A stretch of DNA of 44,626 bases from Amylibacter marinus (GTDB taxonomy: Bacteria; Pseudomonadota; Alphaproteobacteria; Rhodobacterales; Rhodobacteraceae), in NCBI RefSeq assembly GCF_030160015.1, contig NZ_BSNN01000005.1:1-44626 (forward strand), in the 5' to 3' direction. Below are positions 1 through 44,626 of this stretch, piece after piece. Numbering within the stretch: position 1 is the first letter of the stretch; each line of letters starts with the position of its first letter. The notes under the pieces are model-generated. The model did no database searches, was not told the DNA's origin, and worked only from the letters and a program-made list of their open reading frames with translations. Position numbers and translations under genes: made by a program.

Positions 1-82
1 GCGCCGCGCAGTGCCAGATAGACCGCATAGAGCGATGCATTGGGGATGTGAATTTCATAGGCCAACTCGCCCGAAAAACTAA
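1..82. repeat. Terminal direct repeat, left copy (circular closure)
   Basis: These 82 bases are identical to 44545-44626. The repeat lies inside a protein gene and restores its frame when the ends are joined, so it is an assembly overlap of a circular molecule and not a biological repeat. The true length would be 44,544 bp. Confidence 0.95.
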
Positions 83-1967
83 CCCCCAATACGGTAACGG
101 GGGAAAACCCGATAAAACATTCGCGCACCGACAACCAAGGAAAGGCCTCTTTCGACCAATCGGCGCGCGAAACATCCGAAAGCACCGCGCGCGCCTTGGG
201 GCCGGCCAGAACCAGTATGGTCTGATCATTGGTCAGGCTTTTGATCTGTACATCTTCGTCCGCCTCCAGATGGGCGGTGAGCCAATCCGTATCATGCAAT
301 TCGCTGGCCGCGGCCGATCCATACCAGACCCGATCAGGGCCGCGATCGGATGCGGGGATATTGGCGATGGTGGCCTCGGCCTTGACCATGCCATGATGAT
401 TTAACAGATAGCCAAGCCCCAGGCGCCCTGCCCGTTTGGGGACAGCGCCACAGATCATGCGATCCAGAAAGGCATGGCGATCCGCGCCCGTAATCTCTAG
501 GCGGTTAAACCCGTTTACCTCGCACAGGCCGACATTTTTCTGGACGTTCTTCACCTCTGATGCGACCAGATCAAAGGTCTCGTCAAAATCAAAACTTAGG
601 CTGGGGTGAAAATCGGGGCTGGGCTTGATGTAATCCATGCGTTCCCAGCCATTCACCACGCTGAATTCCGCGCCCTCGGCCGCCAAGACGGGCGTGAGCG
701 GCGTGGTTTTGGCGGGGCGAGCGGCGGGGCGATGCTCGTGGGGGAAATGAAAACGAAATTCGTTTTGGTAATCCTCGATCGCCTTTAGCGCTGTTAGCTC
801 TACATTGGTATGATGGCCAAAGCGGCGCGGATCGATGCACCATGTATCATATTGCGCCTCGCCGTGGACGATCTGTTGCGCCAACAGCCAGCCATGGCCC
901 CCGCCCTCGCCCAGCCCCGCGCGTAGGCCAATGATGCAAAATGCATTGCGCTTGCCCGGGATCGGCCCGACCAAGGGCGCGCCATCAAGGGTATAGGTGA
1001 TCGGGCCGTTTACAATTGACCGAATACCGGTATCTGCAAGGGCGGGCATGCGCTCGAACGCCCCCGCCAGCACATCCATCACGCGGTCTAGATCATCGGG
1101 GCACAGGGCATTGACGAAATTGGGGTCAATCCCATCCATGCCCCATGTTTTGCAATCTTGCTCATAGAATCCCACCAACAGGCCGCCCTTTTCCTGACGG
1201 CAATAATAATCCGATATGGGGCAGCGCAACAGCGGCATACGGTGGCCGGCCGCGGCAATGGCGGGGATATCCTCGGTTAGGAAATATTGATGCTCCATCG
1301 AGGCCACAGGATGATGCACCCCCATCATCGCCCCCACCTCGTTCACACGGTACCCCCCCGCATTCACCACAATATCGCAATCGATATCCCCCTTTTCGGT
1401 CTGAACGGTCCATGTGTCATCCCTGTGCTGGGTCAGGTTGGTGACGGGGGTGTTGCGGTAGATTTCGGCCCCTGCCTTGCGCGCATGAAAGGCCAGCGCC
1501 TGGCACAATTGTGCCGGATCAATATCCCCATCCAGCGGATCCCACAGCCCCCCCAGCAGATTGCTGGTGGAAATCAGCGGGTGGCGCGCGGCACATTCTG
1601 CGGCATCCAGTATTTCAAATTCCACCCCCATGCCCCGCGCCATGGATGCAAAATGACGATAGCCCTGCATTTGCTCGGGCGTGTTGGCCAGACGAATGCC
1701 ACCATCGCCGTGGTGGTAATTGATCGGGTAATCTGGGTTTTCAGACAGTTTTTTATACAGGTTAATCGAATGGGTTTTCAGCCCAACCATGGTCTGGTTG
1801 CCGCCAAAATTGGTGACCTGAGCGGCGGAATGCCATGTGGTGCCGCTGGTCAGCTCGTTGCGCTCTACCAAGACCACGTCAGACCAGCCCTCCTTTGTCA
1901 GATGATACAGGGTGGAACAGCCCGCAATCCCCCCGCCAATAACCACAACCTTGGTGCGCGATTTCAT
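1..1967 (-). CDS. Dimethylglycine/sarcosine dehydrogenase-like FAD oxidoreductase, N-terminal and central part (gene wraps round the plasmid)
   Basis: This ORF runs off the left edge and, on the closed circle, continues in frame at 44544 down to a TAG at 44076-44078, giving 811 residues, the usual length of the DMGDH/SARDH family. The start is the ATG at 1967, preceded by AAGGAGATATCTG. The N-terminus carries the Rossmann motif VVVIGGGIAGCSTLYHL and then GTTWHSAAQ, whose His matches the residue that holds FAD covalently in this family. Further in, SIVNGPITYT is a family-typical stretch of the FAD-oxidoreductase (DAO) half. The far end is a GCV_T-type folate-binding domain (second entry). The enzyme would oxidatively demethylate an N-methylated glycine such as dimethylglycine or sarcosine. 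The LysR gene upstream and the TRAP transporter beyond it suggest uptake and breakdown of such an osmolyte; the exact substrate is inferred, not shown. I checked the frame at three places and saw no break. Confidence 0.85.
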   Translation of the reverse strand, partial: MKSRTKVVVIGGGIAGCSTLYHLTKEGWSDVVLVERNELTSGTTWHSAAQVTNFGGNQTMVGLKTHSINLYKKLSENPDYPINYHHGDGGIRLANTPEQMQGYRHFASMARGMGVEFEILDAAECAARHPLISTSNLLGGLWDPLDGDIDPAQLCQALAFHARKAGAEIYRNTPVTNLTQHRDDTWTVQTEKGDIDCDIVVNAGGYRVNEVGAMMGVHHPVASMEHQYFLTEDIPAIAAAGHRMPLLRCPISDYYCRQEKGGLLVGFYEQDCKTWGMDGIDPNFVNALCPDDLDRVMDVLAGAFERMPALADTGIRSIVNGPITYTLDGAPLVGPIPGKRNAFCIIGLRAGLGEGGGHGWLLAQQIVHGEAQYDTWCIDPRRFGHHTNVELTALKAIEDYQNEFRFHFPHEHRPAARPAKTTPLTPVLAAEGAEFSVVNGWERMDYIKPSPDFHPSLSFDFDETFDLVASEVKNVQKNVGLCEVNGFNRLEITGADRHAFLDRMICGAVPKRAGRLGLGYLLNHHGMVKAEATIANIPASDRGPDRVWYGSAAASELHDTDWLTAHLEADEDVQIKSLTNDQTILVLAGPKARAVLSDVSRADWSKEAFPWLSVRECFIGFSPVTVLGVSFSGELAYEIHIPNASLYAVYLALRG

Positions 1968-2063
1968 CAGATATCTCCTTGGTGTTTATCTGATTAACCC
2001 CCGCGCGGGCGGGCATCACAAGGGCGCGGCAACATTTATCAAAAAATCGAAACTTTGATACGA

Positions 2064-3041
2064 TTATTGCGGCACAAGGGTGAAGCTCTCTTGCAGCCAT
2101 GGCTGGGTGTTATGCAGCGGGCCAATGGCGTGCTGATCAATCAAACGGCGCAGGGTTGTCTCGGCCAAATCCACCACCGCATCCGAACAATCGGCGGTCG
2201 AGACCAGCCCCAAATTGCGCGCAAAGCTTTTCCCCGGGAAGGGATGCATGGTGATGCTGGGATGAAACCTCTTGGCGCGGGAAAACAACAATGGCGTGGT
2301 GATTGTCCAGCCCGCATTGGCCGCCACCATGGCCATCAAGGTTTGATTGTTACTACAGCTAAAGCGGCGCGTGGCGCTGACCCCGATGCGGCGCAATTGT
2401 GCCTCGATCAGGCGCGCCATCACCAGATTACTGGAATAGCGCAGAAACGGCAGATCAGGCTGGCCCGCAATCACCTGCGTTAGCGTGGCCCCCGCCGATG
2501 CCCCCACCACCACTACAAATGGATCGCGCAACAGCGGGCGGAGGCGCAGATCACCGACCCCCTCACTGGGCAATGCCAGCACCCCCAGATCCAGCCGGCG
2601 CTGGCGCAATTGCGCACATAAATCATGGCTGCTGCCGCTGTGAAATTCCAAATCACAGCGCGGCATGTTCTGGGCTAAATGCACGGCCAGCTCGGGCATG
2701 ATATCGCTGTCCAGATCCTCGATCGACCCCATGCGCAAACGGCTGGCCTGTGCGATATCGCCCGCGGATGCCTCGGCAGAGGCGCTGCGAATGGCCAAGA
2801 GCGCACCCTCGATATTGTGTAAAAAATCTTGTCCCTTTTGGGTCAGAACCATGGGGCGGCGCTGATGGTCAAACAGCGCAACCCCCAGATGATCCTCGAT
2901 TTTGCGCAGGTGGTGCGAAACGGTGCTGATGGTCAGCCCGCTTTCCTGTGCCACCGCCTGCAATGATCCACGCGCGGCAACCATTTGAAACAGTTCTAAT
3001 GCCTTTAGGCTTAGGTCTTTGGGTTTTTTGCGCTGGGTCAT
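2064..3041 (-). CDS. LysR-family transcriptional regulator
   Basis: 325 residues. The N-terminal winged helix-turn-helix has the LysR order SLKALELFQMVAARGSLQAV, then ESGLTISTVSHHLRKIEDHLG, then LFDHQRRPMVLTQKGQ. The rest is a periplasmic-binding-protein-like effector domain (GSIEDLDSDIMPELAVHLA and similar). It lies 96 bp upstream of the dehydrogenase on the same strand and 99 bp downstream of dctM. Its position suggests control of either, but LysR regulators usually act on a divergent gene and none is divergent here. The effector is unknown. Confidence 0.85.
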   Translation of the reverse strand: MTQRKKPKDLSLKALELFQMVAARGSLQAVAQESGLTISTVSHHLRKIEDHLGVALFDHQRRPMVLTQKGQDFLHNIEGALLAIRSASAEASAGDIAQASRLRMGSIEDLDSDIMPELAVHLAQNMPRCDLEFHSGSSHDLCAQLRQRRLDLGVLALPSEGVGDLRLRPLLRDPFVVVVGASAGATLTQVIAGQPDLPFLRYSSNLVMARLIEAQLRRIGVSATRRFSCSNNQTLMAMVAANAGWTITTPLLFSRAKRFHPSITMHPFPGKSFARNLGLVSTADCSDAVVDLAETTLRRLIDQHAIGPLHNTQPWLQESFTLVPQ

Positions 3042-3140
3042 GATCTGCCTTAGGGTGTCCTGACAATATCATAACAGCATTATTTCGAAAATATCGAATA
3101 TGGTGCCCCGGCCATCTGGCCGAGGCCCGTAAAGATGCCG

Positions 3141-4541
3141 CTAAACCTGCGAGGGCAACCACAATACAATTGTAGGGAAGGCCACCAACAGCGCAATGGT
3201 CACAGCATCGGCGATGAAAAACGGGGTAACCCCCTTGAACACATCCTGCACGCTTAGATCATCGCGCACACCCGCCACCACGAAACAATTCAGCCCAATG
3301 GGCGGCGTGATCAGGCAGAACTCGGCCATTTTCACCACCAAAATCCCGAACCAAATCGCACACATCGGCCCAGACATGCCAAAGGCACTGTCCGCCGCCG
3401 CCACGGCCTCGCCGCCATTCAGCGCCATCACCGCCGGATAAACCACCGGCAGGGTCAACAACATCATCCCGATCGCATCCATAAACATCCCCAAGACCGC
3501 ATAGGCCAGCAGAATGCAGATCAAAATCAGCATCGGCGATAGGGTTAGCGAGGTCAGCCAATCAGAAAATGCCCCCGGCAAATCCGCAAATCCAAGAAAG
3601 CGCACATAAATCAAAACCCCCCAAATGATGGTAAAGATCATCACCGCCAGTTTGGCCGTTTCTAGGATTGCGCTGCGAAATTCACCCCAGCGCATCCCGC
3701 GGTACAGGGCCATCAAGAATACCACAAAGGCCCCGATCGCGCCCCCCTCGGTGGGTGTACCCCATGCATCCCCCCCAAAGGGATTGTAGACAAACAAAAC
3801 AATGGTCATCACCACAATCAAAATCGGTGCCGCCGCCGGCAATGCCGCAAAGCGCTCTTTCCATGTGAACCCGCCAACAGGCGGCCCAAAGTTTTTGTAA
3901 ACCTTGGCCATCACAATAATCAGGCCCGCATAGACAATGGCCGAAAATATCCCCGGCAAGAAACCGGCCAACAATAATTTCCCCACGTCTTGTTCTACGA
4001 TAATCGCATAGATTACCAAAATCGCCGAGGGCGGGATCAGGGATGCCAATGTGCCCCCCGCCGCCACAACCCCCGCCGCAAAGCGCTTGTCATAGCCGAT
4101 TTTCAGCATCTCTGGGATCGCAATACGTGCAAACACCGCCGATGTAGCAACCGAGGCCCCCGACACCGCCGCGAAACCAGCCGTTGCAAACACAGTGGCC
4201 ACCGCCAACCCGCCGGGCACCCATGCAATCCAACGCTTGGCCGCCGTAAACAGCGCCTGAGTCAGCCCCGCATAATAGGCCAGATAGCCGATCAGGATAA
4301 ACGTAGGGATCAGGCTCAACGCTTGGCTGGAAACCTTGGAATGGGGCACCTGACCTGCGGTTTTCACCGCAACCCCCAAGGCCCAGCTGAAATCAGCGGG
4401 GTCATAGCCCTTCTTGGCCCAGAATATCCAAATCAGCCCCACCATGCCGGCCATGCCCGCGGCAAAGGCCACGCGCATACCCAAAACCACCATCACCAGC
4501 ATGCCTGCCGATACGATTAAACCGATATCAATTGGTTCCAT
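3141..4541 (-). CDS. dctM: TRAP transporter large permease DctM
   Basis: 466 residues, nearly all hydrophobic, the right size for the 12-helix DctM subunit. Family stretches include IPPSAILVIYAIIVEQDVGKLLLAGFLPG (residues about 180-208) and MGMFMDAIGMMLLTLPVVYP-like sequence near residue 350. It forms the Na+-coupled permease with DctQ and receives substrate from DctP. The start ATG at 4541 has an AAGGAA whose bases overlap the DctQ stop, so the two are translated together. The substrate cannot be read from the sequence. Confidence 0.93.
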   Translation of the reverse strand: MEPIDIGLIVSAGMLVMVVLGMRVAFAAGMAGMVGLIWIFWAKKGYDPADFSWALGVAVKTAGQVPHSKVSSQALSLIPTFILIGYLAYYAGLTQALFTAAKRWIAWVPGGLAVATVFATAGFAAVSGASVATSAVFARIAIPEMLKIGYDKRFAAGVVAAGGTLASLIPPSAILVIYAIIVEQDVGKLLLAGFLPGIFSAIVYAGLIIVMAKVYKNFGPPVGGFTWKERFAALPAAAPILIVVMTIVLFVYNPFGGDAWGTPTEGGAIGAFVVFLMALYRGMRWGEFRSAILETAKLAVMIFTIIWGVLIYVRFLGFADLPGAFSDWLTSLTLSPMLILICILLAYAVLGMFMDAIGMMLLTLPVVYPAVMALNGGEAVAAADSAFGMSGPMCAIWFGILVVKMAEFCLITPPIGLNCFVVAGVRDDLSVQDVFKGVTPFFIADAVTIALLVAFPTIVLWLPSQV

Positions 4542-4552
4542 CCTAGAATTCC

Positions 4553-5185
4553 TTATTCGTCGCGGCTAGAAACCGTCTCGGCCTCTAGCGCTGCTTGGGT
4601 TGCCGCATCAATGGGCAGGGGCACGGCCACGGGGTTGTCCTGCCCTGTCACAACCGCGCGCCCATAGGCATAGATCTGTAGAACCAGCCGCAGACACAGC
4701 ACAAAGAACGCCACCGGCGCCAGTAGTTTGGCCGGCCACAGCGGTATGGCAATATCCATAGAGCTGTCGCGGCTCCACAGCGGGGCGTCAAAATCAAACG
4801 AGCGTTGGAAATGCGCCCAAGTGCCCCAGACCAGCAGGATCATCAGCGCTAAAATCGCCAGCGTGGTGATCAGCTCGACGATATATAGGGCGCGCCCGCG
4901 CAGGGCACCCACCAGCATATCCATACGGATATGCCCGCCATTGCGTTGTGTATAGGCAATGCCCATAAAGGCAATCAGCGGCATGGCCTGTTCGATCCAA
5001 TCTACATAGCCCGGCAATGGCGCATTCAAGAAATTGCGCCCCGCAACCGAAAACACCGCCAAAAGCATCAGCGCAAAAACCGCCAATCCAGATAGCAATG
5101 CGAATAGTGTTTCCAGCCTCAGCAGGGCATGATCCATGCGGCTGAGGCGGCTATCGTCTGATAAAACCAGTGCAGATCCCGCCAT
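4553..5185 (-). CDS. dctQ: TRAP transporter small permease DctQ
   Basis: 210 residues with four hydrophobic segments and the family signature GYVDWIEQAMPLIAFMGIAY followed by RNGGHIRMDML. I chose the ATG at 5185 because AAAGGAG lies 6 bases before it; a longer reading frame begins at 5212 but has no ribosome site. The C-terminus is a short hydrophilic tail. It is the middle gene of dctPQM. Confidence 0.9.
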   Translation of the reverse strand: MAGSALVLSDDSRLSRMDHALLRLETLFALLSGLAVFALMLLAVFSVAGRNFLNAPLPGYVDWIEQAMPLIAFMGIAYTQRNGGHIRMDMLVGALRGRALYIVELITTLAILALMILLVWGTWAHFQRSFDFDAPLWSRDSSMDIAIPLWPAKLLAPVAFFVLCLRLVLQIYAYGRAVVTGQDNPVAVPLPIDAATQAALEAETVSSRDE

Positions 5186-5205
5186 GGCGCTCTCCTTTGT
5201 GCAAA

Positions 5206-5229
5206 GACCCACCCCCGCTGGGGTGGGTC
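5206..5229 (-). terminator. Hairpin between dctP and dctQ
   Basis: Two 10-base arms (5206-5215 GACCCACCCC and 5220-5229 GGGGTGGGTC) around a 4-base loop, placed 9 bases after the dctP stop and before the dctQ ribosome site. On the transcript it is followed by a short TTT. In TRAP operons such a stem-loop typically keeps the binding protein in excess over the permease by stabilising or partly terminating the message. Confidence 0.6.
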
Positions 5230-5238
5230 AGATGGTGA

Positions 5239-6249
5239 TTATTTTTTGGCCGCGACCATATCAACAACCAGATCGTACAGCTCTTGTGCTGGTAGACCTG
5301 CGGCGGTGTTTTTCTCGATCCACGCGGCGGCGGCTGGGGCAGCTACCTTGGCCTTTAGTGTCTCGATTTCAGCATCTGTGAATGTGACCTCTGAGATGCC
5401 CTTTTCTGCCAACAACGGGCCCCACTTTGACATGGTTTTGGTGTCATAAGAGCTGATGTAATGATCCAGCGCTTCTGAAACAGAGCTGTCCAGCGCTGCG
5501 CGCTCTGCATCTGTTAGATCCGCATAGGCGTCGGCATTTACCACCACTGGGCAATTCACGGTGCCTGGATTTAGGTTGGTGGTCCACCATGTGGCGTTTT
5601 CCACAGTGCCAAAGGACATATGCGCATGCGGCGCAAAGGCCACGGCCTTGACCACGCCGCTATCCATTGATTGGCGCACCTCGGTGGCAGACATAGATGT
5701 GGGCACAGCACCTGCGGCCTCCATCGCGCGGCCAATACCGCCCGTTGCACGCACCGTCAGCCCATCAAAATCAGCCACTGTTTTGGGGGCATCGCCCACA
5801 CCAGCCACATTGTACTGCGGTAGTGGTGACGGCATCAGCAATTTCGCATTCCAGCGCGCCAAATCGCCCTGAACCGCAGGGTGGTTATACACCGCCATGG
5901 AAATCTCGCGTTCCATTTCTAGACTGTTTACCCCAAGGAAGGGCAATTCCAGTACGGTGATCGATGGGTTTTTATCCGCGTGATACCCCGCACAAAACTG
6001 TGCCATTTCAAAGGCACCGATGGAAATACCATCAAGGTTTTCGCGGTTTTTAGACAGGCCGCCATAGCTGATGTTCAGGGTGAATTCGCCATTGGTTTTC
6101 TCTGATACCAATTCCGCCAGCTTTTCCACATGCTCTGTGAATGCGCGGCGTTTACCCCATAGGGATACATTCCACTCTTTGGCCATGGTTTCGGTGGCAA
6201 AGCTAAACGTCATCGCCGTAAGCGCGGTGCCCAATAATAATTTTTGCAT
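5239..6249 (-). CDS. dctP: TRAP transporter periplasmic solute-binding protein DctP
   Basis: 336 residues. The start at 6249 has GGAGGATATATC before it and opens a clean signal peptide (MQKLLLGTALTAMTFSFATETMA). The mature part follows the DctP fold, with WNVSLWGKRRAFTEHVEKLAE at the N-terminus and the mid-protein DFDGLTVRATGGIGRAMEAAG, which contains the Arg that binds the substrate carboxylate in most DctP proteins. The ligand is thus probably a carboxylate. Its gene starts the dctPQM operon and follows the regulatory pair dctBD on the same strand. Confidence 0.92.
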   Translation of the reverse strand: MQKLLLGTALTAMTFSFATETMAKEWNVSLWGKRRAFTEHVEKLAELVSEKTNGEFTLNISYGGLSKNRENLDGISIGAFEMAQFCAGYHADKNPSITVLELPFLGVNSLEMEREISMAVYNHPAVQGDLARWNAKLLMPSPLPQYNVAGVGDAPKTVADFDGLTVRATGGIGRAMEAAGAVPTSMSATEVRQSMDSGVVKAVAFAPHAHMSFGTVENATWWTTNLNPGTVNCPVVVNADAYADLTDAERAALDSSVSEALDHYISSYDTKTMSKWGPLLAEKGISEVTFTDAEIETLKAKVAAPAAAAWIEKNTAAGLPAQELYDLVVDMVAAKK

Positions 6250-6343
6250 GATATATCCTCCCAAGCATGCTGATGTAATGCAATCATTAGCCAGCCTAGG
6301 GCGCATTGCAATGAGGATATTCGCGCAGCCCAGCCCCCCTGCC

Positions 6344-6359
6344 CTGCGGATTTCCGCAG
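6344..6359. promoter_or_regulatory. Inverted repeat upstream of dctP, candidate response-regulator site
   Basis: CTGCGGA-TT-TCCGCAG, seven-base perfect arms with a 2-base centre, about 95-110 bases before the dctP start and directly after the response-regulator stop. The position fits an upstream activator site for the DctD-like protein. A sigma-54-like TGGC/TTGC pair is present downstream (minus strand TGGCTAATGATTGC), but its spacing is one base short of the strict -24/-12 arrangement. Confidence 0.4.
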
Positions 6360-6364
6360 AGCAA

Positions 6365-7705
6365 TTACAGCAAGGAATCCTTGTCGAGGTTCAGCTTCAC
6401 AATCTTTTCGTTTAATGTCCGCCGCCCAATGCCCAGGGCCTCGGCCACATCATCCATGCGCCCTTGGTGGCGCTGAATGGCCTTGCTGATCAAGGCGCGC
6501 TCGAAAACCGCCACCGCCCCGCGCAGATTATCGGGCATATCCTCTAGGGTTACATCACTGACCATGGCCCGCGCAAAGGCCCCGGCACCGCGGCGCGCAA
6601 ACAGCACCGTGCGCTCGCAAACATTGCGCAATTCACGCACATTCCCAGGCCAATTATGCGCCAGCGCCAGCGCAATATCATCGCGCGTCAAAACAGGGGG
6701 ATCCTGTTCATGCACGCGGGCATATTCCGCCAAGAAATGCGCCGCCAACAGGGCAATATCATCGCGCCGCGCACTTAGGGGCGGCAGATTCAGAACCAAT
6801 GTGTTCACCCGAAACAGGAAATCTTGGCGCAGGCGCCCATCGGCCAGCGCCTGTTTCGTATCCTCGTTGGTGGCCGAAATCACCCGAAAATCCACCCGCA
6901 CTGGGCGCGTGGCCCCCACCGGCAGAATCTGCTTATCCTCGATCACCCGCAACAATTTGGCCTGCACCAGCGGCGGACAGGCGCAGACCTCGTCTAAAAA
7001 CACCGTACCCCCCGATGCCCCCAGCAGACGCCCCGCATGCCTGCCCTCTACCCCGAACATCTCGGATTCAAAGCTGTCGGGCGACAGCGCCGCACAATTC
7101 AGCGCCAGAAACGGCGCCCCAGAGGCCCCCCCCAGATCATGCAGGGCACGCGCCACCAGTTCCTTGCCCGTGCCGGTATCGCCGTGGATTAACAGCGCGG
7201 TTTGCATATCGGCAAAATCAAGAATATCGCGACGCAGGTCTTGGATCTCGCTGCTGTTGCCCAGCAAAATACGATCCAAACCAGACAGCTGCGCCAGCCG
7301 CGCCTTCAGGCGCTGATTGCTGTGGGCCATGCGCGCCTGCTGTGCCGCATGGCGCAATATGGTTAGCAGGCGGCGCGGCTCATAGGGCTTTTCTACGAAA
7401 CTATAGGCCCCCTGTTGCATCGCCTTCACCGCCAGCGGAATGTCCCCATGCGCCGAGATCAGCACCACAGGCGGCGATCCTGCGGGATCAAGGCTGGCCA
7501 GCAAATCCATGCCAGACATCCCCGGCATGCGTACATCCGACAGGATCACATCTGGGCGCGCATGCGGCAGCACCTCTTGTACCATTTCCGCGCGCGACAG
7601 CGCCGTTACCTGCCAACCCGCCGCCTCGATCAAATCGACCAAGGACTGGCGCATGGATTTATCATCATCCACCACCAAGATTTGAAACGGTCTGTCCTGT
7701 GCCAC
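6365..7705 (-). CDS. DctD-type response regulator lacking the GAFTGA loop
   Basis: 446 residues in NtrC order: receiver domain (residues 8-120, phosphoacceptor Asp in ILSDVRMPGMSG, switch Lys in VEKPYEP), AAA+ domain (Walker A GDTGTGKE, Walker B GGTVFLDEV, arginine-finger region RQDFLFRVNTL, then LPPLSARRDDI and NWPGNVREL) and a Fis-type C-terminal helix-turn-helix (MDDVAEALGIGRRTLNEKI). The segment that normally reads ELFGHEKGAFTGA is shortened to EMFGVEGRHAGRLLGASGG, so the sigma-54 contact loop is absent. The product may therefore not work through sigma-54, as known for NtrC of Rhodobacter capsulatus. It forms a pair with the kinase gene, whose stop is 3 bases away. Confidence 0.9.
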   Translation of the reverse strand: MAQDRPFQILVVDDDKSMRQSLVDLIEAAGWQVTALSRAEMVQEVLPHARPDVILSDVRMPGMSGMDLLASLDPAGSPPVVLISAHGDIPLAVKAMQQGAYSFVEKPYEPRRLLTILRHAAQQARMAHSNQRLKARLAQLSGLDRILLGNSSEIQDLRRDILDFADMQTALLIHGDTGTGKELVARALHDLGGASGAPFLALNCAALSPDSFESEMFGVEGRHAGRLLGASGGTVFLDEVCACPPLVQAKLLRVIEDKQILPVGATRPVRVDFRVISATNEDTKQALADGRLRQDFLFRVNTLVLNLPPLSARRDDIALLAAHFLAEYARVHEQDPPVLTRDDIALALAHNWPGNVRELRNVCERTVLFARRGAGAFARAMVSDVTLEDMPDNLRGAVAVFERALISKAIQRHQGRMDDVAEALGIGRRTLNEKIVKLNLDKDSLL

Positions 7706-7708
7706 GGG

Positions 7709-9427
7709 CTATCCTTCGCTTGCGTCTGAGCGGGGGAATTCCACGCGAAACCGCGCCCCCCCCGCAGGCAGGTTTTCCGCCTGCATTGTTCCTGCGTGAT
7801 CTTTCACAATCCCTGCCGAAATCGCAAGCCCCAGCCCCATGCCGCGCCCGCTCTCGCGAGAGCTGACAAAGGGCTCTTGTAAATCCGCCAATGTGGCCTG
7901 CCCGATGCCATGGCCATTGTCGCTGACTGCGAACCAGACCTGCTGGGCATCTTGGCCAATGGCCAGAGTAATCTCGGGCGCCTCTTCCTCTTCACAGGCA
8001 TCAATGGCGTTGCGCAACAGGTTGGTGATCACCTGCTCTATGCGCAGCCGGCTACCGCGCAGGGTGGCGGGGGCGGAATTATCCGGGCCGCGCACCGCCA
8101 CGCCCGTGGTTTCGATATTGGCCTGTAATAACCCCAGCGCCCCCGCCAAGGCCCCGTGTAAATCCACCTGTTCAAAGGGTTCGCCATCTTGGCGGGCAAA
8201 GAATTTCAGCTGTTTGGTAATGCTCTCCATGCGCCCCACCAGCCCCTCTAACTTCTGGGTCAGGGGGCTTGGCCCAGTGCCGCCAATTTCTGCCGCCACC
8301 AGATGGTTGCGCATGGCGGCGATGGGCTGGCCCAGCTCGTGGGTGACCGAGGCCGATAATTGCCCCAGCGCTGCCAATCTGCTGGCACGTTCCAGCTCGT
8401 CTTTGGTGCGCGCCAACCGGCGCTCGGCGGTGCGCCTATCATCAATTTCCAGCGCCAGCATTTCATTGGCACGGCGCAATTTCACCTCTTCTTGTTCGGA
8501 TCGACGCAGCGCCGCATCCACGCGGCGGCTGCGCTGAACCTGTAGCCCAATAAATATCGCCGCCCCCACACAGGCCGCCAACACAGACACCAGCCAAGCG
8601 CGCGAAATCGCCCAATCTTCGCTGGAAAAATAGTGCAGCCCCCAGCCCGCAGGCTCGATATTAGCGACCAGATATAACCGCTGTACCCCTTCTAGATTGG
8701 CGCGCCCACCCCCCAGTGCCCGCCAATCCAATTGATCCAAGTCTTGACTGGGAAATTGGCGGGTCTCTTTGATCCGCTGCAAAACCTCGCGCCCAAGTGG
8801 CGCTAATGTTTTGTAGCGCCAACGCGGGCTGGACGCCATCAGGATCACCCCCGCCGCATCGGCCAATACCACATGCTCGCCAGGCGCGCTCCAGCTCTGC
8901 TCAAGCGCGGAAAAATCAATCTTGATCGCCACCACCCCCAGCGCCGACCCATCCGGCCCGCGCACCGCATCAGCAATAAAATACCCCGGCAACCCAGTGG
9001 TGGCCCCAATGGCATAAAACCGCCCCTGATCACCGGCCAGTGCCGCCTGAAAATAGGGCCGAAACGCATAGTTCTGGCCGATAAAACTGCGATCTGTACG
9101 GTGATTAGATGCGGCAATCGTCTCGCCGTTTTGGGCAATTAAATATATCGCATCCAGCCCCGCACGCTGGGCAAAATCCTCAAACCGCAGGTTCAGCGCG
9201 CCGGTATCCGCCCCCATGATCGTCTCCACCACCACAGAATCCCGCGCCAAAATATGGGTCAGATGCGCATAGCGTTCTACCTCGGCGCTGATCGAGTTTT
9301 GATACAACGACAGCCGCCCCTCGGCCTTGGCCAGCTCCTCGGATCTAAAATACCCAAAAGAGACCTGAAATATCGCCCATACAGCAACCAGTGCCGCCAG
9401 AACCCCCAAAAACCATTTCATGCGCAT
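7709..9427 (-). CDS. DctB-type membrane sensor histidine kinase
   Basis: 572 residues from the ATG at 9427; a longer frame can start at a TTG at 9490. Membrane helix at the N-terminus (MKWFLGVLAALVAVWAIF), a periplasmic double Cache sensor domain to about residue 270, a second membrane helix (AWLVSVLAACVGAAIFIGLQ), a coiled coil, then HisKA with the phosphorylated His in SASVTHELGQPIAAMRNH. The HATPase part has NLLRNAIDACE, DNGHGIG and GRGMGLGLAIS. It would sense the TRAP substrate and phosphorylate the adjacent response regulator. It starts shortly after bioC and may be partly read from the bio operon. Confidence 0.9.
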   Translation of the reverse strand: MRMKWFLGVLAALVAVWAIFQVSFGYFRSEELAKAEGRLSLYQNSISAEVERYAHLTHILARDSVVVETIMGADTGALNLRFEDFAQRAGLDAIYLIAQNGETIAASNHRTDRSFIGQNYAFRPYFQAALAGDQGRFYAIGATTGLPGYFIADAVRGPDGSALGVVAIKIDFSALEQSWSAPGEHVVLADAAGVILMASSPRWRYKTLAPLGREVLQRIKETRQFPSQDLDQLDWRALGGGRANLEGVQRLYLVANIEPAGWGLHYFSSEDWAISRAWLVSVLAACVGAAIFIGLQVQRSRRVDAALRRSEQEEVKLRRANEMLALEIDDRRTAERRLARTKDELERASRLAALGQLSASVTHELGQPIAAMRNHLVAAEIGGTGPSPLTQKLEGLVGRMESITKQLKFFARQDGEPFEQVDLHGALAGALGLLQANIETTGVAVRGPDNSAPATLRGSRLRIEQVITNLLRNAIDACEEEEAPEITLAIGQDAQQVWFAVSDNGHGIGQATLADLQEPFVSSRESGRGMGLGLAISAGIVKDHAGTMQAENLPAGGARFRVEFPRSDASEG

Positions 9428-9483
9428 CCCCAACCCTAACCGCGAAATACCCCCGGTTACAAGTCGCCAAACCCCTCGCGCAC

Positions 9484-9509
9484 CTTCCAAATCTTTTAAA
9501 TATCCAAAT
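9484..9509 (-). repeat. 26-base repeat, copy 1 (3' of bioC)
   Basis: These 26 bases recur exactly at 40150-40175, again just after the stop codon of a minus-strand gene. In the transcript direction it begins ATTTGGATATTT and ends AGATTTGGAAG. Its role is unknown; the position, 6 bases after the bioC stop, suggests a 3'-end element. Confidence 0.7.
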
Positions 9510-9514
9510 CCACC

Positions 9515-10288
9515 CTAGCGGCGGCGCGCCACGATATAAATCGGGGCATAGCTCAGCGGCAAGCGCCCCGAACCATCGCCAAAACGCGCACCATATTCCC
9601 GCTCAAATTCCGCCAAACGCCGGCGCGACCACGGCACAGTGCTGGGCGCATTCACCCCCGTTTCGCGCAGATGCACCAATAATGCGCGCAGGCTATCAAA
9701 CGTCAAAACCCGCTCCTCGGTCTCGATGGCAAGCACCTCGTACCCCGCGCCCAGAAATGCCCGCCACTGATCCACACTATGATAATGCATACCTGCCGCG
9801 CCGCGCAGCGCGCGCAGCTGATGGAAATGATCAGGGCCAAAACTGCTAAGCGCCAACCAGCCGCGCGGGGCCAAGGCACGGTGCATCTGATCCAACAGCC
9901 CCCGCGTATCCGCCACCCATTGCACAACCGATGCCCCCGCGATTAAATCAAACGGCCCCGCCAGTACCTGATCCTCTATGGCACCAACGCTAAAACGCCA
10001 CTGTTCCCCCGCCAGTATCGGGGCGATATGATCCCGCGCCGCCGGTACCAGATCATTGATCAGCCAGCGGTCCACCGAAAACTGATCCGATACCGCTTGG
10101 GTCAAAAACCCAGTACCCGCCCCCAGCTCTAGCACATGGGCCAGATGTTTGGGGCATTCTGGCTGGGCGGCCAACATCTGCGCCAGCCTCTGCGCAATGG
10201 CGCGCTGCGCCACCGCACGGCGCTCATAGCTGTTCAGCCCGCGCGCAAAACTCTGGGCAATACGGCGCGGATCTAGTGGCCTGCTCAT
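9515..10288 (-). CDS. bioC: Malonyl-ACP O-methyltransferase BioC
   Basis: 257 residues, a class I SAM methyltransferase with motif I VLELGAGTGFLTQAV and the motif-IV region FDLIAGASVVQWV. BioC methylates malonyl-ACP to disguise it as a fatty-acid primer, which lets the fatty-acid machinery build pimeloyl-ACP methyl ester. The ATG at 10288 overlaps the bioG stop as ATGA, so the two are translationally coupled. Neighbouring bioG supplies the matching esterase, which makes the assignment strong. Confidence 0.9.
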   Translation of the reverse strand: MSRPLDPRRIAQSFARGLNSYERRAVAQRAIAQRLAQMLAAQPECPKHLAHVLELGAGTGFLTQAVSDQFSVDRWLINDLVPAARDHIAPILAGEQWRFSVGAIEDQVLAGPFDLIAGASVVQWVADTRGLLDQMHRALAPRGWLALSSFGPDHFHQLRALRGAAGMHYHSVDQWRAFLGAGYEVLAIETEERVLTFDSLRALLVHLRETGVNAPSTVPWSRRRLAEFEREYGARFGDGSGRLPLSYAPIYIVARRR

Positions 10289-10908
10289 CCGACAATCTCT
10301 TCCCAATGCCTAAACTGCCCAAAGGGCACATGCGGCCCGTCTATCTCTATGGGCTTTGGCCCACCTGCCCATGCGCGGCGCTGATTGGCGGCCGGGAATA
10401 TCCGGTCACCGCGGCTGATGATCACGCGGTCCCACACCATGGCCACGCCTGTGTAGTCTCGCGCGCCAATGGTGACCAGCTGATTGTGCAGGGCCTCTAC
10501 ATCAATGGTGCGCTCTGGCTGAACAGACCCAAAACAGCGCTGTAGAAAGACCGCGTAACTGGCCGCGTTTAGGTTCAGGGTGGTTTTTTGCATCATCACA
10601 GGGGGCAATCCGCACATCCGATCAATGGGCGGGCAGGTGCCATTTATCGCCACGCAGCGGGTGAAATCACCGCGCCCCTGCGCCAGCCAATAGGCCGCCG
10701 AACACACCCCGAACGACCACGCCACTAAAATACGCTCTGCATAATCTGCCAAATCTGGCAGATCAGTCGTCAGGTCTCGATAATCCGACACCCACAGGAT
10801 ATCCGCATCTGCCCCCAGGTGGGATGCCGCATCGGGGCCAATGCCCCAGCCGCCAAACACCACAATCACCCGCGCATGGCCGCGCCGCACCGCCCACGTG
10901 ATCTGCAT
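10285..10908 (-). CDS. bioG: Pimeloyl-ACP methyl ester esterase BioG
   Basis: 207 residues, DUF452 family. The alpha/beta hydrolase nucleophile elbow is AWSFGV near residue 65, and the C-terminal GPHVPFGQFRHW carries the candidate catalytic His. BioG removes the methyl group from pimeloyl-ACP methyl ester and so ends the BioC-started chain, replacing the E. coli BioH. The start overlaps the bioA stop as TAATG. Confidence 0.9.
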   Translation of the reverse strand: MQITWAVRRGHARVIVVFGGWGIGPDAASHLGADADILWVSDYRDLTTDLPDLADYAERILVAWSFGVCSAAYWLAQGRGDFTRCVAINGTCPPIDRMCGLPPVMMQKTTLNLNAASYAVFLQRCFGSVQPERTIDVEALHNQLVTIGARDYTGVAMVWDRVIISRGDRIFPAANQRRAWAGGPKPIEIDGPHVPFGQFRHWEEIVG

Positions 10909-12191
10909 TACAATACCCGTGCCATTTCACCCATCGCATGGGTTATTTTTGACAGCTCATCCCCCGAGGTCACATAGGGCGGCATGCAATATATATTGTG
11001 CCCAAAGGGGCGCAACCACACGCCCAGCTGTTTGGAAATGGGATGCGCCTGTGCCGAGGATACAAAATGATCCATCTCCACCACCCCAATCGCGCCCAAA
11101 ACCCGTACATCGGCCACACCGTCTAAGGCGCGCAGGGGTTCCAGCTCGGCCCGCATCTGCGTCTCTATCGCGCCAACCCGCGCGCGCCAAGGTGTTGTGC
11201 CCAGCAGATCAAGGCTGGCCGCCGCCGCCGCACAGGCCAGCGGATTGCCCATGAATGTCGGCCCATGCATAAACACACCCGGCTCGGCCGATCCGATACC
11301 ATTGGCGATTTTATCGGTGGTCATGGTGGCGGCAAAAGACATCATCCCACCGGTGATCGCCTTGCCCATGCACAGAATATCAGGGGTGATTTCACAGTGA
11401 TCAGTGGCAAACATTTTCCCCGTGCGCCCAAAACCGGTGGCGATTTCATCAAAGATCAGCACCACATCAAATTCATCACATAGGGCGCGCGCGCCATCCA
11501 GATAGCGGGGGTGGTAAAAATACATCCCCCCCGCGCCCTGCACCACAGGTTCGATCACCATGCCTGCGATTGTTGCGTGGTTTTCGGCCAAGATAGCGCG
11601 CAGCGCCCCCAGCCCATTTTGCGCATCATCATCCGTCCAATCCTGCCCCATCGCGATCGGGGGGCGCGGGGCGAAATGCTGAATGCTCAGGGCCCCCTTA
11701 AAGATATGGTGCATGCCGGTTACGGGATCACAGACGCTCATCGCCTTCCATGTATCCCCGTGGTAGCCGCCGCGCGGGGTGACAAATTGGTGCTTGCCCG
11801 CGCGCCCCACGGCCTGTTGGTATTGCGCGGCCATCTTCATGGCCACCTCTACGGCCACCGATCCAGAATCCACATAGAATATCCGTTGTAGCGGTGCGGG
11901 GGTGATATCCAACAACCTACGCCCCAGCTCGATCGCTGGATCATGGGTCAGCCCACCAAACATCACATGGCTCATCTTTGCGGCCTGATCCTGTACGGCC
12001 TTGACCATGCTGGGCTGACCATAGCCATGGATCGCAGACCACCAAGAGGCCATGCCATCGATCATCTGTGCCCCATCGGCCAACGTCAGGGTCACGCCAT
12101 CGGCGCGCGCCACACGGTGCATGGGGGCGGGATCAGAAACGCTGCTATAGGGATGCCACAGGTGATGGGCGTCAAACTCTTTTGGTGTCAT
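10908..12191 (-). CDS. bioA: Adenosylmethionine-8-amino-7-oxononanoate aminotransferase BioA
   Basis: 427 residues, class III aminotransferase. HLWHPYSS at the N-terminus is the BioA signature, PRGGYHGDTWKAM and LIFDEIATGFGRTG line the PLP site, and MGKAITGGMM holds the PLP-binding Lys. It converts KAPA to DAPA using SAM as amino donor. The start ATG overlaps the bioD stop by one base. Confidence 0.96.
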   Translation of the reverse strand: MTPKEFDAHHLWHPYSSVSDPAPMHRVARADGVTLTLADGAQMIDGMASWWSAIHGYGQPSMVKAVQDQAAKMSHVMFGGLTHDPAIELGRRLLDITPAPLQRIFYVDSGSVAVEVAMKMAAQYQQAVGRAGKHQFVTPRGGYHGDTWKAMSVCDPVTGMHHIFKGALSIQHFAPRPPIAMGQDWTDDDAQNGLGALRAILAENHATIAGMVIEPVVQGAGGMYFYHPRYLDGARALCDEFDVVLIFDEIATGFGRTGKMFATDHCEITPDILCMGKAITGGMMSFAATMTTDKIANGIGSAEPGVFMHGPTFMGNPLACAAAAASLDLLGTTPWRARVGAIETQMRAELEPLRALDGVADVRVLGAIGVVEMDHFVSSAQAHPISKQLGVWLRPFGHNIYCMPPYVTSGDELSKITHAMGEMARVL

Positions 12192-12808
12192 TATAATAGC
12201 CCCGTAACATCCATCTGGGCGGCAAATTCCGCCGCCAGCGTCTCGGGGCGTAGCGGGTCTAACATCCCCAGCCGCCCCAGCCTGCGCACCGCGCCAAATT
12301 CCACAATGCTCTGTTCCACATCAGGTTCAGCATCGCCAATAAAGGCCACCCCCGCCACCGCACAGCCCGCATCGCGCAGGGCACGCAGGGATAACAGCGT
12401 GTGATTAATGGTGCCCAATTGCGTGCGCGCGCATAGGATCACCGGCGCGCCCAGATCGGCGAAATAATCCAAATAGGTCTTGCGGCGGTTGATCGGCACC
12501 ATCACGCCCCCTGCCCCCTCGATGACCAAGGGGCCATCTACCACGGGCGGGGCTAAATCCGCCAGCGCAATCTCGCGGCCCTCGGCCTCGGCGGCCAAAT
12601 GCGGGGATGCGGGCATGTTCAAACGCATTGCCTCGGGCAATACCGGCCGCCCCGACAGGCGCGCCACAATCTGGCTGTCGGTCTCGCCCTCTAGCCCCGA
12701 TTGCACGGGTTTCCAATATTGGGCGCCCAAGGCCCCAACCAAACCCGCGCTGAAAATGGTCTTGCCAATGTCCGTATCCGTACCGGTTACAACAATTTTA
12801 TTGCCCAT
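12191..12808 (-). CDS. bioD: Dethiobiotin synthetase BioD
   Basis: 205 residues from the ATG at 12808. P-loop VTGTDTDIGKT, the KPVQSG substrate region, and the EGAGGVMVPINR motif are typical. It closes the ureido ring of dethiobiotin with CO2 and ATP. The gene starts inside the last codons of bioF (11-base overlap). A frame extending to 12874 exists but would overlap bioF much further. Confidence 0.95.
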   Translation of the reverse strand: MGNKIVVTGTDTDIGKTIFSAGLVGALGAQYWKPVQSGLEGETDSQIVARLSGRPVLPEAMRLNMPASPHLAAEAEGREIALADLAPPVVDGPLVIEGAGGVMVPINRRKTYLDYFADLGAPVILCARTQLGTINHTLLSLRALRDAGCAVAGVAFIGDAEPDVEQSIVEFGAVRRLGRLGMLDPLRPETLAAEFAAQMDVTGLL

Positions 12809-13943
12809 GGGTGATCCCCTGTAGCTCTTGGGCCAAGGCATTGGCCATTGCGGTGATGTCTGTGCGGCTGGCATTCAGCGTGATGGAAATGCGCAGGCGT
12901 GATGTGCCACGCGCCACGGTGGGGGGGCGAATGCCGCGAATATCAAACCCGCGCGCCTGTAGACGCGCCGCGATATCCATGGTGGGCTGATCGGCGCCGA
13001 TGATCACGGGGATAATCTGGCTGTCTGATCCCACAATCCCACAGGTATCGCGCAAGATATCCTGTGCAAAGGCCACATGATCCAGCAGCTGTGCGCTGGG
13101 GGCATCACTGGATTGCAGCAATTTCAGCGCCCCGCGCACAGTGGCGGCATTGATCGGCGCAGGCGCGGTGGCAAAAATAAAGCTGCGCGCGCGGTTGATC
13201 AGGGTATCTATCAAGGCAGTATCACCACAGATCAGCCCCCCCATACCGCCAAGCGCCTTGCCGCAGGTGTGCAGGGATACCATATCCACCTGCCCCTCAT
13301 AGGCCTGCAACAGCCCGCGCCCCGCATCGCCAAATATCCCGCTGGCGTGGGCCTCGTCGCCCACCAGCGCCGCGTCATAACGCGCGGCCAAATCCACCAA
13401 ATCGGCAATCGGTGCGCGATCGCCATCCATGCTGTAAACGCTTTCGAATGCCAGCCAAATGCGCCCGCGCCCACCGCCTGCGCGCCACGCTTTGATCAGG
13501 CTATCGGCATGGTCAATATCATTGTGATCAAAGGCCTGACAGCTGGCGCGGCCCAAACGCATGCCCTCGTGGGCCGATGCATGGATCAATTCATCATACA
13601 GCACCAGATCATCGCCCCGCGGCAGCGTGGAAAACAGCGCCATATTCGCCATAAACCCACCCCCCATATAAAGCGCGCGCTCTGTGCCAAAAAATGCCGC
13701 CGCCTCGGTCTCTAGGGCCTCGTGCTCTGGATCATTGCCGCGCAGCAAACGCGATCCGCCAGCCCCAAGCCCCACACCGCGCGCAACCGCATCGGCCACA
13801 TGGGCGCGCAGATCCGCGTTTTGGGAAAATCCCAGATAATCATTTGATGCAAAATCGACCCCACCCGCAGGGATCAGGGCACGCAACCGCCCCTTGGCCG
13901 CCAACAGATCTAGGCGATCTTGATAGACGGCAAAGCCGCTCAT
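12798..13943 (-). CDS. bioF: 8-amino-7-oxononanoate synthase BioF
   Basis: 381 residues, alpha-oxoamine synthase. FASNDYLGF near the N-terminus, [32 protein letters not shown], and the PLP Lys in [12 protein letters not shown]. It condenses pimeloyl-ACP with L-alanine to KAPA. ATGA overlap with the bioB stop. Confidence 0.95.
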
Positions 13944-14938
13944 CCCGCAAGCTGATCCTTTTCGCCGGTACAGCCAGCGGCCATAGCCATGATGCCCAGC
14001 TTGTCAAACAGCGCCGCATCCTTGTCTTCCTCTGGGTTATCGGCCGTTAGCAATGTGTCACCCACAAAGATGGAATTGGCCCCCGCAAAGAAACACATGG
14101 CCTGCATTTCGTCACTCATATCCGTACGCCCCGCCGATAGGCGTACGTGGGATTTCGGCATCAAAATACGCGCCAAGGCCACCGTGCGCACAAATTCAAT
14201 CGGGTCCAGCGGTTTCACATCCGCCAGCGGCGTATCCGCGGCAGGGATCAACATATTCACCGGTACACTATCGGGGTGCTCTACCAATGTGGCCAGGGTC
14301 ACCAACATGTCAACGCGGTCCATCTGTTGTTCGCCCATGCCAACAATCCCACCGGCACAAACCTTCATCCCTGATTCGCGCACCAAATTCAGCGTATCGA
14401 GGCGATCCGCAAATGTGCGCGTGGTGATGATTTCGGAATAATAACGCTCGGATGTATCAATATTGTGGTTGTAATAATCCAACCCAGAATCGCGCAAACG
14501 GAACACCTGTTCTTCGTCTAGCATCCCCAAGGTCATGCAGGTTTCCATGCCCAATTCTTTGACCCCCGCCACCATGGCCGTTAGGGCATCCATGTCGCGA
14601 TCCTTGGGGGATGTCCATGCAGCGCCCATACAATAGCGCGTGGCGCCGCCCTCTTTGGCCTTGCGGGCCTTGGCAATCACCTGCTGAACCTCGATCATTT
14701 TCTTGGCAGACAGCTTGGATCCATTGCGCGCGGATTGGCTACAATAGGCGCAATCCTCGGCACAGCCACCGGTTTTGATGCTCAGCAATTTGCTGCGCTG
14801 TACCTGATTGGGATCGAAGTATTTGCGGTGAATGGTTTGGGCCTCAAACAGCAAATCCATAAAGGGCTTGTTGTAGATGGCGTCGGCCTCTTCGCGAGTC
14901 CAGTTATGACGAATATCTGTATTTTGCAGCATGATCAT
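13940..14938 (-). CDS. bioB: Biotin synthase BioB
   Basis: 332 residues from the ATG at 14938 (an in-frame ATG two codons later is equally possible; the upstream GAGAG is weak). Radical-SAM cluster motif [17 protein letters not shown] and the downstream YNHNIDTS and [15 protein letters not shown] are diagnostic. It inserts sulfur into dethiobiotin. It is the first gene of bioBFDAGC, which is read leftward. Confidence 0.96.
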
Positions 14939-14998
14939 ACTCTCGTTGGTTGGCGCGGTTATAAGGCCTTGCCCCCTCTGCATCAAGCGTTGCGCGAA

Positions 14999-15021
14999 AT
15001 TATAGATAATTTGAAATTATC
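14999..15021 (-). promoter_or_regulatory. bio operon promoter with BioR box and overlapping palindrome
   Basis: TTATAGATAA at 15000-15009 is the BioR operator of alphaproteobacteria (TTATCTATAA on the other strand). On the bioB strand it overlaps a TATAAT at 14999-15004, a good -10; the -35 is weak. Next to it is a perfect palindrome GATAATTT-G-AAATTATC (15005-15021). A BioR repressor bound here would block RNA polymerase directly. It lies about 60-80 bases before the bioB start. It is the only match I found in the window. Confidence 0.75.
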
Positions 15022-15134
15022 CCAACCCCCCGCTCTGTAAACAACGGCCCCGATTGCACCTGACGCCCCCCTTTACTTATGAACTGTCCTAATTTACTCT
15101 GTTGCCAACAGCAGTCTTAAATCGTGAGATACTA

Positions 15135-15266
15135 ATGGAATCCAAAGAACCAAAGAAAAAACAGTGGATCACCCCCACCCTAGAGGCGGATCTGATTGAC
15201 AAGGAAACCCATTCGGGTGCTCCTATTTTTTTCGGCCGAGAGGATGTGGTCTATCGGCCGTCCTAA
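15135..15266 (+). CDS. RiPP precursor peptide 1 (lasso-like)
   Basis: 43 residues. Leader KKKQWITPTL, then I-x3-T-x2-G; predicted core GAPIFFGREDVVYRPS starting at residue 28. Glu sits at position 9 of that core, which would allow a 9-residue macrolactam, and the C-terminus has Glu at -8, Tyr at -4, Ser at -1 as in all six paralogues. The ribosome site is weak (GTGAGAT). It is the first of three precursors in a row and lies divergent from bioB. Confidence 0.75.
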   Translation: MESKEPKKKQWITPTLEADLIDKETHSGAPIFFGREDVVYRPS

Positions 15267-15364
15267 GAACAGCCCCTCGCCCTCATATTAACCAATAGAC
15301 AAGTTAGTTTCGCATACCTCATGGCCACTATCCAGGGCTATCAACCCGAAAATTGGAATACCAA

Positions 15365-15508
15365 ATGAAACAAACCATCCGTCAAACCTCCGAGCCGCTG
15401 AAAAAACAATGGACAGAACCAAAGCTATCGCGCGACGAAATTGCCGATGAAACGGATGCCGGCCCGAAATACTATAAAGTTGAACTTGGCCTCTACCAAC
15501 CCTCTTAG
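15365..15508 (+). CDS. RiPP precursor peptide 2 (lasso-like)
   Basis: 47 residues. Leader motif KKQWTEPKL at residues 13-21, Thr30 followed by D-A-G; predicted core GPKYYKVELGLYQPS, with Glu at core position 8. C-terminal ExxxYxPS. The start has TTGGAATACCAA upstream, close to that of precursor 3. The DNA encoding the W-T-E-P-K-L stretch is nearly identical to that of precursor 3, a sign of recent duplication. Confidence 0.78.
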   Translation: MKQTIRQTSEPLKKQWTEPKLSRDEIADETDAGPKYYKVELGLYQPS

Positions 15509-15717
15509 ACACAGATTTTTTCACTCTCGGGCACCACTTATTTTAAAAATCGGCCATGGCTATTGTCAGGGCTCGCAATGCAAGTGTATGCAATGAAACG
15601 CAGCGCCGTCTCATAATCCCGCGGGGATATTTTGAAATTTTCGACATTGCGACCAGCGTCCTCAATATGTTAGCCATTGCTCAGTGAACAACCAATGACT
15701 GAACAATAGGAATTCCA

Positions 15718-15873
15718 ATGTCTGTGTCTAACCCGCTAGAAAACACATCACCAGATATCCAACAGAAAAAACAGTGGACAGAACCAAAGCTAAAATGCGA
15801 CAAAATCGCCCGTGAAACAGATTCCGGCCGAACCGTCGATGGTATTGAAACTCCCGTATACCGGGTCTCTTAA
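15718..15873 (+). CDS. RiPP precursor peptide 3 (lasso-like)
   Basis: 51 residues. Leader KKQWTEPKL at 17-25, Thr34-D-S-G; predicted core GRTVDGIETPVYRVS, Glu at core position 8, ending ExxxYxVS. Good ribosome site TAGGAATTCCA. A weak hairpin (15880-15886 GCGGGCA with 15897-15903 TGCCCGC) follows the stop. The core shares almost nothing with precursor 2 apart from the fixed Glu, Tyr and Ser, although the leaders are close. Confidence 0.78.
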   Translation: MSVSNPLENTSPDIQQKKQWTEPKLKCDKIARETDSGRTVDGIETPVYRVS

Positions 15874-15989
15874 CCAACCGCGGGCACCATTCATGCTGCC
15901 CGCGCGTTAACCAATTAACCAATATTTCACCACCATAGCGAGAATTTTGCTAACTGTGTTAACCAAAACAACACAGCGCGGAGTCTCGC

Positions 15990-17336
15990 ATGACCCTTAC
16001 CCTCAATGACCAAACCTACGTCCTGACCTTTCAGGATGATTTCGACACGGCCCGCATCTGGGATGGAATCGGAGATGGCGATATTTGGGCCACATCCTAT
16101 CGCCCACACCAAGATGACGCCCGCAATATCGCCGCAAATGGCGAGCTACAATACTATGTCGATCCCGACATGACGGATTTCGAAAACCCTATCGCATTCA
16201 ATAACGGCACTGCCCAAATCACCGCCACCCCGCTGACCCCCGCCCAATCCGCGCTGGCAAATGGCGCTGAATATTCCTCGGCAATTCTAACCAGCGAAAT
16301 GAGCTTTGGCTTTACCTATGGCTATATAGAAATGCGCGCTGATATCCCGGCACAAACAGGGTTCTGGAGCAGCCTCTGGTTGCTGCCCACCAGCGGCGAA
16401 TGGACATCAGAAATTGATATCTTTGAAATCAGGGGCGCAGAGGCGGGCACCATCCACACCAACTATTGGCAAGATCAGGGCGGCACCATGACCCCCGATG
16501 CAGATTACACCCAAAACACCGATGCAGGCGCAGGTTTTCATACCTATGGCCTGCTATGGACCGAGGATACCCTGCAATGGTTCTATGATGGCACCCTGAT
16601 CCGCGAGGCCTCGGTGACACTGGATCAGGAAATGCAGATCCTCTTGTCGCTGGCCGTTGGTGGGTTTGGCGGCGATACCGATGCCAGCACAGATTACACA
16701 GACCCCTACAGCATCGATTATATCCGCATCTACGAGCTGGAAAGCTCTGACACCCGTAATGATGCCCTAACCGGCGATTTCATCTCACATGATCTGAAAA
16801 ACGGCACCAATAACAGCGAGGAACTCTACGGCACCCGTTTTGACGATACGATCAAGGGGCGCAAAGGCGACGACACCCTCTATGGGCGCAGCGGCGCGGA
16901 TAAATTGCGCGGGAACAAGGGCGAGGATAGCCTATTTGGCGGGGATGGCGCGGATAATCTGGGCGGGGGTCAGGACAACGACCACCTGATTGGCGGCGCA
17001 GGCGCAGATACCCTAACGGGGGGCAAGGGCACAGATCACATGTGGGGGGGCGACTACGGCGCCGATGCTACCACCGATACCTTCGTGTTTTCCGCAGATT
17101 CTGGCACAGACTATATCCATGATTTCGAGAGCGACCATGATCTGGTGAAGCTGCGCCACTATGAAAACGGCAATTGGGATGATCTGCAACTGGCCCTGTC
17201 TGACCAAGGCTGGGCCGTGCAAATCGATCTGGCCAGCCTAGGCGGCACCACGGGCGATACGCTCTATCTGGTCGGCGCAAATATGGCCGACCTCAGCACA
17301 GATAACTTCATCTTCGTCGATCCTGTGCTAGGCTAG
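15990..17336 (+). CDS. Secreted GH16 glycoside hydrolase with RTX C-terminus
   Basis: 448 residues. Residues 10-250 form a GH16 jelly-roll with the catalytic motif EIDIFE (Glu141, Asp143, Glu146) and FWSSLWLLP. GH16 enzymes cut beta-1,3/1,4-glucans, agar-type galactans or bacterial exopolysaccharides; the exact substrate is open. Residues about 268-350 hold RTX calcium-binding repeats (GGDGADNLGGG, GGAGADTLTGG and similar) and then a serralysin-type tail (TDTFVFSADSGTDYIHDF). There is no signal peptide, as expected for type I secretion. Its exporter is not in the window. The start has GCGGAG upstream. Confidence 0.88.
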   Translation: MTLTLNDQTYVLTFQDDFDTARIWDGIGDGDIWATSYRPHQDDARNIAANGELQYYVDPDMTDFENPIAFNNGTAQITATPLTPAQSALANGAEYSSAILTSEMSFGFTYGYIEMRADIPAQTGFWSSLWLLPTSGEWTSEIDIFEIRGAEAGTIHTNYWQDQGGTMTPDADYTQNTDAGAGFHTYGLLWTEDTLQWFYDGTLIREASVTLDQEMQILLSLAVGGFGGDTDASTDYTDPYSIDYIRIYELESSDTRNDALTGDFISHDLKNGTNNSEELYGTRFDDTIKGRKGDDTLYGRSGADKLRGNKGEDSLFGGDGADNLGGGQDNDHLIGGAGADTLTGGKGTDHMWGGDYGADATTDTFVFSADSGTDYIHDFESDHDLVKLRHYENGNWDDLQLALSDQGWAVQIDLASLGGTTGDTLYLVGANMADLSTDNFIFVDPVLG

Positions 17337-17433
17337 CGCGCTACCCTGTCCATATGGCACACTGGCGCGAACACCCTATGGTCTTTGGGGCGGTGTCCCC
17401 TCCGTGGTAAAATAATGAAAATACCTTTTTATT

Positions 17434-17456
17434 TTGTGATTCACCCTATATCACAA
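17434..17456. promoter_or_regulatory. Inverted-repeat operator before the GntR gene
   Basis: TTGTGAT-N9-ATCACAA, perfect 7-base arms, 33 bases before the GntR start in an AT-rich stretch. The likely ligand is the GntR protein itself, controlling its own operon; a CRP-like protein is an alternative reading of TGTGA. Confidence 0.5.
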
Positions 17457-17488
17457 TATTTAAACCACGCGATCGGACCCCCGCCCCC

Positions 17489-18187
17489 ATGCCCGCCACC
17501 ACCATGCCCTCGCACAGCATCTATGAAAATCTGCGCAATCGCCTGATCACCGCAGAATTCCCCGGCGGGTTTCGGATGAAGCCCGACGAGCTGCGCGCGC
17601 CCTATGATTGCTCGGCCTCTACCATGCGAGAGGTGTTGTTTCGCCTGTCATGCGATGGGTTCCTAAATTTTATCGACCAACGCGGGTTTCACACCCCCAA
17701 CCCTAACCCCGAAAAAATGATAGAACTGGCCCAAATGCGCATCATGCTGGAACAGGCCGGCGCGCGCCATTCTATCGCCCATAGCACCCTAGAATGGGAG
17801 GCCCGCCTGACGGCCGCCCAACACAAGCTGGCCCATATAGAAACCGCCATGCAGACAGAAAAATCCGCCCGCGAACATGTTGGCATATGGACTGCCGCCG
17901 AACGTGAATTTCACATGACACTGGTATCCCTTAGCCCCAACAGCCTGTTAAAATCCACCCATGTGGATTTCTTCGACCGCTTTCGCCAATTGCTGGTGAT
18001 CAATAACATCCACGGTAATTTCGGCTATCGCGCCGGCAATATCACAGAACACAGCCAGATCGTGGATACCGCGCTATCCGGCGATGCCGATGCCTGTTGT
18101 GCCATGCTCAAACAACATGTGGAAAGCAGCATGATCGGCCTGCGCGGCCCCCACTCCTTAGATACCCAACCCAAGAGCCCCCAATGA
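17489..18187 (+). CDS. GntR-family (FadR/FCD) regulator of the sugar-acid operon
   Basis: 232 residues. N-terminal winged helix ([18 protein letters not shown], then [21 protein letters not shown]), C-terminal all-helical FCD domain with metal-ligand type His residues in EREFHMTL and EHSQIV. Its last codons overlap the start of the dehydratase gene (ATGA), so it is cotranscribed with the pathway it probably represses. A sugar acid or its 2-keto-3-deoxy product is the likely inducer. Confidence 0.85.
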
Positions 18188-19983
18188 CACAGAAGAAAAA
18201 GCCATCCGACCTGCGCTCGCGCCAATGGTTTAATAACCCAGAGGAATCCGAGCTTACGGCCATGTACCTAGAACGCTACATGAATTACGGCCTAACCCGC
18301 GAAGAGCTGGGCATGAAAAAACCCATCATCGCCATTGCCCAGACCGGATCTGACCTGTCTCCCTGTAACCGCCACCACCTAGAGCTGTCAAAACGCCTGC
18401 GCGATGGTATTATTTCCGCCGGTGGCACGGTGATGGAAATCCCCGTGCACCCAATCCAAGAAACCGGCAAGCGCCCCACCGCCACGCTGGATCGCAATCT
18501 GGCCTATCTGTCACTGGTCGAGAGCCTCTTTGGCTATCCCATCGATGGCGTGGTTCTGAATATTGGCTGTGATAAAACCACCCCCGCCCTTTTGATGGCG
18601 GCGGCCACGGTGAATATCCCCGCCATCGCCTTCTCTGTAGGGCCCATGCTGAACGGCTGGTTCAATGGCAAACGCACGGGATCAGGCACCATCGTCTGGA
18701 CGGCACGCGAAATGCTGGCGCGCGGCGAAATCGACGAGAGCGAACTGATCGACCTGATCGCATCCTCGGCCCCCAGCACAGGGTTTTGCAACACCATGGG
18801 CACCGCCAGCACCATGAATTCGCTGGCCGAGGCGCTGGGGATGCAATTGCCCGGCTCTGCCGCAATACCCGCCCCCTACCGCGAGCGCGGACAAATGGCC
18901 TATGCCACCGGCAAACGCATTGTTGATATGGTCTGGCAGGATCTGAAACCCAGCGATATCATGACCCGCAAATCCTTTGAAAACGCCATCGCCGTTAACA
19001 GCGCAATTGGCGGATCAACCAATGCCCCCATCCACCTAAATGCCATCGCCGCCCATCTGGGACTAGAGCTGAATAACCAAGATTGGCAGGACATCGGCTA
19101 TGACATCCCGCTGTTGGTTAACCTACAGCCCGCAGGCGAATACCTGGGCGAGGATTACCACCACGCGGGCGGCGTCCCTGCCGTGATCAATGAAATGATG
19201 GCCCATGATCTCTTGCCCCACCCAGATGCGGCCACGGTTAATGGCGCCAGCATCGGGGAAAACTGTGCCAACACCAAAATCACCAATACGGATGTGATCC
19301 GCCCGCTGGATAATCCCCTGCAACAAAAGGCGGGATTCATCCATATGACAGGCAATGTTTTTGACAGCGCAATTATGAAATCCAGCGTGATCTCTGCGGA
19401 TTTTCGCGCCCGCTACCTAGAAAACCCCGATGACCCCAATGCGCTACAGGGCACGGCCATTGTCTTTGACGGGCCAGAACACTTCCACCACAGCATCGAT
19501 GACCCTGCACTAAACATCACCGAAAACTCGATCCTGTTCATGCGCGGCACAGGCCCGTTGGGCTATCCCGGCGCTGCCGAGGTGGTGAACATGCGCCCGC
19601 CAAATTACCTGCTAAAGGCGGGCATAGACGCCCTGCCCTGTATCGGCGATGGCCGCCAATCGGGCACATCCGGCTCGCCCTCGATCCTAAATGCATCCCC
19701 CGAGGCCGCCGCTGGCGGGCCGCTGGCCATCATCCAAAACGGCGATCCCATTCGCATTGATCTGAACACAGGCGAGGTGCTGTTACAAATCCCGGATACC
19801 GAAATCGAGGCGCGGTTCGAAAAACTGGTGCGCGATGGCGGCTATCCGATTCCCGATAGCCAAACCCCATGGCAACAATATTTCCGCGCCCTCAGCGGCC
19901 CGCTATCTGATGGAATGCTGTTGCAAGATGCGCAAAACTATCAAAACATCGCCGCCAAATTCACCCCACGCCACAACCACTAA
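18184..19983 (+). CDS. IlvD/Edd-family sugar-acid dehydratase
   Basis: 599 residues from the ATG at 18184, which overlaps the regulator stop; an upstream start at 18097 is inside the regulator. The iron-sulfur cysteines are in [19 protein letters not shown] and [11 protein letters not shown]. The stretch [13 protein letters not shown] and the size place it with aldonate (arabonate/xylonate-type) dehydratases rather than with IlvD of valine synthesis. It would convert a sugar acid to its 2-keto-3-deoxy form. The partners downstream support this. Confidence 0.87.
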
Positions 19984-19992
19984 GGACATCCG

Positions 19993-20838
19993 ATGAAATT
20001 GCTTCGCTATGGCGCCGCTGGCGCAGAAAGACCCGGGCTACTGGATGACGATGGCCATATCCGCGACCTGTCGGATCACATATCCGATGTAAATGGCGCA
20101 GCCCTTGCCCGCGATAAATTGGCAGAACTGGCCGCCCTTGATCCCGCCACCCTGCCCCTGATCAGCGGCAACCCGCGCCTTGGGCCCTGTGTGGGTAATA
20201 TCGGCAAAATGCCCTGCATCGGGCTAAACTATTCCGATCACGCCGCCGAAACAGGCGCCGAAATCCCCAAACACCCGATCCTCTTTCACAAGGCCACATC
20301 GGCCATCAGCGGCCCAAACGATGATGTCTCGATGCCGCGCGGATCCACCCATACCGATTGGGAGGTAGAGCTGGGCGTGGTGATCGGCACGGCGGCTAAA
20401 TATGTATCCACAGAAGAGGCCTTGGATTATGTGGCCGGATACTGTGTGATCAATGATGTCTCAGAACGCCACTTCCAAACCCAGCTAACCGGTCAATGGA
20501 CCAAGGGGAAATCCTGCGATACCTTCGCGCCGACTGGCCCGTGGATGGTCACCGCAGACGAGATCGACGATGTGCAAAACCTCAGCATGCACCTAGATAT
20601 CAATGGCACCCGCCGCCAAACCGGCAATACCAGCACCATGATCTTTAGCGTGGCTGAAATCATCGCCCACCTCTCACAGCTGATGACATTGCACCCGGGC
20701 GATGTGATTTCCACAGGCACGCCACCGGGCGTAGGCATGGGCATGACCCCCCCCCAATATCTGGCCGTGGGCGATGAAATGAGCCTGTCGATCCAGGGCC
20801 TAGGCACCCAGACCCAACGCGTAACAATGGACACATAG
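19993..20838 (+). CDS. Fumarylacetoacetate-hydrolase-family protein (2,4-diketo-3-deoxy-sugar-acid hydrolase type)
   Basis: 281 residues. FAH fold with CIGLNYSDHAAE, the metal-binding Glu residues in DWEVELGVVIG, NDVSERHFQ, and the end motif GDVISTGTPPGVGMGM. The length and N-terminus (MKLLRYGAAGAERPGLLDDD) match proteins often labelled ureidoglycolate lyase, of which some are shown to cleave 2,4-diketo-3-deoxy-L-fuconate or -rhamnonate. Set beside a sugar-acid dehydratase and a dehydrogenase, that role is likely here. Ribosome site AAGGACAT; 9 bases after the dehydratase. Confidence 0.82.
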   Translation: MKLLRYGAAGAERPGLLDDDGHIRDLSDHISDVNGAALARDKLAELAALDPATLPLISGNPRLGPCVGNIGKMPCIGLNYSDHAAETGAEIPKHPILFHKATSAISGPNDDVSMPRGSTHTDWEVELGVVIGTAAKYVSTEEALDYVAGYCVINDVSERHFQTQLTGQWTKGKSCDTFAPTGPWMVTADEIDDVQNLSMHLDINGTRRQTGNTSTMIFSVAEIIAHLSQLMTLHPGDVISTGTPPGVGMGMTPPQYLAVGDEMSLSIQGLGTQTQRVTMDT

Positions 20839-20841
20839 CAC

Positions 20842-21804
20842 ATGACAAAACCGCATCTGTTCCTGATCGGCGGCGCAACCAAGCGGATGATTCAGGCGTT
20901 TAACCAGCATTTCACCCTGCACAGCCGCCGCGACATCGATGATATCGATGGCTTCTTGGCGGAAATGGGCGATAAAATCACCGCCGTGGCCACCAATGGC
21001 CATTCTGGGATCTCGGCAAAATACATGAATGCCTTCCCAAACCTACAGGTCATATCCTGTTATGGCGTAGGCTATGACGCAATTGATTGCGCGCCTGCGG
21101 TGGCGCGCGGCATTCAAATCAGCCACACCCCCGATGTGCTGAACATCGATGTGGCCAACCACGCCCTGTTGCTGTTGTTGGCCGCCAGCCGCAATTTGAT
21201 TGCCGAAGACACCCACGCCCGCAGCGGCCAATGGGCCAGCGCGGGCAATCTAGGCCTGTCGACCTCGATCACGGGCAAAACTGTGGGCATTATCGGGCTG
21301 GGGCGTATTGGGCTAGAAATCGCCCGAAAGCTGGCGGCGTTTGACTGTGATGTGGTCTATCACAACCGTCGCAAACGCGGGGACGTGGTGTATAAATACT
21401 ATGATGATCTCACCCAAATGGCCCGCGATTGCTGGGCCGTAATCGCCATTACACCAGGGGGGCAGGCCACCCAGCATCTGGTGGATGCGGATGTGATCAA
21501 TGCCATCGGCCCACAGGGTATTTTTGTAAATGTGGCGCGCGGGTCTGTGGTGGATCAGCCTGCGCTGATAGCGGCGCTGACAGATGGGCGTCTGGGCTTT
21601 GCCGCGCTGGATGTGTTCGCGGCCGAACCAGAAATACCCGACGCCCTATCGGCCCTGCCCAATACCATCCTAACCTCCCATATCGCCAGCGCCACCCATG
21701 AAACCCGCACTGCGATGGGGGATCTGATGGTGGAAAACCTGCTGGAATTTTTCGCCACCGGATCGGTAAAAACCCCCGTTCCAGAATGCGCGCACCTGTG
21801 CTGA
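20842..21804 (+). CDS. D-isomer-specific 2-hydroxyacid dehydrogenase
   Basis: 320 residues. Nucleotide-binding motif VGIIGLGRIGLEIA and catalytic residues Arg (VNVARGSVVDQ), Glu (FAAEPEIP) and His (TSHIASATHE). It probably reduces glyoxylate, hydroxypyruvate or another 2-keto acid released by the pathway, or oxidises the deoxy sugar acid. It starts 3 bases after the hydrolase stop. Its last 85 bases are duplicated at 22088-22172. Confidence 0.87.
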   Translation: MTKPHLFLIGGATKRMIQAFNQHFTLHSRRDIDDIDGFLAEMGDKITAVATNGHSGISAKYMNAFPNLQVISCYGVGYDAIDCAPAVARGIQISHTPDVLNIDVANHALLLLLAASRNLIAEDTHARSGQWASAGNLGLSTSITGKTVGIIGLGRIGLEIARKLAAFDCDVVYHNRRKRGDVVYKYYDDLTQMARDCWAVIAITPGGQATQHLVDADVINAIGPQGIFVNVARGSVVDQPALIAALTDGRLGFAALDVFAAEPEIPDALSALPNTILTSHIASATHETRTAMGDLMVENLLEFFATGSVKTPVPECAHLC

Positions 21805-21805
21805 T
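21721..21805 (+). repeat. Dehydrogenase 3' end, original copy of an 85-base duplication
   Basis: Matches 22088-22172 at 82 of 85 bases. This is the intact gene end and includes the stop codon. Confidence 0.9.
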
Positions 21806-21879
21806 TGACCGACCCAAAAGCTACATTGAAATTAACGAAAGATTTTGGTAAATCGCCACAACACATTAAGGAGCGCAAA

Positions 21880-22038
21880 ATGCAATCGACTAAAAAAACC
21901 GAAGATCATAAAAAAGCATGGGCCGCGCCCAACCTTTACGAAGAGCAACACCAGCGCTCCGCGAAAATTGGTGATGTAACAGAATCGGGCACTGAGCCAG
22001 GAGTGGGTAGTGAGGGTATGATCTACAGCCTATCCTAA
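21880..22038 (+). CDS. RiPP precursor peptide 4 (lasso-like, long leader)
   Basis: 52 residues. HKKAWAAPNL at residues 10-19, then QRSAKIGDVT and E-S-G; predicted core GTEPGVGSEGMIYSLS with Glu at core position 9 and the ExxxYxLS end. Ribosome site AAGGAGCG. It shares with precursor 6 a leader six residues longer than the others (the QRSAK stretch), and the two are recent paralogues. A frame extending to 21805 is unlikely. Confidence 0.77.
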   Translation: MQSTKKTEDHKKAWAAPNLYEEQHQRSAKIGDVTESGTEPGVGSEGMIYSLS

Positions 22039-22092
22039 AGCGCCTAATCGGTCACATAACCGCGCTATGATCCACATTTACATGTGCGATCT
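22036..22092. pseudogene. Duplicated 3' tail of the sulfotransferase gene
   Basis: Aligns with 22684-22756, the region from the precursor-6 stop into the end of the minus-strand sulfotransferase. It lacks 16 bases that lie between two CATA repeats in the original. It ends at GATCT, where it joins the dehydrogenase fragment. No coding function. Confidence 0.8.
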
Positions 22093-22172
22093 GATGGTGG
22101 AAAGCCTGCTGGAATTTTTCGCCACAGGGTCGGTAAAAACCCCCGTTCCAGAATGCGCGCACCTGTGCTGAT
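22088..22172 (+). pseudogene. Duplicated 3' end of the 2-hydroxyacid dehydrogenase gene
   Basis: 82 of 85 bases match 21721-21805. It holds only the last 28 codons, including the stop. It is the second half of a duplication scar; the remaining 157 bases up to precursor 5 are AT-rich leader sequence with nothing I recognise. Confidence 0.88.
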
Positions 22173-22329
22173 GGGCTCGGTGCATGAGGCATTGAAAATC
22201 ATTCTTGAATTGGTTAATATCTGTTAATCTTTTTAAGAGGCCGCAACCGTCACCTGACCAGACAGACTCTCGGATATTTAAAACACAAAGCCAAATTCAC
22301 CTACTATGGGTCGCCCTAGGAAAATAAAC

Positions 22330-22470
22330 ATGACACACAAAGATACACAACAAGCTAAAAAAGACTGGACCGCGCCAGAACTGATCGTCGACGATCTAGC
22401 CGAAAACACTGATGCGGGCTTATTTGAAAACCCCAAGAGACCAGAGGGCACCTTTTACAACCCATCCTAA
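22330..22470 (+). CDS. RiPP precursor peptide 5 (lasso-like)
   Basis: 46 residues. KKDWTAPEL at 10-18, Thr27-D-A-G; predicted core GLFENPKRPEGTFYNPS. The fixed Glu (-8 from the end) falls at core position 10, one more than known lasso rings allow; a Glu at position 4 is too close. C-terminus ExxxYxPS. Upstream CTAGGAAAATAAAC. Confidence 0.75.
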   Translation: MTHKDTQQAKKDWTAPELIVDDLAENTDAGLFENPKRPEGTFYNPS

Positions 22471-22542
22471 TCTGATCAGAACTTGGCGAAATTTCTTTCG
22501 ACCAAATGATCATTCTAAACACCAAACTTCAGGAACCCCAAA

Positions 22543-22686
22543 ATGCCAGACACGACAACCAAGAAAAAATGGATTGCACCCGAACTACACGAAGCACAGC
22601 GTCAGCGCTCCGCCAAAATTGGCGATGTAACACAAGCTGGGGGATATACCTCCACCTTTGAAGGTGGTATCTACCGCCCTTCCTAA
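22543..22686 (+). CDS. RiPP precursor peptide 6 (lasso-like, long leader)
   Basis: 47 residues. KKKWIAPEL at 7-15, QRSAKIGDVT then Q-A-G; predicted core GGYTSTFEGGIYRPS with Glu at core position 8. Ends ExxxYxPS. Ribosome site CAGGAACCCC. Its stop is 5 bases from the end of the convergent sulfotransferase gene. Closest paralogue is precursor 4. Confidence 0.78.
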   Translation: MPDTTTKKKWIAPELHEAQRQRSAKIGDVTQAGGYTSTFEGGIYRPS

Positions 22687-22691
22687 GGCCC

Positions 22692-23522
22692 CTAATCGGT
22701 CGCATATCCAAAACGGCGCATAACCGCGCCATGATCCGCATTTATCTGTGCGATCTCTGCATCTGATAGCTCTGCGCGGTAATCCCGCGCCGCGCCCTTG
22801 GCAAAAAACCCGTTCTTCGCAAAATTCATCTCGCTAAAACCCGACGCCGCCTCTTGGCGTTGTAGGCGATCAAAGGCGCAATACTCTGCCGCCTGTGCTA
22901 TGCGATCCGCATCCACATCCCGCCCAAGCGCGGCAACAATGCGGGCGAAATTACCCACCGGATCAGCCAGCAAATCCTCGTAGCGCACCACCGTCACAGG
23001 AATATCACGCTGATCAACCCAGCTGGTCACATTCTCGCTCCATGTGCCAATCTGCTGTGGTAACAGATGATGCCCAAACTCTATGCGCCCGCTTAGACGA
23101 AACAGCGGCCGGTTCATTACCTTGATCGTGCGCCTGATCTCAAATCCCAAATGATTGGCAAAACTGGGCGCCACATTCAAAGGGTTGCGGATCAAATACA
23201 CCACACCGCGCACGCTATCACACGGAAACACCGCACGGCCATTGGGGGCGATGCGCTGAATGTCGTGCACCTTGGCGGCAAATTCATCACTATTATCGGC
23301 AATATAGTCGCGGCAAAAATCCGCGCGTAAATTGTCCAAGGCCCCCATGCTCAAATCCGCAGAATTCACCCCGACCGCCTCGTCAAAATCCGCGCGCAGA
23401 ATAAACGGCTGCTTCAGCGTCAGCTGGTTGATATTCATATCCCCCGCATCGGAGAGGTAATGCGTTAACATGCTACGCACCCAAGTATTGCCTGACTTGG
23501 GATATGACGCCAGTAGAATCAT
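22692..23522 (-). CDS. Sulfotransferase of the RiPP locus
   Basis: 276 residues. The PAPS 5'-phosphosulfate loop is LLASYPKSGNTWVRSML at residues 3-19, and YLIRNPLNVAPSFANHLG (about 109-126) matches the 3'-phosphate motif of the PF00685 fold. It is encoded by overlapping ATGA with the kinase gene. In this setting it most likely sulfates the peptide, with the invariant Tyr at -4 or a hydroxylated residue as candidate acceptor. That is inference: similar enzymes also sulfate sugars. Confidence 0.85.
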   Translation of the reverse strand: MILLASYPKSGNTWVRSMLTHYLSDAGDMNINQLTLKQPFILRADFDEAVGVNSADLSMGALDNLRADFCRDYIADNSDEFAAKVHDIQRIAPNGRAVFPCDSVRGVVYLIRNPLNVAPSFANHLGFEIRRTIKVMNRPLFRLSGRIEFGHHLLPQQIGTWSENVTSWVDQRDIPVTVVRYEDLLADPVGNFARIVAALGRDVDADRIAQAAEYCAFDRLQRQEAASGFSEMNFAKNGFFAKGAARDYRAELSDAEIAQINADHGAVMRRFGYATD

Positions 23523-24415
23523 AGCCCCAGCTCTGTGTAGATCAGCTCATTAACCTCGTCGATCGTGCTCCCCTCGCGCGGGCGCGAAATCACCATGGTC
23601 TTGGCCTGTTTGGTCAAAACAGATCCCAGCCTGAATTGCGCAGACAACATCCCCAGACCCTTTAGAAAATTTGACCGAAAGGTAAATTTCAATATCCACG
23701 GCATTGCATCCTTGGCGCTCAGTGTTTCGATCGACAGCGGCGCATCCTGTTGCGCAAGTTGCAACAAAAATAGATTGGATACCCTGATTGGCCCGCTGTG
23801 CAATTCCGATACCGGCAAATTGTATTTGGGCACGCTGGCCTGCACCAATTCTCGATTCATCGGCGCCACATCATAATGTTGCGCCGCCGCTTCGGTTAGG
23901 CGATTGCGCCCAAAGGCGGGCACCGCAACCAAGGCACCCTGATCATCTAGCTTCAGCGCCGTGATATCATCCGACAGCATCTTATACCCGCGCTTGCGAA
24001 ACCCCGCCAAGGTGGTGGATTTGCCGTATCCCGACTTGCCGGATATCAACACCGCCCCTGCTGGCGTGGCCACAGAACTGGCATGCAGCGTTAAAAACCC
24101 GCGCATCTGTAACAAGGCCGCCACCGCAGAGCTCAGCAAAATCACCCGCAGATCATCCCCCCCAGCCCCAGCCTCTGGCGCCACAGTGATGCGCGCGCCA
24201 TCCTCTACCAAATAACGGCCCACACCTTCAAAAATACTTAGGAATGCGCCGCGCTTGGCCTGCCAATTGGCCCGCTCATGGGTGGCACCAGATAGCCGCT
24301 CTGGCACCGCACCAATGCCTATGGTCACATCCACTGTGCGCGCCTCTACGATCTGAAATTCTGGGATTTCAATTTCCGAGGCAATCACCAAACCAAATGC
24401 AAGATACGTATTCAT
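23519..24415 (-). CDS. HPr-kinase-related kinase, candidate C-terminal Ser kinase of the peptide
   Basis: 298 residues from the ATG at 24415; a longer frame from 24454 has a poor ribosome site and an unfamiliar N-terminus. HPr kinase-like core: LTLHASSV (His111), P-loop SGKSGYGKST (125-134) and LSDDITAL (Asp149, Asp150), in the same order and spacing as in HPr kinases. Relatives in lasso clusters (the ThcoK type of paeninodin) phosphorylate the C-terminal Ser of the precursor; all seven precursors here end in Ser. It is read away from precursor 7, from a shared intergenic region. Confidence 0.85.
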   Translation of the reverse strand: MNTYLAFGLVIASEIEIPEFQIVEARTVDVTIGIGAVPERLSGATHERANWQAKRGAFLSIFEGVGRYLVEDGARITVAPEAGAGGDDLRVILLSSAVAALLQMRGFLTLHASSVATPAGAVLISGKSGYGKSTTLAGFRKRGYKMLSDDITALKLDDQGALVAVPAFGRNRLTEAAAQHYDVAPMNRELVQASVPKYNLPVSELHSGPIRVSNLFLLQLAQQDAPLSIETLSAKDAMPWILKFTFRSNFLKGLGMLSAQFRLGSVLTKQAKTMVISRPREGSTIDEVNELIYTELGL

Positions 24416-24559
24416 AGCTGTCCAATTTTTGCGATATTTTCCCCCATTCCCCACGGGGTTTCAATTGCTTTTGCTGGCGGGGCAAAAATATTTCTTGCCT
24501 TGGCCCAACCACAGGTCTATTTACATGTTTAGGTTGTATTTACATAGATTGGAACACCC

Positions 24560-24703
24560 ATGAAGCCCCAAAATACCGAAGCCGAGAAAAAGCAATGGTC
24601 AACCCCAAAGCTGAAAACCGGCAATGTACCACAGCTGACCGATGCAGCGGTCTATCCCGGCACCAGACCAGCCCCAGAGCTTACGAACTACACCCCCTCC
24701 TAA
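24560..24703 (+). CDS. RiPP precursor peptide 7 (lasso-like, Ala core start)
   Basis: 47 residues. EKKQWSTPKL at 9-18, then V-P-Q-L-T-D-A; predicted core AVYPGTRPAPELTNYTPS. Ala replaces the usual Gly and the fixed Glu falls at core position 11. C-terminus ExxxYxPS. Upstream ATTGGAACACCC. It sits between the kinase and cyclase genes, and its stop overlaps the convergent stop of the cyclase gene. Confidence 0.75.
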   Translation: MKPQNTEAEKKQWSTPKLKTGNVPQLTDAAVYPGTRPAPELTNYTPS

Positions 24704-26451
24704 GGGCGCGATTGCAGGATTAAAGCCAAGGCATTGCTGATCTTGCCGAACTGGGTCTTTTGCCCCGCTACCTGATCTTTCAAACCCTGCCTTAGGCGAT
24801 CCATATCCAAAAATGCGGCGCGCGCGGGATCAAACGCGCCCGCATCAAGACGCGCCAGAAATTCTGGCGCAATTTCACGCCCAGCACGGGCCGAATCATC
24901 GAATCGCGCCGGCTCTTCCTTGTCATTGCGCAGGCGCAATTTATCCACCAGTATCCCGCTGGTCGCCAGACGGATCACATTGCGGCGCAGGCCGGTTTCT
25001 GATGTAAACAAATGTGGCGGCAACCCCAAAACAAAGCTCACCAATCGCTGATCCAATAGCGGATAAGCAAACTGCACCCTTTGATCCGCAAAATACGAAG
25101 ACCAGCTGCGCATGCGTTCCTGTATCCCGCCAAGGGTCAGGCGCAGGATTTGACGCCGCCGCGCCGTGCCATCACGTAGCCCCGGCATGGCCTGCTCTTG
25201 GGCGCGAAACTGTGCCAAATATGAGGGGGTCAAAAAGCTGTTGTTGCCCCGCTCTGATCGGCGCGAAAATAGCGCCCTTGGCGCATGGCGCAGGCTTCGC
25301 ATCCAGCCGGGAACACGCCCGCGCCATTTGCTGCGCCCGGGGTTAGATATCACCTCATCTCCGCCCCATCCCGATAAAACCAGCCGCGGCGCATCATCTT
25401 TTAGCGCGCGCTGAGCACCAATTTCTAATAACAGCGTCGAGGTCGAATTACCAACGCAGGGATCCAGCGCGAAAAACGCCTCTTGGTCACAGGCCTTGAT
25501 CCCCGCCCAGCTCAAATCCACATCATAGGTTTGGGCGGCTAGGGCGCAATATGCGTGATCCGGCCCGCGCTGATCAGGGGTATCCGCATCCGGCAGCCAA
25601 GAGACCCCAATGGGCCGTTTTAGCCCCTGCTGTTTGGCATATGGCCCAGCAATGGCCGCCACCGCAGAGCTGTCTAACCCACCAGAAATATGCAGCGCCA
25701 ATTGGATATCATGGGGCACACGTTGCTGAACCGACAAGCGCAGCAGATCCTGTAGTTCTGAAATCAGCTCAGCATCAGATTTCCCGCGCTGAACCGGCGC
25801 ATCATTTGGGTGCCAATAGGGGGTGACCTTAGCCCCCTGCCCTGCGTGAAATTCAACGTATTCGCCCATATGCAATGATCGGATTTCATCAATTATTTCG
25901 CGGCGCGGATCGCTGGTATTGGCCCCATGTAGGAAATCCAATACCTTGGGCGTGTACAGGCAATCGCGATCCACGCAATGGGGCAACAAATCGGCGATAG
26001 CACTGGCAAAATACACCGCATTTCCTTGATCCAGATAAAACAGGGGCCGCGTGCCCAGATGATCTGAAATCAGCAACAACCTCTGGGCAATATTATCCCA
26101 GATCACAATGGCAAAATCCCCCGCCAGTGCTGGCAAAAACCCCAAGCCCTCGCCATAGGCCTGGGCCACCAGTTGCGCCTGATTGGCGCCGCGTAAATCC
26201 GCATCAGACAGATCAGGCCAATGGCAGATGCGACCAAATACGGCCACCAACAGCTCTTGGCCCTTGGCACGGTGCAGGTGGGTGAAAACCTGCCCCATAT
26301 CCACCAGCGCGGGATTGGTCACCAGCCGACAGCCCCCCAGCATCAGCCCATCGCCGCCCTGTGCATCGCCTGCGCCAAACACCAGCGCGCCGGATATCGC
26401 CGCGCTATGCACGAACCGGTGCCATAATTGATTGATACCCGAAATGCGCAA
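24700..26451 (-). CDS. Asparagine-synthetase-like macrolactam (lasso) cyclase
   Basis: 583 residues from the TTG at 26451. A GTG at 26412, which overlaps the upstream stop, would give 570 residues; neither has a clear ribosome site. The N-terminal half is a glutaminase-like fold without the catalytic Cys2, so it cannot use glutamine. The C-terminal half has the ATP-pyrophosphatase motif HISGGLDSSA (254-263) and VLSGWGGDEVISN. This combination is that of lasso cyclases (McjC type), which adenylate an Asp/Glu side chain so that residue 1 can attack it. The invariant Glu of the precursors is the obvious target. Confidence 0.85.
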   Translation of the reverse strand: MRISGINQLWHRFVHSAAISGALVFGAGDAQGGDGLMLGGCRLVTNPALVDMGQVFTHLHRAKGQELLVAVFGRICHWPDLSDADLRGANQAQLVAQAYGEGLGFLPALAGDFAIVIWDNIAQRLLLISDHLGTRPLFYLDQGNAVYFASAIADLLPHCVDRDCLYTPKVLDFLHGANTSDPRREIIDEIRSLHMGEYVEFHAGQGAKVTPYWHPNDAPVQRGKSDAELISELQDLLRLSVQQRVPHDIQLALHISGGLDSSAVAAIAGPYAKQQGLKRPIGVSWLPDADTPDQRGPDHAYCALAAQTYDVDLSWAGIKACDQEAFFALDPCVGNSTSTLLLEIGAQRALKDDAPRLVLSGWGGDEVISNPGRSKWRGRVPGWMRSLRHAPRALFSRRSERGNNSFLTPSYLAQFRAQEQAMPGLRDGTARRRQILRLTLGGIQERMRSWSSYFADQRVQFAYPLLDQRLVSFVLGLPPHLFTSETGLRRNVIRLATSGILVDKLRLRNDKEEPARFDDSARAGREIAPEFLARLDAGAFDPARAAFLDMDRLRQGLKDQVAGQKTQFGKISNALALILQSRP

Positions 26452-28075
26452 TCAGATCGTGGTCAAAGACCTCATTTGCGACCTCTAGCTGTTGCGGCGT
26501 TAGCGCACCTATCTGATCCGCATTCATATTGCGCAGGCGCTCGGAATAGCGCCCCTTGATAAACAGGGTCTGATCCAAATCCAAATCATCCAGCTCTGGT
26601 ACAAAATCCATAATGCGCGCGGCCACTTGATCAGGCATGGCGCACATCTCTTCGTAGGTAAAGAATACGCTCTTGTCCTTAAACAGGGCTTGGTTTTTGC
26701 GCTGCAGATCAAAACAGCGCATCACATGGATCGCGGCCACACGTAGGTTATGAACATAATTCGGCCCCTGATCTAGGGCGGCACGGCGGCGCACGATGCC
26801 CTCATACATGGCATAGGGGTTGCGAATCATCATCAAGAATTTTGCATTATCAAAATGCCTATCAAGACTTTGGGCATAGGCGATAAAGGGCGGGGCCTTG
26901 GTAAAAAACACGCTGGCATCGATGCTGTCGGCCGTGGCCTGAAAATACCAAACCTTTTGGTTGTGGGGCCAATTAAAATTGCTGGCATCACGGTACTCGG
27001 CAAAACCTGCGTCCTCGCCCGCCCAGATCAGCTGGCCGTTCACGCGGGTATTTGGCCCCTTGAATCCCAGCATGTGCTGGCCCTCGCGGTACAAATCCCA
27101 AACATGACGGCTGGTGCCGATGGCCTTGGACAGGAACGTCGAACCGCTGTTATTGGGGCACAATAGAAACAGATGGGTTTTGATAAGTTCGCGGCGCAAA
27201 TGCTGGGCACCATTGAATTTTTTATACCCCAGCGCCTCTTGGGTGCGTACATAATGCGCGCGCCATGCCCGGTAACCATAGATCACTGCCGCTTCTCCGG
27301 CGGCATCAAAATCCTTGGCCCACGGCTTTTGCAGGCAATTGAAATGAAACACCTTCACATCCGACAACGCGCCCTGATATTTGGCCTGTGTATCCCCCAC
27401 ATGGCCCAACAGGAAATTGTACTCGACCCCCAGCATCTCTTGGCGGCCCTCTAGCACAATATTTAGAACCGCCTGATCATGCAGGCGCACACCGCCCTCT
27501 TGCCAAAAATCATCCGATAGGAAATCCAACAATCGCCCATAGGTTTCAGGGGTGCGCAGCGCAGACCCAATCATCACAAACCCAGAATTAAACGTATCGC
27601 GCAAGACCCCCTCGGGGGCATCTATTGGTGCCTCATTACAGGTGGTTCGACTGCGGCCATTGCCGCGCAAATTCGGCCCATCAGGGGCCACTAATAAATC
27701 AGCCTCGCGCGCAAACACATCACGCAGGTCAGCGCAAATCAGCAGATCGCTATCGCAGAACAACACCCGATCATACCCATACAATCCAAAGGCCTGAAGC
27801 GCGCTAAACATCACCCTGCGCCGCGGGTTCTCGATCTGGGCCTTGGTTAAGGCCGCGCGATATTCGTCATCCAGGCCCCGCACCGTTATGCGCTTGTCCA
27901 GGCGCTCTAACATCTTCACAGAGGCCGGCAGGATATCATCGCCCAGCACCAGAATATCGCCCTGATACCACGCATTGTGTTCTAGGAAACTGGCAATCAT
28001 CGTCAGGCAACCAGGCATAAATGCCTCGTTGCATACGGTCACCAAACAGTGACCCCCGCAGATATCTTCGCTCAT
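26405..28075 (-). CDS. GT8 glycosyltransferase - sulfotransferase fusion
   Basis: 556 residues. Residues 8-290 are a family-8 glycosyltransferase: DSD metal motif at 108-110 (VLFCDSDLLIC), LHDQAVLN at 198-205, and HFNCLQKPW at 244-252. Residues about 300-550 resemble a sulfotransferase, with the loop LLCPNNSGSTFLSKAIG (304-320) and MIRNPYAMYEGIVRRR as the second phosphate motif. The fusion suggests that a sugar is added and then sulfated, or that both act on one peptide. The ATG overlaps the PqqD-like stop, and its own 3' end overlaps the cyclase gene, so it is part of the operon. Confidence 0.82.
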   Translation of the reverse strand: MSEDICGGHCLVTVCNEAFMPGCLTMIASFLEHNAWYQGDILVLGDDILPASVKMLERLDKRITVRGLDDEYRAALTKAQIENPRRRVMFSALQAFGLYGYDRVLFCDSDLLICADLRDVFAREADLLVAPDGPNLRGNGRSRTTCNEAPIDAPEGVLRDTFNSGFVMIGSALRTPETYGRLLDFLSDDFWQEGGVRLHDQAVLNIVLEGRQEMLGVEYNFLLGHVGDTQAKYQGALSDVKVFHFNCLQKPWAKDFDAAGEAAVIYGYRAWRAHYVRTQEALGYKKFNGAQHLRRELIKTHLFLLCPNNSGSTFLSKAIGTSRHVWDLYREGQHMLGFKGPNTRVNGQLIWAGEDAGFAEYRDASNFNWPHNQKVWYFQATADSIDASVFFTKAPPFIAYAQSLDRHFDNAKFLMMIRNPYAMYEGIVRRRAALDQGPNYVHNLRVAAIHVMRCFDLQRKNQALFKDKSVFFTYEEMCAMPDQVAARIMDFVPELDDLDLDQTLFIKGRYSERLRNMNADQIGALTPQQLEVANEVFDHDLIAHFGYQSIMAPVRA

Positions 28076-28353
28076 GTCAGCGCAACAACCTCGGCATCCG
28101 CCATCTGCCCAATAAAGGCAACGACATCGCGCCGACAGCTCTCTGCATCGATATCATAGGCCCCCAATAATTTGGCCTCAAGCTCGCCCAATGTCTTGGG
28201 GCCTTGCTCTAGCATCTCCCAGATATCCGCAGAAACCCCCGCAAGGCTGTAATAGGCCCCGCTCTCGATATCCATCATCACAAATTCGCCGTCCAACTCG
28301 GTGGCCAATACGGCCTCGTTCTTGGTGATACAGGTGGTCTCGGTAATGTCCAT
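28072..28353 (-). CDS. PqqD-like RiPP recognition (RRE/B1) protein
   Basis: 93 residues. PqqD family pattern: the central GAYYSLAGVSADIWEMLEQG, then TLGELEAKLLGAYDID and the end DVVAFIGQMADAEVV. PqqD-like proteins bind the leader of the precursor and present it to the enzymes. The KKxWxxPxL leader motif here is a plausible ligand. The start lies directly after the oxygenase stop (TAAATG). Confidence 0.88.
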   Translation of the reverse strand: MDITETTCITKNEAVLATELDGEFVMMDIESGAYYSLAGVSADIWEMLEQGPKTLGELEAKLLGAYDIDAESCRRDVVAFIGQMADAEVVALT

Positions 28354-28950
28354 TTATACGCCCTCTTTCACGCGCTCATGCGCGCCTTCAAATACTTCGA
28401 AAATCAAATGAATGCGCGCCTCATCGCCCGCATTCCAAACCCCGTGGGATTTGATGTTGTTCACCTCATAGGCCTGACCCTTTTCCAAATGCCGATCCAC
28501 ACCATCCACATGAAAGGTCGCCCCCGCATTGGTCTGAAGTGGGACATGGATTTTATGGCAATGCAGATTAGACCCTGCGCCATCCGTATGGGGATCGATG
28601 CCATAGCCACCCTGTAGCCGCGCCAACATCACCTTGGGGAATTCGGGTTTTTCAAATCCATAGGGTTTGATCACACTGTCCAAAACAGGTTGGATCAGCC
28701 CCTGCCACGCTGGCCATAATTGCCGCGCATAAGACGAGCGATGATCCGCGTTGCGATGAATGAACCGAAAGACCAAATGATCGGTATGATGAAAACAGGC
28801 AAAGTTGTTTTCCTTCTCGGCGTTTTCGCGCGCCCAAACCGCCTCGGAAACCTTGCCGACCATAGCGACCAATCGGTCGATATCCACTGCGCCCAGATCT
28901 CGGAATCGTTCTGGCTTTTCAATTGGGATCAGATTCTCAATTGGTTGCAT
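28354..28950 (-). CDS. Asp/Asn beta-hydroxylase-like iron(II)/2-oxoglutarate oxygenase
   Basis: 198 residues. The jelly-roll iron ligands read H121-T-D123 (GGYGIDPHTDGAGSNLHCHK) and His169 (NNIKSHGVWN), and Arg179 (EARIHLIF) would bind 2-oxoglutarate; this is the order in aspartyl/asparaginyl hydroxylases. In the operon it would hydroxylate a precursor residue. It is the first modification gene after the XRE regulator, 36 bases away. Confidence 0.85.
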   Translation of the reverse strand: MQPIENLIPIEKPERFRDLGAVDIDRLVAMVGKVSEAVWARENAEKENNFACFHHTDHLVFRFIHRNADHRSSYARQLWPAWQGLIQPVLDSVIKPYGFEKPEFPKVMLARLQGGYGIDPHTDGAGSNLHCHKIHVPLQTNAGATFHVDGVDRHLEKGQAYEVNNIKSHGVWNAGDEARIHLIFEVFEGAHERVKEGV

Positions 28951-28986
28951 AAATATGTTGGCCCCCAGATGCCTTGTTTAAATATC

Positions 28987-29304
28987 TTACCTTGTTTTAG
29001 CCCCCCTACCCCGCATCGGCAAGGGCTTGATGGCCAGCTTACGCCCCTCGATATCATAGGCTGGATCCGCCACATGACCCAGCGCATCTAACAGGCCCAA
29101 TTGATACAGAACCTGCGCATAGATCCCAATAGAAACATTGGGCGCGCCACGCTCCACCTTGCCCAGCGTCAGACGCGTGGTGCCCGCAAGACGCGCCAGC
29201 ACATCCATAGGGATTTCGCGCCGCAGGCGGGCATGGCGAATATCCTCGCCTAGATTGGCAAGGGAATCGCGGATATCTGCGGGGAGTTTTTGATCTTGCT
29301 TCAT
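28987..29304 (-). CDS. Small XRE-family DNA-binding protein
   Basis: 105 residues. One helix-turn-helix of HipB type (LGEDIRHARLRREIPMDVLARLAGTTRLTLGKVERG) and a basic tail. No HipA-like toxin partner is visible, so it is either a lone antitoxin remnant or the regulator of the peptide operon that begins 36 bases downstream on the same strand. Two operator-like repeats lie before its start. Confidence 0.8.
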   Translation of the reverse strand: MKQDQKLPADIRDSLANLGEDIRHARLRREIPMDVLARLAGTTRLTLGKVERGAPNVSIGIYAQVLYQLGLLDALGHVADPAYDIEGRKLAIKPLPMRGRGAKTR

Positions 29305-29309
29305 GTTAC

Positions 29310-29350
29310 TATACTATACCTTATATCGCTTTATGTATATTATACTATAC
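29310..29350. promoter_or_regulatory. Paired operator repeats upstream of the XRE gene
   Basis: TATACTATAC occurs at 29310-29319 and again at 29341-29350, 31 bases apart, i.e. three helix turns and on the same DNA face. They flank an AT-rich promoter region. Probably the binding sites of the XRE protein for autorepression. Confidence 0.6.
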
Positions 29351-29372
29351 AAAACCACCTATTTCAAGGCAT

Positions 29373-29396
29373 AAACCTTCCCCGCGGGGAAGGTTT
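29373..29396. promoter_or_regulatory. Candidate parS centromere palindrome 1
   Basis: A perfect 24-base palindrome with half-site AAACCTTCCCCG, sitting 152 bases after the parB stop. A second copy lies at 29505-29522, and the two share the preceding AGGCATAAA. Candidate ParB binding site. Confidence 0.65.
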
Positions 29397-29504
29397 TCAA
29401 CCGACCAGCACCACCAAAAGACCCGCTGAATTACCCTATGCTTCCCCCTGCCCCACCACAAGATCCCGCAAAACCTCCGCACCCAGACAACAGGCATAAA
29501 AAAA

Positions 29505-29522
29505 CCTTCCCCGCGGGGAAGG
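29505..29522. promoter_or_regulatory. Candidate parS centromere palindrome 2
   Basis: An 18-base perfect palindrome with half-site CCTTCCCCG, 26 bases after the parB stop. The flank before it matches that of the first palindrome. The CCCCGCGGGG core also occurs at 31641-31650 within parA and at 32052-32061 upstream of it, and close relatives lie within parB. Confidence 0.65.
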
Positions 29523-29547
29523 CTCTGCATTTGCTATGACAGGTGGA

Positions 29548-30648
29548 TCAGTCTAGCTGATCCAACAGCCGGCGCACCGCATCTTCTAGACGTAGGCGAT
29601 CCACGGTGGAAAAATCCCGCGCCAGCCGCACCTCTAATCTGCCCGATGATGCGGTGCATTTCGCCGTGCCCTCGGGGCGCGAGATTTGAAAGGTGGTCTT
29701 GGCTTGGCGCGGGCCTTTGTCCTTGCGCGCCTTGGTCTCGGGTGTGGGTGCCTCTTCGTCCACCTCGCCCACATAGGCGCGCAGCACCGCCAGCTCGTCT
29801 GCCACGCTGCGGTTGACCAGCGGCGCTAGGTCGCGCTTGATGGCGCCCGCAATGCCCGCCTCTTCGTCCATACGCGCCTGTAGGCCCAGACCTAAACTGC
29901 GGGGAATATATTGCGGGTATTCCAGATCCGATCCCAGCTCTTGCAACAGCTTCACAAAGCCGCGGATATAGCTGCGCTTTTGATAGGATGCCGCCTTGAA
30001 CAGGATCGCCACAGATTTATCCGCCGTCTCGCCAATGGTGTTGGGATCGGCCGCATAGGATATGGCCAGTGCCGCCATCTCGGCAAAGCTGATATCCTTG
30101 CGCACCAAATTCTCGTCGACCATTTTGCGATACAGGCTCTCGATGCTTTCGCCCTCTTGCACAATCCCCGCGGGGATATGGCCGAAACGCGCGCTATCGC
30201 CGGTCTCTTCCAACAGCTCGCGGTAGGCGCTAAGGCGACGAAAGCCCTGGATCAATTCATAGCGCCCGTCGCTGCGCGCCTCGACCTGGATCGGGTTTGA
30301 CAGGCCGATTTCGGCGATGGATGCCTTTAGCTCGTCCAGTTCGTAATCCTTGCCCACCGCACGGTCGCGGGTCAGCTTGTAGGTTTCGACATCCGTCACG
30401 GGGATGCGGTCTAGCACCAGACCCGCCTTCTTCAGCGCCACGAAATTCTGTGCCAAGGCGTCGTTCTCGGCGCGGATCTCGGCCTCGATGGCCGCGCGCT
30501 CTTTCAGGCTGGCCGAGGTTTCATTAATGGCGGTGGCCATGGGGCCGCGGCGTGCGGGCATGGCGGATTTTGTCTCGGGGGCCGCGGGGGATTCCGTGGC
30601 GGCCATATCTGGCATGTCTATGTCGAACATGCGGCGTTTCTTGCTCAT
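29548..30648 (-). CDS. parB: Plasmid partition protein ParB
   Basis: 366 residues. ParB/Spo0J N-domain with IGLSNPIQVEARSDGRYELI, then QGFRRLSAYREL (the GERR position reads GFRR) and ENLVRKDISFAEMA. A central helix-turn-helix and a C-terminal basic domain follow. It binds parS and works with ParA. The start overlaps the parA stop (ATGA). Confidence 0.92.
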   Translation of the reverse strand: MSKKRRMFDIDMPDMAATESPAAPETKSAMPARRGPMATAINETSASLKERAAIEAEIRAENDALAQNFVALKKAGLVLDRIPVTDVETYKLTRDRAVGKDYELDELKASIAEIGLSNPIQVEARSDGRYELIQGFRRLSAYRELLEETGDSARFGHIPAGIVQEGESIESLYRKMVDENLVRKDISFAEMAALAISYAADPNTIGETADKSVAILFKAASYQKRSYIRGFVKLLQELGSDLEYPQYIPRSLGLGLQARMDEEAGIAGAIKRDLAPLVNRSVADELAVLRAYVGEVDEEAPTPETKARKDKGPRQAKTTFQISRPEGTAKCTASSGRLEVRLARDFSTVDRLRLEDAVRRLLDQLD

Positions 30649-31952
30649 TGCTCATCCTCCAACTGGTCCCATGCATCTTGGAACGTGGTTCTGAATTCCG
30701 TATAGGCGCGATCAAAGCTAGAGCGCGCGCGGCGCCATGTATCGCGGGTCATTTCACGGTAGTCGATTTCGTAAACCGAGCTGAGGAAGCGGCCAGATTG
30801 CTCGACGGCGCGGGTCATCTCGATTGGGTGGTCTGTTAGTCTATCCCCAAACACCTTGCCAAAGGCCTCGACCATCGCGCGGTGCAATTCATTGCCCGGC
30901 TCGTAGCGGGTAACAAGGAAGCGGATATCCTGAAAGACCTTAGGCAGGGCGATCTTCCCTGCGGGGAAGCTGTGGGAAAACCCGTGGCTCAGATCCTCTA
31001 GTGCCTCGGCCAATTGCCCGATGAAGCTGGTGGTGCTGTCATATTCCCAATAGCCCGGGCCTGAGGGGATATAAAGTACGTCCGCCGCAAAGACCGCGTT
31101 CATGGATTGGTATCCAATGGCGGGGGGGCAATCGAAGATGATCAGGTCATAGGCATCATCGGGGATCGCATCCAGATAGCGGCTAACGGCGGCAAAGAAA
31201 GACCATTCTGGGTTCATGTGGCGGTACTGGGCCGAGGCAAATTCCACAAAGGCGGCATTGGCGCAGGAGGGCACGATATCGATGGTGGGCCATGCGGTGG
31301 GCTTGATGAAATCATTGACCCGCAGATCGCCCAGCCCCATGTCGGTGATGGATGCGGGGATTTTGCGCTGGGGCAGGGCGGTGCCGCTCTCGGCGCCTTG
31401 GGATGCAGTATTCATGCGATTGGTCTCGCGTTCCAGATCCCGCGCCATGATGCCCCAGACGGTGTGGTCCTCGGCCACATCCGTTAGGCCCATAGAATGG
31501 CTCAGCGTGGCCTGCGGATCAAAGTCCACCGCCAAGACGCGATAGCCATCCAGCGCGGCGGCATGGGCGAAATGCAGCGCCACGGTTGATTTGCCCGCGC
31601 CACCTTTAAAATTGGCAATGGCACAGCGCACCGCGCGCTTCCCCGCGGGGCGCTTGGGCATCAGGCTCTTGCGGTTCACCTTCATGCGGCGGCGCAGCTC
31701 GTTGATTTCATCAAGGCTATACCAGCGCTGGCGGCCATCTGCCTCGACCTCGCCGGCGGGCAGGGAGGGATCGGCGGCCAGCCGCCCGCGAAAGGTGGAT
31801 TGGTTGATTTGAAAGATCAGCTCTGCCACCTCCCAGCTGCTAAAGCGGCGCAGGGTCTTGGTCATCTCTGGGCTAAATGTTTGCTGTCTGATCCAGCTTT
31901 GCATCTTTAGGGAATTGGCCTGAAGGGCGCTAAGATCTTCGTGGGTGAACAT
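30645..31952 (-). CDS. parA: Plasmid partition ATPase ParA
   Basis: 435 residues. N-terminal MerR-like helix-turn-helix region (SSWEVAELIFQINQSTFRG, WYSLDEINELRRRM), as in long type-Ib ParA proteins that regulate their own operon. Then the deviant Walker A NFKGGAGKSTVALHFAHA and Walker B YDLIIFDCPPAIGYQS. Ribosome site AGGAAA. Divergent from the replicase across the origin. Confidence 0.93.
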   Translation of the reverse strand: MFTHEDLSALQANSLKMQSWIRQQTFSPEMTKTLRRFSSWEVAELIFQINQSTFRGRLAADPSLPAGEVEADGRQRWYSLDEINELRRRMKVNRKSLMPKRPAGKRAVRCAIANFKGGAGKSTVALHFAHAAALDGYRVLAVDFDPQATLSHSMGLTDVAEDHTVWGIMARDLERETNRMNTASQGAESGTALPQRKIPASITDMGLGDLRVNDFIKPTAWPTIDIVPSCANAAFVEFASAQYRHMNPEWSFFAAVSRYLDAIPDDAYDLIIFDCPPAIGYQSMNAVFAADVLYIPSGPGYWEYDSTTSFIGQLAEALEDLSHGFSHSFPAGKIALPKVFQDIRFLVTRYEPGNELHRAMVEAFGKVFGDRLTDHPIEMTRAVEQSGRFLSSVYEIDYREMTRDTWRRARSSFDRAYTEFRTTFQDAWDQLEDEQ

Positions 31953-31992
31953 AGTATGGTTTCCTGTAGGACGTTAATTCTGCGTTTTCTTC

Positions 31993-32021
31993 TAAATACG
32001 CTTTATTTGCAAAAAAAGCAA
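31993..32021 (-). promoter_or_regulatory. Putative parAB promoter
   Basis: On the minus strand, TTGCTT (32016-32021) and TATTTA (31993-31998) with a 17-base spacer, about 40 bases before the parA start. Confidence 0.5.
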
Positions 32022-32166
32022 AGATGAAGTTAGCTATAGTGGCGAAAGCCTCCCCGCGGGGGGAAAACGAGGGTAGGGGGTTGAAACCACGGTCTTTTGC
32101 CCCCGAGGCGATTCGGCAGTCTTTTGTGGTTTAACAATCGCTTGGCGGGTCGAGCGCAGGAAATAT

Positions 32167-32245
32167 TAGGGGACGCCCTGGCGGCGCATGGTCGCAATTA
32201 GGGGACATTTTTCCGCCAATAGGGGACGTACTGTATGTCCCCCTA
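32167..32245 (+). other. Candidate plasmid origin with phased iterons
   Basis: TAGGGGAC occurs three times in direct orientation at 32167-32174, 32199-32206 and 32220-32227. Offsets are 32 and 21 bases, about three and two turns, so all three face the same side. An inverted near-copy GTCCCCCTA follows at 32237-32245. AT-rich DNA (around 32258-32280 and 32500-32540) lies between these and the replicase gene. Nothing else coding is convincing in the 616-base gap 31953-32568. Confidence 0.65.
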
Positions 32246-32568
32246 TACCATTGATACCTATCTTTTAGATATATTTGAGGGGGAAATGGGGAAAGAGATT
32301 GAGAGGCTGTGCTATTTCTCTTGACAGAATCAATCCACTAGACGCAAATACAAGAAGAATTGGGAAAAGCGTTGGCAAAGCCGCAAAGGCTAAACCATTC
32401 GGCAACCATTCTAGGGCTTCTCCAGTGGCCGATGCATCTGTGCACCGCGCCATTGCAACAGGATATCCCCCATGGGGCCCCCTAGGCTGGCGGCGTTCGG
32501 TAGATCAATATATAAATAATAATCCCAAGATAACAAAGCTGGATCACCAGCACAGCAGGGATAATCGC

Positions 32569-33267
32569 ATGGCGGTTCGCAGAGCAGTTGGCCAACAGGC
32601 ATCGGTCAAAAAATATGATATTCTATCGGCAATGATGGTCTATGGTCTGGCGCAGGAAAAACAGCGCCAGAAATTGGTAATGCGTTTGTTGGCGTTGATC
32701 ACTACGCGTTATAATTGGCGCAGTGACGAGCTGACCATGGGGCACAAGGAAATCGCCCGCCTATGGTCTGTGGATCCGCGCACGGTAAAACGCGAGATGG
32801 CCAAGATGCGCAGCCTAGGATGGATCACAGTCAAACGTCAGGGCGCGCGCGGCCGTGTCAGCACCTATGGGATGTGTTTTGATAATCTGCTGGAAACCAG
32901 CCGCCCGCATTGGCCGGCCATTGGCCCCGATTTTGAGGAGCGCGCCGCCACACTGTTGCCCAGCAAAGCGCCAGAGACCACAGTGGTCAAAGTGGCCTTT
33001 GGCACCGATGGCCCAGCCCCCGAAGAGGGCCCACCGGAAACCGCCCCCTGGCGTGATCTGCGCGCGGCCCTACGGGCCCAAGATAGCGCCATTTTCGAGG
33101 CGTGGTTCGCGCGGCTTGAATTTGTTGGGTATGCTGAGGGCGAGCTGGTTGTGCGCGCGCCTTCTGATTTCGTGGCCCGCTATATTGATACCCACCTTAG
33201 CCGCATGTTGTTTGAATGCGCACAGATCTACTATTCCCAGCTGCGGGCCTTGCGCTTTCAGGTTTAG
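32569..33267 (+). CDS. DnaA-like plasmid replication initiator
   Basis: 232 residues from the ATG at 32569, preceded by AGCAGGGATAAT; a longer frame from 32275 would run through the origin and is unlikely. Residues about 45-100 form a winged helix (MGHKEIARLWSVDPRTVKREMAKMRSLGWI). The C-terminal 75 residues look like DnaA domain I (WRDLRAALRAQDSAIFEAWFARL, then ELVVRAPSDFVARYIDTHL). This is the replicase type found on Roseobacter-group plasmids with their own parAB. Confidence 0.85.
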   Translation: MAVRRAVGQQASVKKYDILSAMMVYGLAQEKQRQKLVMRLLALITTRYNWRSDELTMGHKEIARLWSVDPRTVKREMAKMRSLGWITVKRQGARGRVSTYGMCFDNLLETSRPHWPAIGPDFEERAATLLPSKAPETTVVKVAFGTDGPAPEEGPPETAPWRDLRAALRAQDSAIFEAWFARLEFVGYAEGELVVRAPSDFVARYIDTHLSRMLFECAQIYYSQLRALRFQV

Positions 33268-33338
33268 CCCGTAGAAATCACAGTGAATCATTGGCACCGC
33301 GCATTTTCTGCGCTAGCCTATCGCCAAGGAGCTGGGGC

Positions 33339-33773
33339 ATGTTTTTCAAACAACGGATGACCGCATTTTTGGTGCGGTTTTGTATTACCTTGATCGGATC
33401 TACAGTGGTGGGGCTGGTTGTGGCAAAATATGTAATTGTGATGGACAAGCAATCGGTGGCCGCGCGTGTGAACGCATTGCAAACTGGGGTCTATGCCAGC
33501 AATCAATCCCTGAAGGCAGATTTGGAACGGTTTCAGGAAACCAATCTGGCCGCGTTTATCGAACTTCAGGATATGATGCGCGCGCTCAGCGCACAGGTAG
33601 AGGCCATGCCCGACCCCGTGCCACAACAGCCCCAGATTGATCACCGCGCAGAGATGTCTAAAATTCAGGCCCAGCTACAGCAGCTTAGCTCTGATACCAA
33701 AGAATTAGAGGCCGCCATATGGGCCGAGATTGTGGCGCGCGAGCCAGACCCCAGCGCGCCAGTGGCCGAGTAA
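33339..33773 (+). CDS. Membrane-anchored coiled-coil protein, unknown function
   Basis: 144 residues from the ATG at 33339 (AAGGAGCTGGGG upstream). One N-terminal membrane helix (FLVRFCITLIGSTVVGLVVAKYVIV), then a charged, helical stretch rich in Gln/Glu and a Pro-rich break (PDPVPQQPQ). It follows the replicase on the same strand. I do not recognise the family. Confidence 0.7.
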   Translation: MFFKQRMTAFLVRFCITLIGSTVVGLVVAKYVIVMDKQSVAARVNALQTGVYASNQSLKADLERFQETNLAAFIELQDMMRALSAQVEAMPDPVPQQPQIDHRAEMSKIQAQLQQLSSDTKELEAAIWAEIVAREPDPSAPVAE

Positions 33774-33841
33774 CCAGCCGCTGAACCATAGGGCAGGGGG
33801 CGCAGTAATCGGTGATACCGGGCCCCCGAGAAGGTTTTGCA

Positions 33842-35350
33842 TCATAGGCTTTCGATAAAGGCGATCAGGGCATCGCGTTGGGGTTTTGACAGCCGTAGCA
33901 CCTGTTGCTTGGCCGTCTCGGCCTCGCCGCCGTGCCATAGGATCGCCTCTAACAGGTTGCGCGCGCGCCCGTCGTGCAGAAAGCGCGTGTGGCCGCTGAC
34001 CTGTTGGGTTAGGCCTATGCCCCATAGGGGCGGCGTGCGCCATTCGCGTCCCGTGGCGCGCGCGGCGGATACACCATCGGCCAGATCTGGCCCCATGTCA
34101 TGTAACAGCATATCCGTATAGGGCCAGATCAGCTGAAAGCTCTGCTCGGGCAGGTGGGTCAGGCGCTGGGTTACGAATTTTGGTCTATGACAGGCGATAC
34201 AGCCGCTGTCGTAGAATATCTGTTTGCCCTGTAGCACCTCGGGCGCATCTACGCGGCGGCGTTTGGGCACCCCAAGGTTGCGGGCATAAAATGTGACCAA
34301 TCTCAGCGCCTCGGCGGATATTTCGGCATTGTCATGCGTGGGGGTATTGCCATTGGGTGCGGCGCGGCATGCGGGCTGGTTTGGGGTGCAATCGCCGTGG
34401 CCTGCAGGGTGTAGGGGGGATGAAATGCCAATGTCATTAGAAAATGCGGCCGCCGATTGATCCAGCACGCTGGCGGAGGTGGCCTTTAGACCAAAGCGCC
34501 CCAATGCGGTTTGGCCAAGGGCGCCAGAATACACCATATTTGCGCGCCCAGAGATGCCATCCCCGTCGGCATCATCGGGATCGGCATGGGCGATGATATC
34601 CGTGGGGTCTATGGCCTCTAGCAGGCCTAGGCCGATCATCTGTGGGGCGATGCGGGGTGCGGCGATGGTCTGTGGGTGCATTGGCCCATAGGCCAGATCG
34701 TGCAGGTGGTATTCTGGGCGTTGCAGGGTGATTTCTGTACCATCAGCGAATGTGATCGGATAATCGGTGGTGGTGATCTCGAAGCGGCCCTCGGCGGCAT
34801 GGCCCGGGGCGGCCAGATCCTGAAACTGGGCGCCATAGGTGGGATCGGGCAGGGTGGCGAGATAGCCGGTGATATCGGATGTATCTGGATGTGGGTCAGG
34901 GCGCGCAAGGGCCAGCACCAAGGAGACCGCGCGATCGTCATTGTTTGCTGGTGGGTGGCCACGCCCGTCTTTCAAATGGCACCGCTGGCAAGAGCGCGCA
35001 TTATAAAGCGGGCCCAGGCCATCGCTGGCGAGGGTAGAGCTGGGGGAGGATACCCATAGTTTGCGAAACAGCGCGTTGCCCAATCTAAAATTCAGCTGAT
35101 CGGCGAAAGAGATATTGGCCGATGGGTCAGAAAAGGCATCTGAATTTTTACGCACAGGCACGCTGGCGGCGCCTGCGGGGTTGGATTCAAATTTTTCAGG
35201 CGCAGAAAAATCGGATGTGGGGGCGGTGACTGCGGCAATGCGCGCGGATTCATCGGCGGTGCGCGGGATCACATTAGGCGCGGTATCCGCCCAAGGCATG
35301 TTGGGTAAGATTAGCGCCGCCAACAGGGGGCCGTGGGATAATCGATACAT
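33842..35350 (-). CDS. Di-heme thiol-oxidoreductase-like protein (DHOR)
   Basis: 502 residues with a signal peptide (MYRLSHGPLLAALILPNMPWA). Two c-type heme sites, CQRCH (about 118-122) and CIACH (about 385-389). The family sits next to imelysin genes in iron-regulated clusters, and it does so here, 71 bases downstream. Its reaction in the periplasm is not established. Confidence 0.88.
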   Translation of the reverse strand: MYRLSHGPLLAALILPNMPWADTAPNVIPRTADESARIAAVTAPTSDFSAPEKFESNPAGAASVPVRKNSDAFSDPSANISFADQLNFRLGNALFRKLWVSSPSSTLASDGLGPLYNARSCQRCHLKDGRGHPPANNDDRAVSLVLALARPDPHPDTSDITGYLATLPDPTYGAQFQDLAAPGHAAEGRFEITTTDYPITFADGTEITLQRPEYHLHDLAYGPMHPQTIAAPRIAPQMIGLGLLEAIDPTDIIAHADPDDADGDGISGRANMVYSGALGQTALGRFGLKATSASVLDQSAAAFSNDIGISSPLHPAGHGDCTPNQPACRAAPNGNTPTHDNAEISAEALRLVTFYARNLGVPKRRRVDAPEVLQGKQIFYDSGCIACHRPKFVTQRLTHLPEQSFQLIWPYTDMLLHDMGPDLADGVSAARATGREWRTPPLWGIGLTQQVSGHTRFLHDGRARNLLEAILWHGGEAETAKQQVLRLSKPQRDALIAFIESL

Positions 35351-35421
35351 GGTTTGCCTTGGGGCCTGTGGCCAGTTGGTTGGCGCCGCAGCCCCGTTGG
35401 GTGCGGCGCCGATTTGCAGTA

Positions 35422-36657
35422 TTAGTGGAAAACCGCGTCTGGGTTGTCAAGGCTATCAGAGCCTTCGATCGCGATGGCATCAAGGCCCAGTGCTACGGTG
35501 GCGCGCTCGATTGATTTGGTCTGTTTTACCAACGCATTGACCGCATTCATGATCAGTGCTTCGCCTTTGGCGTTGCCGCGCTCTAGCATTTGATCATAGG
35601 CAAATCCGCCCTCTGCGGCGGCCTTTAGCGCGCCCAATTCACCCATTGTGGCGGCCAGATCCGCCTGTAGGGCTGTATCAACGCCGGCGTCTTTTGCCGC
35701 GACCAGATCCGCCAGAGAGGCACCAGAAATCACAGTGCCATCAACGCGGGTGTATTTGCCAAGGTAGACGTTTTGCACGCCCAAGCCATCGTAGAAATGG
35801 CTGTTGTGGGTATTGTCGGAGAAACAATCGTGCTCTTCCTCTGGGTCGTTCAACATCACGCCCAGCTTCATGCGCTCGCCGGCCTGTTCGCCATAGGACA
35901 ATGACCCCATTCCGGTGAGGATGGTTTGTAGGGATAGACCATCGCGTGCGGCGCCCTTGGGGGCCCATTGGGCGGTCATCCATTCCAGATCGCTGACCAG
36001 CAGGTCAGTGGCGGCGCGCAGGTAATCGGCGCGGCGCTCACAGTTGCCACCGGTACAGGCGGCACCTGTGGCATAATCGGTTGCTGGGCGGTTGCCTGCG
36101 CCTGCGCCGTGGCCGTTTAGATCTTGGCCCCAGAGCAGGAATTCAATGGCGTGATAGCCGGTGGCGACGTTGCTTTCGACCTCATCAGCTTCGTGCAGGG
36201 TGTCTGACAGCAATTCTGGGGTGATTTCTGTCGCATCGATCGCTGTGCCAGACAGGGTGAAGGTGGGGTTGGCGATTACGTTCAGTGCCGCATATTCGTT
36301 TTCATCGGTAGCGCCGCCGTAGGTGGCATCTACGTAATCGATCAGGCCTTCGTCCAGGGGCCATGCATTTACCTTACCTTCCCAATCGTCAACGATGGGG
36401 TTGCCAAAACGGTAGGCTTCGGTTTGTTGGTAGGGCACGCGCGCGGCCAGCCATGCGGTTTTGGCGGCATTTAGCGTGGCATCGGAGGGGGCGGCGATCA
36501 GGGCATCTACGGCAGATTTTAACGCCTGTGCGGTGCTTAGGCTGTCTGCGTATTTTGCCTGAGCGATGGCGGCATAATTGTCCAGCACTGCGCTGGTGTC
36601 TGCCATGACTGGTAGGGAAAATGCACAGAGCGCAAGGGCCGAAAGGGTGGTTTTCAT
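35422..36657 (-). CDS. Imelysin-family iron-regulated periplasmic protein
   Basis: 411 residues with signal peptide MKTTLSALALCAFSLPVMA. The imelysin GxHxxE motif is GYHAIEFLLWGQDLNG, and WLAARVPYQQTEAYRFGNPIVDDWEG is the other conserved block. IrpA-type members are induced by iron starvation and are thought to help iron uptake. It forms an operon with the di-heme protein gene. The usual second imelysin and DUF1513 gene are absent. Confidence 0.9.
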   Translation of the reverse strand: MKTTLSALALCAFSLPVMADTSAVLDNYAAIAQAKYADSLSTAQALKSAVDALIAAPSDATLNAAKTAWLAARVPYQQTEAYRFGNPIVDDWEGKVNAWPLDEGLIDYVDATYGGATDENEYAALNVIANPTFTLSGTAIDATEITPELLSDTLHEADEVESNVATGYHAIEFLLWGQDLNGHGAGAGNRPATDYATGAACTGGNCERRADYLRAATDLLVSDLEWMTAQWAPKGAARDGLSLQTILTGMGSLSYGEQAGERMKLGVMLNDPEEEHDCFSDNTHNSHFYDGLGVQNVYLGKYTRVDGTVISGASLADLVAAKDAGVDTALQADLAATMGELGALKAAAEGGFAYDQMLERGNAKGEALIMNAVNALVKQTKSIERATVALGLDAIAIEGSDSLDNPDAVFH

Positions 36658-36776
36658 GATCTGGTTCCTTAGATCTTGGGCAGGTTTTTGGGGCCTGCGG
36701 ATGGATATGGGGTTGCTGAGTGGTGGGTGACCCTGTGGCGTGGTGGCGGGCGGGTCTGCTCTGGCTATATCCGACT

Positions 36777-36793
36777 AATTAAATCGGTTAATT
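36777..36793. promoter_or_regulatory. AT-rich inverted repeat upstream of the imelysin gene
   Basis: AATTAA-N5-TTAATT, 120 bases before the imelysin start. It could be an iron-regulator site, but it does not match a box I can name. Confidence 0.3.
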
Positions 36794-36845
36794 GAGGGAT
36801 AGCAGGGGGTGGGGGGGTGTGCAATAGTTGATTTAAATACTCGGG

Positions 36846-37727
36846 TTATTCCGTGCCCGAGAAATCCACCACGCGGTGTAGGATTTTAAGAAAGGCCTGC
36901 ACCTTGGGTGTGCGGTGCAAATCCACATGGGTCACCAGCCAGATGGGGGTTTGCCATTCGGGGCGTGGGGGCATCACCTCGGTCAGGTCTGGGTCGTGGA
37001 TGGCATCGCGTCTGGGCAAAAACCCGATGCCCAGACCCGCGCTTACCGCCGCCGCGCGCAGGGCATTGTCTTGCGATCGAAACCGCAGCGCCGATGCGGG
37101 GACGCATTCATGTAGCCAGCGCAGGAAGGGCGGGCGCGGGTCTGGTTGGGCGCCGCCCACGAAATGATGATGCGCAAAGCTATGCTCGCTAGGGGGCAGG
37201 CCGTGGGCATCGATGTATTTTTGGGCCGCAAACAGCCCCAGCTGAATCCCCCCAAAGGCGCGCACCACATTATCAGGATCATCGGGCTGGCGCCCCACCC
37301 GTAGGGCCACATCGGCCTCGCCCAGCTCTAGTTTCACGATTTTATCGCCTGTTATGAAATGCACCCGTACCTCTGGGTGCTGGGTGGTGAATTCATGGAT
37401 GGCGGGCAACAGGTAGGGGGCCATAGTATTCAGCGAGGTGATGGTGAATTCGCCGCTAAGGGTTTGGGATTGGCGCTGTGCTTGGCGGGCCAATTGAGCA
37501 AAGCGCGCATCGGTTTCCTCGGCGCTACGCAGCAGCGATGCGCCCAGATCTGTGGGGGTAAAGCCGCGCGCGTGGCGCAGGAACAGCGGCGCGGCAAAGC
37601 TGGCCTCGAGCAGGTCTATGTGGCGGGTGACTGTGGCGCGGTGAATGCCCAGCACCTGTGCGGCGGCGCTGACGGTGCCGAGGCGGGCCACCTGTGCGGC
37701 GGTGCGGATTTCTGTCCAGTGGTCCAT
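36846..37727 (-). CDS. LysR-family regulator, divergent from the flavin reductase gene
   Basis: 293 residues. Helix-turn-helix GTVSAAAQVLGIHRATVTRHIDLLE, then LFLRHARGFTPTDLG, and a LysR effector domain. The 104-base region to the divergent FMN reductase gene is where it would bind; that is the classical LysR layout. Confidence 0.87.
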   Translation of the reverse strand: MDHWTEIRTAAQVARLGTVSAAAQVLGIHRATVTRHIDLLEASFAAPLFLRHARGFTPTDLGASLLRSAEETDARFAQLARQAQRQSQTLSGEFTITSLNTMAPYLLPAIHEFTTQHPEVRVHFITGDKIVKLELGEADVALRVGRQPDDPDNVVRAFGGIQLGLFAAQKYIDAHGLPPSEHSFAHHHFVGGAQPDPRPPFLRWLHECVPASALRFRSQDNALRAAAVSAGLGIGFLPRRDAIHDPDLTEVMPPRPEWQTPIWLVTHVDLHRTPKVQAFLKILHRVVDFSGTE

Positions 37728-37831
37728 GGGCTACCTGTTGCAAAAATGCGCATAACCCGCGCATATGGGTCTGTTGTTGTTGAAAACCAAGATAGGGCAT
37801 AAGCAAGGAAACTGCAAATCGGAGACATAAG

Positions 37832-38374
37832 ATGAAGATCGTAACCCTAGCCGCCAGCAACAGCGCCCAGTCCATCAACCAGATGCTGGTTAATCACGCC
37901 AGCGATGTATTTAAAACAGAGTTGAATCCAGAGGCCGAGGTCGTGGCCCTGCGCCTAAGTGATTACGAGATGCCCATTTACGGTATTGATCACGAGCAGG
38001 CCCATGGTGTGCCCAGCCCCGCGGTGCGGTTTCTAGAGGCTATTGGTGATGCGGATGCGCTGATCTTTGCCTTTGCCGAGCATAACGGCAATTATACGGC
38101 GGCCTATAAAAACGTGTTTGACTGGGCCTCGCGCCTTGGCAAGCCTGTGTTCCAGCAAAAGCCGATGGTGGCGCTTGGCACATCCCCGGGGCCTGGGGGG
38201 GCGCAGAATGTGCTGAATCTTGCGCTGACCTCGGCGCCACATTTCGGGGCTGATATGCGCGGATCTTTGTCGGTGCCGGTATTTGGCGAGGCCTTTGACC
38301 CAGAGGCGGGGGTCTTGGTGGATGCGGATCTGGCCGCGGCCCTGCGCGATGCGCTGCGCGGATTGCTGGCATAG
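37832..38374 (+). CDS. NADPH-dependent FMN reductase family protein
   Basis: 180 residues, flavodoxin-like. EHNGNYTAAYKNVFDWASRL is the family motif near the flavin, and ALGTSPGPGGAQNVLNLAL the next. It may reduce quinones or flavins in stress. Good ribosome site GGAGACATAAG. Divergent LysR as probable regulator. Confidence 0.87.
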   Translation: MKIVTLAASNSAQSINQMLVNHASDVFKTELNPEAEVVALRLSDYEMPIYGIDHEQAHGVPSPAVRFLEAIGDADALIFAFAEHNGNYTAAYKNVFDWASRLGKPVFQQKPMVALGTSPGPGGAQNVLNLALTSAPHFGADMRGSLSVPVFGEAFDPEAGVLVDADLAAALRDALRGLLA

Positions 38375-38414
38375 CGGGCTTGCGGGGGGTGGTTCTGTCT
38401 TTTAATGCTGGGGT

Positions 38415-39026
38415 ATGAGCACCGCGCGCAGTGAAACCATATCAGAGCAGATCCTTGCGACCCTAAGCGAGGAGATCATCCGCGGGGTTCTTCCGGCGGA
38501 TGAACGATTGCGCCAAGATTATATTGCACGCCGATTTGACACCAGCCATGTGCCGGTGCGCGAGGCGCTGTTGCGCCTAGAGGCGCGTGGTTTGGCCATC
38601 AGCATCCCGCGCCGCGGCGTGCGGGTGGCGGCGATTGGGGCCAATGATATCCGTGAAATAAAGGCCATGCGCCTAGCGCTGGAACCTGTGGCGCTACACC
38701 ATGCCGCCCTGCGGTTTACCCCGCGGGATCTGGCGCGGGCGCGCGCGGCGCAGATGGCCTGTGATCAGGCCAGCGATCTGTATGAATGGGAGGCCAAGAA
38801 CCGTGCCTTTCATGCGGCTATATTGGCGCCTTGTGGGATGCCGCGCATGTTACGGGCTACCGAATCTTTGCAATTCTTGGCGGCGCGCCACATTCTGCAC
38901 CTGTTGGCCAACCGCTGGGAACAGCGCGTTGACCGCGATCATCATGCAATCATAGCCGCCATTGCGCGGCGCGATGCGGATCGCGCGGTTCTGGTTTTGA
39001 AAAAGCACCTTCAGCGTCTGCGCTAG
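38415..39026 (+). CDS. GntR-family (FCD) regulator
   Basis: 203 residues. N-terminal helix-turn-helix (DYIARRFDTSHVPVREALLRLEARGLA) and an FCD domain with EAKNRAFHAAIL and DHHAIIAAI carrying candidate metal-binding His. BioR belongs to the same family, but this gene is far from the bio operon and has no BioR box before it, so I do not name it. It lies 41 bases after the reductase gene. Confidence 0.83.
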   Translation: MSTARSETISEQILATLSEEIIRGVLPADERLRQDYIARRFDTSHVPVREALLRLEARGLAISIPRRGVRVAAIGANDIREIKAMRLALEPVALHHAALRFTPRDLARARAAQMACDQASDLYEWEAKNRAFHAAILAPCGMPRMLRATESLQFLAARHILHLLANRWEQRVDRDHHAIIAAIARRDADRAVLVLKKHLQRLR

Positions 39027-39128
39027 GGGGTGGGCGGGCGTGCATTGATGCTGGCATATCTGTTGTGACGCGCCTATGGTAGCCGCGAATGTGGGAGAGG
39101 GCATCGCCCTGAACAAAAGGAACAGATT

Positions 39129-40076
39129 ATGACAAGCGTATTGGATCAGCTTCGCGAAATGACCACGGTGGTTGCCGACACAGGCGAAGTGGCGGCGGTG
39201 AAAAAATATCAGCCCGTGGATTGCACCACCAACCCATCATTGGTGCTGGCCGCGATCAAGGACCCCGACTCTGCGGATCTGATTGCCGCAGAAATCGCCG
39301 CGGGCAAGGCGGCGGGCAAAACCGCATCACAGGTCTGCGATGTGCTAACGGTCGCCATTGGCGCCGAGCTGGCCGCGATTGTGCCCGGGCGCGTCAGCAC
39401 CGAGGTGGATGCGCGCTTGTCATTTGATACAAATGCATCCGTGGCCCGCGCCCAAGAGATTGTCGCCGAATACGCCAAACGTGGCGTTGGCAAAGAGCGC
39501 ATTTTGATCAAGCTGGCCTCTACATGGGAAGGCATCCGCGCCGCAGAAATCCTGCAAAAGCAAGGCATCGATTGTAACCTGACGCTGCTGTTTTGCATGG
39601 CACAGGCCGTGGCCAGTGCCGATGCGGGTGCATTCCTCATCTCGCCCTTCGTCGGGCGTATCACTGATTGGTACAAAAAGGCCGAGGGCGTAGACGGCTA
39701 TGCCCCTGATGAGGATCCAGGCGTGAAATCTGTGCGCTCTATCTACGATTACTATAAATCAAATGGGATCGATACCATCGTGATGGGCGCCTCTTTCCGC
39801 AATAGTGACCAGATCAAGGCGCTGGCGGGCTGTGATAATCTGACTATCGGGCCAAAATTCCTAGAGGAAATGGGCAACGAAACCGCGGACCTGCCCCGCG
39901 CCCTATCCCCAGAAAACGCCAGCGGCGTTGCCGCGATTTCCATGAACGAGGCTGATTTCCGCTGGGCTATGAACGCCGATGCAATGGCCACCGAAAAACT
40001 GGCCGAGGGCATTCGCAATTTTGACAAAGACCACAATACCCTCATCGCCCTCGTCGGCGAAAAAATGCAGGGCTAA
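39129..40076 (+). CDS. tal: Transaldolase
   Basis: 315 residues, TalB type. DCTTNPSLVLAA at the N-terminus, the Schiff-base Lys in RILIKLASTWEGIRAAEIL, and FLISPFVGRITDWY. Links pentose-phosphate sugars with glycolysis. Ribosome site AAGGAACAG. A strong hairpin follows. Confidence 0.96.
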   Translation: MTSVLDQLREMTTVVADTGEVAAVKKYQPVDCTTNPSLVLAAIKDPDSADLIAAEIAAGKAAGKTASQVCDVLTVAIGAELAAIVPGRVSTEVDARLSFDTNASVARAQEIVAEYAKRGVGKERILIKLASTWEGIRAAEILQKQGIDCNLTLLFCMAQAVASADAGAFLISPFVGRITDWYKKAEGVDGYAPDEDPGVKSVRSIYDYYKSNGIDTIVMGASFRNSDQIKALAGCDNLTIGPKFLEEMGNETADLPRALSPENASGVAAISMNEADFRWAMNADAMATEKLAEGIRNFDKDHNTLIALVGEKMQG

Positions 40077-40090
40077 GCCCCCTTGGGTGT

Positions 40091-40124
40091 GCGTTTGGGT
40101 GCGGGGAGACCTGCACCCAAACGC
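40091..40124. terminator. Terminator-like hairpin after transaldolase
   Basis: Perfect 12-base arms, GCGTTTGGGTGC at 40091-40102 and its complement at 40113-40124, loop of 10. It lies 15 bases after the tal stop between two convergent genes. No T-run follows on the plus strand. Confidence 0.7.
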
Positions 40125-40149
40125 GCCGCCCCGCAGTCCCGCCGGCCGG

Positions 40150-40175
40150 CTTCCAAATCTTTTAAATATCCAAAT
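40150..40175 (-). repeat. 26-base repeat, copy 2 (3' of the siderophore-interacting protein gene)
   Basis: Exact copy of 9484-9509, lying 22 bases after the stop codon of the minus-strand gene ending at 40197 and beyond the hairpin that follows the transaldolase gene. The two copies share orientation relative to the upstream gene. Confidence 0.7.
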
Positions 40176-40196
40176 TCTACCGCCGCGGGCGGGCAC

Positions 40197-40994
40197 TTAT
40201 CCCGCTTCGGCGCGCTTCATCTGTTGGTGTTGATCCTCGATCAGGCCTATTTTCCAATAGCCTGAAATATAGGTATCCGCGCGCGGCACATTCATTTCCT
40301 GTGCTAAAAAACCACGCAGAGATTTAATCACACCAGATTCCCCCGCGATACAGGTCTGCACACGCCCCTCGCGCCAGTCCATGGCGCGGATGAAATCCTC
40401 TTGTGCGCTCGAGGGCTGGCTGGGGTCTGGGTGTACCAGCCAATGAATGTCAATGCCGGCGGGGGCGTCGATGTCTTGCTTGTCCTCGGGGCTGGTAATT
40501 TCAAATACGGCGGTGCCGATGGCATCGCGGGGCATGGCCTCTAGGGTGGCGGCCGCCACGGGCAGGGCGGATGGATCCGCCGCCACCAAATACCAATCCG
40601 CATTATACGCGGCAATTTTCACGCTGCTTGGCCCCGAAAACCCTAGAAAATCGCCTGCCCGCGCGCGGTTGGCCCATGCGGATGCGGGGCCAGCTGTGCC
40701 GTGATCGACAAAATCGATATCCAGCTCTTGGGTCTCTGGGCGGTGGTGGCGCACGGTATAGGTGCGGCGCAGGGGCAGGGGGCCGCTGTTGATGCGCGCA
40801 TGAAACTCTGCGCGGTTTTCGCCCTGCTCTGGTAGGATGATTTTGCAATTTGCCCCCTCGCGGCCTGTGGGGATATCGGCCAATTCGGGGCCTTGGAAGG
40901 TAACGCGGATCATGTTTGGCGTCAGGTGCCACGCGCGTTTCACCGTTAGGATTTTCGGGCTGGGGCGTTTTTTGGGTGTGGATTGCTGGGGCAT
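40197..40994 (-). CDS. Siderophore-interacting protein (ViuB-like ferric reductase)
   Basis: 265 residues from the ATG at 40994. FAD-binding RRTYTVRHH, DIDFVDHGTAGPASAWANRA, and the C-terminal ISGYWKIG are the SIP-family marks. It releases iron by reducing ferric siderophores in the cytoplasm. Start chosen by similarity; the ribosome site is weak and the frame extends to 41078. Confidence 0.88.
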   Translation of the reverse strand: MPQQSTPKKRPSPKILTVKRAWHLTPNMIRVTFQGPELADIPTGREGANCKIILPEQGENRAEFHARINSGPLPLRRTYTVRHHRPETQELDIDFVDHGTAGPASAWANRARAGDFLGFSGPSSVKIAAYNADWYLVAADPSALPVAAATLEAMPRDAIGTAVFEITSPEDKQDIDAPAGIDIHWLVHPDPSQPSSAQEDFIRAMDWREGRVQTCIAGESGVIKSLRGFLAQEMNVPRADTYISGYWKIGLIEDQHQQMKRAEAG

Positions 40995-41348
40995 GGGGGG
41001 CTCGTTTTTTAGTTGACTATTTTTATCGGAGATAAGTCGCCCCTGCAATCCCTTTTCTATCGCATCGCCCAAACGCACCTAATCGGCCAAGGCACGGGCC
41101 GGGTGGGTGTTGTCGATGTAGAATTTCACACCATCCAGCAGCTCTTCTTGGCTGCCAAATTGCGCCGCGGCCCTGTGTTATTTTTCCAAGCAGAGCGCCC
41201 GTTGGGTATATGCGCCACATCGCGTGAAAAGTGGCGAAAATGCACCGTATTGGCCGGTAAACCCGCCAAAAATGCAGAAAACGCCCAGATTTGATTGATC
41301 AAATTTTACATATTTAGTACAAGGCATGGATAAAAACGGAGAGATACC
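40995..41348. other. 354-base gap without a convincing gene
   Basis: Between the SIP gene and the small exported protein. A minus-strand stretch around 41090-41170 reads FGSQEELLDGVKFYIDNTHP and ends in TAG. It looks protein-like but is closed by a stop just upstream, so it may be the remnant of a lost gene. The last 80 bases are AT-rich and probably hold the promoter of the gene at 41349. Confidence 0.4.
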
Positions 41349-41597
41349 ATGAAATATGTAACACCTATCGCGACAGCGGCTGCCTTGTCTGTAGCCCCTG
41401 TGCAGGCCGGTACATTGACCGAGCCGGCAGTAGAAGAAATGATTGAAATGGAAGACAAGAGCAGCTCTTCCACTGGCATTTTGGTGCCATTGTTGCTGTT
41501 GGGCGTTGTGGCCGCTGTGATCGCCTCTAGCGATGACGACGACGATGATAATACCATCACCACGACATTGCCATCACCGAGCCAAAACGACGGTTAA
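41349..41597 (+). CDS. Small exported protein with one membrane helix, unknown function
   Basis: 82 residues. Signal peptide (MKYVTPIATAAALSVAPVQA), Ser run, a helix (ILVPLLLLGVVAAVIA), then SSDDDDDDN and a Thr/Ser/Pro tail. Ribosome site GGAGAGATACC. Small proteins of this layout are common in Rhodobacteraceae but have no known role. A terminator follows. Confidence 0.75.
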   Translation: MKYVTPIATAAALSVAPVQAGTLTEPAVEEMIEMEDKSSSSTGILVPLLLLGVVAAVIASSDDDDDDNTITTTLPSPSQNDG

Positions 41598-41620
41598 TTG
41601 GCATAGACCTACAAAGATCT

Positions 41621-41654
41621 ATAACCCGCGTATGGTAAAACCTGCGCGGGTTAT
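41621..41654 (+). terminator. Terminator hairpin after the small exported protein
   Basis: 10-base arms ATAACCCGCG and CGCGGGTTAT around a 14-base loop, followed by TGCATTTTG, 23 bases after the stop at 41597. Confidence 0.65.
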
Positions 41655-41724
41655 TGCATTTTGGGCCATAGATGCCCAAGGCCGGCCCCGGGGGAATTCA
41701 TCGGATAATTGACAGGATAGATAA

Positions 41725-43494
41725 GTGATAGATTTATACATTGACGCGGGCATTGGGGTGATAAAACTATGTGGACCAGAGCAAATCACCGCCTCTGTCC
41801 AGAGCCTATTGCCCTGTCAGACAACCTGTGCTCCCGACATTCAGCCGCGCGGGCAGATTTTGGTACAGCCGACACCGCAGGGCACATGGCAGATTTCCAC
41901 CAATGGCGCCCCGGCCGCTGGCCCATTTAACACCGCCGAAATCTTTGGTCAGATCGCTGATGTGGTGGCCCAGCTTAGCGCCCCTACTGGCCTCGCCGAG
42001 GGCACCTTGCTGTCGGCCAGCGTGGTTTCACAGGGGCAGGATGCTACCCTGATTTTAGGCGGGCCAGCCAGCGGCAAATCCATTCTAGCCGCATGGATGG
42101 TTGATGCGGGCTTTTCTATCCTATCAGATGGGCAATGTGTTTTAGCGTCATCGGGGGATCTGGTGTCTGGCTATGCTGGCCTGTTGGCGGTGCCAGAGGC
42201 CAGCGCGGGCAAGGTGGCGCGGCTGGCGGCCTTTGGGTCTATTCTGGCCTTTGATTATCGCGGGCGCAAACACTTCATTCTGGATGATGCATGGCGCAGC
42301 CAAGGCCAAAGCCTGCGGCCCTCGATGATTATCTTGGTAGACTATGACCGCCAGCACGAATTTTCGCTAACGCCCCTAGGGCCAGATGCGGCCATGGCCG
42401 AGATTGCGGCGCTTTATCCCAGATGGGGTGCGGGTGATTTGGGGGCGGTGGCGGCATTGCTGGCGCAGACCCCTGTGGTCAAGATCAGCTATGGGCTGAC
42501 CAAACAGCTGGGCGGGGTGGTGGATCAGCTGGCGCATTACACAGCCCGTGTGCGCCCCAGTCTTGAGACATTTCAGAAATTTGCGGGGGCGCTTGGGGCA
42601 CGTGGTGGGGATATTGAAAATGCCAATCATCCGGTGCCCGCCCCCACGCCGCCGCGCGGGGCGGCCAAGCTGACCATAGGTATGGCCACCTATGATGATT
42701 ACGACGGGGTGTATTTTTCGATTCAGGCCATGCGTTTGTATCACCCAGAGGTGCTGGATCATGTTGAATTTGTGGTGATTGACAATCATCCTGATGGGAT
42801 CTGTGGTGCGGCGCTCAAGAGACTAGAAGACAGCATTCCCAATTATCGTTACATCCCCGCGGGTGATATCGTGGGCACCGCTGTACGCGAGCGTATTTTC
42901 GCAGAGGCGGCGGGGGAATTTGTCCTGTCTATGGATAGCCATGTGTTTTTTCAGCAGGGTGTTTTGCGCCGTTTGCTGGATTACATCGAGGCCAATCCAG
43001 ACAGCAATGACCTGTTGCAGGGGCCGCTGGTGTTTGATGATTTGGCCGAAATTGCCACCCATTTTGTACCCGAATGGAAGAGCGGCATGTATGGCCGCTG
43101 GGGCATTGATCCGGCGGGGCAGGATGCGGATGCGCCGCCCTTTGATATCCCCATGCAGGGTCTGGGGGTTTTTGCCTGCCGCAGGGCCGCGTGGCCTGGA
43201 TTCAACGCTCGGTTTCGCGGGTTTGGTGGCGAAGAGGGCTATATCCATCAGAAATTTCGCAATGGGGGCGCGCGCACGCTGTGCCTGCCGTTTTTACGCT
43301 GGGTGCATCGTTTCGAGCGCCCCTTCGGCACCCGCTATCCAAACCGCTGGAGTGAGCGATTTCGCAACTATTGGATTGGCTGGAGCGAGGTTGGCCTGCC
43401 ACTAGAGCCGATGATTGCCCATTTTGAAGAATTGATGAATACAGAGAAAATGCACCGTTTGATTGCAGAGCTAGAGCAAGACAAAAGCGCCTAG
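41725..43494 (+). CDS. HPr-kinase-like domain fused to a GT2 glycosyltransferase
   Basis: 589 residues, GTG start with ACAGGATAGATAA upstream. Residues 1-300 align with HPr-kinase-like proteins: P-loop LGGPASGKSI (111-120). The catalytic His position holds Ser97 (LLSASVV) and the second Asp of the SDD motif is Gly136 (LSDGQ). Residues about 315-570 are a family-2 glycosyltransferase: KLTIGMATYDDYDGVYFSIQ, VVIDNHPDG, SMDSHVFF and FGGEEGYIHQKF. The kinase half is probably inactive or altered and may serve as a peptide- or nucleotide-binding module. It lies far from the RiPP operon but may act on its products. Confidence 0.83.
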   Translation: MIDLYIDAGIGVIKLCGPEQITASVQSLLPCQTTCAPDIQPRGQILVQPTPQGTWQISTNGAPAAGPFNTAEIFGQIADVVAQLSAPTGLAEGTLLSASVVSQGQDATLILGGPASGKSILAAWMVDAGFSILSDGQCVLASSGDLVSGYAGLLAVPEASAGKVARLAAFGSILAFDYRGRKHFILDDAWRSQGQSLRPSMIILVDYDRQHEFSLTPLGPDAAMAEIAALYPRWGAGDLGAVAALLAQTPVVKISYGLTKQLGGVVDQLAHYTARVRPSLETFQKFAGALGARGGDIENANHPVPAPTPPRGAAKLTIGMATYDDYDGVYFSIQAMRLYHPEVLDHVEFVVIDNHPDGICGAALKRLEDSIPNYRYIPAGDIVGTAVRERIFAEAAGEFVLSMDSHVFFQQGVLRRLLDYIEANPDSNDLLQGPLVFDDLAEIATHFVPEWKSGMYGRWGIDPAGQDADAPPFDIPMQGLGVFACRRAAWPGFNARFRGFGGEEGYIHQKFRNGGARTLCLPFLRWVHRFERPFGTRYPNRWSERFRNYWIGWSEVGLPLEPMIAHFEELMNTEKMHRLIAELEQDKSA

Positions 43495-43940
43495 ACGTCC
43501 ATTTTGCGCAATCTGTTCAGCAGCTCTAGCAGGGTATCCCAATCCTGTGGGCCGAATTCGCGTTCTAGGCGTTCGAATAGGGCATTGCTTTCGCTGGCGT
43601 GGCGCTGAATGATTTCCATACCTTGGGGGGTGATTGTCACCACGGATTTGCGCCGATCTGTTTCGCCGGGTACGCGCGAGACAAAGCCATCTTGTTCCAT
43701 TGCGCGCAAAATTCGCGTAAGGCTGGGTAACAGCAGGCAGGCGCGCTCTGCTATGGTGGTTTGCTCTAGGGGGCCGTCTTCGTGGATCACCCGCAGAACC
43801 CGCCATTTTTGTTCGCTGATTTGGCTCTGCGAGAGCATCTCGCGTACTGGGGCCATCAGGGTTTCGCGGGCGCGCAATAATGCGATCGGTAGCGATCTTT
43901 TGGTGCTGCGCAATTGAACTGCATCGGTTTTATCAATCAT
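43491..43940 (-). CDS. MarR-family regulator, HpaR-like
   Basis: 149 residues from the ATG at 43940. LRSTKRSLPIALLRARETLM, SQISEQKWRVLRVIHEDGPLEQTTIAERACLLLPSLTRILRAMEQDGFV is the HpaR/HpcR (homoprotocatechuate operon repressor) pattern, then the wing GETDRRKSVVTITPQG. No aromatic degradation genes are in the window, so its targets are elsewhere or different. Its stop overlaps that of the convergent glycosyltransferase. Confidence 0.85.
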   Translation of the reverse strand: MIDKTDAVQLRSTKRSLPIALLRARETLMAPVREMLSQSQISEQKWRVLRVIHEDGPLEQTTIAERACLLLPSLTRILRAMEQDGFVSRVPGETDRRKSVVTITPQGMEIIQRHASESNALFERLEREFGPQDWDTLLELLNRLRKMDV

Positions 43941-44075
43941 AGCTTTCACTAGCAGTCTGGTTTCCACTTGACAAGTTAAGCAAATTCTCGCGCCCCGGAT
44001 CTGCCTTGGGATCCTGTGCTGCCTCTTCCTATAATCTGTCTTATGTTAATAATGATGGCAACCCCAATGCAGGGG

Positions 44076-44626
44076 CTAGCTGCGCAACCGTGCAAAGCTG
44101 GGGTCATAGGAATTGGGGGCGATAACCTCTGCCTCTACCAATGTACCACAGGCATCCAGATGCATCCGCGCCCCCAGTGCGCCACGGTCTGGCATAACAA
44201 AGGCATAGGCGATGTTCAGTCCCACCCGATGCCCCCATTCGCCCGAGGTCACGCTGCCCACCACATCTGCGCCGCGCATCAGGGATGCCCCAGCATGGGC
44301 GGGGGCGGTTTTGCTGTCTATTCTCAGGGTCACCATTTGGCGTGTTGGCGATGATGCGTGGCGCTGTTGCAGGGCCGCCTTGCCGATGAAATCGCCCTTG
44401 TCCAGTTTCACAAACCGCTGAAGCCCTGTCTCGAAGGGGTCATATTCGGTGATCAAATCCGCCTTCCAGTGCAGGAACCCCATCTCTAGGCGCATGCTGT
44501 CAACGGCGCGCGCCCCAAACAGGCGCATGCCGTGGGCCTTGCCCGCGCCGCGCAGTGCCAGATAGACCGCATAGAGCGATGCATTGGGGATGTGAATTTC
44601 ATAGGCCAACTCGCCCGAAAAACTAA
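44076..44626 (-). CDS. Dimethylglycine/sarcosine dehydrogenase-like oxidoreductase, C-terminal GCV_T part (same gene as at 1-1967)
   Basis: This is the 3' end of the gene that begins at 1967. The bases from 44545 onward duplicate 1-82, so on the circle this part is 44076-44544. The protein reads GELAYEIHIPN, then MRLFGARAVDSMRLEMGF and GDFIGKAALQ, all typical of the aminomethyltransferase-like (GCV_T) C-terminus of dimethylglycine and sarcosine dehydrogenases, which hands the one-carbon unit to tetrahydrofolate. SGEWGHRVGLNIAYAFV belongs to the GCV_T C-terminal barrel. It ends in TAG, 135 bp from the next gene on this strand, a MarR regulator. Confidence 0.85.
   Translation of the reverse strand, partial: SFSGELAYEIHIPNASLYAVYLALRGAGKAHGMRLFGARAVDSMRLEMGFLHWKADLITEYDPFETGLQRFVKLDKGDFIGKAALQQRHASSPTRQMVTLRIDSKTAPAHAGASLMRGADVVGSVTSGEWGHRVGLNIAYAFVMPDRGALGARMHLDACGTLVEAEVIAPNSYDPSFARLRS
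44545..44626. repeat. Terminal direct repeat, right copy (circular closure)
   Basis: Exact copy of bases 1-82. Counting it once closes the plasmid. Confidence 0.95.

Follow-up and report, generated by a model that had tools for sequence, protein, structure and literature searches.

Seven small precursor genes on a plasmid of Amylibacter marinus lie beside the genes of a predicted multi-precursor, RRE-guided, lasso-type macrolactam RiPP pathway, which, judging by gene content, would be split over two replicons (probability approx. 0.6). The locus is a WxxP-leader, kinase-bearing lasso-type system, and its family occurs in many genomes, mostly proteobacterial; the class itself is already known, and the seven-precursor system is not a new one.

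Precursors and enzymes of the plasmid locus

The window, i.e. the whole stretch of DNA analysed here, comprises 44,626 nt (positions 1–44,626, forward strand) of contig NZ_BSNN01000005.1 (GCF_030160015.1). The initial annotation had placed a RiPP system at 15135–28950 on a Roseobacter-type plasmid. ParB, ParA, a DnaA N-terminal-domain protein and matches to plasmid records support a plasmid of Rhodobacteraceae type; the span holds the precursors and enzymes (Table 1), but it also includes unrelated sugar-catabolism genes.

Table 1. Features of the plasmid locus (precursor cores are given from T+2, with the position of the tail Glu counted in the core)
Feature	Position	Strand	Remarks
Precursor P1	15135-15266	+	43 aa; core SGAPIFFGREDVVYRPS; Glu at 10
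Precursor P2	15365-15508	+	47 aa; core AGPKYYKVELGLYQPS; Glu at 9, sole acid
Precursor P3	15718-15873	+	51 aa; core SGRTVDGIETPVYRVS; Glu at 9
Precursor P4	21880-22038	+	52 aa; core SGTEPGVGSEGMIYSLS; Glu at 10
Second copy of part of sulfotransferase gene 3' end	22055-22092	+	89% to 22719-22756; behind P4
Second copy of dehydrogenase gene 3' end	22082-22172	+	95% to 21715-21805; scar beside P4
Precursor P5	22330-22470	+	46 aa; core AGLFENPKRPEGTFYNPS; Glu at 11
Precursor P6	22543-22686	+	47 aa; core AGGYTSTFEGGIYRPS; Glu at 9, sole acid
Sulfotransferase	22692-23522	-	PF00685, 5.9e-17; 38% to G154 homologue
HPrK/PEPCK-type peptide kinase, predicted	23519-24454	-	His124, Lys145, Asp162, Asp163; Pfam HPrK 2.1e-5, below cut-off
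Precursor P7	24560-24703	+	47 aa; core AAVYPGTRPAPELTNYTPS; Glu at 12, sole acid
Asn-synthetase-like macrolactam cyclase (C), predicted	24700-26412	-	PF00733/Asn_synthase, 5.8e-21; SGGLDSS motif; no Cys at position 2
GT8 glycosyltransferase fused to second sulfotransferase domain	26405-28075	-	9.9e-14 (GT8), 1.2e-8 (sulfotransferase); two separate genes in G154
PqqD-type RRE (B1)	28072-28353	-	PF05402, 1.3e-18; top PDB match PbaB1 9x90, 7.6e-11
Asp/Asn beta-hydroxylase-like oxygenase	28354-28950	-	PF05118, 4.5e-14; 51% to G154 homologue

All open reading frames of the proposed precursors and enzymes were recovered, and the leader KKxWxxPxL followed by Txx[GA] was present in 7/7 precursors. Nine columns are invariant over P1–P7 (K, K, W, P, L, T, E, Y and S), and all seven peptides end in Glu-x3-Tyr-x-[PLV]-Ser, a tail absent from the initial annotation. 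The Trp-to-Thr spacing is 20 in P4 and P6 and 14 in the other five, and the leader DNA of P2 and P3 is 83% identical over 65 nt. The start of P5 (ATG preceded by AGGAAA) was picked by eye, an alternative start at 22306 giving 54 aa. The pattern KKxWxxPxL...Txx[GA]...ExxxYxxS at the frame end, composed after inspection of the seven precursors, matched 7 of the window's 2618 stop-to-stop frames, whereas 100 shuffles that keep dinucleotide composition gave no match; its leader half alone gave 7 matches vs 0 in 100 shuffles, and its tail half 7 vs 2 over all 100 shuffles. The seven precursor genes are not a chance pattern. Promoter-like patterns (15, with 14.3 expected), terminator-like ones (17, with 16.2 expected) and a typed repeat pattern (0 matches) were set aside.

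Searched against 385 genomes of the class, a precursor profile matched strongly in its own genome only (seven matches, E 3.1e-15 or better), with weak matches (5.5e-4 to 0.009) in 7 other genomes, in a short frame in G298 and within frames over 400 aa in the rest. The lone precursor-like ORF of G298 (locus L034) was set aside, as no RiPP enzyme was seen in the 19 kb examined. With NF033524, the NCBIfam paeninodin model, P1 scored 12.4 bits against a cut-off of 27 and the other six precursors had no match; over 295 genomes of the family the model gave one match, under the cut-off, which pointed to G004.

Among the enzymes named in the initial annotation, the PqqD-like RRE, the Asn-synthetase-like cyclase lacking Cys at position 2, the HPr-kinase-like kinase (below cut-off), the GT8 and the Asp/Asn-hydroxylase-like oxygenase all had Pfam matches; both sulfotransferase domains were found as well, one of them in a fusion with the GT8 that had gone unmentioned. 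NF033535 (lasso cyclase) was the top NCBIfam match of the cyclase (E 3.1e-35), but at 121.8 of 525 bits it lies far under the cut-off; the GTG start at 26412 is the analyst's choice, the longest ORF starting from 26451. A discrete RRE and a [Y/W]xxPx[L/V] leader, together a criterion for lasso systems, are both present (WxxPxL in 7/7), leader binding being a prediction. The AlphaFold model of the putative kinase (mean pLDDT 90.1) has an HPrK/PEPCK-type fold; its PDB matches are led by PEPCK chains (E 2.4e-9), and no HPrK chain is among the 50 matches listed. The WxxP leader, the His-Lys-Asp-Asp set of the kinase and a C-terminal Ser in 7/7 precursors are traits of the paeninodin type, for which PMC9266682 describes the kinase motif and the C-terminal Ser as the target of PadeK.

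Leader peptidase and exporter genes on another contig

No B2 leader peptidase (PF13471) was found in the window, and no exporter or transporter in the plasmid locus. This, and the tail-registered Glu discussed below, had been overlooked when the locus was described as a lasso-like, RRE-guided, multi-precursor and multiply tailored RiPP system, a description with which the gene set otherwise agrees. The genome has two B2 genes, on contigs C7 and C2. On C7, B2 is grouped with genes for an ABC transporter and a nucleotidyltransferase-like protein (NTP_transf_5); this contig has no cyclase, and a PqqD search at E 0.1 gave no match there. By eye, the surroundings resemble a polysaccharide locus. 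From these gene contents, the plasmid pathway is probably completed in trans.

In another species of the same genus (G120), B2, ABC and NTP_transf_5 (50%, 53% and 38% identical to those of C7) are accompanied by a PqqD, an Asn_synthase cyclase and a kinase-like gene, and the best match of this PqqD is the plasmid PqqD (8e-18), with none on C2 at 1e-5. The plasmid PqqD itself matched those of G154 (9e-26), G041 (5e-22), G120 (8e-18) and C2 (5e-9). G154 combines in a single locus NTP_transf_5, PqqD, GT8, sulfotransferase, B2, kinase, a further sulfotransferase, the hydroxylase-like gene and ABC, its cyclase and precursor lying outside this locus. Between C7 and G154, the NTP_transf_5 proteins gave no BLASTP match at 1e-3, though both match PF14907.

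The lack of B2 in the window would also be expected if the plasmid system needed none, with a housekeeping protease taking off the leader or cyclisation proceeding without a dedicated peptidase, and pseudomycoidin is reportedly made in vivo with neither leader nor leader peptidase. We regard such a B2-free route for the plasmid system as very unlikely. In all 16 tested genomes with related cyclase loci lacking B2, the peptidase was present outside the examined stretch, as compared with at least 22/295 family genomes with a B2 above cut-off overall (up to 14 candidates scored per genome), and Thr and the residues following it are conserved in the precursors. Some of these B2s are close to another cyclase (L144, L146) or sit only 9–14 kb past the stretch (L118, L067).

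Several points count against the proposal. In an alignment by hand to PbaB1, the plasmid RRE has Ser/Asp at the sites of the Trp-contacting E75/Q79, where Tyr-type RREs use Asp; the G120 locus contains, by eye, a YxxP precursor-like ORF, and WxxP precursors are therefore not known substrates of this B2 lineage; and the C2 peptidase could serve instead. According to the last explanation, the B2, ABC and NTP-transferase genes of C7 would be relics of a decayed lasso locus, consistent with C7 lacking PqqD, cyclase and kinase genes such as those of G120, and with C2 being a complete lasso cluster with its own B2. We consider it unlikely, however, as the C7 genes have open frames and the C7 B2 retains the Cys and His common to 14 aligned B2s, the three C2 precursors carry Y-x-A-P-T-L and thus YxxP leaders, and the plasmid PqqD is nearer to PqqDs sharing a locus with C7-type or G154-type B2 than to that of C2. 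Among PDB entries, TbiB1 is the closest match of the C2 PqqD (3e-8), with PbaB1 at 2.1e-4, and the closest match of the plasmid PqqD is PbaB1, a WxxP-type RRE.

Tail motif, ring size and proposed pathway

In P1–P7 the position of the tail Glu is constant relative to Tyr and Ser and not to the core start, the Thr-to-Glu segment varying in length and sequence. If this Glu closes the ring, the ring sizes would be 9, 9, 9, 10, 10, 11 and 12, and lactam cores beginning at T+2 have calculated [M+H]+ values of 1878.9497 (P1), 1794.9425 (P2), 1644.7652 (P6) and 1986.9919 (P7). Lasso rings of 7–9 residues and Thr at −2 are described in PMC8498205. Thr is at −2 in 7/7 precursors, and an acid at core 7–9 is found in P2, P3 and P6 (3/7); textbook lasso rings misfit P1, P4, P5 and P7, because these have no acid there. 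Variable cleavage always giving a nine-residue ring was rejected: it would work at a Thr-to-acid distance of 11, where Gly occupies T+3 in 15/16 peptides (by eye), but at 12 the first core residue would have to be one such as Pro, Thr or Leu, and at 13 it would have to be Tyr.

Core 9 is an acid in 9/10 peptides from related loci without a sulfotransferase; with this cyclase family, therefore, peptides usually carry an acid at ring distance. In sulfotransferase loci this holds for 24/50 peptides by pattern, or 26/50 by hand (L094 and L115 added); 34 peptides were left out of the count, and the pattern misread some rows. A tail of the form [ED]x3[YF]x2-4-end was found in 21/28 loci with a sulfotransferase vs 0/9 without, and in 17/18 loci with the hydroxylase-like gene vs 4/19 without (37 loci in both comparisons, including the window, with kinship ignored), an association sought only after the precursors had been seen. 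Six of the 28 sulfotransferase loci (L035, L086, L087, L115, L117 and L122) lack a Tyr among the final eight residues.

Another possible explanation is that the invariant Glu belongs to a motif by which the sulfotransferase or hydroxylase recognises the peptide and is not the ring acceptor, the products being linear, phosphorylated and sulfated, somewhat as in linear polyphosphorylated peptides (LPPs), or having rings closed elsewhere. The register of Glu with Tyr and Ser instead of the core start and the absence of the tail motif from all nine loci without sulfotransferase speak for it, as do LPPs, whose RRE and HPrK-like kinase, as described in PMC13381572, work with no cyclase. We nevertheless hold it to be improbable, since the locus encodes a cyclase, the tail Glu is the sole core acid in P2, P6 and P7, and core 9 is so regularly acidic where the sulfotransferase is missing.

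In the split pathway that we favour, the plasmid PqqD would bind KKxWxxPxL of each leader and, with the precursor so held, the HPrK-like kinase would phosphorylate the C-terminal Ser. The sulfotransferase(s) and the Asp/Asn-hydroxylase-like enzyme would act on the Glu-x3-Tyr-x-x-Ser tail, Tyr being the most likely sulfation target, and the GT8 part would attach a sugar somewhere on the peptide. The B2 cysteine peptidase encoded on C7 would cleave one residue beyond the invariant Thr, leaving T+2 as the first core residue, and the cyclase would link the new N-terminus to the tail Glu in a possibly threaded ring. The product would be exported by the C7 ABC transporter, the C7 nucleotidyltransferase-like protein possibly working on the phosphate beforehand. 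With constant leader and tail motifs on either side of a variable Thr-to-Glu segment, one enzyme set would yield a small library.

Relatives, known systems and significance

Related cyclase loci (L043–L122) were found in Sphingopyxis, Pontixanthobacter, Pseudomonadales, Acidobacteria and others, with 24–33% cyclase identity (best segment), and many have WxxP leaders and E-x3-Y tails. Among the best 80 of at least 525 such loci, an HPrK-like gene was scored in 67, a sulfotransferase in 40 and a hydroxylase-like gene in 28, and B2 in 36 of the 80 examined stretches, where short contigs can hide genes; scoring used HMMs built from few seeds, not curated models, and near-copies (L043/L048/L052; L047/L050/L055/L058; L061/L065) were counted separately. 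The recurrence of kinase, sulfotransferase and hydroxylase-like genes beside related cyclases had been overlooked in the initial annotation. A GT8-sulfotransferase profile had 110 matches, fusions and single domains together. A search with the cyclase alone gave 13 stretches and no relative on genome contigs, one record among plasmids, and 2/295 family genomes, its own included, at a strict threshold that missed the G120 cyclase. Split relatives in G154, G004 and the UR115 plasmid CP131057.1 share WxxP precursors, cyclase, PqqD, kinase and B2, distributed among separate contigs or with B2 about 224 kb from the others, but each is partitioned differently; G154 is closest in sequence.

Two leader features initially regarded as oddities are commonplace. 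Trp in place of Tyr is nearly invariant in paeninodin-like leaders (PMC13381572) and occurs in 111/111 peptides, a count biased by a leader model seeded with 17 Trp leaders; the extra residue after Thr recurs as T-x-[SAG]-G, common in the relatives.

Paeninodin-type systems of Bacillota (PadeA/PadeK, PbaA/PbaB1) share the WxxPxL leader, discrete PqqD RRE, Asn-synthetase-like cyclase, HPrK-like kinase with His-Lys-Asp-Asp and C-terminal Ser. In contrast to them, the plasmid locus, in a host outside Bacillota, lacks B2, transporter and nucleotidyltransferase, adds the hydroxylase-like gene and the GT8-sulfotransferase, and has seven precursors, all below the NF033524 cut-off, with a tail-registered acid. 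The paeninodin core starts with Ala-Gly. For Firmicute lasso clusters, PMC8498205 mentions a sulfotransferase gene and also a nucleotidyltransferase gene. Among Gram-negative bacteria, the Bsf-type phosphorylated lasso system of Bradymonas likewise combines a cyclase and a kinase with split B1/B2, and its B1 aids phosphorylation, but it is described with a YxxPxL leader, Ile at −2 and phosphorylation of Ser3 (PMC10368454). LPP systems share the RRE, the HPrK-like kinase, an MsbA-like exporter, an NTP transferase and a capsule-locus setting, but are characterised, in the description drawn on here, by an SpI-type peptidase, a YxxP leader and no cyclase (PMC13381572); the plasmid locus differs from them, as no signal-peptidase domain was found among the 30 window proteins scanned and a cyclase is present.

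Tentatively, and at less than even odds, we propose a lasso-type family of wide distribution that has sulfotransferase and Asp/Asn-hydroxylase-like enzymes and in which the ring is registered from the Glu-x3-Tyr-x-x-Ser tail, one cyclase makes natural rings of 9–12 residues, and peptidase and exporter act in trans from another replicon. If this is true, RiPP mining that insists on a B2 next to the cyclase gene and on an acid at core 7–9 misses or mis-predicts many family members. There are hints of larger rings than known, and P7, with its sole core acid at 12, offers a clean natural test for lasso-type cyclase rings larger than nine. Tyr-leader and Trp-leader pathways in one genome make the Y/W discrimination reported in Bacillota testable outside that phylum, and the replicon split makes protease sharing between pathways testable via simple deletions.

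The plasmid and its seven precursors

The contig C5, which makes up the entire window (44,626 b) in a genome of 2.72 Mb in 14 contigs, appears to be a Rhodobacteraceae-type plasmid, since it carries ParB, ParA and a DnaA N-terminal-domain protein and matches plasmid records; the Roseobacter-type plasmid of the initial annotation is supported. Part of the region was matched by 303 plasmid records, most commonly from Pseudosulfitobacter, Phaeobacter and Paracoccus, none of them covering >80% of it. All seven precursor ORFs claimed earlier (P1–P7) are present, with nine invariant alignment columns (K, K, W, P, L, T, E, Y and S), and Pfam matches bore out the enzymes reported around them. P1–P3 and P4–P6 lie on either side of GH16 and sugar-acid catabolism genes, so the precursor genes are spread out around genes unrelated to them.

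Positions of the features discussed
Feature	Sequence	Coordinates	Content
Plasmid and accessory genes	C5 (window)	29548-33264, 2067-10908, 33845-36657	ParA, ParB, DnaA N-terminal-domain protein; biotin genes, imelysin and di-haem peroxidase pair, TRAP transporter
Sugar genes	C5 (window)	15990-21804	GH16 and sugar-acid catabolism genes, flanked by P1-P3 and P4-P6
Complete cluster (L008)	G000:C2	6618-14403	B2 at C2:277040
Separate B2	G000:C7	33931	B2, ABC transporter next
Tandem ORFs (L128)	G004:C509	8615-9403	Three tandem WxxP precursor-like ORFs
Lone ORF (L034)	G298:C11	9392-9613	WxxP precursor-like ORF (...WATPGVIKSMVERNTDSGSGPLSDGHTAS)
Scattered loci (L054-L121)	OY282353.1, OY282455.1, OY282519.1 and others		Gammaproteobacterial chromosome 1 records, each with several related cyclase loci spread across megabases

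A C-terminal Glu-x3-Tyr-x-[PLV]-Ser, absent from the initial annotation, ends all seven precursors. The combined leader and tail pattern, composed after inspection of the seven, matched 7 window frames versus 0 in 100 dinucleotide-preserving shuffles, and its tail part alone gave 7 matches versus 2 in all 100 shuffles together. With a profile of the seven, strong matches were obtained only in the own genome among 385 genomes of the class. P2/P3 (leader DNA 83% identical over 65 nt) and P4/P6 (leader 74% over 80 nt, tail 78% over 51 nt) look, from their DNA, like duplicates; the intervening stretch contained no repeat. Adjoining P4, the end of the nearby dehydrogenase gene recurs as a 91-nt copy (95%) and that of the sulfotransferase gene as a 38-nt piece (89%), both scars of duplication. 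The lone ORF of L034 has no RiPP enzyme recognised by custom HMMs within the 19 kb examined.

Predicted leader recognition and a probable peptidase in trans

Trp in place of Tyr had been regarded as an oddity of the leader, which was not borne out: according to PMC13381572, Trp is nearly invariant in paeninodin-like leaders, and their RREs possess a pocket favouring it. The best PDB match of the plasmid PqqD-type RRE was such a protein, PbaB1 (9x90; 7.6e-11). For the PqqD of the C2 lasso cluster, whose precursors have Tyr-type leaders, the nearest solved structure was TbiB1 (3e-8; PbaB1, 2.1e-4). When the PbaB1 alignment was mapped by hand, the positions of E75 and Q79, which contact Trp, were occupied by Ser and Asp in the plasmid RRE, which counts against a Trp-type reading; neither residue is strongly conserved according to the same paper (PMC13381572).

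The window encodes no B2 leader peptidase (PF13471). Two matches over the cut-off occur in the genome, on C2 and C7. The former sits in a complete cluster of C2 (1.24 Mb), with PqqD, two 2OG oxygenases, cyclase, HPrK-like kinase, sulfotransferase, a sulfatase-family protein and three similar YxxP-type precursors (leader Y-x-A-P-T-L, C-terminal PSSYTAS). The latter, on a 70.8-kb contig which by eye has the appearance of a polysaccharide locus, is followed first by an ABC transporter and then, after another 3.7 kb, by an NTP_transf_5 protein; no PqqD was matched on C7 at E 0.1, and tblastn over 57 of its 70.8 kb turned up no convincing remnant of a PqqD, cyclase or kinase gene (best 0.005). We read the pathway of the window as completed in trans. 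A rival reading would have the C2 peptidase serve the plasmid precursors in place of that on C7. The C2 peptidase gene has a whole lasso cluster around it. In G120, of the same genus, one locus unites NTP_transf_5 (38% to C7), ABC (53%), B2 (50%), an Asn_synthase-type cyclase, a kinase-like gene, a YxxP precursor-like ORF identified by eye, and a PqqD closest to that of the plasmid (8e-18), the C2 PqqD being unmatched by it at 1e-5.

For completion from C7, the family member G154 is also informative. One locus holds NTP_transf_5 (4.4e-44), B2, ABC, PqqD (45% to that of the window), GT8 (32%), kinase (33%), sulfotransferase (38%), a hydroxylase-like gene (51%) and, as a gene of its own, another sulfotransferase, with 43% to the second half of the GT8–sulfotransferase fusion in the window. 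Its related cyclase (30%) is on a different contig, and its precursor (E 1.4e-5; tail EDAVYFPS) lies away from both; C5 and C7 therefore jointly equal the G154 gene set. Plasmid CP131057.1 groups cyclase, PqqD, sulfotransferase, kinase and WxxP precursor, with its single B2 about 224 kb off, and in G004 one contig carries precursor and cyclase, a second one PqqD, B2 and kinase. The tandem ORFs of L128 occupy a further G004 contig.

B2 was over the cut-off in at least 22 of 295 family genomes, at most 14 candidates being scored per genome. All 16 tested genomes with B2-less related cyclase loci carry B2 outside the locus stretch examined. In the eight whose records bear the title 'chromosome: 1', the distance to B2 is 457 kb to 3.4 Mb for six loci but drops to 9 and 14 kb at L118 and L067, respectively; two of the remaining eight (L144, L146) have a B2 beside another cyclase. 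Across eight gammaproteobacterial records, 2 of 30 scattered cyclase loci have B2 and 5 PqqD in the stretch examined; OY282353.1 has at least six such loci, none with either gene in that stretch, and its genome encodes a single B2. This is a hub-and-spoke lasso layout.

Tail, tailoring enzymes and ring register

Three aligned cyclases were scanned against genome contigs, and the cyclase family of the window is widespread. Among the best 80 of at least 525 relatives, own HMMs found in the stretch examined an HPrK-like gene at 67, PqqD at 44, sulfotransferase at 40, B2 at 36 and a hydroxylase-like gene at 28. With Trp leaders as its seeds, a leader model gave 111 unique precursor-like peptides from these 80 loci, from the window, from L035 and from another four loci; of the peptides, 99 end in Ser.

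In 37 loci with cyclase, PqqD and precursor, the window included, an exploratory Fisher test uncorrected for relatedness linked an [ED]x3[YF]x2-4 tail to sulfotransferase (21/28 loci with versus 0/9 without, p 9.2e-5) and to the hydroxylase-like gene (17/18 versus 4/19, p 6.7e-6); by the same test, ignoring kinship, Tyr within the last eight residues gave 22/28 versus 3/9 (p 0.036) and 18/18 versus 7/19 (p 3.7e-5), respectively. Because of this co-occurrence, the tail is suggested as the working site of both enzymes. The sulfotransferase would act on Tyr, and the kinase may target the C-terminal Ser, by analogy with PadeK (PMC9266682). The kinase gene has a weak Pfam match (2.1e-5, below cut-off) and keeps His124, Lys145, Asp162 and Asp163. 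Its predicted model (mean pLDDT 90.1) best matched PEP carboxykinases (E 2.4e-9), with no HPrK chain among the 50 PDB matches listed; HPrK and PEPCK share a fold.

Counted from two residues past the invariant Thr, the tail Glu, a putative ring acceptor, is at core position 10 (P1, P4), 9 (P2, P3, P6), 11 (P5) or 12 (P7), and is the sole core acid in P2, P6 and P7. The Thr-to-acid distance, taken from 43 peptides that have both landmarks, was 10 (14 peptides), 11 (16), 12 (11), 13 (1) or 14 (1). Without sulfotransferase, the acid was at core 7-9 in 10/10 peptides (at 9 in 9/10), versus 24/50 with it (26/50 with two misread rows hand-corrected); by these counts the position of the acid in sulfotransferase loci tends to be set relative to the tail. 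Lasso rings are described as having 7-9 residues, and a ten-residue-ring analogue has been made in vitro (PMC8498205). This leaves two readings: natural rings of 10 to 12 residues form in this system, or the Glu serves for recognition, with some products linear or ring-closed in another way.

Standing of the pathway

Within the open-licence literature, searched mostly by title, no title among those listed concerned this WxxP/kinase/sulfotransferase lasso-type family or a replicon-split lasso pathway; sulfotransferase and nucleotidyltransferase genes adjoining Firmicute lasso clusters had already been noted (PMC8498205). The textbook ring position, core 7-9, is missed by the acid in four of the seven precursors and the locus lacks B2; we therefore describe the system as working in the manner of a lasso pathway, without classing all of P1–P7 as lasso precursors. 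To the full mechanism, a lasso-type pathway split between C5 and C7, we assign a probability of roughly 0.60, slightly lowered from 0.62 after the B2 distances had been checked. The locus itself is a real, multiply tailored lasso-type system, a variant of known lasso pathways.
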